Source: Komagataeibacter xylinus NBRC 15237 (lineage in GTDB: Bacteria > Pseudomonadota > Alphaproteobacteria > Acetobacterales > Acetobacteraceae). From it: a stretch of 39,493 nt of DNA. Of the stretch, positions 1-39,493 are shown in pieces. Each line of letters begins with the position of its first letter. Position 1 is the stretch's first letter. The position numbers and the translations under genes were made by a program. Below the pieces are notes generated by a model. The model was not told the origin of the DNA, searched no databases, and worked only from the letters and a program-made list of their open reading frames with translations. Location of the stretch: NCBI RefSeq assembly GCF_001571345.1, contig NZ_BCTP01000029.1, positions 1-39,493 on the forward strand, given 5' to 3'.

Positions 1-278
1 AAATGATTTTCCCGATGTCTCTATATAATTGGCCGGATGCAAATAAAGCCTCGGCTTGCATCTTGCCATTGTCATGGGACATTTTCGTTTACTCTCACGG
101 CGGGCGTTTTCCTCGGCAAAAGAAACTTCCAACATCCAGAAGATATCGACTGGTCACGTCCTGACAGGGGATCACGCGTGACGGAACGTCATGATAGTCG
201 AGTTGGAGCCCGCAAAAAAGGTGTCTGAGGTCGCAAAGGCCGCTGCTCTGGTCAGGAGAACTTGATGGAGACACTCAT
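1..278. other. 5' flank without a convincing gene
   Basis: No recognisable protein is seen here. Two tiny + strand reading frames exist, 74..181 (35 codons) and 191..265 (24 codons). The second has a GGAA just upstream of its ATG and ends shortly before the ribosome binding site of the next gene. Either could be a short leader peptide or chance. A third frame at 37..228 has no ribosome binding site and no recognisable content. Confidence 0.3.
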
Positions 279-749
279 ATGCCTGTTATGCCTGCCGTGG
301 TTATGGCGCTGGCCTCTGGCCCCATATCTGTCACACCTGCCGCGTTTCATCTTGTCCAGACAACTTCTCCGGACACTCCGTCCCAGCCGGCGTTGATGGG
401 GACAACCGGCGGGGAAGCCTTACCATCACCGGGAGACGCTGGGCAGGAAGGTCCGGGCGCATTGGCTGATACTGGTGTGGATCCTCGAACATCCGGGAAT
501 GTTCCAGCCCGTCGGTATTTCCATATCGCCAGCGGTTATGGAAAGCAGGTCCCACTTGGTTTCGCCGTGCGTCAGATCGTTCCGCATGGGGTGCGTGTGG
601 TGTTCGCGGCGGACGTGGACACCAGCGTTCCTGTTGACTGGCAGGGCGGCCGGGAATGGAACAAGGTTCTGGCGACCACGGTAGCCCAGGCGGGTGACGT
701 CATTGATGTTGGTCATAATAAAGTCGCGGTCCGACGTCGAATTCGCTGA
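279..749 (+). CDS. TcpQ/N0-like envelope protein of the transfer locus
   Basis: About 156 residues. The N-terminus is a weak hydrophobic, signal-like stretch, followed by a Pro/Gly/Thr-rich linker to about residue 75. The C-terminal 75 residues form a compact domain with 'PLGFAVRQIVP', 'VRVVFAADVD' and 'W..VLATTVAQAGD'. This resembles the TcpQ/PilL or secretin N0-type domain that helps assemble outer-membrane channels; DotD/TraH of I-type conjugation systems carries a comparable fold. The ATG follows GGAG with about 8 bases spacing. The gene heads a row of closely spaced + strand genes ending in DotA/TraY, so a role in the outer-membrane part of the transfer channel is likely. The family assignment rests on pattern resemblance only. 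Confidence 0.6.
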   Translation: MPVMPAVVMALASGPISVTPAAFHLVQTTSPDTPSQPALMGTTGGEALPSPGDAGQEGPGALADTGVDPRTSGNVPARRYFHIASGYGKQVPLGFAVRQIVPHGVRVVFAADVDTSVPVDWQGGREWNKVLATTVAQAGDVIDVGHNKVAVRRRIR

Positions 750-801
750 CTGGTCGCATGATGGCCCGACACCTTCGTCGTCATCACCCGAGGAAGGTTC
801 C

Positions 802-1191
802 ATGAACAAGCCCTCATCCGTCCGGAAATCCGGACTTTCTTCCCCGATGCCCAATGTCTCCCTTGCGCTGGATGCGCTCGGCGAGATCTGGCGCATCAGG
901 GGCGGGGAGGACGTCATCGCGATGTTGGACAATGATATGACAGCGAGGACGGCCTGGCACGCCATCCTCGCTGGTGTCGCGCCGCATGAATGGCCGGATC
1001 TGGTCAGCTCCCTTGACGCGCTGATCCCCTATCTGCGCGGCCGCAGGGACCTGTTGTCGGCGGACAGCCCTTTTGGACGGGGCGTAATCTCGGAAAGCAG
1101 GCGCCAGGCGCTTCATCGCCTTCTTGCTCCGGAAAGGATTGCCCTGCTGGAGGCTGTGACGCGTCCGGCTACACGTCAGGAGGCCGCATGA
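802..1191 (+). CDS. hypothetical protein of the transfer locus
   Basis: A soluble protein of 129 residues with no domain I recognise. The chosen ATG has GAGGAAGG just upstream; a longer reading (from 694) would overlap the previous gene and lacks a good binding site. The predicted protein is helical, with a charged tail rich in Arg and Ala ('ESRRQALHRLLAPERIALLEAV'-like). Its stop codon overlaps the next start as ATGA, so it is translationally coupled to the exported protein that follows. Placement inside the I-type conjugation gene row suggests an accessory transfer function. It has no signal peptide or membrane segment. Confidence 0.6.
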   Translation: MNKPSSVRKSGLSSPMPNVSLALDALGEIWRIRGGEDVIAMLDNDMTARTAWHAILAGVAPHEWPDLVSSLDALIPYLRGRRDLLSADSPFGRGVISESRRQALHRLLAPERIALLEAVTRPATRQEAA

Positions 1192-1775
1192 TCGGTCTGC
1201 GCTTCCGTGTCCTGTTGTCAGTGGCCGCCGCTCTTGTATCGATACAGGGGCATGCGCAGACCATGTCATCAGCCGCCTCTGGCGCCACGACATCTACGGG
1301 AAGCGTCGGCTGCGCCGCCCTGACCCAGGCGGCGGCAACAGCCGTAAACGAACGCGTTCAGGCCAACGATGCTTACGAAAAGCAGCCGGATAGCGTCAAC
1401 GGCCTATCCTGCCTGAGCAATTTTTTCAACGGCACCGGATTGAATCTCATCACGAACGGCCTTGACCCCGCGGCACTCCTGCAGGCCGTCGAGGGCCAGA
1501 TAGGTGGCCAGGTCTGTCAGGCCGCACAGGCGGCATGGGGTAACGCCATGGGGTCGACCCAATGTGGACTCAGTTTGTCAGGCGTTAACCTGGGGCTCGG
1601 TTTTGGCTCGAGTAGCGGGCTCATGTGCCCGAGCCTGAGTTTCGGTGGTGGTGGGCCGCCAATCGCGACCGCCATTGCGGGGACGTCGAGCGGTACGACT
1701 GATCTGTATATCAACGGATCTCCCCAGCTTCCGACCGGATACAGCCTGAGCAATCTCGTGGACGGAGTGTTCTGA
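1188..1775 (+). CDS. exported Gly/Ser-rich protein, transfer locus
   Basis: 195 residues beginning with a clear signal peptide (basic 'IGLRFRVLL', hydrophobic core, cleavage after 'GHAQ'). The mature part contains six cysteines (in 'VGCAAL', 'LSCLSN', 'GQVCQA', 'TQCGLS' and 'LMCPSL', with one spaced apart), which suggests periplasmic disulfides. The C-terminal half is rich in Gly, Ser and Leu with low complexity. It overlaps the preceding gene by ATGA and the following one by TGATG, so the three are coupled. I do not recognise the family. Cysteine-rich exported proteins fit with the DsbC-like protein encoded at 9075..10079 in the same locus. Confidence 0.65.
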   Translation: MIGLRFRVLLSVAAALVSIQGHAQTMSSAASGATTSTGSVGCAALTQAAATAVNERVQANDAYEKQPDSVNGLSCLSNFFNGTGLNLITNGLDPAALLQAVEGQIGGQVCQAAQAAWGNAMGSTQCGLSLSGVNLGLGFGSSSGLMCPSLSFGGGGPPIATAIAGTSSGTTDLYINGSPQLPTGYSLSNLVDGVF

Positions 1776-2959
1776 TGCGCAGGCTGCAGATGGTTATCAT
1801 TGGTGTTGCTTCGTGCGTCTGCGTGCTGGCAGTCACGCCGCGTCCGGCATACGCGCTTTTCAGTGACGCCGCTGTCGTTGCAGCGATCAAGCTTCTTCAG
1901 GCGTTCACGGGCAACGCCCTCAATACGATGACAAAAAATCTGACGGACAGCATCGATTCAAACCTCAGTAGCCTTACAAACCCGAATTCCGTTGCGTCTC
2001 TCCTGACGAAGGGTTTCACGCAGGTTGCCAATTACGCGAAAGCCCAGGTCGGTGCCCAGTCGCAACTCATGGATGCCCAGGACGCAGCGATGGCCGGATT
2101 TCTACGGCGCCAGCAGGAAACCGGAATCCGGGACGAGCATATGATGAACCCGGAATTCTGCGCGGGCCTTGACGCCCAGCAGTCCACCGTGGCCGCGTCC
2201 AAAGCGGCGCGCTCTGCGGTGTACGCCATTGCGACCGTGAGCGATCCCCGCGGTGAGGCAGGTCAGGGAACGCCCTCCTATTACGGCAAGTCACAAGGCA
2301 CGGATGCGAACATGTCCCTGCACCTCAAGCGCTACTGTTCGTCGGACGACGTGGCCCAGGGGCTCTGCTCTTCCGTGTCCCGGCTGCCGAACGCCGACCA
2401 GCGTGCTGCCAGCCTGTTCGGCGCTGATACCCTGTCTGCGAATGGCGCTGTGGATGCAGCCAATGATTATGCGACTACCCTCATCCAGCCAGTAGCGCCT
2501 GCAGCCCTGCGTGGCGAGCAGCTGTCCAGCCTTCGTGGACGTGAAGCCGCGACCCGCCGACGGTCATACAACAGCCGTATGTCTCTTGCCCGCTGGGTCG
2601 CGGGCTACGTCACATCACTTGGCGTTCCGTCTGTCACGCTCACGCGGGACCAGAAGGCTGAAATGACGGCCGAGGGGCTCACGCCGCTCGACAAGGCGTC
2701 GTGGTTGCAGGCCATGGCGCTGGAAGTCAATCGCAGGGTGTCCAGCGTAAGCTGGAACGCCTCGCTCCAGGCAATGCCTCCCGCGTCCATCATGCGCGAG
2801 GTCGCCACCGAAATGGCGCAGGCCAATTACCTGGCACTCCAGAACTACCGCCTCAGTCTCTATCTGGCGACCATGGGAGCTGCCCGGGTCGCGCAGGAAG
2901 AAGAGGTCGCCTTCAAGGACGGCCTGACGCCGATGCCTTCCCCCACGATCAATCCCTAG
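1775..2959 (+). CDS. exported protein, possible TraW/IcmX counterpart
   Basis: 394 residues with an N-terminal signal peptide ending near 'RPAYA'. The mature protein is mostly alpha-helical. It starts with an 'AIKLLQAFTGNALNTMTKNL' amphipathic segment, has a central part with a few cysteines ('PEFCAGLD', 'KRYCSSDD', 'GLCSSV'), and ends in a helical region. No catalytic motif is seen. In IncI conjugation operons a periplasmic TraW/IcmX protein is encoded shortly before TraX and TraY; position, export signal and size agree with that, but I cannot confirm the family by motif. A VirB5/TrbJ-like helical pilus component is the alternative. It is coupled to the previous gene by a one-base overlap. 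Confidence 0.6.
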   Translation: MRRLQMVIIGVASCVCVLAVTPRPAYALFSDAAVVAAIKLLQAFTGNALNTMTKNLTDSIDSNLSSLTNPNSVASLLTKGFTQVANYAKAQVGAQSQLMDAQDAAMAGFLRRQQETGIRDEHMMNPEFCAGLDAQQSTVAASKAARSAVYAIATVSDPRGEAGQGTPSYYGKSQGTDANMSLHLKRYCSSDDVAQGLCSSVSRLPNADQRAASLFGADTLSANGAVDAANDYATTLIQPVAPAALRGEQLSSLRGREAATRRRSYNSRMSLARWVAGYVTSLGVPSVTLTRDQKAEMTAEGLTPLDKASWLQAMALEVNRRVSSVSWNASLQAMPPASIMREVATEMAQANYLALQNYRLSLYLATMGAARVAQEEEVAFKDGLTPMPSPTINP

Positions 2960-2968
2960 AGGTTTGCC

Positions 2969-4381
2969 ATGTCTGAGGCCCAGCAGAAAACCGGCGATAT
3001 CGAGGATGTGCTGAAAACCCTCGATCGCGTGCAGTCCGAATACAGAAAGCAGGCGCCCGGGCAGGCCGCCGCATATGACCGGCTGCGGCAGGAATCCCGT
3101 GAGCCTGACGTCCAGAATGATCCCGGGTTCCGTACGCGCGTCGCATACGCCGTGCAGGATGTAGAGCGCCTTTTGGGACCGACGCTTGAAAAGGAGCATC
3201 CTCTCCGCGCCGAGATGACAGAGCGCGCGGCGCATTACCCAGGTCTGAACGAACCTGTGGTCGCTGCGATGATGCGTGAAACGCATCGCCTTCAGCAGCC
3301 AGAAGTAAACGCGATCCGGACACTTGCCAGTGAACTGGTTGAAGGACATCAGGATCCGGACCACCCGGACATCGCGCACACCATCGAGAGCCTGAGGGCG
3401 ACCGTCTTTCCCGAACCGGGGCACCAGCCAGCGCCAGGGCAGAATCATGCTGCCGGGTCTGCGCACGATGAGAAAGGTCAAGCGGATAAAACCCGTGGAA
3501 TGGCGTCCCCGGGGGAGGGCATTCCGCCAGGACCGGAGCAGTCGGCTAACACCCGATCCGGGCAGACCCACACGGCAGATCCTCAGAAGGACTTTCGAGA
3601 GAAGCAGGCAGGCCCCGCGAAAGACGCACCGGAAAACCGATCCACGATGGATGGCAACGGAACAAAGGAAAAGGCGGCAGCGAACACACGGGAAACGAAC
3701 GCCGCTACCAGGGATCAGGAGGAAGTAAAGGTTATTCGCGGCGGGGGCTTTGCCCGCCTCGCGGAAGCGATTGCCTCGCGCATTGATAGCCAGCCTGCGA
3801 GCCCGGCATCATCATGGATGGAAAAGGCCGTCGATTTCAGCACCCGGCTGCACAACGCGCGTGACGAAAAGAGCCTGGAGGCGACCGAACGTCTGGGAAA
3901 GCAGGCGGTGGAGGCCCTGCGTGACCTCAGGGAGCGGCCAGCTTCCTCCATCATGGCGGCGATTTCAGATGCAGGAAAGGGTGATCCTGACGGTGTTGCC
4001 GGTGTGTTGTCGGAGATGAAGGCCGGTGGCCGGTATGCCGATCTGCATAGCCAGTTTGTGACGGAGAAACAGAATAACCAGGCGTTCGCGGCGCAACTGG
4101 AGAATGTCACCAGCAGGCTCGAAGCCTACGGAAAGGGAAGGGACGCCGCCGAGGCAACAGGCCAGCGCATGGGAATGCCCGGCAGTGTGACGCAGCGCTT
4201 CACCCAGCTCGATGCCGAGATCGGCAGGACTGCGGCCGAGGTGCCCGGAAAAAAGGAGGGGGCCAGTGCGCTGGAAGATGTGAGCGAAAAGGTCCGCGAG
4301 ATGATGCACAAGGCCGTAACCGCGGTGACGGATTTCATGACGCGGATGAATCCCGGTCCCACCGCCAGTCCTGCGCCGTGA
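2969..4381 (+). CDS. long hydrophilic helical protein, transfer locus
   Basis: 470 residues with no signal peptide or membrane helix, so probably cytoplasmic. Residues 1-150 are charged and helical. Residues 150-260 are a low-complexity linker rich in Gly, Pro, Gln, Lys and Thr, probably disordered. The C-terminal half is again helical with heptad-like spacing and may form a coiled coil. A GAGG lies about 7 bases before the ATG. It sits between the exported protein and DotA/TraY with gaps of 9 and 22 bases, so it is probably co-transcribed. The domain arrangement could suit a cytoplasmic adaptor or scaffold of the transfer machine. I do not recognise a family. Confidence 0.6.
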   Translation: MSEAQQKTGDIEDVLKTLDRVQSEYRKQAPGQAAAYDRLRQESREPDVQNDPGFRTRVAYAVQDVERLLGPTLEKEHPLRAEMTERAAHYPGLNEPVVAAMMRETHRLQQPEVNAIRTLASELVEGHQDPDHPDIAHTIESLRATVFPEPGHQPAPGQNHAAGSAHDEKGQADKTRGMASPGEGIPPGPEQSANTRSGQTHTADPQKDFREKQAGPAKDAPENRSTMDGNGTKEKAAANTRETNAATRDQEEVKVIRGGGFARLAEAIASRIDSQPASPASSWMEKAVDFSTRLHNARDEKSLEATERLGKQAVEALRDLRERPASSIMAAISDAGKGDPDGVAGVLSEMKAGGRYADLHSQFVTEKQNNQAFAAQLENVTSRLEAYGKGRDAAEATGQRMGMPGSVTQRFTQLDAEIGRTAAEVPGKKEGASALEDVSEKVREMMHKAVTAVTDFMTRMNPGPTASPAP

Positions 4382-4403
4382 CTTCGCCGCTGGAGGACAA
4401 ACC

Positions 4404-6764
4404 ATGACGCCCTTTCGTCGCCTTGTATTCGCCATCCTGCCGCTCCTGTTTCTGTCGGCTCTTACCGTGTCCGCTGCAGCGCAGACGGTCGTCGCGACCG
4501 GTTCAGGGGATGCAGCCAGCAGCACGGGCTATAACGTGACATGGGACCTGCTTGATCCGGGCAGTGATTGGGCGGCGCAGGTCATCCGGTCCGTATTCCC
4601 GGTTTTCGGGCAGGATACGGGCGCGCCCAGCATCGGCAACGAGGCGACCGTCATAGGAACCATGATCGGGTGGTTCTCCGGGTTTGTCATGGCATTTGCG
4701 ATGGCGGTCGTAAGCTATATCTACTTCATGAACATCCACCGGGGTGCAGAAACAGCGCAACTCCTTGGTAACAACCAGACCAGCATGTCGATTGTGCGGA
4801 TCGGGATTGCGGCCATCCTGATGTGGCCGCTTCCGACAACCGGCTTCAATGCGGCGCAGGCCGTTGTCGTGCAGGGCTCGCTCTGGGGCATCGGTATGGC
4901 GAAGGTCGTCTATGACAAGGCGAAGCAGGCAATCGGACCAGACGGCAAGGTCATCGCACAGCCCCTTATCCCCGGCACAAAAGGGATTGTGACCGGTCTT
5001 GTGAAAAATGAGTTCTGCCGGGCCATTATTAACATTGCTGCGAATAACACGAACCTGATTGCGGCCCCGACCGGGCAGACCGTCCTGTCCGTGACCGGCG
5101 GAAAGATGGGAATCATCAACTATTCTTACAATATGGCAGCCGGCGCAGGAGACGGGACACCAGTTTGCGGGGCCGTAAGTCTGCAGGCGCCCAATACTGA
5201 CGCAGTGAATCTGGCTGGTTTCCAGGTCGACCAGGCGGGTATGCAAAAACAGGTTCTTGATTCCGTGATCCTTGGCGACATTCGCAGCCAGGTTGCGCAG
5301 GTCGCGCAGAATTACTGGCAAACGAAAACGACAGCGTCCCTGGCCCCACTCATGACCATCATCGTCAATGCCACCAACGATTATGCGTCGCGTCTCACGA
5401 CGCAGGCGGCACAACTGCGTTCGAAGCTTCAGGACACGGTCAACAATCAGACGCTCGCGCTCCACCAATGGGGGATTTCGACGAACGGAGATGCGGTCAA
5501 CACCAGCAACCAGATGGATACTCTCGGGTGGACCGGCGCAGGAGCCTACTATCTCGAATTCGCGCGCCTCAATGGCCAGACCCTGTCTCTCATGACCGCA
5601 ACGCCAACCATCACTACGCCATCCTATTCCGGTCTCGGAAACTATCTTGCCTCGGACATTGCGCCCCTGGTGCAGTCTGCGGACACCTTTATGGAGAACA
5701 TCGACAGCATGGTTGCGACGCAGGATGGCGTGACCGCGCCAGGCGGGAATGCGGACCTGTACACGGGCGCGATACCGGGTGGAGACGGTGCAGGTGTGCT
5801 CGACCAGCTGTTCCGCGCCCTGCACCTGAACGATTATGCCCTGCAGATCGTAACCGGATTTATCGAGCCGTCCGGGACGAACGGCTACTGGACGGATCCG
5901 TTTGGCAATCTCATGTCACTTGGAAACTGGATGATCACGACTGCCCTTCTCACGATGGGCACTGCGTCGGTTCTTTCTTCTACGGCCGGGACCGTTGGTA
6001 TCGGCGTGCTGTCGCTTCTGAGCGGGAATCCAGAAGGTGCCGTTGCGGCAGGGGCCGGGCACGCGCTGATGCACTTTTTTGGCGCGCCGATTATCGGCGG
6101 CTGTTTCGCCATGCTTATGCCAGGCCTCACCATCGCCTATGTCATCCCGATGATCCCGTTTGTCATGTGGATGTTTGCCGTGGCTGGATGGTTCATCATG
6201 GTCTGTGAGTCCGTGATTGCAGCGCCTCTGTGGATGCTCGCGCATATGACCATGAACGGGGAGGGGCTGCACGGTCATGCAAAACAGGGTTATGCCCTTC
6301 TGTTCAATGTCATCTTCCGGCCGGTGCTGATGCTATTCGGGCTTTTCCTTGGATATTTTATATTTGATTCAGTGTCGTGGCTGATCCACATGTGTTTCGG
6401 CATTGCGGCCGGACTGGTGCTGTCAAACGGTTGGATTGTCAGCAACTTCCTCGGCATGATTGTTCTGGTTAGCCTCTTTGTCATGATTCACGTCACCCTG
6501 GCGTTCATTTCATTCAGGATGATCTCGATCCTGCCCCAACGGGTTCCCGCCATGATCGGATTCGGTGACGTGGATCGCGTTGATATCGACCAGTTCAGCA
6601 GGGACGCCGCCGTTGTCGGTATGGCGGGCACGTTGCTCTCGATTCAGCAGTCTCTGGCAGGAAATAAAGCAGATAATCAGAATGGGCCGGGACAAGGCAA
6701 CGGTGGCATATCTTCTGGTGCTCGGGCTCTAATAAGTGATACAACAATGAAAAAGAGCGTCTGA
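4404..6764 (+). CDS. traY: DotA/TraY-family conjugal transfer membrane protein
   Basis: 786 residues. A signal peptide (cleavage near 'SAAAQT') precedes a large protein whose hydrophobic segments lie at about residues 85-110 ('MIGWFSGFVMAFAMAVVSYIY'), 130-150, and in a cluster from about 510 to 710. A long, mostly polar periplasmic loop lies between them. This layout, and the segments 'IYFMNIHRGAETAQLLG' and 'WFIMVCESVIAAPLWMLAHM', match the DotA (Legionella) / TraY (IncI plasmid) polytopic inner-membrane family of type IVB secretion and conjugation systems. GGAGG lies 8 bases before the ATG. It is the best-identified member of the locus and fixes the system as I-type. Confidence 0.88.
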   Translation: MTPFRRLVFAILPLLFLSALTVSAAAQTVVATGSGDAASSTGYNVTWDLLDPGSDWAAQVIRSVFPVFGQDTGAPSIGNEATVIGTMIGWFSGFVMAFAMAVVSYIYFMNIHRGAETAQLLGNNQTSMSIVRIGIAAILMWPLPTTGFNAAQAVVVQGSLWGIGMAKVVYDKAKQAIGPDGKVIAQPLIPGTKGIVTGLVKNEFCRAIINIAANNTNLIAAPTGQTVLSVTGGKMGIINYSYNMAAGAGDGTPVCGAVSLQAPNTDAVNLAGFQVDQAGMQKQVLDSVILGDIRSQVAQVAQNYWQTKTTASLAPLMTIIVNATNDYASRLTTQAAQLRSKLQDTVNNQTLALHQWGISTNGDAVNTSNQMDTLGWTGAGAYYLEFARLNGQTLSLMTATPTITTPSYSGLGNYLASDIAPLVQSADTFMENIDSMVATQDGVTAPGGNADLYTGAIPGGDGAGVLDQLFRALHLNDYALQIVTGFIEPSGTNGYWTDPFGNLMSLGNWMITTALLTMGTASVLSSTAGTVGIGVLSLLSGNPEGAVAAGAGHALMHFFGAPIIGGCFAMLMPGLTIAYVIPMIPFVMWMFAVAGWFIMVCESVIAAPLWMLAHMTMNGEGLHGHAKQGYALLFNVIFRPVLMLFGLFLGYFIFDSVSWLIHMCFGIAAGLVLSNGWIVSNFLGMIVLVSLFVMIHVTLAFISFRMISILPQRVPAMIGFGDVDRVDIDQFSRDAAVVGMAGTLLSIQQSLAGNKADNQNGPGQGNGGISSGARALISDTTMKKSV

Positions 6765-6787
6765 CTTTAGGGTCAGGAGGAACTGAG

Positions 6788-7285
6788 ATGTCGAACTATG
6801 GTGGCCTGAGCGGGGCTGCAGCGTTCATGTTGGGACGTGCATCGCACCAGTACGAACAGACGCTGGGAAACTCCATACAACGTGCGCTTTACGGCCGACG
6901 GTCTGCGCGACCGACAGAAGCCGATGAACTCGCTGACCTGCTTTCGCAGATGACAAGCTTACTGCGACAGAAGAACGCGGAATCTGACAGACTTGAGGAG
7001 CATCTGCTCAGATCCAGGGAATATGCTTCTGGTCTGGAGGCTCAGATCAAAGACCTGAAAGACACCCTCGCTCTTGCAGATGCAGCAACTGCGCGGCAGG
7101 CAGCTCAACTCAAGGCTGCTGGGGACCGAGAGGAACGCCTGGCGTGCGATCTTGAGGCAGCCCACGACAAATACCATCGACTTAGCGATGAGCATACAGT
7201 GCTGAAGACCAAAGCCGAGAACATGGAACGACGGATTTGGGGCTACCTTTCCATGGAAAATGAATGGAGAAAGCGGCAGCCCTAG
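6788..7285 (+). CDS. coiled-coil protein downstream of traY
   Basis: 165 residues. The first 40 include 'GLSGAAAFMLGRASHQYEQ', a short Gly/Ala-rich stretch. From about residue 45 to 150 the protein is a continuous heptad-rich helix with alternating Leu, Ala, Glu, Lys and Arg, so a long coiled coil is expected. AGGAGG precedes the start. It lies where IncI plasmids encode an exclusion-type protein after traY, but nothing in the sequence shows that function. An IS5-family element is inserted exactly at its stop codon (TAG, 7283-7285), and the stop is kept because the target duplication restores it. Confidence 0.6.
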   Translation: MSNYGGLSGAAAFMLGRASHQYEQTLGNSIQRALYGRRSARPTEADELADLLSQMTSLLRQKNAESDRLEEHLLRSREYASGLEAQIKDLKDTLALADAATARQAAQLKAAGDREERLACDLEAAHDKYHRLSDEHTVLKTKAENMERRIWGYLSMENEWRKRQP

Positions 7286-8133
7286 GTTCTGTTGACAAAA
7301 GGTCTTCCCAGACCGGTCTGGACGTGATTCAAAGCTGGTCTTTGCAGAGACCTGTAGATGCGTGGTGACCTGACGGACGAGGAATGGGCGATCATTGGCG
7401 GCCTGCTGCCACCTGAACGTGGCCGTTGGTCACGCCCGGCACAGGATAACCGTCTGTTTCTCAACGGAATGCTTTATGTCCTGCGTGTTGGTTGCCCATG
7501 GCGGGATATGCATGAGCGCTACGGAAAATGGAACTCGGTCTATGTCCGGTTCCGTCGATGGGCCGAGCAGGGTGTCTGGGACGCTCTGCTGGAAACGCTG
7601 GTTGAACTTGGGCTGACCGATGACTGGCAGCATATGATCGACAGCACGGTTGTTCGGGCTCACAGCCAGGCTGCTGGCGCAAAAGGGGGACACATAAGGA
7701 AGGCTTTGGTCGAAGCCGCGGCGGCTTTACGAGCAAGATCCACGCCCGCGCTGACGGTCAGGGACGCCCTCTTGGCTTTGAACTGACGGGCGGTGAAATT
7801 TCTGACTACTCCGGCGCTGATGCCCTGTTGGACCTGCCGGTCGTGACACCGCGCCAACTTCTGGCCGATAGGGGATATGATAGTGACAGGATACGGGAGA
7901 ACCTGCTTTTTCGAGGTATTCTTCCTGTTATCCCGCCGCGTTCAAACCGCACAGAGGATATCCCCTGTGACTTCCGTCGCTATCGGGATCGCAACCGTAT
8001 CGAGCGGATGTTCAACAAGCTGAAGCAGTTTCGCCGTATCGCAACCCGCTATGACAAGACGAGAAAATCGTTCCTCGCCTTTCTCAACCTCGCCGCAGTC
8101 AAGTTGTGGCTACCGTCTTTTGTCAACAGAACC
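7285..8133 (+). mobile_element. IS5-family insertion sequence (IS427-like), intact
   Basis: The element is bounded by matching inverted ends: GGTTCTGTTGACAAAAG at 7285-7301 and its exact reverse complement at 8117-8133. Flanks share TA, or CTAG if the outer G of each end is counted as target, which fits IS427-group elements. It encodes a transposase in two overlapping frames joined by a -1 shift. The ends are perfect over 17 bases, suggesting a recent insertion. Confidence 0.9.
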
Positions 8134-8136
8134 TAG
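7358..8136 (+). CDS. IS5-family transposase made by -1 frameshift
   Basis: The first frame (7358..7786) starts 'MRGDLTDEEWAIIGGLLPP' and carries the first catalytic Asp in 'MIDSTVVRAH'. The second frame, readable from just after the A4G5 run at 7681-7689, continues 'THKEGFGRSRGGFTSKIHA' and carries 'LLADRGYDSD' (second Asp) and 'RIERMFNKLKQFRRIATRYDK' (catalytic Glu). Shifting back one base inside the A/G run joins the frames to give one DDE transposase of about 260 residues. Programmed -1 frameshifting on such runs is established for IS427-group elements. A mutation or sequencing error is less likely because every motif is intact. Confidence 0.85.
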
Positions 8137-8184
8137 TCGCAAGATCCTTGGTCAGGATGGTCGCCTCTACGCGGGAGACCATTC

Positions 8185-8490
8185 GTGAAACATTTCATTC
8201 TGCCTCTTGTCCTCTCCCCATGGCTTGCGGCATGCAGCGCTGGCAACGTGTCATCCGCTGCCCATGTGCATGGCCCAAAGGCTCCCCCAACCAGGCATGC
8301 GCGTTATGATCCGCACGCTGCATACGGATCGACACACGTAATCTGGACACCCCCCACGTACGATCGCGCCGGTACGATCGTCCGGCCTGATGATCCACGG
8401 GCGATGTCGGGGCGCGAGGATTATGAACACGCCTCTTGGGCAACAGGCGCTCAGGGCGGCGACAAGAACGCGCCTCCCGGCACGTTCTGA
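8185..8490 (+). CDS. small lipoprotein of the transfer locus
   Basis: 101 residues starting at GTG with GGGAG 7 bases upstream. The N-terminus 'KHFILPLVLSPWLAACSAG' is a lipoprotein signal with lipobox LAAC; the lipidated Cys would be residue 17. The mature protein is small, Pro/His-rich and hydrophilic, with no recognised domain. Without the IS it would lie about 50 bases behind the coiled-coil gene at 6788..7285, so both belonged to one transcription unit that the insertion now interrupts. Small lipoproteins are common outer-membrane partners in type IV secretion systems, but this one cannot be assigned to DotD/TraH on motif. Confidence 0.7.
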   Translation: MKHFILPLVLSPWLAACSAGNVSSAAHVHGPKAPPTRHARYDPHAAYGSTHVIWTPPTYDRAGTIVRPDDPRAMSGREDYEHASWATGAQGGDKNAPPGTF

Positions 8491-8541
8491 GTGCTCCGCC
8501 GATCCTGTCTATTCACCAGCGCAATGCAGACGGACTTGCGC

Positions 8542-9078
8542 TTACGGCCTGCGGGGAATGAGGCTGTCGGCGGTGGCGACAAATTGGCGAGCGGAACCTA
8601 GGCGGCGTTCGCGGATCTGCCAGTTGAGCCACGCGTTCTGAAACGCCACGAGTGTCAGAAATGTCCAGAAGGGCGCGAACTCCAGCGCAGCAAGGATTTG
8701 GCTGCCCTTCCAGTGGGAAAGGAGCATTTCTCCGGTCCAGCCAAGAACCAGAACAACGGCGAGCATACTGGCAGCGAGCGCCCGCCTGTATGTCTCATGT
8801 TGTCTCTGATCGAGTAAGATCGCGACAACGCGGGGTTCGACGCCATATTCGGCAGCAATCGCGGCGATATCAATAGGGGTACCGTCTGGCGCCCGCGGGT
8901 TCTGCATGCCGGCTTTAGGCTTCAGTAATGCCTTCCCGAGGGCTTCAATCAGCGCGGCATTTCTCGTCACATCGGACCAGGCGACCAATGTACGTGGATC
9001 GCCAATCACCAGGCGGGCAAGCTTGCGCGTTCTTGCAAAAAAACGTCGCGGGCCGGTCTGGTCCTGTCGTGTCTTCAT
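8542..9078 (-). CDS. IcmV/TraX-like membrane protein
   Basis: 178 residues. An N-terminal cytoplasmic part of about 100 residues is followed by two hydrophobic helices ('RRALAASMLAVVLVLGW' and 'FAPFWTFLTLVAFQ') and a short basic tail 'WLNWQIRERRLGSARQF'. This shape, and the 'W..WQI.ERRLG' tail, resemble IcmV of Legionella ('FWYFQIKERKLG', from memory) and its IncI counterpart TraX. The start overlaps the end of the DsbC-like gene as ATGA, so the two are coupled. Both lie opposite in direction to the traY block but belong to the same transfer function. Confidence 0.6.
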   Translation of the reverse strand: MKTRQDQTGPRRFFARTRKLARLVIGDPRTLVAWSDVTRNAALIEALGKALLKPKAGMQNPRAPDGTPIDIAAIAAEYGVEPRVVAILLDQRQHETYRRALAASMLAVVLVLGWTGEMLLSHWKGSQILAALEFAPFWTFLTLVAFQNAWLNWQIRERRLGSARQFVATADSLIPRRP

Positions 9079-10079
9079 TGCGAGACCGAGGTGAGAAACG
9101 TGGCGACATCGGTGGGAACGCCGTCGATCCGGCCGATCCGGCCATTGCGGTGCATCCAGACGAAGGTTGGGGTCCCTGTGAGCCCTAGCTGCCGTGCAAT
9201 CTCCGTATTGCGGACAAGCTTCTCCCCACTATCCGGTTCAGGTGCAGCCAATCCCGGGTTTAGACGACCGTTGACCCACGCTTGTGCCATCTCGTTTGCC
9301 GGGAGCGACAGCATGGCTCTCGCATTGACGCTACTGGCGCCATTATCCTCGTAATCAAGCAATGACAGCGGGACTATTTTCAGGCGAACTTTCCCGGCAT
9401 CGACTGCGGGCTGAAGGATATGCATCGCCTTCATCGAGTAGACACATTGCGGGTCTATGAACATAATGACTTCTGGCGCTGAAGGTGTCCCTATAAGGCC
9501 TCCCGAGAGACCCTGGAGCCCGGACTGTTCGTTAGCGTCGGATGAAGCGCCAGAGATACTGATTTCTGGGACGGCTCCCGGAATGCCCCTGATCTGGTCT
9601 TTCGTGATATCCTGTCCGGTGGCGCCCCACATGCGGGCAGCGACTGCTGCCTTGCCATCCGGGGTCGCATAGATGACCTGAAAACGGTTATCTGCCCGAA
9701 CAAACATTCCCCTGATGCCATCGACCGGTGCGAGATCGTGGGCGCGCGACCCGGCCAGGGAACGTAGGGTGTCGTAGGGTACCGGGATCAGCGTGCCGCT
9801 AAGCACGATCGCGTGGCTTTCCGGGGCGAAAAAGACCAGGAGTTCGTTCCGGGTATGGGCAATGCCAGCTTCGAAGCCGTGGAGATCGGGTAGTTTTTCG
9901 ATGTTGGCCCCGGCGATCCCAAGGTGGGCAACTGCATCGGTCCTACCTTTATCATTGTGTTCCAGGGGCGGCCCTATGGTGTCGCTCCTGGACTCAATCG
10001 GAATAGACACAGAGCATTGCTGTCCTCGCGCTGGCACGTGCATGAACAGGAGAAATGGCAACACGTAGAAACTGCGCAT
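9075..10079 (-). CDS. DsbC/TrbB-like thioredoxin-fold protein with CxxS
   Basis: 334 residues with a signal peptide (cleavage near 'PARGQQ'). Residues 25-185 form an N-terminal region with an 'NELLVFFAPESHAIVLSGTL' segment as in DsbC/DsbG dimerisation domains. From about residue 200 a thioredoxin fold follows: 'EVIMFIDPQCVYS' (Cys212, Ser215) where DsbC/DsbG have FxDPxCxYC, and 'GLTGTPTFVW' with the cis-Pro. The second cysteine of the active site is replaced by Ser. IncI plasmids encode a DsbC-like TrbB in the traY region, which supports a role in folding transfer proteins. The CxxS site cannot run a normal two-cysteine oxidation cycle but could form mixed disulfides or isomerise. Confidence 0.8.
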   Translation of the reverse strand: MRSFYVLPFLLFMHVPARGQQCSVSIPIESRSDTIGPPLEHNDKGRTDAVAHLGIAGANIEKLPDLHGFEAGIAHTRNELLVFFAPESHAIVLSGTLIPVPYDTLRSLAGSRAHDLAPVDGIRGMFVRADNRFQVIYATPDGKAAVAARMWGATGQDITKDQIRGIPGAVPEISISGASSDANEQSGLQGLSGGLIGTPSAPEVIMFIDPQCVYSMKAMHILQPAVDAGKVRLKIVPLSLLDYEDNGASSVNARAMLSLPANEMAQAWVNGRLNPGLAAPEPDSGEKLVRNTEIARQLGLTGTPTFVWMHRNGRIGRIDGVPTDVATFLTSVSQ

Positions 10080-10140
10080 GGCGGACTCCGGACAATACCT
10101 ATGTCCCGTACGCCCTGATCACGCGACTACGATTAAAAAA

Positions 10141-10530
10141 TCATTCCTTGTTGTTCCCCCTTTCTCGAGACAGGGGATTTTCAAAAGCAGGGTTAATCGG
10201 GGGGAGAATAAACGTCTCTTCTGCCTCGCTTCCTAACTCGTCGACTGACATCTCGCTTATCATTTTTACAAGGATATCAACGCGGAGTTGCAAATAATGG
10301 CAATCCGGATAGTCCTTTTTCAATTGACAGCCTTTTTCGTGGCAAAGCACCAGGATAGGATAAAGTGCCTGCGCCTGTTCACGCCTCGCTATTGAGGTTT
10401 TCGCCGGAGAAGCGATGTATTCAATATTGCACCTAAGCGCTAAAGTTGCCTGAACCAGCGTCAAACATAGCTGTGCGGACGGTTCGTCATCGATTAGCTC
10501 GAAACGCGAGTGAAGTTCATCAAACTTCAT
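10141..10530 (-). CDS. hypothetical helical protein
   Basis: 129 residues from the ATG at 10530, chosen because AGGA lies 6 bases upstream; an upstream ATG (10569) lacks a site. The sequence is acidic and helical, with scattered cysteines ('LCLTLV', 'LRCNIE', 'LCHEKGCQLKKDYPDCHY'). No signal peptide, membrane helix or known domain is seen. It lies behind the transfer genes on the same strand but with a gap of about 60 bases from the DsbC-like gene, which is downstream. Possibly a regulatory or accessory protein of the element; function unknown. Confidence 0.5.
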   Translation of the reverse strand: MKFDELHSRFELIDDEPSAQLCLTLVQATLALRCNIEYIASPAKTSIARREQAQALYPILVLCHEKGCQLKKDYPDCHYLQLRVDILVKMISEMSVDELGSEAEETFILPPINPAFENPLSRERGNNKE

Positions 10531-10569
10531 GTCATCCTCACAGTGATCAAGACGAACACACTGAAGCAA

Positions 10570-11056
10570 CGCAGTGCACGGTTGCCATGTTTCTTACGGA
10601 GCGCTGGAGCGGCATAACCCGATATACTTTGCTATTATTCACGATTTTCGCCGTGATTTAATCTGGTCACCTAGCTCCACGGAATCATGATCAGGCTACC
10701 CAATCTACACGATTCCGTATCGTTGTAACGTATATCTCATTATTGTTACCGAGTGTTTCGTCGATATTCTGCGGGCAACGTATGTTCGAAACATGCGGAG
10801 CTATTGCTGGGTGATCGAAGGGCAGTCATGCCTGGATGGCAAGAAAAAGCGTCTTCTACGTCATCTTGCGATCGGTCGTGGCTTGAAGCAACCACCAACA
10901 TGCTGGATGACTGACGTATCGGAAGACATCCGCATCGTACCATTCGACCCATAGATCGCAGGAAATGATCCATGCATGCTCCAAGCGAAGTTGCAAAAGG
11001 CTGAAAGAAGTTCAGAATATCTGTACTTGGATAATAGATCATGTTAGCATCATGCG
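10570..11056. other. 487-base spacer with one weak small frame
   Basis: AT-richer than the flanks between two divergent genes, so it probably contains their promoters, but no certain -35/-10 pair is picked. One + strand frame, 10793..10954, encodes 53 residues ending 'SEDIRIVPFDP'; no ribosome binding site is seen before its ATG and no family is recognised. Confidence 0.3.
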
Positions 11057-11071
11057 ATGCGCAGGACCAAT

Positions 11072-11371
11072 ATGACATCCAGAAGATCAACGAGCGCCGT
11101 TCCCCCAGAGAAAACAATACAGCTTGGACTGTTCCCGCTATCGGTCCAGTTGCGCCGTATTCAACCCAGTTTCAATGAGTGGCGGTATTACGGACTGTCA
11201 GTTCAGCCCGACCTGTTCGGTGGTGCCGCGCTTGTTCGTAACTGGGGCAGGATCGGGACAGCTGGCACCCAGCGCGTGGATCTCTATCCGGATGAAGGCG
11301 CCGCGGTGAATGCCCTGATCGCGATGATCCGTTATCGCCTGAAACGCGGCTATATCGTTACACAGCCATGA
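11072..11371 (+). CDS. WGR-domain protein
   Basis: About 99 residues. Nearly the whole protein is one WGR domain: 'WRYYGLSVQPDLFGG', 'LVRNWGRIGTAGTQR' with the signature WGR, and 'AAVNALIAMIRYRLKRGY'. WGR domains occur in poly(ADP-ribose) polymerases and in small stand-alone bacterial proteins, where they are thought to bind nucleic acid. The ATG at 11072 has AGGA 5 bases upstream; an in-frame ATG at 11057 is less well placed. No neighbouring partner is seen. Small WGR proteins are frequent on plasmids of Alphaproteobacteria. Its role here is unknown. Confidence 0.8.
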   Translation: MTSRRSTSAVPPEKTIQLGLFPLSVQLRRIQPSFNEWRYYGLSVQPDLFGGAALVRNWGRIGTAGTQRVDLYPDEGAAVNALIAMIRYRLKRGYIVTQP

Positions 11372-11755
11372 CTGGCTGCATTACCTGCAGGGGTAACCCG
11401 GTGTGATCATCGGACAGGTGATAGAGATAAATACTGTATCCGCTCACCACGTCATGGAAAATTCGTGTGTGGATATATTCGGACTAAAAAACTTATCATC
11501 GACATTGGGGTGAGCCGTAGTTTTTGTGAAAGGCCCGTTGCATAAGCCAGTTTACGCCGTCTGATAGCGTAATCAGGGGCAGGCTCCGCCGCATACAATT
11601 TGCGTAAAACTTGATGTTCATGGTGCGATGTGATCGATGTATGCAACGTACCGCAATATATAATTCAGCTTTCGATACGCCATATTTTGCCGATTGCATA
11701 TAGACTTACACTCCGGCAATGTTATTCGGTAAAAATATAGCGGAGAGGCTTTATC
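11372..11755. other. 384-base intergenic stretch, no gene seen
   Basis: Short minus-strand frames occur but have no support. The last 50 bases are AT-rich and end in the GAGG site of the MucR gene, so its promoter probably lies here. Confidence 0.4.
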
Positions 11756-12424
11756 ATGGACCAATCAGACGACCTATCCCCGGCAATTGTAATTGCCATG
11801 AGCGACATAGTGGCAGCGCATCTCGGCAATACCAATACCTCTCTGCCGACAGAACATGTCCCGGCGTTTATCCGCGATGTCTACGCTGCTATCCGCGAAA
11901 CAACACCGGCCACAGAGAAAAACAGCAGCATTCCTGCCCAGCAGCCTGCAGTTCCAGTCGGGCAGTCGGTGTTTCCTGACCACATCGTCTGTCTGGAAGA
12001 TGGCAAAAAACTCAAAATGCTCAAGCGTCACCTGCAGACAAGGTACGGAATGACGCCAACGCAATACCGGGAGAAGTGGCAGCTTCCTATGGATTATCCC
12101 ATGGTTGCTCCGGAGTATGCCAAAATGCGAGCGACTCTGGCGCGAGACGCGGGTCTCGGACGTAAGGTTTTGGTACCCCAGACCGCTCCCGTGGACGAAG
12201 CAACCGCAGCACCTTCTGTCGATAGTGCGACGAAAGAAGTGTTGATCGACACTGCTGAGGCTGTATTACCCCCCAAAAAAACGATTTCGAAGCGATCCAG
12301 GTCGTCGGCAACTGAAACCGGATCTTCCGCGGCATCGCCAAAGAAAACGCCGGGTTCCAAGACTTCAGCGAGACCGCGTGCGGTACGGAAGACCGGCACG
12401 AAAGCAAAAGGGGCCAAGGTCTGA
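11756..12424 (+). CDS. Ros/MucR-family regulator with basic tail
   Basis: 222 residues. Residues 8-45 are the family N-terminal helix. Residues 75-140 hold the diagnostic region 'DHIVCLEDGKKLKMLKRHL', 'MTPTQYREKW' and 'LPMDYPMVAPEYAKMRATLA'. This is the MucR/Ros DNA-binding fold, known to bind AT-rich promoters. The classic Ros zinc ligands are incomplete here: one Cys and one His are plain, and the first Cys and last His are not. Residues 145-222 form an extra Lys/Ser/Ala/Pro-rich tail resembling histone H1 tails. GAGG lies 7 bases upstream of the ATG. A C6A7 run near 12269 in the tail could be slippage-prone. Confidence 0.85.
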   Translation: MDQSDDLSPAIVIAMSDIVAAHLGNTNTSLPTEHVPAFIRDVYAAIRETTPATEKNSSIPAQQPAVPVGQSVFPDHIVCLEDGKKLKMLKRHLQTRYGMTPTQYREKWQLPMDYPMVAPEYAKMRATLARDAGLGRKVLVPQTAPVDEATAAPSVDSATKEVLIDTAEAVLPPKKTISKRSRSSATETGSSAASPKKTPGSKTSARPRAVRKTGTKAKGAKV

Positions 12425-12493
12425 CTGATCAGCCCGGCCTATCCGGCTTTGTCATAAGGCAGCCAGGCATCACCCGAACGTCAGGATGATCAG

Positions 12494-12646
12494 ATGATGA
12501 ATGTTCATGAGGAAGATGTTCGAGTTATCATTGCGCCAGTTCGCGCCACACTGCTCAAACTGGAAGATCTCGTCGCCGGGATTACCGATCTGAACGGGCA
12601 TGATGAAATTGACTTTGGACAGTCTGTAGGTGACGAAAGCTGGTGA
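12494..12646 (+). pseudogene. mazE: truncated MazE-type antitoxin
   Basis: 50 residues with AGGA 7 bases before the ATG. The second half, 'LLKLEDLVAGITDLNGHDEIDFG.SVGDESW', is the typical MazE/PemI C-terminal toxin-binding tail. The usual 40-residue N-terminal AbrB-like DNA-binding domain is absent: upstream, the frame soon meets a stop (around 12455). The gene ends in GTGA overlapping the toxin start. The remnant could still bind a toxin but could not repress its promoter. Confidence 0.7.
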
Positions 12647-13048
12647 ACACCAAATCGCAGGTCACGTGGGTTCCGGACTGCGGCGACATTGTCTGGTTGG
12701 AATTTGATCCCTCAGCCGGGGCGGAAACGGGCTGTGCATCGGCCTGCGGTGCTTCTCAGCCCTGCAAGTTATAATGCCAAAGCGGGGATGACGCTTTGCT
12801 GCCCCATGACCACTAAAATCAAAGGCTATCCGTTTGAAGTAGCCGTAGTAGTAAAACCCGCCAGTGTGGTCCTCTCTGATCAGGTGAGAAGTCTGGACTG
12901 GCGGATGCGGAACGCGAAGCTCAAAGGAAAGGTCTCGGCAAAGGAAATTGAGGCAGTTCGTCAGCATGCCAGATTACTGGCTGGCCGAGGAAAACAGGGA
13001 AGCCCGAACATTTCAATGTATTCAAACATGTCCTGCCGGACTTCTTAA
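12643..13048 (+). pseudogene. mazF: frameshifted MazF-type toxin
   Basis: Starting at GTG 12643 the frame encodes 'VPDCGDIVWLEFDPSAGAET', the N-terminus of MazF/PemK endoribonucleases. It then runs into unrelated sequence. In the +1 frame the rest of the family follows: 'HRPAVLLSPASYNAKAGM', 'CCPMTTKIKGYPFEV' and 'DQVRSLDWRMRNAKLKG'. A one-base indel near 12721-12740, in G/C-rich sequence, breaks the gene. The C-terminus also runs past the usual end. MazF cuts mRNA at specific triplets; this copy should be inactive unless the indel is a sequencing error. Confidence 0.8.
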
Positions 13049-13325
13049 TATGTGGTGTAGGTTCGACGCTCCATGCGCTTGTCTGATGAGCGATCAACCA
13101 CGTTCTACGCCGACATACAGGGCAACGTTGGCCTCTGCGCCAGAAAACGGAAACATGAGATGTGCAGCACAGCCGAACAGGGTCACGTTCGGTTGCGGCT
13201 GCCAGCACATTCCTGGCGGTAGGTTGCTATACGTTAGCAATGGCACCGGGCTGTGGTCGGGTTTTGTAATCTAATTGGGCAGGGGTGTGAAATCACCTGT
13301 TTCAGTCTGGGTGCGGGGTGAGTCT
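13049..13325. other. 277-base stretch without a recognised gene
   Basis: Frames on both strands cross it but none has a recognisable product or ribosome binding site. It separates the mazEF remnant from the IS remnant and may be debris of either. Confidence 0.3.
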
Positions 13326-14092
13326 GGAGCCTTATCCTGACGCCGATGAGCGTTCAAAACGCCGGGTACCGGCTAGACGAGCCATCAGCCCGCATATGAG
13401 TGCGGCTGCACAACGCGGGCCTATGTATGATACCGGTGATCGGGTTGAAAAAGGCAGAGCTGGGTACCGAGGGCACGACAGCATCATGTCCGTCCGTAGC
13501 AAGGAACTTTAACAGATGCTCAAATCCGAGATACGAGCCTAGCCAGCTGTGGCAGAGCAGCACAAGTGGGCAAGACGCCACGCCTGCGGTGGGTATTATT
13601 GACAGCCAGTCGGTTAAAACCGCTACAACAGCGGCCGCTGTGGTTATGACGCGAGCAAAAAAAATCAAGGGTCGCGAGCGGCATATCTCGACCGACACGC
13701 TGTGTCATGTCGTGGCAGCTGTCGTGCATCCCGCCGACATTCAGGATCATAACGGTGCGCCGCCGGCAGCAACCAAAATACGCTCATTGTTCGCTTGGCT
13801 GCGCCATCTGATTGGTGAGGGTGGATATGCTGGCGAGAAGTTGCGTGGTGTGCTGGTCGAACGTGGCCGACGGACGATCGAGATCGTCAAGCGCAGCGAT
13901 CGGGCTGAAGGCTTCATCATCATGCCGAAACGCTGGATCGTGGAGCGTCGCTTCGTATGGCTCGGACGCTGCCGCCGTTTCACGAAACATGTCGAGGCAC
14001 CAATCTCGTTATCCTGTGCACAGTTGATGATTGTCCATATCTGCAGGGTGCTGAGACAAATCAATCAAACCGCTTTCTAATTCAGGCTCTAA
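13326..14092 (+). mobile_element. IS5-family remnant
   Basis: The right end is CTAATTCAGGCTCT (14079-14092), the same AGAGCCTGAAT end as on the other IS5 remnant at 23040..23838. A possible left end GGAGCCTTATCC lies at about 13326 but matches only in the GAGCCT core. The element is degraded: the 5' half of its transposase is missing or scrambled. Confidence 0.6.
13547..14080 (+). pseudogene. decayed IS5-family transposase, C-terminal part
   Basis: The readable part begins 'GIIDSQSVKTATT' (first catalytic Asp) and continues 'KKIKGRERHISTDTL', 'VVHPADIQDHNGAP', 'GYAGEKLRGVL', 'EIVKRSDRAEGFIIMPKRW' and 'VERRFVWLGRCRRFTKH' (catalytic Glu). The residue that should be the second catalytic Asp reads Glu ('IGEGGYAG' for the usual 'xADGGYAG'). 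Around 13625-13665 'GRCGYDASKK' appears in another frame, so two compensating indels shift a short segment. The usual N-terminal 90 residues are not readable. It is inactive. Confidence 0.75.
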
Positions 14093-14138
14093 CAGAGCCT
14101 TAAATTCACATATGAAATTATCGTTTACTCTAAATATA

Positions 14139-14156
14139 GAAATGATAATCATTTTC
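14139..14156. promoter_or_regulatory. Fur-like palindrome upstream of efflux operon
   Basis: AATGAT-A-ATCATT (14141-14153) is a perfect 6-1-6 palindrome within GAAATGATAATCATTTTC, close to the Fur consensus. It lies about 100 bases before the start of the 14252 gene in an AT-rich stretch. Fur or a Fur-family relative (Zur, Mur) could bind there. Confidence 0.6.
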
Positions 14157-14185
14157 ATAATATAAATTCTCTTTTGTAGACCGGA

Positions 14186-14206
14186 TGTTCAGGTTCACGT
14201 CAGGTT
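14186..14206 (+). promoter_or_regulatory. direct-repeat box, copy 1
   Basis: CAGGTT (14190-14195) and CAGGTT (14201-14206) are spaced 11 bases start to start, inside TGTTCAGGTTCACGTCAGG. The same box occurs upstream of the paralogue at 30750-30770 and at 29954-29974. One-helical-turn direct repeats are typical for OmpR-family response regulators. It lies 46 bases before the start of the 14252 gene. Confidence 0.55.
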
Positions 14207-14251
14207 TCTCTGTTACCGTCAGAAAGTCATCGTCGTGATGGCAGGAACTTT

Positions 14252-14755
14252 ATGTACGCCGGGGAACAGACGCTTATTATGCAAAGGATAGTGCGGGATA
14301 GTCTGTATGCAGCCTGTATTTTCTTCCTAGGGGTGTCGGCCGCTTGGGCGGATGATGGGACAGAGGGCATATGTATGACGGTCCGGCATGGTATACGTTT
14401 GCATGTAGATGGCATGTATGGGGGTTATCCCCATTCCGTACTGCGTGACGCCGTGCTGCAGGGCGTGGCGTGCCCCTCTGATGAAGCTGAACGGCATGTC
14501 TTCGGTCTCATTGCCGACCCGCCGCCACACCTGCGTATTTCCGTTACGAGGCCCATGGGGCAGGGGCAGCAGGGGGCGATTTCGGCCCGGCTGTTCTCGC
14601 AGGGGCATTTTGTCATCGGGGAACGCATGTCCCTTTCGCCCCTGGCGCGTTCGCAGTCCCCGTTTTCGGTCACGTCCGAGATCAATCTGCTGATGGCGCG
14701 ACTGTGGAGCGATTTGGCCGAACGGATCAGCCATGGTGGTCGCGCCATTCCATGA
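14252..14755 (+). CDS. exported protein of unrecognised family, copy A
   Basis: 167 residues from the ATG at 14252, with AGGA 5 bases upstream; an ATG at 14279 gives the same mature protein. A signal peptide ends near 'SAAWA'. The mature part has two cysteines ('EGICMTV', 'GVACPS') and strongly conserved blocks 'GIRLHVDG', 'YGGYPHSVLRDAVL', 'GQGQQG' and 'LFSQGHFVIGERMSLSP'. The paralogue at 30192..30674 shares about 94 of 129 aligned residues. No known family is recognised. It begins a coupled operon with a CzcCBA-type pump, so a periplasmic metal-binding or sensing role is plausible but unproven. Confidence 0.75.
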   Translation: MYAGEQTLIMQRIVRDSLYAACIFFLGVSAAWADDGTEGICMTVRHGIRLHVDGMYGGYPHSVLRDAVLQGVACPSDEAERHVFGLIADPPPHLRISVTRPMGQGQQGAISARLFSQGHFVIGERMSLSPLARSQSPFSVTSEINLLMARLWSDLAERISHGGRAIP

Positions 14756-14766
14756 TGGCCTGAAGC

Positions 14767-16014
14767 ATGAACCGCGCCATCCCCCCCATTGTGTCGATCG
14801 CCATGGCCTGTGCCCTGCCATGGATGGCCCTGGCCCAGGACGCCCGCCCTGGCCCATCCTTCCATGAAGCCGTCGGCATGGCCTGGGCGATCGATCCCGT
14901 CCGCACCGAACTTCAGGTCGGCCATCATTCCGCCCGCGCCCGCGCCAGCGCTGCCGGGTCATGGTTTGCCGGCGGCCCGACCCTGTCGGGTGAATACATG
15001 GATGACCACATGCTGGGCAGTAACGAAGGCTATACAACCTATCAGGGCGGCGTGTCGGTGCCGCTGTGGCTGCCGGGGCAGGGCAGCGCCACGAAACAGG
15101 TCGCCAGCGCGGAAGCCGCGTCGATTGATGAGCAGCTCAATGTCGAACACATGGCGCTGTCCATCCGGGTGCTGGACGCAGCTGCCGCCGCCCTGATTGC
15201 CCGTACCCGGATGGATGTGGCCCATGCCCTGTACGATGCGACAGCGCGCATGGCCGGCAATGCGACGCATGCGGTGCATGGTGGGGAACTGGCCTCGGTC
15301 GATGGGCAGATGGCGCAGGCGGCGATGGAGAACGCGCACAATGAACTGGCCCTGGCACAGGAGGAAGCGCAGAACGCGACTACGGCCCTGGAGGTGCTGC
15401 TGGGGCGTCCGGTTGTGCCCGACCTGAGCCGTTATGGCGGCGGCGACGTGACGCAGGCCCGTTTTGTCAGCCCGCGCGACATGGAAGACAACGATCCCCG
15501 CATAAAGGTCGCGCACCGCAATGTGGAAGCCGCCGAAGCGAACATGAAACTGGCGCGCCGTTCGTTCATGCCCAACCCGGAAATCGGCGTGGACGCCATT
15601 CATGAAAAGCAGTACGGCAGCCCGTGGGATGATCGTGTGGGCGTGAATTTCAGCATCCCCCTGCCCAGCGAGGTCCGTAACACGCCCATCATGTCCGAAG
15701 CCCGCAACCGCCTGGCCACGGCCACCAGTCAGGAAACGCAGGCGCGGCGCATGGTGCATCTGGAAATGATGCGCGTGCGTGAACGCCTGATCGCGGCCAC
15801 CACGGCACGACAGGCTACCCGCAGTGCCGCAGAGAATATGGAAAAGCGGGCCCAGGCGCAGGAACGGGCCTGGCGGGTAGGCGAAGGCAGTGTGGATACG
15901 GCGCTTGCCGCCCGGCAGGCGGCCGCCAATACCCGACTGGCCAGTGCCCGGGCTGAGGTGGAGTGGCATGTCGCCAGCATCCGCATGCTGATTGCAACAG
16001 GTGTTGTGCCATGA
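14767..16014 (+). CDS. czcC: CzcC-like outer-membrane efflux protein
   Basis: 415 residues. A signal peptide ends near 'MALAQD'. The sequence shows the TolC-family double repeat of beta strands and long helical hairpins: 'FHEAVGMAWAIDPVRTELQ', a tunnel region rich in Ala, Glu and Gln, then a second half 'DPRIKVAHRNVEAAEANMKLARRSFMPNPEIGVDAI' that is typical of OMF proteins. The CzcC-type outer-membrane factor forms the exit channel of a tripartite RND pump. It starts 11 bases after copy A of the exported protein and overlaps the adaptor gene by ATGA. The symbol marks the family only. Confidence 0.85.
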   Translation: MNRAIPPIVSIAMACALPWMALAQDARPGPSFHEAVGMAWAIDPVRTELQVGHHSARARASAAGSWFAGGPTLSGEYMDDHMLGSNEGYTTYQGGVSVPLWLPGQGSATKQVASAEAASIDEQLNVEHMALSIRVLDAAAAALIARTRMDVAHALYDATARMAGNATHAVHGGELASVDGQMAQAAMENAHNELALAQEEAQNATTALEVLLGRPVVPDLSRYGGGDVTQARFVSPRDMEDNDPRIKVAHRNVEAAEANMKLARRSFMPNPEIGVDAIHEKQYGSPWDDRVGVNFSIPLPSEVRNTPIMSEARNRLATATSQETQARRMVHLEMMRVRERLIAATTARQATRSAAENMEKRAQAQERAWRVGEGSVDTALAARQAAANTRLASARAEVEWHVASIRMLIATGVVP

Positions 16015-17153
16015 AGCGGATTGCCTCCATCCTGTTTCTTCTCGGCCTGCCTGCCCATGCCGGGGAGGGGGCGCTGCCCCCGATCGTGAAGCTGGACGGG
16101 GCGGCGGTTGCCAATGAAGGGGTAACCATCGTCACGGCCAGGCCGGGTCGCGTGGCACCCATGCTGCCGGTCATGAGCCGGGTCATGCCCGATACGACGC
16201 GGGTCGTGCATATCCATCCCGCCGGCAGTGGCAAGGTGCTGGCAGTACTGTTACAGCCCGGAGCATCCGTGCAGCGGGGGCAGGCGCTGGTGCGCTATCA
16301 GGATCATTCCCTGCATGTTGCGCGCCTGCAGGCGGTTCAGATGCGTGCAGCGCTTGCTGCCGCCATTGCGGCCCGGACCGATGCGGCAGGCGCGGTGCAG
16401 CGGGCTAGGGCACTGGCTGGCGAGAGCATATCATTGGCCGAACTGCGCCGCAGGCAGGACGTGCTGGCACAGGCGGATGCCACCATGCGTGCACGCCAGG
16501 CGGATGTGGACACGTTGGGCCACCGTTTTGCCGAGGAGTTCAATTCATCATCGGAGCAGGACAGTCAGGGCGCGGAAGACGAAACCTCGACCCTGATCTC
16601 CCCTGTCAACGGCATGGTGCAGGTGATCGGTACGTCAGTGGCGGGTGATGTGGACCCGAGCATGGATGTGGCTACCGTCGCGGATCTGTCCAGCATATGG
16701 CTTGTTTCTGACATCCCGCCAGACCAGGCAGCGCGGATCGCACCAGGCGGCCAGCAGGTAACGCAGACGGCAGACGGCCCGTTTACATCCCGTATCGATA
16801 CGGTGGACGGCATGGCCAGCCCCCTGACCGGGCTGGTCCGGGTCATAAGCCGTGTGGCCAACCCCACTGGCGCGCTGGTGCCCGGTATGGTGCTGGATTC
16901 CGCACTGGCCCAGCGTGACAGCGTGGCGGGTCTTGTCGTGCCGTCCGAAGCCATCCAGCAGATTGACGGGCATAGCGTCGTGTTCGTGCGGGTGAACGCG
17001 ACGGATTACCGGCCGGTCGTGGTCGATGTGGCACTGGATGACGGGCGGCAGGCAGTGCTGCGTTCCGGCCTGAAAGGGGGCGAGCCGGTGGTGGGTCATG
17101 GTAGTTTTGCCCTGCGTTCCGTCATTGGTCTGGCCGGAATGGATGCAGACTGA
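16011..17153 (+). CDS. czcB: RND efflux adaptor (CzcB-like)
   Basis: 380 residues from 'MKRIASIL' (the ATG overlaps the preceding stop). A short signal peptide ends near 'PAHA'. The mature protein has a barrel-sandwich half ('HIHPAGSGKVLAVLLQPGASVQRGQALVRY'), a helical hairpin (about residues 110-170), and the second lipoyl-like half ('LISPVNGMVQVIGTSVAGDVD'). A beta-barrel and membrane-proximal domain follow ('LVPGMVLDSALAQRDSVAGLVVPSEAI'). This is the periplasmic membrane-fusion protein linking the RND pump to the outer-membrane channel. It is coupled to the pump gene by a one-base overlap. Confidence 0.87.
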   Translation: MKRIASILFLLGLPAHAGEGALPPIVKLDGAAVANEGVTIVTARPGRVAPMLPVMSRVMPDTTRVVHIHPAGSGKVLAVLLQPGASVQRGQALVRYQDHSLHVARLQAVQMRAALAAAIAARTDAAGAVQRARALAGESISLAELRRRQDVLAQADATMRARQADVDTLGHRFAEEFNSSSEQDSQGAEDETSTLISPVNGMVQVIGTSVAGDVDPSMDVATVADLSSIWLVSDIPPDQAARIAPGGQQVTQTADGPFTSRIDTVDGMASPLTGLVRVISRVANPTGALVPGMVLDSALAQRDSVAGLVVPSEAIQQIDGHSVVFVRVNATDYRPVVVDVALDDGRQAVLRSGLKGGEPVVGHGSFALRSVIGLAGMDAD

Positions 17154-20100
17154 TGGCACATGCCTACCTTGCCACCCTGATCCGCGCGCGCATGCTGGTG
17201 CTGGGCGGTCTTGGCCTGCTGCTGGCCGCGGGCATCATGGCTGTCCTGGGCCTGCCGGTGGAAGCGGTGCCGGATATTTCGCCCCGGCAGGTTCTCGTCT
17301 CGGTCGTGGCACCGGGCCTTGCGACGGAGGAAGTGGAAAAACTCATCACCTTTCCCGTCGAGACCAGCATGACCGGCATCCCCGGCATGACCGACCTGCG
17401 TTCCGTATCGCGTGGCGGCGTCTCGGTAGTGTATGTGCAGTTTGCCGATGACACCGACATCAACCTGGACCGCACCCGCGTAAACGAGCGCATACAGCAG
17501 GCGCGTTCAAACATATCCGTGCCCGGCATCACCGTCAGCATGGGGCCGCTGGCCACTGGCATGGGCGAGATCATGCAGTTCCAGATCCGTGGCGCGGGGC
17601 GTTCGCTCATGGAACTCAACCGCATCATGAACTGGACCGTGGTGCCGCAGATGCGTCTTGTACCCGGTGTGGTGGATGTCAACGTCAATGGCGGGGCGGA
17701 AGAAACCTATGAAGTGACGCTGGACCCCGCGCGGCTGATCGGCAGCAACCTTTCGGTGGGCGAAGTCTATCGTGCGGTGGATGCCGGCAACGCGGCATCC
17801 GGCGGCGGATGGATCACGCACCATGCCGAACAGCAGAGCGTGGTCGGACGCGGGCTGGTCGGCAGCCTGGCCGACTTTGGCAACATTGCCGTGCGCACCA
17901 ACCCCGATGGGTCCGCCGTGCGGCTGCGCGATCTTGGCCGCGTGCGCGCAGGCGCGCGCACCCGTCTGGGGGCGGTAACGCGTGACGGGCAGGGCGAGAT
18001 CGTGATCGGCGTGGTGATGATGGAAAGCGGGGCGAGTTCCAACGCAACGCTTGCCGCCATCAACCGTGCGCTGCCGGGCATACGGCAGGCTTTGCCCGCA
18101 GGCGTCACGATCGAACCCTATTACACCCGCGCCACCCTGACCGGGCAGACCATCGCCACCGTGCGTGACAACCTGGTCATGGGCGCCGTGCTGGTGGTGG
18201 GGGTGCTGGTGGTGGTGATCGGGAGCTGGCAGGCCGCCCTTGTCATTGCCTCGGTCATTCCGGTTGCCCTTGTCTGCGCGATGGCGGGCATGCGGCAGTT
18301 CGGTATCTCGGCCAACCTGCTCAGCCTTGGCGCAATCGATTTCGGCATGATTGTCGATGGTTCGCTGGTGGTGATCGAACATGTGCTGTCGCGCAGGGAG
18401 GAGGAGCCGGACGCCGAATTCATTCCGCTGGTCATCTCATCCGTGCAGCAGGTCATGCGCCCGGTGGGGTTTGCCATACTGGTCATCATCATGGTCTATC
18501 TGCCGATCCTGACCCTGCAGGGGATCGAGGGGCACATGTTCCGCCCCATGGCGCAGACGGTCATCATGGCGCTGCTGGCGTCGCTGGCGTACTGCTTCAT
18601 CTGCGTGCCCGTTCTGGCCGCCCTTGCGCTGGGGGGCGTGCGGCCTGCGGGTGATACGCGGCTGATTGCCTTCCTGCGCCGGCCCTATACCCATATGGTG
18701 ACATGGGGGGAAACCCATCCACGCATCCTGTTTGGCGGTACGCTGGTGGTGCTGGCCCTTTCAGCGGGGCTTGCGATGAGGCTGGGCGGTGAGTTCATTC
18801 CCCAGCTTGATGAAGGGGCGCTGGCGGTCACCACCACGCGGCTGCCCTCGGCCTCGCTTGATACGGTTCTGGCGTCAGTCACGAAGCAGGAGCAGATCCT
18901 GCGCCGCTTCCCCGAAGTGCGCGCGGTGGTCAGCAATACCGGCACATCGGCCATTCCCACCGACCCGATGGGCGTGAACGAGACCGACAGCTTCATCTTC
19001 CTCAACCCACCCGCCACATGGAAAACCGCCCGCACGCAGGCGGGGCTGGTCGCCGCGATGGATGATACCCTGCGGCGCGAACTGCCCGATGCGCTGTATT
19101 CATGGAGCCAGCCGGTGCAGATGCGCATGGATGACCTGCTCTCTGGCGTGCGCACGCAGATTGCCGTCTCGATCTTTGGCGATGACCTGGCCATGCTGGC
19201 CGAGCTGGGTGACCGGGTGGTGGCGGCTATGTCCGGCGTGAAGGGGGCAGCGGACGTGGCGGCTGCGGGGGACGGCACCGTGCCGCTGATCGTGGTCGAC
19301 ATTGACCGCACGCAGGCTGCCAGCCGCAATGTGGCGGTGCAGGACATTCTCGATACGGTGGAGGCCATAGGCGGGCATATCGGCGCCCGGCCGGTGATCG
19401 TGGATAACGCCATCATCGGCACGCAGGTCCGCCTTGACCCCCGCGTGGCGACATCCGCCGCCGCCATTGGCGCGCTGCAGGTCCGGCGGATGGACGGGCA
19501 GGGGAATGCGATGCTGTCACAGGTGGCGCATGTGCATGAAGTCGATGGGCCGCCGCGCATAAGCCGCGACCGGGTACGCCGGCGCATGGTGGTGCAGGCC
19601 AATGTGCGCGGGCGTGATCTGTCTTCCTATGTGGCCGAAGCACAGGCCCGTGTGGCGCGGGACGTAAAACTGCCTGCAGGATATAACATGCAGTGGGACG
19701 GGCAGTTCCGTAACCTGCAATCAGCTACAAGGCGGCTGGAGATCGTGCTGCCCGTTGCCCTTGGCCTGATCTTTGCGCTGCTGGTGGTGGCGTTTGGCGC
19801 AGTGCGGCCCGCGCTGCTGGTGTTCGTCAACCTGCCGGTGGCGGCAACCGGCGGCATCGTGGCGCTGACGCTGCGCGGCATGCCGTTCAGCATTTCGGCG
19901 GGGATCGGCTTCATCGCGCTGTTTGGCGTGGCGATCCTGAATGGCGTGGTGCTGGTCAGTGAGATCGCAGCCCTGCGGGCACGGGGAATGGCCGTGGCAC
20001 AGGCGGCCTTTGCGGCCGCGGAATCCCGCTTCCGTCCCGTCATGGCTACAGCCCTTGTCGCCAGCCTTGGCTTTTTTCCCATGGCGTTTTCCGAAAGTGC

Positions 20101-20227
20101 GGGCGCGGAAGTCGAGCGCCCGCTGGCCAGTGTGGTGATCGGCGGGCTGGTCACGTCCACGTTGCTGACCCTGCTTGTGCTGCCATCACTGTATGCCCGG
20201 GTCATGCGGGAAAAGGATCAGGACTGA
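17153..20227 (+). CDS. czcA: CzcA-family heavy-metal RND transporter
   Basis: 1024 residues, the usual length for heavy-metal RND pumps. The start is 'AHAYLATLIRARMLVLGGLGLLLAAGI'. Twelve transmembrane segments are expected in two groups. In the fourth helix is 'DFGMIVDGSLVVIEH' with Asp396, Asp402 and Glu409, corresponding to the proton-relay residues of CzcA (D402, D408, E415 in Cupriavidus). The DFG...DG form is that of the Zn/Co/Cd/Ni group rather than the Cus (Cu/Ag) group. It exports metal to the outside using the proton gradient. It is coupled to the response regulator by an overlap. Confidence 0.9.
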   Translation: MAHAYLATLIRARMLVLGGLGLLLAAGIMAVLGLPVEAVPDISPRQVLVSVVAPGLATEEVEKLITFPVETSMTGIPGMTDLRSVSRGGVSVVYVQFADDTDINLDRTRVNERIQQARSNISVPGITVSMGPLATGMGEIMQFQIRGAGRSLMELNRIMNWTVVPQMRLVPGVVDVNVNGGAEETYEVTLDPARLIGSNLSVGEVYRAVDAGNAASGGGWITHHAEQQSVVGRGLVGSLADFGNIAVRTNPDGSAVRLRDLGRVRAGARTRLGAVTRDGQGEIVIGVVMMESGASSNATLAAINRALPGIRQALPAGVTIEPYYTRATLTGQTIATVRDNLVMGAVLVVGVLVVVIGSWQAALVIASVIPVALVCAMAGMRQFGISANLLSLGAIDFGMIVDGSLVVIEHVLSRREEEPDAEFIPLVISSVQQVMRPVGFAILVIIMVYLPILTLQGIEGHMFRPMAQTVIMALLASLAYCFICVPVLAALALGGVRPAGDTRLIAFLRRPYTHMVTWGETHPRILFGGTLVVLALSAGLAMRLGGEFIPQLDEGALAVTTTRLPSASLDTVLASVTKQEQILRRFPEVRAVVSNTGTSAIPTDPMGVNETDSFIFLNPPATWKTARTQAGLVAAMDDTLRRELPDALYSWSQPVQMRMDDLLSGVRTQIAVSIFGDDLAMLAELGDRVVAAMSGVKGAADVAAAGDGTVPLIVVDIDRTQAASRNVAVQDILDTVEAIGGHIGARPVIVDNAIIGTQVRLDPRVATSAAAIGALQVRRMDGQGNAMLSQVAHVHEVDGPPRISRDRVRRRMVVQANVRGRDLSSYVAEAQARVARDVKLPAGYNMQWDGQFRNLQSATRRLEIVLPVALGLIFALLVVAFGAVRPALLVFVNLPVAATGGIVALTLRGMPFSISAGIGFIALFGVAILNGVVLVSEIAALRARGMAVAQAAFAAAESRFRPVMATALVASLGFFPMAFSESAGAEVERPLASVVIGGLVTSTLLTLLVLPSLYARVMREKDQD

Positions 20228-20898
20228 TGCGTATCCTTATTGTCGAGGATGAATACGATCTGGGTGTGGCGGTGCAGGAGCGCGTGGGTCTGGACGGGCA
20301 TGCCGTGGACTGGTTCACGACGCTGGAGGACGCGCGCGCGGCCATGGCAACGGTGGATTATGATTTCATGCTGCTCGACCTTGGCCTGCCCGATGGAAGT
20401 GGGCGCGACCTGTTGCGTGAGGTCCGTCGGACATCATCAGACATCGCCATCCTCATCACCACGGCGGAAGACCAGATCAGTGACCGTATCGCGGGTCTGT
20501 CCGAAGGGGCAGATGATTATATCGTCAAGCCCTATGACCTGAATGAACTCGTGGCCCGTATTGCGGCAGTGGCCCGCCGGTATGCATCGCCGCGCAGGCA
20601 CGCGCACTGCCGCGTGGGAGAGATTACGATAGACCGGGAGAACCGGTCTGTATCGCGTGATGGCGAGCGGCTGGACCTGACCGCGCGGGAATGGAGCATC
20701 ATGGAACTGCTGTCGCGCAGTCCCGGCCGGATCTATTCGCGCCAGCAGATTGACACCGCGCTGTATGCGCTGGACCGGGACGTGGACAGCAATACCGTCG
20801 AGGTTTTCATCAGCCGCCTGCGGCGCAAGGTCGGCAACACGGTCATCCGGACCATACGCGGCCGTGGCTACTGCCTCGATGCAAGGGACGGCGCATGA
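20227..20898 (+). CDS. OmpR-family response regulator of the pump operon
   Basis: 223 residues. The receiver domain (1-115) has 'IVEDE' (acidic pocket), phospho-acceptor Asp51 in 'LLDLGLP' and Lys101 in 'IVKPYD'. The C-terminal winged-helix domain includes 'LDLTAREWSIMELLSRSPG', 'DSNTVEVFISRLRRKVG' and 'IRTIRGRGYCLD'. It resembles the QseB/TctD subgroup. It is translationally coupled to the pump gene before it and the kinase after it. Such a regulator inside the operon implies autoregulation, and the direct-repeat box at 14186-14206 is a candidate site. Confidence 0.9.
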   Translation: MRILIVEDEYDLGVAVQERVGLDGHAVDWFTTLEDARAAMATVDYDFMLLDLGLPDGSGRDLLREVRRTSSDIAILITTAEDQISDRIAGLSEGADDYIVKPYDLNELVARIAAVARRYASPRRHAHCRVGEITIDRENRSVSRDGERLDLTAREWSIMELLSRSPGRIYSRQQIDTALYALDRDVDSNTVEVFISRLRRKVGNTVIRTIRGRGYCLDARDGA

Positions 20899-22232
20899 AA
20901 AGCTGGAGCCTGTCCACCCGGATCATCAGCAGCGTACTCATGGTCGTGATACTGGGGCTGCTGATCCTCAGTGTCGCGGTAGGTGGATTTACCCGCTACG
21001 AGGTAACGGAACGGCTGGACAACTCGCTTCAGGAAGTTTCCGAGCGCCTGCAGACGGCTGTGGAGACACGACTGCATGATCCGGGTGCGGCGTCATCCAT
21101 CGCCTGGCTGCCGGAAGTCGGGCCACGCACCCTGGCCTATCAGATCGTGGATGTGACCGGGCATGTCGTGCTGCGTTCCCAGAATGCCCCGCAGGACGCA
21201 TTCGAGCGCGCGTGGCGGACCGGGTTTGCTAATGTTCCGCATTTTCGCGTTTATGTCGCGTCACCCGTGGCGGAGAAATACCGCGTTCTTGTGGGGGAAC
21301 CGACCTTCCACCGGCGCGAGGCCGTCCGGCGCGCGATGCTGATCTCTGTCGTGCCCATGCTGCTTTTCATGCCGGTGATCTGGTGGCTGGTGCGCCTGAT
21401 CGTGCGGCGCGCCCTGCGCCCGCTGGACCTGCTGCATGACGAGATGCGCGCACGTGGCAGCGGCAACCTTCAGCCCATTCCCCCCCTTGATCTCCCTGAC
21501 GAACTAGTCTCCATCCAGCGCTCGATCAATACGCTGTTGGCGCGGTTGGAGGCAGCGCTCTCTACCGAGCGCGCCTTTGCCGCAAGCGCTGCGCATGAAC
21601 TGCGTAACCCGCTTGGAGCCCTTCTGGCGCAGGTACAGATGCTGGGCCGACTGATGCCGGCGGGTTCGGATACGGGCCGGCGGGTGGAGCTCATTGCCGA
21701 CCGGACCCGCAGGCTGGGCCGCACGGTGGAAAAACTGCTGCAGTTTTCCCGCGCCTCGTCCGGCGTCGCTTTCCGGCGCGACCGTTTCGACCTGATGACC
21801 GTAGTGCATGTCCTTGTCGATGATCTTGGGCATAATCCGTGTGACGGGCAGGGCATTGTCATCGCGCCAGACGGGATTCACCACATATTCGTACATGGTG
21901 ACATGGATGCGACCGGCATCATGTTGCGCAACCTGCTTGAAAACGCCCTGCTGCATGGAGGGCACCATATGCCCGTGCGGGTGGCCGTGCTACCAGATGG
22001 TGGAATCGACATCACCAATGACTGCCCCGCGCTGCCACCCGGCATATTCCAGCGGCTGACTAGCCCATTCGTGCGCGGCGGGACCGGTAATCATGGCAGT
22101 GGCCTGGGTCTCGCCATTGCCAGTAATATCGCTACCCAAATGGACGTTACTCTGCGCTTACGTTCCCCACTTACAGGATCTGCCAGAGGATTTGGTGTGT
22201 GTGTCACCTTTCCAAACTCGAAGGTAACCTAA
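20895..22232 (+). CDS. QseC/TctE-type sensor histidine kinase
   Basis: 445 residues. Two membrane segments (about 12-32 and 148-170) enclose a periplasmic sensor domain of about 115 residues. A HAMP-like stretch (about 170-215) precedes the dimerisation region with phospho-acceptor His234 ('ASAAHELRNPLGAL'). The catalytic domain has an N-box 'LLRNLLENALLHGG' and G-box 'GSGLGLAIASNIA'. It overlaps the regulator by ATGA, and the two form a pair. The G1 box is short: 'VDITNDCPALPPG' in place of the usual 'DNGPG', so ATP binding may differ. The sensed signal is probably a metal ion or a periplasmic partner. Confidence 0.88.
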   Translation: MKSWSLSTRIISSVLMVVILGLLILSVAVGGFTRYEVTERLDNSLQEVSERLQTAVETRLHDPGAASSIAWLPEVGPRTLAYQIVDVTGHVVLRSQNAPQDAFERAWRTGFANVPHFRVYVASPVAEKYRVLVGEPTFHRREAVRRAMLISVVPMLLFMPVIWWLVRLIVRRALRPLDLLHDEMRARGSGNLQPIPPLDLPDELVSIQRSINTLLARLEAALSTERAFAASAAHELRNPLGALLAQVQMLGRLMPAGSDTGRRVELIADRTRRLGRTVEKLLQFSRASSGVAFRRDRFDLMTVVHVLVDDLGHNPCDGQGIVIAPDGIHHIFVHGDMDATGIMLRNLLENALLHGGHHMPVRVAVLPDGGIDITNDCPALPPGIFQRLTSPFVRGGTGNHGSGLGLAIASNIATQMDVTLRLRSPLTGSARGFGVCVTFPNSKVT

Positions 22233-22401
22233 TTCATGACAGTAGAGGAACAGACGCGCAGGCAACTCCATTTTGCGTACTCTACTCCCCTATGTCACGA
22301 ATGCCCTGCGTCACGGTTGCCTGGTACAGCAGCCCGTTGGCAATATTCTGAGAGGCTGCTTGGGAAAATCAGTCAACACGTGCCTATGGGTGGTGGGGCT
22401 G

Positions 22402-22812
22402 ATGCCTCTTTCGCTGCGTACCGACTACGCTTTCCGTGTGTTGATCCACTTGGCGTGTAATCCTGATTCGCGTGTTACCGTCAGGAACATCACTGAGTTG
22501 CAGGGCATTTCGCACAATCATCTTGTGAAAGTTGTACAACACCTGTGTCATGCCGGGATCGTACAAGGTACCCGGGGAGGTACTGGTGGCATCCGTCTGG
22601 CTGTGTCTGCCAGAAACATCAACGTCGGTCATATTATGCGGCTCATGGAAACTGAAAAAGAATCCCCTGGTGCCTGTCACCCATCTGGCAATAACCAGTG
22701 TATACTGGGCAATGCTTGTCAGTTTCGCCATCTCATAGTACAGGCCGTTGATGCATTTATGGCATTTTCCGATGGAATGAGCTTACTGGATCTCACTAGT
22801 GGTTCAGGATAA
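22402..22812 (+). CDS. Rrf2-family Fe-S regulator (NsrR-like)
   Basis: 136 residues from ATG 22402, chosen because the family begins 'MPLSLRTDYAFRVLIHLA'; a longer frame from 22273 adds 43 residues without family likeness. The winged-helix domain ('GISHNHLVKVVQHLCHAG', 'GIRLAVSARNINVG') is followed by three cysteines in 'GACHPSGNNQCILGNACQF' with Cys-X7-Cys-X5-Cys spacing, as in Rrf2 proteins that bind an Fe-S cluster. Family members include NsrR (nitric oxide) and IscR. Target genes are not evident; the locus behind it was disrupted by an IS. Confidence 0.82.
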   Translation: MPLSLRTDYAFRVLIHLACNPDSRVTVRNITELQGISHNHLVKVVQHLCHAGIVQGTRGGTGGIRLAVSARNINVGHIMRLMETEKESPGACHPSGNNQCILGNACQFRHLIVQAVDAFMAFSDGMSLLDLTSGSG

Positions 22813-23041
22813 TGTGTTTGCTCACTTTTCCATCCTGGCATGATGCCTCCCTCAAACAGTTGATAGAACATTTGAAGCCGTCGATGAAAAAAATGTCACT
22901 GTAGTCATAGTGAATCTCGTGTGAAGTAAGATTCATATAATCTTCAGGTGCAAAGTTCATTTTGTTGCGGGTAATATAATGATAGCGGACGTTATTATTA
23001 TTACGGTGTTGAAAGATTTTTACCAAGGTACGGACGGCTTC
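22796..23041 (-). CDS. orphan frame, possible 3' end of a disrupted gene
   Basis: An open frame runs out of the IS at 23040 and continues for about 80 residues, ending at 22796 and overlapping the end of the Rrf2 gene tail to tail. The residues ('FAPEDYMNLTSHEIHYDY', 'DIFFIDGFKCSINC') look protein-like and the DNA is AT-richer than its neighbours. It could be the C-terminal remainder of a gene cut by the insertion, or chance. No family is recognised. Confidence 0.3.
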   Translation of the reverse strand, partial: EAVRTLVKIFQHRNNNNVRYHYITRNKMNFAPEDYMNLTSHEIHYDYSDIFFIDGFKCSINCLREASCQDGKVSKHIILNH

Positions 23042-23838
23042 TAGGCTCGGGACACATAGCCAGAACATGACGGTTGCGGTGAGACAGATGGCTGAGAAGA
23101 AGACGGTCGGGCATCTGTTGTAGCGGGTTGCAACCCGCCGCCAGCCCTTGAGCCTTCCGAATATGATCTCGATGCGATTGCGGCGTTTATATTTTCTCTT
23201 GTCGTATCTGACCGGTTTTCCGCGAGATTTCTGTCCTGAAATGCAGGGCTTTTATACCTTTTGCTTCCAGGGCGTCCCTGAACCAGTCGGCGTCATCCCC
23301 GCGATCTCCCGGCATCCATTGTGCTTCAGGAAGACTATCCAGCAGGGCAGCGGCATCGGTATAATCGCTTATCTGTCCCGCAGTCATAAAAAAGCTCAGC
23401 GGTCGCCCACTCTGGTCGGTGATCGCGTGCAGCTTCGTGTTTATGCCCCTCTGGTGCGGCCGATCAAGCGACCTGGATCCCCTTTTTTAGCCGCACGCTC
23501 GAAGCCGTGCGGTGTGCCTGGAGATACGTCGCATCAGTCATGATGGTCTGGGGCTCTGCCTTTCCGGCAGCCAGACCGTCCATCATCCGGGCGCAGATCC
23601 CCATGGCGCCCCAGCGCTTCCAACGGTTTTAGAGCGTCTTATGTGGACCGTATTCCCGGGGCGCATCGCGCCAGCGCAAGCCGTTCCGATTGACAAAAAT
23701 GATGCCGCTCAGCATTCGGCGGTCATCAACGCAGGCTCTACCATGGCTCTTAAAGAAAAAGGGCCGCAGACGCTCCATTTGTTCGTCCGGCAGCCAAAAC
23801 AGGTCGCTCATCTCCAGTCTCCTCACAGAGCCTGAATC
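23040..23838 (-). mobile_element. IS5-family element, decayed
   Basis: The right boundary is AGAGCCTGAATCAG (about 23828-23841) and the left is CTAGGCTCGGGACAC (about 23042-23056). The ends are imperfect inverted repeats sharing TTC-AGGCTC-type cores. The GAGCCTGAAT end is the same as on the remnant at 13326..14092. The transposase inside is broken by several lesions. Confidence 0.75.
23045..23811 (-). pseudogene. IS5-family transposase with several lesions
   Basis: From ATG 23811 (GAGGAGA upstream) the frame reads 'MSDLFWLPDEQMERLRPFF' to 'REYGPHKTL', where a TAA replaces the expected TAT (Tyr) at 23629-23631. The rest follows in shifted frames: 'NRWKRWGAMG', 'MTDATYLQAHRTASS' (first Asp), then an A6G4 run (the usual -1 frameshift site), a missing base near 'GRTRG', and 'TAGQISDYTDAAALLDSLP' with 'PGDRGDDADW' (second Asp). 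After another indel come 'KRRNRIEIIFGRLKGWRR' (Glu) and 'VMFWL'. It is inactive: one nonsense mutation and at least two unscheduled frameshifts. Confidence 0.85.
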
Positions 23839-23855
23839 AGATTCCCGCACTTAAA

Positions 23856-24767
23856 TCAATGGGTTGTTATCATAAGGGATGAAGCCAGTCTGGAAAGCAC
23901 TCGGGGGCTCAACTCGCGTTCATCACCATTTTCCCATTCGACCGCGAAAGTGTGTTGTCGCCATGACACGGACGCTGCGGCTTCATGGGCTACGTGGGCG
24001 AAATGCACCGTGACATTTGCCTGCCGCGCTAACTGACTACTGGCGGAGATCACCATCATGACACCCGCCACGACCATGGCGGCATGACCAATATGGTGAA
24101 ACAAGCGATCATGCAGGTGCGGCAACAGGTACTTCATGATTATTGATGACAGAACCGCCGCCGCAGCAACAGCGATACCCGCAATGCTGGCCCGGGTATT
24201 CAACAGGCCGAACTCAGCGTAGAGAGCGATCTTGAGCACATGCAGCATGATTTCGTTGGCCGCGCGGGTTGCGACGATTTCTTCCTTCCGCAGACCAAGT
24301 CGATAATAAAACCCATTGAACACCAGGCCGACCGCTCCGGTAAAACCGGAAATGAAGCCGGCGGTAGCACCCAGCACGTGCAGTTCGATAGCGTGGGGCG
24401 TTTTCACAGTGACCTGGGGTGCAGGCTTGCGAAAGAGAAGGGGAAGATTCCCCATCAGGAATACGCCAAGAAGTAGCGACAGATAGGCTGGCTCCATACG
24501 GCTCAATGCCCATGCGCCCAGGGCGGCGAAGGGCAACGCGGTGGGCGCAAAATGCCGGACGATGTCCCACCGGATCGCCTGCCGGAACGAGATGATGCGC
24601 GTCGCCGAACTGGCAACTGTCCCGATCGACAGGGCGGCTGGCACCTGAGTGCCAGGCAGCACCAGCCCCAGCAGGGGCATTAGGAGCAGCCCGGCACCGC
24701 CTCCCGACACGGCGCTCAGGCCAAATGCCGCGGCTGATGCAACCAGAATTAGTGACCAGAGCAGCAT
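23856..24767 (-). CDS. TauE/SafE (TSUP) family permease
   Basis: About 303 residues from the ATG at 24767; an in-frame GTG at 24824 would add a polar 19 residues. About eight hydrophobic segments follow the family pattern: 'LSAVSGGGAGLLLMPLL' near the start, 'TQVPAALSIGTVASSATRI', and the mid-protein 'AGFISGFTGAVGLVFNGFYYR' that repeats the first motif. TSUP proteins move sulfur-containing anions or other organic anions. The last 60 residues form an unusual soluble tail with His-rich 'VTVHFAHVAHEAAA'. It lies opposite to the Rrf2 gene and downstream of the kinase gene on the same strand. Confidence 0.82.
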   Translation of the reverse strand: MLLWSLILVASAAAFGLSAVSGGGAGLLLMPLLGLVLPGTQVPAALSIGTVASSATRIISFRQAIRWDIVRHFAPTALPFAALGAWALSRMEPAYLSLLLGVFLMGNLPLLFRKPAPQVTVKTPHAIELHVLGATAGFISGFTGAVGLVFNGFYYRLGLRKEEIVATRAANEIMLHVLKIALYAEFGLLNTRASIAGIAVAAAAVLSSIIMKYLLPHLHDRLFHHIGHAAMVVAGVMMVISASSQLARQANVTVHFAHVAHEAAASVSWRQHTFAVEWENGDERELSPRVLSRLASSLMITTH

Positions 24768-24957
24768 GGTTTGTATGAATCCCGATTTGGATCCCTGCTC
24801 GCCGGGACCGTTGCAGGCGGCCACATCGCATGGGCGCGCGGCATCATTATTTCTGGCGAAAGCTCACGGGGATGTCAGCTTACAATGCCCCAATCTTCAG
24901 TCGTATTTGCACATCTCTAACCAGCCAGGAGGTCTGCTGTCTATGAGGCCGTGAAGG

Positions 24958-26355
24958 CTAGATCTCTATGGGTAATTTAACGATACACCTTACGCCAGGG
25001 TTGTTGTGAGACAAGACGATCGTGCCCCGGTGCAGTTGTACTACGGCTTTCACCATGGTAAGCCCTAGCCCGTTACCGTCATGCGTACGGCTTGTATCAA
25101 GACGGACAAAGCGGTCGAATACCCGAAGCATGGCTTCGTCCGGAATGCCTGGACCATTATCGGCTATTTCTATCGTGATGGTCTTGTCCGAAAGCATTAT
25201 GGTCGCTGTGATGGTGGTCTGGTCAGGCGTATGGCGTACGGCATTCTCGATCAGGTTGGAGAATGCCTGCCGTAAAAGGACTGGATGACCGATGACGGTA
25301 GGGCAGGCGGGAATGATTTCGGTTTCCAGGCGCTGTCCATTGTCTTCGATAACGGAGCGATACGGTTCTAGAACTGATTCCAGAAGTCGTGCGGGATCGA
25401 AGGGTTCCATTTCGTTGTTCCATGCCCCGGACTCAAGTTGCGCCAGCTTGAGCAGCGAGGAAAATATTTCCAATGCGGCATCCAGATCCTCGATTGCACA
25501 CTCGACCTGCTCATGCATGGTATCGGAAGGTCCATGTGCCCCAATGGCGCGCTCAAGATTCTGGCGCATACGCGCCAGCGGGCGGCGCATGTCGTGCGCG
25601 ATGTCATTGGAGACCTGTTTCAGACTTGCAATCAGGTATTCATTCTGGTCGAGCATCGCATTGAGGCTCTCCGAGAGATGATCAAGCTCATCATCCGTGC
25701 CACGTAGCGGGATGCGGCGAGACATATCGCCCTGCATGATGCTCCGTGCCGTCCTGCTTATCGTCTCGATCCATTTCAGGATCAGGTTGCTCAGGAAAAG
25801 GCCGCCCGCTACCCCTATCAGACCAAATCCTGCAATGCCCCACAGGATCGTTGTCCATAATGCGCGTTGGAGATGCGTCAGGGGCGAGGCATCCATGCCC
25901 ACGAAGTAATAGCCGCCGTCATCAAGGCGATAACCTATTCCATAAACGATATCCTGGTTGATTTCTTTCGGCAGGCGATGGGACCATGCCAGCCAGCGTT
26001 CGCCCGGCACTGGTCGCAGATGCAGCATGTTGCCTGCGACAATGACCTGTCCGGAGTCCTGAAGCAAATAATGGAAACCGGGTTCATGTTCGATCAGTCC
26101 TTGCACAACTGGCAGGAGATGACGGACATCCGCAACACCAGCATCTGCAAATGTCTCATGGCTCTCGTTCTCCACTTCCCGGCGGATCTGCTGGCGCATG
26201 GTTGACTGGCTGTAAAGGCCTGACGTTATAGTCATGACCATGCCGCCCAATATAAAAAGACCGGCGAACAACGTGACGATACGAAACGACGTCGTGGCGA
26301 TGATACGTCGTGTCTCCACATTTCGGCGTCGGGATATCCTATTCCACGACATCAT
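24958..26355 (-). CDS. sensor histidine kinase, partner of 27549 regulator
   Basis: 465 residues; the initial codons are ATG ATG and no good ribosome binding site is seen. Two membrane segments (about 25-48 and 165-190) flank a periplasmic domain of about 115 residues. A HAMP linker ('ISRTARSIMQGDMSRRIPLRG') leads to His254 in 'VSNDIAHDMRRPLARM'. The catalytic domain has 'LIENAVRHTPD', 'IADNGPGIPDE' and 'GNGLGLTMVKAVV'. It lies opposite to an OmpR-type regulator gene 1.2 kb away, with an IS1595 element between them, so both may once have shared a short divergent promoter region. Confidence 0.87.
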   Translation of the reverse strand: MMSWNRISRRRNVETRRIIATTSFRIVTLFAGLFILGGMVMTITSGLYSQSTMRQQIRREVENESHETFADAGVADVRHLLPVVQGLIEHEPGFHYLLQDSGQVIVAGNMLHLRPVPGERWLAWSHRLPKEINQDIVYGIGYRLDDGGYYFVGMDASPLTHLQRALWTTILWGIAGFGLIGVAGGLFLSNLILKWIETISRTARSIMQGDMSRRIPLRGTDDELDHLSESLNAMLDQNEYLIASLKQVSNDIAHDMRRPLARMRQNLERAIGAHGPSDTMHEQVECAIEDLDAALEIFSSLLKLAQLESGAWNNEMEPFDPARLLESVLEPYRSVIEDNGQRLETEIIPACPTVIGHPVLLRQAFSNLIENAVRHTPDQTTITATIMLSDKTITIEIADNGPGIPDEAMLRVFDRFVRLDTSRTHDGNGLGLTMVKAVVQLHRGTIVLSHNNPGVRCIVKLPIEI

Positions 26356-26538
26356 TGGACATATTTATCATGTAGCGACATCCTCTCAGGATATGGATGA
26401 CCGGACAAGATCCACCCGTCCCCGATCATGACAGGTCCGGTTGGCATAGGCTCCAGCCCTGTGGCCTGACTTTACCCTCAATGGTCTTTCCGCGTTAACC
26501 CCTTTGCCTTGTCCTGTCCGGAGAGAACTTACCGTCTT

Positions 26539-26546
26539 TTATTTTT
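26539..26546 (+). repeat. target site duplication, left copy
   Basis: TTATTTTT directly before the IS1595 element; an identical copy lies at 27279-27286. Confidence 0.9.
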
Positions 26547-27278
26547 GGGGCTGGCATAGGTAAGCATTATTTGGGACGGTTCACGCGGGCAGTTTAGCCC
26601 ATTGGGTAAGGATTTTCAGGAGTTTTGCAGGCGAGCGGATGTTGAAGCGCCACTCGCACTCGGCCAGGAAGAGATGGAAGTCCTTGCGTGGTATTCCATT
26701 GTATCGCCGCAGATGCCGCTTTGCCTGGCTCCAGAAATTCTCGATGCCGTTGATATGGTTTCTGCCCAGGGCAAGATGCCTGCTGTGGTCGATGCGTTCG
26801 TGATGAAATTCCGAGACATCCAGTTTGTCGTAAGCGTGCCAGGAATCGCTGTAGACGATTGAATCTGGCTGCACTTTCTTTCGAATGATCGACATCAGCG
26901 TCTGATGCCCGGCATTAGGGATCATGACGGCATGGACGCGGCCATGCCGTTTCAGCAGGCCAAAGACAGCCACTTTCCCGGCCGCGCCCCGGCCTCGTTT
27001 TCCTTTGCGATGTCCACCGAAATAGCTCTCATCGACTTCGATTTCACCTGAGATCGGTGCCTCATAAGCAATCTGTTCCGCGATGATCTCTCGCAATTTG
27101 CGGTAATACAGGGTCGCTGTATTGCGATTGACGCCGACAAGTTCGGCAGCACTCCGGGCGGGCGTGCCAGCAACGAAGTGCTCCAGAAGACGCTTTTGGA
27201 TGCTGACAGGCAGCCTGCTGCGACGACGTACTTTCATGCGACATATCAAGCCTCTGTTAGCTTACCTATGCCAGCCCC
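26547..27278 (-). mobile_element. IS1595-family (ISXO2-like) element, intact
   Basis: The ends GGGGCTGGCATAGGTAAGC (26547-26565) and its exact reverse complement (27260-27278) enclose one transposase gene. The 8-bp duplications TTATTTTT on both sides match the 8-bp target duplications known for IS1595-family elements. The flanks are identical and the gene is complete, so the insertion is recent. It separates the kinase and regulator genes. Confidence 0.95.
26581..27237 (-). CDS. IS1595-family transposase
   Basis: 218 residues from the ATG at 27237 ('MKVRRRSRLPVSIQ'); an upstream TTG would add four. Residues 1-70 form the DNA-binding region ('LLEHFVAGTPARSAAELVGVN'). The catalytic domain holds 'SGEIEVDESYFGG' (first Asp), 'DSIVYSDSWHAYDKL' (second Asp) and 'HINGIENFWSQAKRHLRRYNG' with Asn/Glu, as in the ISXO2-like DDE_Tnp family. 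The gene is complete and framed by perfect ends, so the element is probably active. Confidence 0.92.
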   Translation of the reverse strand: MKVRRRSRLPVSIQKRLLEHFVAGTPARSAAELVGVNRNTATLYYRKLREIIAEQIAYEAPISGEIEVDESYFGGHRKGKRGRGAAGKVAVFGLLKRHGRVHAVMIPNAGHQTLMSIIRKKVQPDSIVYSDSWHAYDKLDVSEFHHERIDHSRHLALGRNHINGIENFWSQAKRHLRRYNGIPRKDFHLFLAECEWRFNIRSPAKLLKILTQWAKLPA

Positions 27279-27286
27279 TTATTTTT
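27279..27286 (+). repeat. target site duplication, right copy
   Basis: TTATTTTT directly after the IS1595 element, identical to 26539-26546. Confidence 0.9.
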
Positions 27287-27335
27287 TATATGCCTGCGCG
27301 TACGTAGTATTTGTTTTAATACCGTATAAAATATA

Positions 27336-27366
27336 ATACATATACATCCACATTTATGATATGTAT
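27336..27366. promoter_or_regulatory. inverted repeat upstream of response regulator
   Basis: ATACATAT (27336-27343) and ATATGTAT (27359-27366) are perfect inverted repeats with a 15-base spacer, in an AT-rich region about 180 bases before the regulator start. Could be an operator; AT richness makes chance possible. Confidence 0.3.
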
Positions 27367-27548
27367 CACATGAAATATTGATATTATTTATTCTGTATTC
27401 AATTTGGAGACATGGTCGATACATTAAAAAATGCCAATAATTGTCTATCCATCGTCATGGATGGTGTCATGTAACAATGATTCTGATAACCTGATCAAGA
27501 ACTCAGTCTCGCTGGGCGGGACATTAAATTTGTTGATTGGCCTGCTTC

Positions 27549-28235
27549 ATGACGCTGGTAACACGCCCCCGCCTGCTTTTGGTTGAAGATGACCACGCAA
27601 CTACGGATTACGTGCGGCAGGGACTGGAGGAAAGCGGAATTGACGTGGTTTGTGTCGCTAACGGGACCGATGGATCGCAGCATGCCCTGTCGCAAACGTG
27701 GGATATCGTCATTCTGGATCGCATGCTGCCTGGTCTGGATGGACTGACAATTCTCATGCGCATGCGCTCTTATGCCATCATGACGCCAGTCCTGTTCCTG
27801 ACGACGATGGATGGCGTACCAAGCCGTGTCGCCGGTCTGCGGCATGGTGCGGATGATTACATGATCAAGCCATTTGCATTACGCGAGTTGGTCGCGCGCG
27901 TGCAGGTACTGCTTCGTCGATCATCTTCCTTCCAGCATACAACAATAATGAATGTGGCTGACGTTGAACTCAATCTGCTGACGCTTGCAGTGACACGGAA
28001 TGGCGAAAAGGTTCTTCTGCAGCCTCAGGAACTAAAACTTCTGGAATATTTCATGAGGAATGCAGGCACGGTGCTTTCCCGACAAATGTTGCTGAAGGAT
28101 GTCTGGCATATGGATTTCCCGGTTCGTACGAACATCGTCGAAACGCATATTTGTCGTCTGCGGGAAAAACTGGGGCAGGACGGCCAACCTCTGATCCACA
28201 CCGTCAGGGGTAGCGGTTATGTCATGAGTGCGTGA
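27549..28235 (+). CDS. OmpR-family response regulator
   Basis: 228 residues from ATG 27549 (the reading frame begins earlier at a TTG). The receiver domain has 'LLVEDDH', Asp57 in 'IVILDRMLPG' and the Lys in 'MIKPFALREL'. The winged-helix domain has 'LQPQELKLLEYFMRNAG' and 'NIVETHICRLREKLG', then 'IHTVRGSGYVM'. It resembles the copper/heavy-metal (CopR/CusR) subgroup. It stands opposite to the kinase gene at 24958..26355, its likely partner. Its role in the metal theme of the region is likely but unproven. Confidence 0.88.
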   Translation: MTLVTRPRLLLVEDDHATTDYVRQGLEESGIDVVCVANGTDGSQHALSQTWDIVILDRMLPGLDGLTILMRMRSYAIMTPVLFLTTMDGVPSRVAGLRHGADDYMIKPFALRELVARVQVLLRRSSSFQHTTIMNVADVELNLLTLAVTRNGEKVLLQPQELKLLEYFMRNAGTVLSRQMLLKDVWHMDFPVRTNIVETHICRLREKLGQDGQPLIHTVRGSGYVMSA

Positions 28236-28666
28236 CTCCCTGGCGGTATAGGATGATCTTGCATGCATGCCCGGTTCGGCCATCCTGGATGAGATGGGTA
28301 CGCAAGCAGGATGACCATGGCGTGTAGGCAAATGCCTTTCGGTCCGACATCGTAGTCGGCCATTAACGATCGCAGCGACAACGGAATAGAGATCACTGCG
28401 CATATAATTCGCGTCCCGCAGGAGAAGCGGGGTTCCCATAGCCGCCTTGGGAAAGTCTTCAAGGAAGTTGATGCCCACTATCTATTGCCGGGATAGCATT
28501 ATCCCACAGACCCATTTCTATGTAATATTATATTGTTTTTGTCACGATATAAATGAAATACAAGTCGCATGCAGAGCACTGAAATGACAGCCTTTAATAG
28601 CACAATTACAAGAAGTACATTCACGATATCATTCCATTCGTTCAATATACAGAAATATTTAATACA
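28236..28666. other. 431-base spacer with a decayed frame
   Basis: A minus-strand frame (28478 downwards) begins 'MGINFLEDFPKAAMGTPLLL' and, in the neighbouring frame, continues 'YDVGPKGICLHAMVILLAYPSH'. Both look protein-like but no family is recognised. This may be a shifted gene fragment. Further right the DNA is AT-rich and empty. Confidence 0.3.
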
Positions 28667-29389
28667 TTATGTCTGTACCCCGAATATCCGGCCGATGGCA
28701 GCCGTCACGGCCATCGCTACGATGCCCCAGAATATGACCCGCATTGCCGGACGCCATGGTGAGGCCCCACCTGCACGCGCACCCACGACTCCCAACACCG
28801 CCAGACCAATCAGGGATACAGCGGATACACTCCACGAGACCACGCTGGCTGGCGACAGCAGGGCTGCCAGCACGGGCAGTATGGCACCGGAAGAGAATGC
28901 GCTAGCCGATGCAAAGGCGGCCTGTACCGGGCGCGCCGCAGTCGCGTCCGAAATGCCGAGTTCATCGCGGGCGTGCGCCCCCAGTGCATCATGCTTCATG
29001 AGCTGAAGGGCAACCTTGCGTGACAGAATATCATCCAGGCCACGCTGACGGTATATCCCGGCCAGTTCGCTCACTTCAGCGTCCCAGCTACTGCCAAGCT
29101 CCTTTTTTTCGCGGGCGAGGTCAGCCTTCTCAGAATCCGCCTGCGAGCTAACGGACACATATTCCCCTGCGGCCATGGACATGGCCCCGGCAGCCAGACT
29201 GGAAATTCCAGCCAGCAGGATGCTCCCCTGTGTCGCATGGGCGCTGGCGACACCAATGATCAGGCTGGATGTTGACAGGATACCATCATTCGCCCCCAGA
29301 ACAGCGGCCCGCAGCCAGCCCAGACGGGAGGTCGCGTGGATTTCTTTGGGGCGCAGCGGTATTTTACTTTCCATATTCATCGGATACAT
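28667..29389 (-). CDS. VIT/CCC1-family iron or manganese transporter
   Basis: 240 residues (start ATG 29389; ATG 29380 is possible). Family signatures: 'LRAAVLGANDGILSTSSLIIGVASA', 'GISSLAAGAMSMAAGEYVSVSSQADSEKADLAREKKEL', a charged middle ('LAGIYRQRGLDDILSRKVALQL'), and 'RPVQAAFASASAFSSGAILPVLAAL'. VIT1/CCC1 proteins move Fe(II) or Mn(II) by H+ antiport; the charged middle is the metal-gathering region in plant VIT1. The start overlaps the end of the cytochrome b561 gene by about 20 bases, so the two are coupled. It could serve iron or manganese detoxification. Confidence 0.88.
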   Translation of the reverse strand: MYPMNMESKIPLRPKEIHATSRLGWLRAAVLGANDGILSTSSLIIGVASAHATQGSILLAGISSLAAGAMSMAAGEYVSVSSQADSEKADLAREKKELGSSWDAEVSELAGIYRQRGLDDILSRKVALQLMKHDALGAHARDELGISDATAARPVQAAFASASAFSSGAILPVLAALLSPASVVSWSVSAVSLIGLAVLGVVGARAGGASPWRPAMRVIFWGIVAMAVTAAIGRIFGVQT

Positions 29390-29945
29390 TCCCTGTCAGC
29401 AGCATTCTCTGAAAAACATTGTCCCGGAGAATGAAGTAATGAAAACACGCGGCCAGCGCATGACCCGTGGCAAGCACGATGATCAGCCAGCCATTCCACT
29501 GGTGCAGCCAGTGCAGAATGCCGACTGTCGATGTCGGAAACCTGCCAAAGGGCGGCATGATCTGGATGGACAGGAAACTCATGGCCTGCCCATTGCCCCA
29601 TCGCCACAGATATCCCAGGAGGATTTCCAGCAGGACTAAACCATACAGGCTGTACTCCACGCAGCGCGCCAGCATGGCATCAAGCCAGCGATCGGCGGCG
29701 CGGATCTGCCGTCCCCAGCCTAGTCGCCATAGCAGGCGTGCGGGAAACAGAACGCTCAGTACCATGCCTGCCGTCAGGTGGGTCACCACCAGTTGATGGT
29801 GTAGCGGGTTCCGGAACAGGCCCCATAAATTCGCGGTTGCGAACTGCAGTATGATAATGGCCGTGCATCCCCAGTGGAAAATGATTGTTGGTGCGTCATA
29901 ACGTGCTGGGGAAAGGCCAGATTTGTATTTCATCCGAACGATCAT
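29364..29945 (-). CDS. cytochrome b561-type membrane protein
   Basis: 193 residues from ATG 29945 (ATG 29933 is possible). Four membrane helices carry histidines at the usual haem b sites: 'IIFHWG', 'VVTHLTAGM', 'ILHWLHQWNGW' and 'VLATGHALAACFHYF'. This is the prokaryotic di-haem b561 family (CybB/YodB), which passes electrons between quinol and acceptors. Its gene overlaps the VIT gene, suggesting linked function such as ferric reduction with iron export or storage. A direct-repeat box (29954-29974) sits 8 bases before the ATG. Confidence 0.85.
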   Translation of the reverse strand: MIVRMKYKSGLSPARYDAPTIIFHWGCTAIIILQFATANLWGLFRNPLHHQLVVTHLTAGMVLSVLFPARLLWRLGWGRQIRAADRWLDAMLARCVEYSLYGLVLLEILLGYLWRWGNGQAMSFLSIQIMPPFGRFPTSTVGILHWLHQWNGWLIIVLATGHALAACFHYFILRDNVFQRMLLTGNVSDEYGK

Positions 29946-29953
29946 ATCACTCA

Positions 29954-29974
29954 AACATGACGCGAACCTGAACG
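29954..29974 (-). promoter_or_regulatory. direct-repeat box, copy 3
   Basis: On the minus strand CAGGTT (29970-29965) and CATGTT (29959-29954) are spaced 11 bases. The intervening bases match the other copies except for one base (CGCGT rather than CACGT). It lies only 8 bases before the b561 ATG, so the promoter is either farther upstream or the box overlaps it as a repressor site. Confidence 0.5.
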
Positions 29975-30191
29975 ATTGGCCGCCTTGCCGATACCTGCGG
30001 TCCGTTGGTGTTCAGACTGTAAAAAAAGAATGGAGATGGTAAACCCACGACGACACCGGCAGCGAGCAAGGAACCTGTATCCAGATAACTGTGTGGCGCC
30101 CGTGACCTAATGACATCGCAGAATATGTGCAAGCTACGGCCATTTTCGGTAAACCGGATCGCAAATGTGATGGACTGAGCTTGTTTCCCCG

Positions 30192-30674
30192 TTATGGAAT
30201 GGCACGCTTCCCCTGTGCGATCCGGTTCGCCAGATCGCCCCATAGGCGTGCTGTTGCAAGGTTGATGTCTGCCTTTACCGAAAAAGGAGACTGGGTGCGT
30301 GAGAAAGGAGAGAGGGACATCCGTTCGCCGATAACGAAATGCCCTTGTGAAAACAGCATGATGGACAGCGATCCCTGCTGGCCCTGCCCGATGGGGCGCA
30401 TGACGGCAATACGCATATGGGGCGGCGGTATCGCAATGGTATGGAAAGCGCGTAGTTCTGCATCCCCCGAAGGACAGGCTACGCTCTCCAGCACCGCATC
30501 ACGCAGGACGGAATGGGGATATCCGCCATACGTGCCGTCGACATGCAGCCGGATACCCTGTTCCACTGTCTCGCAAATACCGTTTGTTTCTGTTTCTGTT
30601 TCGGCGCGCGCCACACAGCCGGATATGCTGACTATCATCAGGATTGCCAATCCGTAATGCACTATCGATCTCAT
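30192..30674 (-). CDS. exported protein of unrecognised family, copy B
   Basis: 160 residues from ATG 30674 ('MRSIVHYGLAILMIVS'). AGGAGG lies 13 bases upstream, rather far; an in-frame GTG at 30698 is the alternative. The signal ends 'VSISGC', which fits a lipobox, so copy B may be a lipoprotein whereas copy A is not. The two conserved Cys and the 'YGGYPHSVLRDAVL' and 'LFSQGHFVIGERMSLSP' blocks match copy A (14252..14755) at about 94 of 129 positions. It lies upstream of the b561-VIT pair on the same strand, with a 246-base gap. Confidence 0.75.
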   Translation of the reverse strand: MRSIVHYGLAILMIVSISGCVARAETETETNGICETVEQGIRLHVDGTYGGYPHSVLRDAVLESVACPSGDAELRAFHTIAIPPPHMRIAVMRPIGQGQQGSLSIMLFSQGHFVIGERMSLSPFSRTQSPFSVKADINLATARLWGDLANRIAQGKRAIP

Positions 30675-30749
30675 AATATTTGTCCGGCCTCCTGGCACCT
30701 GACCCTGGCCATGCCATCATGCCGATGCTCGCTGTTCTTGTAACACGCA

Positions 30750-30770
30750 GACATGACGTGAACCTGAACA
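30750..30770 (-). promoter_or_regulatory. direct-repeat box, copy 2
   Basis: On the minus strand TGTTCAGGTTCACGTCATG: CAGGTT (30766-30761) and CATGTC (30755-30750) spaced 11 bases. The segment agrees with copy 1 at 19 of its first 20 bases. It lies about 75 bases before the copy B start, as copy 1 lies about 46 bases before copy A. Confidence 0.55.
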
Positions 30771-31188
30771 CGGAAAATAAGGTCACGGGGGAGACGCTGC
30801 TAGCAAGAGATCAACCGTTATGAGCAATGGTAGGGCGGCCAATCCTTGTAGCAGGCAGCATGGTACTCAGTATTACCACGCATGCCGGCGATCATTTTGT
30901 GCAGGCAGCCAAAGTGAAAAGTCTGAATTGTTTTCCATAGAAGCGGCACCCGCGATAATTTATTTTCCGCTATGTGTTTTCGTCCATCGCCAAAGCAGAA
31001 TAGACACCTTTTTATGACCTTCAGGCATATTTTTTAAAAATAATAAATTAAATTACGAGAATGATATAATATCACAATTCTCTTTTATTCACATTGTGTC
31101 TTTAACAAAAACATCATGTTGTGGAAAGAAGACCGGGTATATGATATCTGTCGGATTACGACCTTTTTTACGATAATATGAGAAACAT
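30771..31188. other. 418-base promoter-bearing spacer
   Basis: No gene is seen. The right half is very AT-rich and probably holds the porin promoter together with the palindrome at 31062-31074. Confidence 0.4.
31062..31074. promoter_or_regulatory. Fur-like palindrome upstream of the porin
   Basis: TGATAT-A-ATATCA is a perfect 6-1-6 palindrome with the geometry of the Fur site at 14139-14156 but weaker core match. GAGAAT and ATTCTC flank it (31057-31062 and 31077-31082). It lies about 115 bases before the porin frame. Confidence 0.4.
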
Positions 31189-32784
31189 TTGCGACCGTGC
31201 GAACTGACATCACGCAGGATTCCGGCGGTTTGCGTTACCCGATTGTTCCGGCGTGTATGTGAGGGAATTTTCTTCTGGGGCATCGGCGGTTTCATCTCCG
31301 TTGCGGGGCAGGCCCAGACCGCCATTGCGGGTGGGCAGGCCCATCTGGGCGCCAGTACACCTTTCTTGGCCCAGATTGACCCGGCGACCGTGCGTGATTC
31401 CTGGCAAGCAGGCGCAATCACGACCAGCCACAGCCAAGATACGCCGTCTGCCGATGGGAGCCTGCTGGGGAATATGGGGGGACTGCGTCCATGGCTGGCC
31501 CGCTACGGCCTGACGCTGAGCATTCAGGACGTCAACGAGTTATGGGGTAACGCCACGGGCGGGATCGGCAGTACCAATGGCGATGGCAAGGGATCGGGCA
31601 CGGGCCCTTCCTATATCGGCATTACCATGCCGACCCTGATGGCGGATCTGGAAAGGATGATCGGGCTTAAAGGCGCGACAATCAACATCAGTGCCCTGCA
31701 GATCCGGGGACGTGCCGTCACTCAGGACCATCTGGGCAATTTCAACCCCATCAGCGGATTTGAGGCGGATCGCTCCACCCGCCTGTTTGAACTTTGGTAC
31801 CAGCAGTCCTTTCTCAGGGGCGCGCTGGACGTCAAGATCGGCCAGCAGGATCTCGATACGGAATTCCTGATCAGCGATTACGCGTCCCTGTACCTCAACG
31901 CCAATTTCGGATGGCCAATGGGTCCTTCGGTCAACCTTTATGCTGGCGGTCCTTCATGGCCGCTTGCAGCTCCCGCAATCCGGTTGCGCTACCGACCCGG
32001 TGAAAAATACACATTCATGTTCGCGGCGGCGGATGACAATCCGTCGGGTAATCAGGATAGCAGTGTCTTTGGCGTGACCGGAAACCCGGCGGACCCCACC
32101 AGCCAGACCATAAGGGATGGAAGTGGCACGCAGTTCAATATGGGAACCGGCGCGCTACTGATTACCGAAATTCAGTATGCCTTCAATCCTCAATCTGGCG
32201 ACAGTGGACGCGCGGCCAGTCATCCGGGCCTGTCAGGCGTTTATAAACTTGGAGGCTATTATGATACGGCACGATTTCCGGATTATCGATATAACACACA
32301 GGGACTGTCTCTTGGCGCGGATGGTGGTACACCCCGCTGGGATCGGGGAAACTGGCTGATTTACGGGATAATCGACCAGTTGATCTGGCGTCCGTCGCCT
32401 GATGCATCACGCGCACTTGGCCTGTTTGTCCGGGCGACGGGTAATAGTGGTGATCGCAATATCATAAGCTTCGCCATTGATGCCGGCCTTAACCTGAAGG
32501 CGCCCTTTTCAGGCAGGACGAATGATACACTTGGTCTGGGCTGGGGTATCGGTCGCGTCACATCAGGCGTGCGTGCCTATGATCGCGCGCGCGGTGCCCT
32601 GGTGCAGGGAAACGAAAATCATTTTGAACTGACCTATCAGGCCCAGATCACACCATGGATGGTCGTGCAGCCCGATTTCCAATATGTCCTGAACCCCTCG
32701 GGCGGCACGGGAGATCCATCCTGTCCGACGCACCGGATTGGTAATGAAGCCGTATTCGGGTTGCATACCAATGTGAATTTCTAG
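31189..32784 (+). CDS. OprB-type carbohydrate porin, first copy
   Basis: Up to 531 residues; the start is uncertain because the frame opens at TTG and no ATG lies before the mature part. TTG 31243 gives a signal peptide ('GIFFWGIGGFISVAGQAQ'). The body has the OprB layout: 'LRPWLARYGLTLSIQDVNELWGN' near the N-terminus, many beta strands, 'FELWYQQSFLRGALDVKIGQQDL', 'YKLGGYYDTARFPD' and a terminal 'NEAVFGLHTNVNF' with the aromatic last residue needed for outer-membrane insertion. OprB porins admit glucose and other sugars. It faces a second OprB gene tail to tail. Confidence 0.85.
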   Translation: MRPCELTSRRIPAVCVTRLFRRVCEGIFFWGIGGFISVAGQAQTAIAGGQAHLGASTPFLAQIDPATVRDSWQAGAITTSHSQDTPSADGSLLGNMGGLRPWLARYGLTLSIQDVNELWGNATGGIGSTNGDGKGSGTGPSYIGITMPTLMADLERMIGLKGATINISALQIRGRAVTQDHLGNFNPISGFEADRSTRLFELWYQQSFLRGALDVKIGQQDLDTEFLISDYASLYLNANFGWPMGPSVNLYAGGPSWPLAAPAIRLRYRPGEKYTFMFAAADDNPSGNQDSSVFGVTGNPADPTSQTIRDGSGTQFNMGTGALLITEIQYAFNPQSGDSGRAASHPGLSGVYKLGGYYDTARFPDYRYNTQGLSLGADGGTPRWDRGNWLIYGIIDQLIWRPSPDASRALGLFVRATGNSGDRNIISFAIDAGLNLKAPFSGRTNDTLGLGWGIGRVTSGVRAYDRARGALVQGNENHFELTYQAQITPWMVVQPDFQYVLNPSGGTGDPSCPTHRIGNEAVFGLHTNVNF

Positions 32785-32857
32785 CTGAACCTGGAATGAA
32801 AAGGCGGGACAACACAGTCTGGTCGGATCTTTTCAAAAAAACCTTGTACAGAGTGGT

Positions 32858-34204
32858 TCAGAATGTTACGCTGCTATGCAGACCGAAGATGGCTTCGTCA
32901 TGCACATGCTGCCCTTTATTATCGAGAACACCACCACTGGGCGATATGATGCCCTGAATATCAGGCTGAAGCATGAACCATGGCGTGATTGGGATCTGAT
33001 AGGTCAACTCCAGATGATATTCGGTGCCCTGCATGGGCAGGCCAGAACGCCGGTCCGCCTGGGCAAGATAGGGACTAGCCGCCCCCAGGCCCGCACCAAA
33101 CCCCGCCATGTCGCCTGCACGTCCAAACGGCCCCTTCAGGGACAACCCAGCATCTGCGGCATAGACGATCTGGTTGCGGTCGGTGTCCGCTGTCCAGTTC
33201 CCCCGAATGAAAGCGTCAAGCTCCGTTATTCGCCCGAAATGCTGCAGCGTCTGATCCGCAATGGCGTAGACGGCCCAGTTGGTTTTATGGTTTTTTCTGA
33301 GATCGGACTGGTCGGGAAAGCGTCCGGTATCAAAGTAACCGCCAAGTTTATATGTGCCCTGCCTTCCGTACAGGGTCCGCCGGTACTGGACCTCCCCGAA
33401 GAAAAGAGCGCCCGTGCGGAAACTGAAGCGCGTGCCACCGGGGTCGCGGTTTTGGTTCCACAGGTCCTTCGCGTTGATGAAGGGGCCGCCCACAGGATTG
33501 TCATCGGCTGCCGCGAACAGGAAATTCCAGTGTGGGGACAGGGTATAGCGCAACCGTATCGCAGGCGTGGCCACGGGGGAGACGGGGCCTTGGTCATACA
33601 GGTCATTATCGGGCATGATGGGCCAGGAAAAGGACGCGTTGAGGAAGTTCAGCCCGACGCTGCTGACCATGAAGTCATGCCCGAGATCCAGCTTGCCAAT
33701 CCGGAAGGCCAGGCGTTCTCCCATGAATTTCTGGCTGTACCACAGTTCATATAGCCGCCCGTTATCATCCGCTTCGATATTCGATGTCTGGTTGAAAACA
33801 TACAGGGGCGTATTACTGAATGGTCGCCCACGGATTTCCATGGCGCTGATGTCAAATGTACCCAGTGGCAGGCCCGTCAGGGTGTGCAGATCCGTCACCA
33901 TTTCAACCGCGGCGGACCCGATGTAGTTGCTGGATGCCTGCGCGCCCCCCACCGGGTTGGACCAGAATTCATTGGTATCCGATATACGGATATCAATTCC
34001 CTGTGCCAGCAGCCAGTTCCGTATTCCGCCCCAGTTGCCGGACAGATGGGTGCGCGGGTCAATATGGTCGGGAATATTCTGCTGTGGCGTAACGCCCGCG
34101 CTCAGCACGCTTACGGGAACAGGCTGGGCATATGCAAAAGAGCAGGTTTTCAATAATATGATTGTATGTAACCATATATGATGATTATGCCAGATGCGCC
34201 TCAT
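32858..34204 (-). CDS. OprB-type carbohydrate porin, second copy
   Basis: 448 residues with a signal peptide ending near 'CSFAYAQ'. Family blocks: 'HLSGNWGGIRNWLLAQGIDIRISDTNEFW', 'LYELWYSQKFMGERLAFRIGKLDL', 'FLFAAADDNPVGG', 'YKLGGYFDTGRFPD' and the C-terminal 'DEAIFGLHSSVTF'. The two porins share these blocks but are diverged elsewhere. It is transcribed toward the first copy with a 73-base gap and no strong terminator hairpin seen between them. The AT-rich 200 bases before its ATG probably hold its promoter. Confidence 0.88.
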   Translation of the reverse strand: MRRIWHNHHIWLHTIILLKTCSFAYAQPVPVSVLSAGVTPQQNIPDHIDPRTHLSGNWGGIRNWLLAQGIDIRISDTNEFWSNPVGGAQASSNYIGSAAVEMVTDLHTLTGLPLGTFDISAMEIRGRPFSNTPLYVFNQTSNIEADDNGRLYELWYSQKFMGERLAFRIGKLDLGHDFMVSSVGLNFLNASFSWPIMPDNDLYDQGPVSPVATPAIRLRYTLSPHWNFLFAAADDNPVGGPFINAKDLWNQNRDPGGTRFSFRTGALFFGEVQYRRTLYGRQGTYKLGGYFDTGRFPDQSDLRKNHKTNWAVYAIADQTLQHFGRITELDAFIRGNWTADTDRNQIVYAADAGLSLKGPFGRAGDMAGFGAGLGAASPYLAQADRRSGLPMQGTEYHLELTYQIPITPWFMLQPDIQGIISPSGGVLDNKGQHVHDEAIFGLHSSVTF

Positions 34205-34402
34205 TTTTCGAAAAAATATCGTATAATAAAATCTAAAACAAATTATTTATTGAACAATTCTTTTCATTAATTCAATATATATTTTGATAAGTGGAATAGC
34301 TTCGTTATGTCGGAATTTATACGAAATGCGCTTTAACAGGCAATGCATATTAGCGCCTTTATTGTACATCATGCATACTCCTTCATCTTCCCTTAACACG
34401 GT

Positions 34403-36004
34403 TTAGGCTGGCACGAGTTCTGCCTTGACATGACGTACAACGGGCGGCGCATGCCAGCGGCCCTGTTCCACATCCGCGATCTCGCGGTCGATCTCGGCAA
34501 TGACCTGGCGTGAAAACGGGCCAAGATGCAGGTAAAGCGCGCTTGTCATCACCACATAGGGCAGCGCGCGCGGGTTATGCAGGGCGCAGTCCAGCATCAT
34601 GCGCCAGAACTGCCCGGCCGTTCCCGGCCCCGCACGGTGGATGCGGAACATGAGCCGGACAAAGCTGCGCAAATCACCCTTTATCATCCGGTGCGTGCGC
34701 TTGCGCCCGAGCATCCGGCCCAGCCTGCGCACGCGGCCGAAATAGGCGACTGGGTCATAGATGGCCGCAAGCACCGTCCTGTAATCGTTCAGCACGTCGC
34801 GACGCGGGCGTTTTGTCTCGAAATTCAGCCCCGCCGTGCATTGGTCGCCCGACTGCGTCTGTTCACTGCCGGAAAAAAGGCGGCCCTCCGCCAGCAGGCG
34901 CCGCGTCAGCTGCGTCGTGGGTAGGGCGTAAAGCAGGCCGACCATGCAGACTGGGATGGACGTATCCTCGATACAGTCGATCATGCCCTGGGCGACACTG
35001 CCCTTTTCGCTGTCGAAACCCACGATGAAGCCCGCATTGACGAAAATCCCGGCCTTGTGGATTGTCTCGATGCTCTGCTGCAGGCTGCGCCGCGTGTTCT
35101 GCTTTTTCTGCATCAGCACGAGGGAGTCTGTATCCGGGCTTTCGATGCCGACGAATATGGCGAAGAAATTGGTATCGGCCAGGCTGCGCAGCAGGTCGGC
35201 ATCATCGGCAAGGTTGATCGATGCCTCGGTCGAGAACTCGAATGGAAAGTTCTTCTCGTTCTGCCAGCGTTTCAGGTCGGACAGGAATTTCTTGAGCGCC
35301 TTCTTGTTGCCAATCAGGTTGTCATCGACAAAATCCACATGTCCGCGATAGCCAAGCGCGTACAGGGCATCGAGTTCGGCCATGACCTGCGCATTGGTCT
35401 TGGTGCGCGGCACTCGGCCATAGAGTTCAATGATGTCGCAGAACTCGCAACTGAACGGACACCCACGCGAGAACTGGATGCCAACATGCAGGTACTGGTC
35501 CAGCTTCAGCAGGTCGAAGCGGGGCAGTGGGCTTTTCGTGACATCGGTCTTGCCCATCGGCGCTTCGAATACGCCTTCGCGCGCTCCCTTGCGCCAGGCG
35601 GCGATGAAATCAAGCATGATTTCCTCGGCTTCGCCCAGAACCTGAAAATTGGCGGCGCTGTAAAGCGATGGGCTAGAGGTCACGTCGGGGCCACCCACCA
35701 CCACCGGCTTGCCGCGCGCGCGGCAGGTCTCGATGATGTGCAGCGCATCATTGCGCTGCGGCAGCATGCCGCCGGTCATGACCATGTCGGCCCAGTCGTA
35801 ATCGGCATCCACAAGGTCTTCGGTATTGCGGTTGACCAACCGGACTTCCCAGTCCCGGGGCAGGAGGGCTGCGACCGTGACCAGACCAAGGGGGGCCGCC
35901 GGATAGCGTGCGCCCGCAAGATCGCAGGCTTCCTTGTAGTTCCAGAATGAATTGGCGTTGAAAAGCGGGAAGATCATCAGGACCTTGCAGGTTTCGGTCA
36001 TCAT
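34403..36004 (-). CDS. B12-binding radical SAM protein (DUF4070 type)
   Basis: 533 residues from ATG 36004 (ATG 36001 and 36016 are alternatives). Residues 1-140 form a cobalamin-binding domain ('APLGLVTVAALLPRDWEVRLV', 'VVVGGPDVTSSP'). The radical SAM core starts with CxxxCxxC in 'GIQFSRGCPFSCEFCDIIELYGR', followed by 'VDFVDDNLIGNKKALKKFL', 'FFAIFVGIESPD' and 'VNAGFIVGFDSEKGS'. The C-terminal 140 residues match the DUF4070 region. Relatives include hopanoid methylases, which would suit acetic acid bacteria, but the product cannot be named from sequence alone. It stands alone between a porin gene and the ars operon. Confidence 0.82.
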   Translation of the reverse strand: MMTETCKVLMIFPLFNANSFWNYKEACDLAGARYPAAPLGLVTVAALLPRDWEVRLVNRNTEDLVDADYDWADMVMTGGMLPQRNDALHIIETCRARGKPVVVGGPDVTSSPSLYSAANFQVLGEAEEIMLDFIAAWRKGAREGVFEAPMGKTDVTKSPLPRFDLLKLDQYLHVGIQFSRGCPFSCEFCDIIELYGRVPRTKTNAQVMAELDALYALGYRGHVDFVDDNLIGNKKALKKFLSDLKRWQNEKNFPFEFSTEASINLADDADLLRSLADTNFFAIFVGIESPDTDSLVLMQKKQNTRRSLQQSIETIHKAGIFVNAGFIVGFDSEKGSVAQGMIDCIEDTSIPVCMVGLLYALPTTQLTRRLLAEGRLFSGSEQTQSGDQCTAGLNFETKRPRRDVLNDYRTVLAAIYDPVAYFGRVRRLGRMLGRKRTHRMIKGDLRSFVRLMFRIHRAGPGTAGQFWRMMLDCALHNPRALPYVVMTSALYLHLGPFSRQVIAEIDREIADVEQGRWHAPPVVRHVKAELVPA

Positions 36005-36632
36005 GCAAGGATCCATTGCTGCAAGGACTGGTCATGATCAAGACAGATGCCTTCCCGTCCATTTCGAGACGTGGCAGCCTCAGGCAGGGCGCAACTCGAC
36101 TGTAAGGGTGACATGGGGTGAACCCCTTTCGTAGTGGTGTCGGTCAGGTGGGCCGGTACAATATCGGTGACCGCCACTATTGCTTTTATCCTGGTAATCT
36201 CGAACGACCGTGGCCAACGGCATGAGCAGGCTATGATGCCCAGGCACATCAAGGCGGTATAGGAAGATCGCTATATGCGAAATCAGGACACGGTGTTTGT
36301 CTTCACGTCAGGAGGGTGTTGACCACAAGAACCTTGGTAGTTTCTTGTGGATCGTGACGGATTTTACTGTTTATGGAGGTTTTCAATTGGAAAGATTCCA
36401 TAACGCTATGTTCATGACAAAGTATTTCTTTTTGTTTTTACAAGAGCTTTGATAAAGCGACAAGATGGTCGCACGAAGATTGGGGTTTATTAATCCAGAT
36501 CACAGGATCACGGATACGGTAAGCCTGAAGTGTTGCCGCTTTGGCGTTGGCTGGAGCGTAGCAGGCTTACGGCCCCGCAGCATGGCCGCCATCCGCAATC
36601 ACCACGTCGAACGGTTCCGTCCCGTCCCGGCC
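36005..36632. other. 628-base spacer, no gene seen
   Basis: A minus-strand frame (36252 downwards) shows 'CLGIIACSCRWPRSFEITR' with no recognised family. A perfect hairpin lies at 36323-36350. TTCACGTCAGG at 36302-36312 matches half of the direct-repeat box but lacks its first CAGGTT. Confidence 0.3.
36323..36350. repeat. perfect 9-bp inverted repeat
   Basis: CCACAAGAA (36323-36331) and TTCTTGTGG (36342-36350) with a 10-base loop. No T-run follows on either strand, so a simple terminator is unlikely; an operator or element end is possible. Confidence 0.5.
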
Positions 36633-37331
36633 TCACCGCGCTTCAGGCGGGCGATGGTCCTGCCTGCGCTCGCTATAGCGATCAACGAGGTAATCGGCCC
36701 GGTCCCGCAGCAGCCATGTGAACTTCATCAGTTCCTCCATGACATCCACCATGCGGTCATAGAGCGGGGAGGGCTTCATCCGGTCATCATCACCGAATTG
36801 CGTATAGGCCATCGGCACGCTGGACTGGTTGGGGATGGTGAACATCCGCATCCATCGGCCCAGAACCCGCAGGGCATTGACGGAATTGAAGCTTTGCGAT
36901 CCGCCTGAGACCTGCATCACCGCCAGCGTGCGGCCCTGCGTCGGACGGATCGAGCCTTCGGACAGTGGCAACCAGTCGATCTGGTTTTTGAACACAGCGG
37001 TTATGTTACCGTGCCGTTCGGGGCTGCACCAGACCTGGCCTTCCGACCAGAGCGAGAGTGCGCGCAGTTCCTGCACCTTCGGATGGGTGGCAGGTACGGA
37101 ATCCGCCACCGGCAGGCCGGTCGGGTCGAATATCCGCGTTTCCGCGCCGAGGGCTTTCAGGATGCGCTCCGCCTCCAGCACCAGCAGGCGGCTGAACGAG
37201 CGTGGTCGCAGCGAGCCATAGAGCAGCAGGATGCGGGGCGGATGGTCAACCCGTGGGTGTGGCTCAAGCCGCGCGAGGTCAACCCGTTCGAGATATTCCG
37301 GATGCAGGGCGGGCAGGTCAGGTGCGGTCAT
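36633..37331 (-). CDS. arsH: ArsH NADPH-dependent flavin reductase
   Basis: 232 residues from ATG 37331 ('[19 protein letters not shown]'). The FMN-binding signature '[13 protein letters not shown]' lies near residue 35. Further family blocks are '[21 protein letters not shown]', '[18 protein letters not shown]', '[16 protein letters not shown]' and '[24 protein letters not shown]'. ArsH oxidises trivalent organoarsenicals and reduces flavins or quinones with NADPH. It is the last gene of the ars operon, 20 bases after arsB. A longer frame (to 37493) overlaps arsB and is not likely. Confidence 0.93.
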
Positions 37332-37351
37332 GGAGCGGTTCCCTTCATGCG

Positions 37352-38647
37352 TTACGGGTGGCTGACCCGGGGCAGCCACAGGGCCAGCGCGATGAGCGTG
37401 GCCAGCAGGACCGGCGGGGTGATGGCCAGCCCGACCTTCATGTATTGCCCCCACGTGACCCGATGATTCTTGGATGCCAGCACATGCAGCCACAGCAGTG
37501 TTGCGAGACTACCAATGGGCGTGAATTTCGGCCCGAGGTCGCAGCCGATGACGTTGGCATAGATCATCAGGTCGCGTGTCAGCGGCGTGATGTCGTGAGC
37601 CTGCTGGATCGCCAGCGCCCCGACCAGCACACTCGGCATATTGTTCATGATGGACGACAGAACAGCCGCCAGAAAGCCGGTGCCGATGGTGGCCGTGAAC
37701 GTCCCTTGATGACCGAGCCAGACCAGTGCGGTCGCAAGATAGTCGGTCAGCCCGGCATTGCGCAGCCCATAGACCACCAGATACATGCCTAGGGAGAAGA
37801 TCACGATCTGCCACGGGGCACCCCGCAGCACCATGCGAACAGAGATCACCCGGCCATATCCGGCGACGAGCAGCAGGATTGCGGCGGCCAGGCAGGCTAC
37901 GACACAGACCGGGATATGAAACGGCGCGGTCAGGAAATAGGCCGCCAGAACCAGGGCTAGCAGCGGAAATGCCGCTCGGAATACATGAGGGTCACGAATG
38001 GCCGTGGCAGGTGCGGGCAGTTCGGCGACGGGATAGGTCGCAGGCACCTGCCGCCGGTACCACAGCCACAAGACGGCCAGCGTTGCACCAAGTGCTACCA
38101 GATCGACAGGGACCATGATCGTGGCATAGCGATCGAACGCAATGCCAAAGAAATTGGCGCTGACGATGTTCACCAGATTGGAGATGACCAGCGGCAGGCT
38201 GGTGGTGTCCGCGACGAAGCCGGTCGCTATGATGAAGGCCAGGGCTGCAGTATGGCTCAGGCGGAGTTGAGTGAGGATGGCGATGACAATGGGCGTGAGC
38301 AGCAGGGCCGCGCCGTCATTGGCGAAAACCGCTGCAATGACCGCTCCCAGCACCACGATCAGCGGGAAGAGCGTCCGGCCTCGCCCTTTGCCCCAGCGCA
38401 CCACATGCAGGGCGGCCCAATGGAAGAACCCGGCCTCATCCAGCAGCAGCGAGATGACGATCAGGGCGATGAAGGTAAAGGTCGCATCCCAGACGATGTG
38501 CCACACGACAGGAATATCGTGCCAGTGGATCACGCCCGCTGCCAGCGCCATGGCGGCGCCTGCCATGGCACTCCAGCCGATGCCCAGCCCTCGGGGCTGC
38601 CAGATGACAAAAACCAGCGTGGCAACGAAAATCAGAAGCGCCAGCAT
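37352..38647 (-). CDS. arsB: ArsB arsenite efflux permease
   Basis: 431 residues from the ATG at 38647; an upstream TTG would overlap arsC more. About twelve hydrophobic segments. Family blocks: '[29 protein letters not shown]', '[22 protein letters not shown]', '[26 protein letters not shown]' and '[24 protein letters not shown]'. It pumps arsenite or antimonite out, with the membrane potential or with an ArsA ATPase; no arsA is seen here. Its start overlaps the arsC stop by one base. Confidence 0.93.
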
Positions 38648-39069
38648 CAAACGATCCGCTTGCCGGATTTATCGATGATCTTCTCGCCGTCCTCCTTGAT
38701 GAAAGCGCCCCGCTGCGGGTTGGGCAGGATGTCCAGCACCCGCTCGGACGGGCGGCAGAGCGCCGCACCCAGCGGAGTGACGACGATCGGCCGGTTCATC
38801 AGGATGGGGTGTGCGATCATGGCGTCGATCAGCGCATCATCCGTCAGGGCCGGATTATCGAGGCCGAGTTCGTGAAAGGGCGTGCCCTTTTCCCGCAGGA
38901 CCGAGCGCACCGGAACGCCCATACGGGCGATCAGACTGACCAGTTCCGCACGGCTTGGTGGGGTTTTCAGATATTCGATGATGCAGGGGTCCTCGCCGCT
39001 GTTGCGGATCAGTGCCAGCACGTTGCGCGACGTGCCGCAGGCCGGGTTGTGATAGATCGTGATGGTCAT
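38647..39069 (-). CDS. arsC: ArsC arsenate reductase (glutaredoxin type)
   Basis: 140 residues from ATG 39069 ('[16 protein letters not shown]'). The catalytic Cys11 sits in the family signature [10 protein letters not shown]. Further blocks: '[18 protein letters not shown]', '[21 protein letters not shown]' with the arginines that bind arsenate. It reduces arsenate to arsenite with glutathione and glutaredoxin, for export by ArsB. The ATG overlaps the arsR stop (ATGA). A longer frame (to 39150) lies inside arsR and is not used. Confidence 0.94.
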
Positions 39070-39419
39070 GAGCAGGATTCCGGGGACGGACAGCAGGAGG
39101 ACAGGGTCGCGATCAGGGGCGCACAGAGTTCGGGACTGCCCGCGCAGCAATCCTTGACGAGGAAAAGCATCAGCTCGCGCAGGCGAGAAAGACAGGCGCG
39201 ATAGACGATCTGCCGACTGTGGCGTTGCGCGCTCAGCAGGCCGGCACGTGTCAGGATCGCCAGGTGGGTCGAGATCGTGTTCTGCGGCATATCAAGATGG
39301 CGAGCGACATCTCCGGCGGGCAGGCCGTCCGGTTCATGGCGCACAAGCAGGCGGAAGATAGCCAGCCGCGTGGACTGGGACAGGGCGCTGAGCGCGGCAA
39401 GGGCCGATTCCATATCCAT
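39066..39419 (-). CDS. arsR: ArsR arsenic-responsive repressor
   Basis: 117 residues. The winged-helix domain includes 'LSQSTRLAIFRLLVRHEP', 'GDVARHLDMPQNTISTHLAIL' (recognition helix) and 'SRQIVYRACL'. Cysteines lie in the C-terminal part: Cys91, Cys92 and Cys99 in 'KDCCAGSPELC', similar in place to the As(III) site of the Acidithiobacillus ArsR, with further Cys109, Cys110 and Cys116. Binding As(III) would release the operator. It heads the arsRCBH operon with coupled genes behind. Confidence 0.93.
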   Translation of the reverse strand: MDMESALAALSALSQSTRLAIFRLLVRHEPDGLPAGDVARHLDMPQNTISTHLAILTRAGLLSAQRHSRQIVYRACLSRLRELMLFLVKDCCAGSPELCAPLIATLSSCCPSPESCS

Positions 39420-39441
39420 ATATCTTTGATTGTGGATATAT
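39418..39441. promoter_or_regulatory. candidate ArsR operator
   Basis: ATATATC (39418-39424) and GATATAT (39435-39441) form a perfect inverted repeat with a 10-base spacer, directly abutting the arsR start codon. Position and symmetry fit ArsR-family operators. Confidence 0.6.
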
Positions 39442-39448
39442 AAAATAA

Positions 39449-39454
39449 TGTCAA
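39449..39454 (-). promoter_or_regulatory. candidate -35 element of the ars operon
   Basis: TTGACA on the minus strand, 30 bases before the arsR start. No clear -10 at 17 bases is evident because the ArsR palindrome occupies that stretch. Confidence 0.35.
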
Positions 39455-39493
39455 TCCCTGTCCTGGCGCGGGGGGGGGCGTACGTTCATGCAT

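Follow-up and report, generated by a model that had tools for sequence, protein, structure and literature searches.

The window analysed here is the 39,493-nt stretch, plasmid-type in character, of contig NZ_BCTP01000029.1 of Komagataeibacter xylinus NBRC 15237 (genome 3,623,622 bases). Its forward strand carries a metal-efflux operon which starts with exp1 (14279–14755), encoding an exported protein, followed by genes for an outer-membrane efflux protein of the OEP/TolC family (OMF, 14767–16014), a periplasmic adaptor of the CusB/HlyD type (MFP, 15963–17153, with an uncertain 5′ start) and an RND pump (17153–20227). The pump belongs to the CusA/CzcA heavy-metal family (893.2 bits against TIGR00914, cut-off 701.45), and its nearest solved structure by sequence is ZneA. 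The fifth gene of the operon encodes the OmpR-family response regulator RR1 (20227–20898, forward strand), nearest to PmrA/QseB, and is followed by the gene for HK1 (20895–22232, forward strand), a sensor histidine kinase nearest to PmrB/QseC and the proposed partner of RR1. On the reverse strand are exp2 (30192–30674), a paralogue of exp1 with 65% identity, and a gene pair encoding a cytochrome b561-family protein (29364–29933) and a VIT-family transporter (28667–29389), the reading frame of the latter overlapping the end of b561; both the VIT1 and b561 domains were clear in Pfam. The gene for RR2 (27537–28235), an OmpR-family regulator nearest to the heavy-metal CusR/CopR group, adjoins this pair, and the window thus does contain the two OmpR-family regulators that had been noted in it. 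The exp family received no name from Pfam (exp1 and exp2) or NCBIfam (exp2), and two cysteines are invariant among its 27 aligned members.

A direct-repeat box, CAGGTT-N5-CAKGTY, had been proposed to mark a candidate regulon at three places in this window. A window scan with this 17-base pattern found all three copies where they had been placed and with 0 mismatches (14190–14206 on the forward strand, 29954–29970 and 30750–30766 on the reverse strand), each of the three on the same strand as the gene that follows it. The conserved unit extends beyond the 17 bases, and we subsequently used the 20-mer TTCAGGTTCRCGTCAKGTYT, derived from the three window sites themselves. In these terms box 1 spans 14188–14207 on the forward strand (TTCAGGTTCACGTCAGGTTT, half-sites 14188–14195 and 14199–14206), box 2 spans 29953–29972 on the reverse strand (TTCAGGTTCGCGTCATGTTT) and box 3 spans 30749–30768 on the reverse strand (TTCAGGTTCACGTCATGTCT). 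Boxes 1 and 3 precede exp1 and exp2, respectively, in agreement with the assignment of two copies to the exported-protein paralogues, with the exp2 ATG at box position 95. The window exp1 probably starts at 14279 (box position 92), since an ATG at around position 92 is mostly kept in exp1 genes, with the ATG at 14252 as an alternative. Box 2 had been described as lying beside the b561-VIT pair, which is correct for its location but understates the relationship, as the 20-mer begins 39 bases 5′ of an in-frame b561 ATG. Over the 21-base stretch, the copies at 14186 and 30750 agree at 19/21 positions, and those at 14186 and 29954, and at 29954 and 30750, at 18/21; the agreement of 19 of 20 bases originally given for copies 1 and 2 therefore holds for the pair 14186/30750 without the last base, and not for the other pairs. 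Copies 1 and 3 are 75% identical over the 60 bases that start with the box and may be promoter paralogues, copies 1 and 2 can be aligned over the 21-base box stretch only, and the ungapped upstream flanks agree at 11–19 of 60 bases among the copies.

The whole 3.62 Mb genome contains only these three exact matches to the 17-mer, each preceding a gene of the system (reversed control: 0). From base composition, about 0.017 matches would be expected for the window and 1.5 for the genome, which makes the genome-wide count unremarkable (Poisson 0.20); what is unusual is the presence of three copies within one 16.6-kb stretch, each preceding a gene. With two mismatches the 17-mer gave noise in the window (14 seen, 9.1 expected), and the 20-mer with up to three mismatches gave four matches in the genome versus two for the reversed control. 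The fourth match (C4:35681, two mismatches) heads a second exp-OMF-MFP-RND-RR1-HK1 operon, of which the RR1 paralogue is 78% identical to that of the window. The regulon proposed for this genome comprises four promoters and one weak candidate, the latter being a second b561/VIT pair (L182).

The anatomy of the promoters was derived from a weighted profile of 56 distinct sequences (approximately 29 effective, many being near-identical plasmid copies). It shows two half-sites, TTCAGGTT and GTCAKGTT, 11 bp apart, with 1.0–2.0 bits per base, values which are inflated within the box, because similarity to the 20-mer was the criterion for including a sequence. Outside this selection, and hence uninflated, are the G preceding the box (1.4 bits) and a −10 element of the form TG-n-TATNNT located 3′ of the half-sites, with the hexamer at box positions 27–32 and its TA at 1.3 and 1.8 bits; most flanking positions had <0.3 bit. 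Half-site 1 covers the position expected for a −35 element, half-site 2 lies in the promoter spacer 7 bp before the extended −10, and no −35 was recognisable in the profiled promoters. In diverged genomes the spacer between the half-sites changes, and the 11-bp pitch and the distance to the −10 are constant. The pitch, which the original prediction had compared with OmpR-family sites, is thus retained while the spacer varies more than the half-sites. Predicted −10 elements in the window are TACCGT with an upstream TG for box 1 (14214–14219, forward strand, box positions 27–32), TG-A-TATGAT for box 2 (29941–29946, reverse strand) and TG-T-TACAAG for box 3 (30737–30742, reverse strand), that of box 1 being the weakest of the three (rank fraction 0.022). 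A matrix trained without sequences more than 70% like the window's sites ranked the three sites 1–3, with scores of 45.2, 38.4 and 35.3, and the next match scored 2.6. A pattern with a free spacer, consisting of the half-sites and the TA at 27–28 and written after many of these sequences were known, gave 30 matches in 23/299 genomes, all preceding exp1 or OMF; the pump operon accounted for 29 of them, and in the remaining case (G209:C144) the exp1 that follows has different neighbours.

The box is conserved in related genomes, a point that the original prediction had proposed to check. We retrieved 33 exp loci by protein alone, independent of the box, from Komagataeibacter, Novacetimonas, one Gluconacetobacter entanii and one Acetobacter okinawensis, and in every case the 400 nt upstream include a box (without mismatch at 25 loci, with one at two and with two at six); within the family, the exp protein is present in 9/200 genomes. 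A perfect 20-mer site was found in each of the 19 genomes of the genus, where a scan allowing up to three mismatches gave 77 sites versus 14 in the control. At up to two mismatches, 65/67 genus sites (64 of an initial 66, and G209:C176) precede exp1, exp2, b561 or the OMF gene of the system, which together with the 33 protein-retrieved loci and the fixed distance to the −10 bears out the candidate regulon. The two exceptions lacking a member gene directly downstream are L143, which precedes a dehydrogenase and an RND-like gene and carries the same Fur-like palindrome as the exp1-type pump promoters (see below), and L146. The scan of 200 family genomes gave 34 sites with up to two mismatches, 21 before system genes and 13 in unrelated places, and the reversed control of 1 therefore understates chance; at 0–1 mismatch, 16/17 sites precede system genes. 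Two Acetobacter plasmids, viewed after the main set and with a close relative (G169) already in the earlier set, carry the box ahead of exp as well as in the interval from HK1 to VIT, the two positions expected for it. The metal-resistance island is shared, with approximately 98–99% identical DNA, by plasmids from several species of Komagataeibacter, that of K. xylinus E25 being typed as conjugative, and many of the box sites are recent plasmid copies.

The window b561 ATG is at box position 40, which coincides with the predicted transcription start, and an ATG at position 39 or 40 was found in 13/14 distinct boxed b561 promoters (exception L010); G189:C33 likewise has its b561 ATG at position 40. 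Some of these 14 promoters are near-identical, and some have an additional in-frame ATG at 24 or 28, in or before the −10; in the window, such a second in-frame ATG is found at position 28, within the predicted −10. Based on the fixed spacing to the predicted −10, the b561-VIT mRNA is probably leaderless, starting at or next to its AUG, and the constant distance between box and start codon makes this promoter a clean case of a possible regulated leaderless mRNA. Among 20 distinct b561 upstream regions, the box was present with 0–1 mismatch in 14, with three mismatches in two and with 4–6 in four, the degenerate boxes having matrix scores of 22.3 (L058), 18.1 (L051), 10.3 (L062) and 14.2 (L182).

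Which protein reads the box was addressed by comparing the distribution of the box with that of the two regulators. RR1 has Response_reg (78 bits) and Trans_reg_C (72 bits) domains, both above the Pfam cut-off, and its best matches are the PmrA and QseB models and, by sequence, the solved BasR/PmrA structures. It remains below the NCBIfam cut-offs for PmrA (183.6 bits, cut-off 330), QseB and the heavy-metal regulators of TIGR01387 (CusR/CzcR/CopR; 166 bits, cut-off 279.2), and its specificity can therefore not be borrowed from those families. Relatives of RR1 (E≤1e-70) were found in 16/200 family genomes, and all 16 have a box at the operon of the RR1 relative or at b561/VIT: nine with up to two mismatches, five, each heading the pump operon, with three or four mismatches, and two detected by the matrix, for which the top match lies before OMF (scores 26.2 and 25.5). 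RR1 was present in 9/10 boxed genomes versus 7/190 others (Fisher test, p ~1e-10). The genome G079, where the box is found 2.7 kb away from a weaker RR1-HK1 pair (55/52%), was left out of the RR1 count, as it entered the set through its box. Furthermore, the box lies directly between HK1 and VIT or b561-VIT at seven loci (L008, L032, L045, L046, L061, L064 and L144).

RR2 would be the obvious competitor, as it is an OmpR-family protein that scores best against heavy-metal regulator models (217.6 bits for TIGR01387, below the cut-off, as for the other family models), and its gene lies beside b561-VIT here as well as in relatives, L035 among them. When the best 14 candidates per genome were scored with a threshold of E≤1e-60, three of the ten boxed genomes (up to two mismatches) had a near-identical RR2, G079 and G022 had proteins of 57% and 50% identity, and no RR2 was found in the other five (G060, G184, G073, G142 and G169). 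The RR1 pump operons of those five genomes and of G022 are boxed all the same, and dozens of genomes lacking a gene-associated box encode RR2 relatives of approximately 50% identity, leaving binding of the box by RR2 quite improbable. The box may also be read by an unlinked regulator that invariably co-occurs with RR1, but between the two regulators of the window RR1 is favoured.

Upstream of box 1 is a second candidate regulatory element, the Fur-like palindrome AGAAATGATAATCATTTTC (14138–14156), with its core centre 41 bp upstream of the box. The Fur box consensus is the 7-1-7 palindrome TGATAATNATTATCA, from which positions 14143–14157 differ by one mismatch. Sixteen places in the K. xylinus genome match this palindrome with up to two mismatches, versus four for the control, and of ten neighbouring proteins scanned ExbB, PepSY_TM and perhaps Peripla_BP_2 look iron-related, with the others being unrelated. 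The sequence AATGATAATCATT, with up to two differences and within 110 bp upstream of the box, was present in 20 of 57 distinct promoter rows, 19 of these being exp1-type pump or exp1 promoters and the remaining one L143, and in none of the other 37 rows, which include exp2-class pump promoters such as the C4 copy of the same genome. Its centre falls into two groups, 40–41 and 49–53 bp before the box, which differ by about one helical turn. Located some 40 or 50 bp upstream of the box at the exp1-type pump promoter, the palindrome is likely read by Fur, which would provide this promoter alone with an input from iron.

We consider it highly probable, based on these comparisons, that RR1, a PmrA/QseB-type regulator, uses the box as its operator, and that the box unites the three promoters of the window into one metal-stress regulon. 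HK1 would sense an excess of divalent metal outside the inner membrane, and phosphorylated RR1, as suggested by its family and the geometry of the site, would dimerise and bind the two TCAGGTT-type half-sites head to tail. With half-site 1 replacing the −35 and half-site 2 in the spacer, RR1 is predicted to recruit RNA polymerase, and hence to activate rather than repress exp1-OMF-MFP-RND-RR1-HK1 (with positive feedback), exp2 and b561-VIT.

Other roles for the box can be envisaged. As it overlaps the spacer between −35 and −10, where repressors bind too, it might be an RR1 repressor site that is relieved by metal; however, the promoters have no recognisable −35 and RR1-HK1 lies inside the operon it would control, features that are usual for activated, self-amplifying systems with PmrA/PhoB-type promoters, and repression is accordingly given little credence, about as little as binding by RR2. 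Marginally less probable still is an alternative-sigma (ECF) promoter whose core is the box and whose −35 is TTCAGGTTC, which would account for the fixed distance to the −10 and the location nearly always before genes. Half-site 2, located in the spacer, is as conserved as half-site 1, an 11-bp repeat needs no sigma factor to explain it, the −10 is of the ordinary extended TATNNT type, and a Pfam scan of 20 window proteins showed no ECF gene. Finally, the similarity of copies 1 and 3, which precede paralogues, would also be expected if the boxes were functionless leftovers of promoters copied by chance or duplication, but the gene that follows box 2 is unrelated, the similarity of this copy to copy 1 is confined to the box, and the retention of the box at every protein-retrieved locus makes this explanation hardly credible.

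The RR1-operator reading provides the plasmid-borne metal-resistance island of Komagataeibacter with a defined operator, a likely regulator and a target list, and as the box ties the unnamed exp family and the b561-VIT pair to a metal-efflux operon, their function becomes testable. A wider model, in which a PmrA-like system of acetic acid bacteria, often on plasmids, couples two layers of metal export, with RR1 and an in-phase Fur controlling the RND pump alongside a leaderless b561-VIT, is put forward tentatively and we regard it as doubtful; if true, the RND pump would respond to iron or export it, and exp would be a dedicated periplasmic metal-handling partner.

The organisation of the pump operon resembles that of the CusRS, CzcRS and CopRS systems, in which an OMF-MFP-RND heavy-metal operon is linked to its own two-component system, but RR1 does not reach the cut-off for heavy-metal regulators and is nearer to PmrA/QseB. 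The CusR-type operator is an inverted repeat, whereas the box described here is a direct repeat. In this respect it is closer to the enterobacterial PmrA (BasR) box, which is of the CTTAAT-N5-CCTAAG type with half-sites 5 bp apart (PMC3973317), likewise two head-to-tail 6-bp half-sites with an 11-bp pitch. In the PmrA-DNA complex the −35 is placed at half-site 1 (PMC4660055), an arrangement that PmrA-activated promoters share with those described here. The half-sites themselves differ (TCAGGTT-like versus CTTAAT/CCTAAG), as do the targets, which here are metal-efflux and VIT genes. Within the Alphaproteobacteria, the UzcR regulon of Caulobacter (m_5 motif) is similarly a metal-responsive two-component regulon that includes secreted and membrane proteins, but its site is CATTAC-N6-TTAA (PMC8963506), unlike the present box. 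No description of a TCAGGTT-type box was found in the literature searched; the regulon is new, and its promoter geometry is of the known PmrA/PhoB type.

The pump operon also has a diverged second copy (L140) in the same genome, at positions 35681-42371 of contig C4 of the K. xylinus NBRC 15237 assembly (G000), and as this copy carries its own RR1 paralogue and a box with two mismatches, cross-talk is suggested. A degenerate box (L182, matrix score 14.2) was also identified in this genome at positions 1991-2018 of contig C59, lying between a second b561 gene (51% identity) and a VIT gene (76%) that are divergently arranged.

The genes following the box differed in two relatives: in L153 (2495-9818) the box is succeeded by exp1, a CobW GTPase gene, an alcohol dehydrogenase gene and a further RND gene, and in L143 (4455) by a dehydrogenase gene and an RND gene. 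In some pump operons (L145, L150 and L156) exp1 appears to be decayed or truncated, and in these the box and the pump are retained. A Fur-like palindrome is located 5′ of box 1 (window 14138-14156), and was retained in all exp1-type promoter rows (19/19), at two spacings approximately 10 bp apart. Two overlapping Fur-like palindromes were also observed adjoining a thiamine-pyrophosphate enzyme gene (L185, ~1500; C64 of the same assembly, 4611-4631).

Within the window, an IS1595-type transposase gene (26581-27249) lies between HK2 and RR2, and looks like a recent insertion since the HK2-RR2 gap is only ~440-460 bases in K. xylinus CGMCC 21569 (L035) and E25. Immediately 5′ of the pump promoter is a gene (13400-14080) with a transposase annotation in K. 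xylinus E25. The region (window 1-39493) matches plasmid DNA, namely p1 of K. xylinus CGMCC 21569 and pGX5 of K. xylinus E25, the latter typed as conjugative. Novacetimonas maltaceti also has proteins with 99-100% identity, which indicates recent movement of parts of this region.
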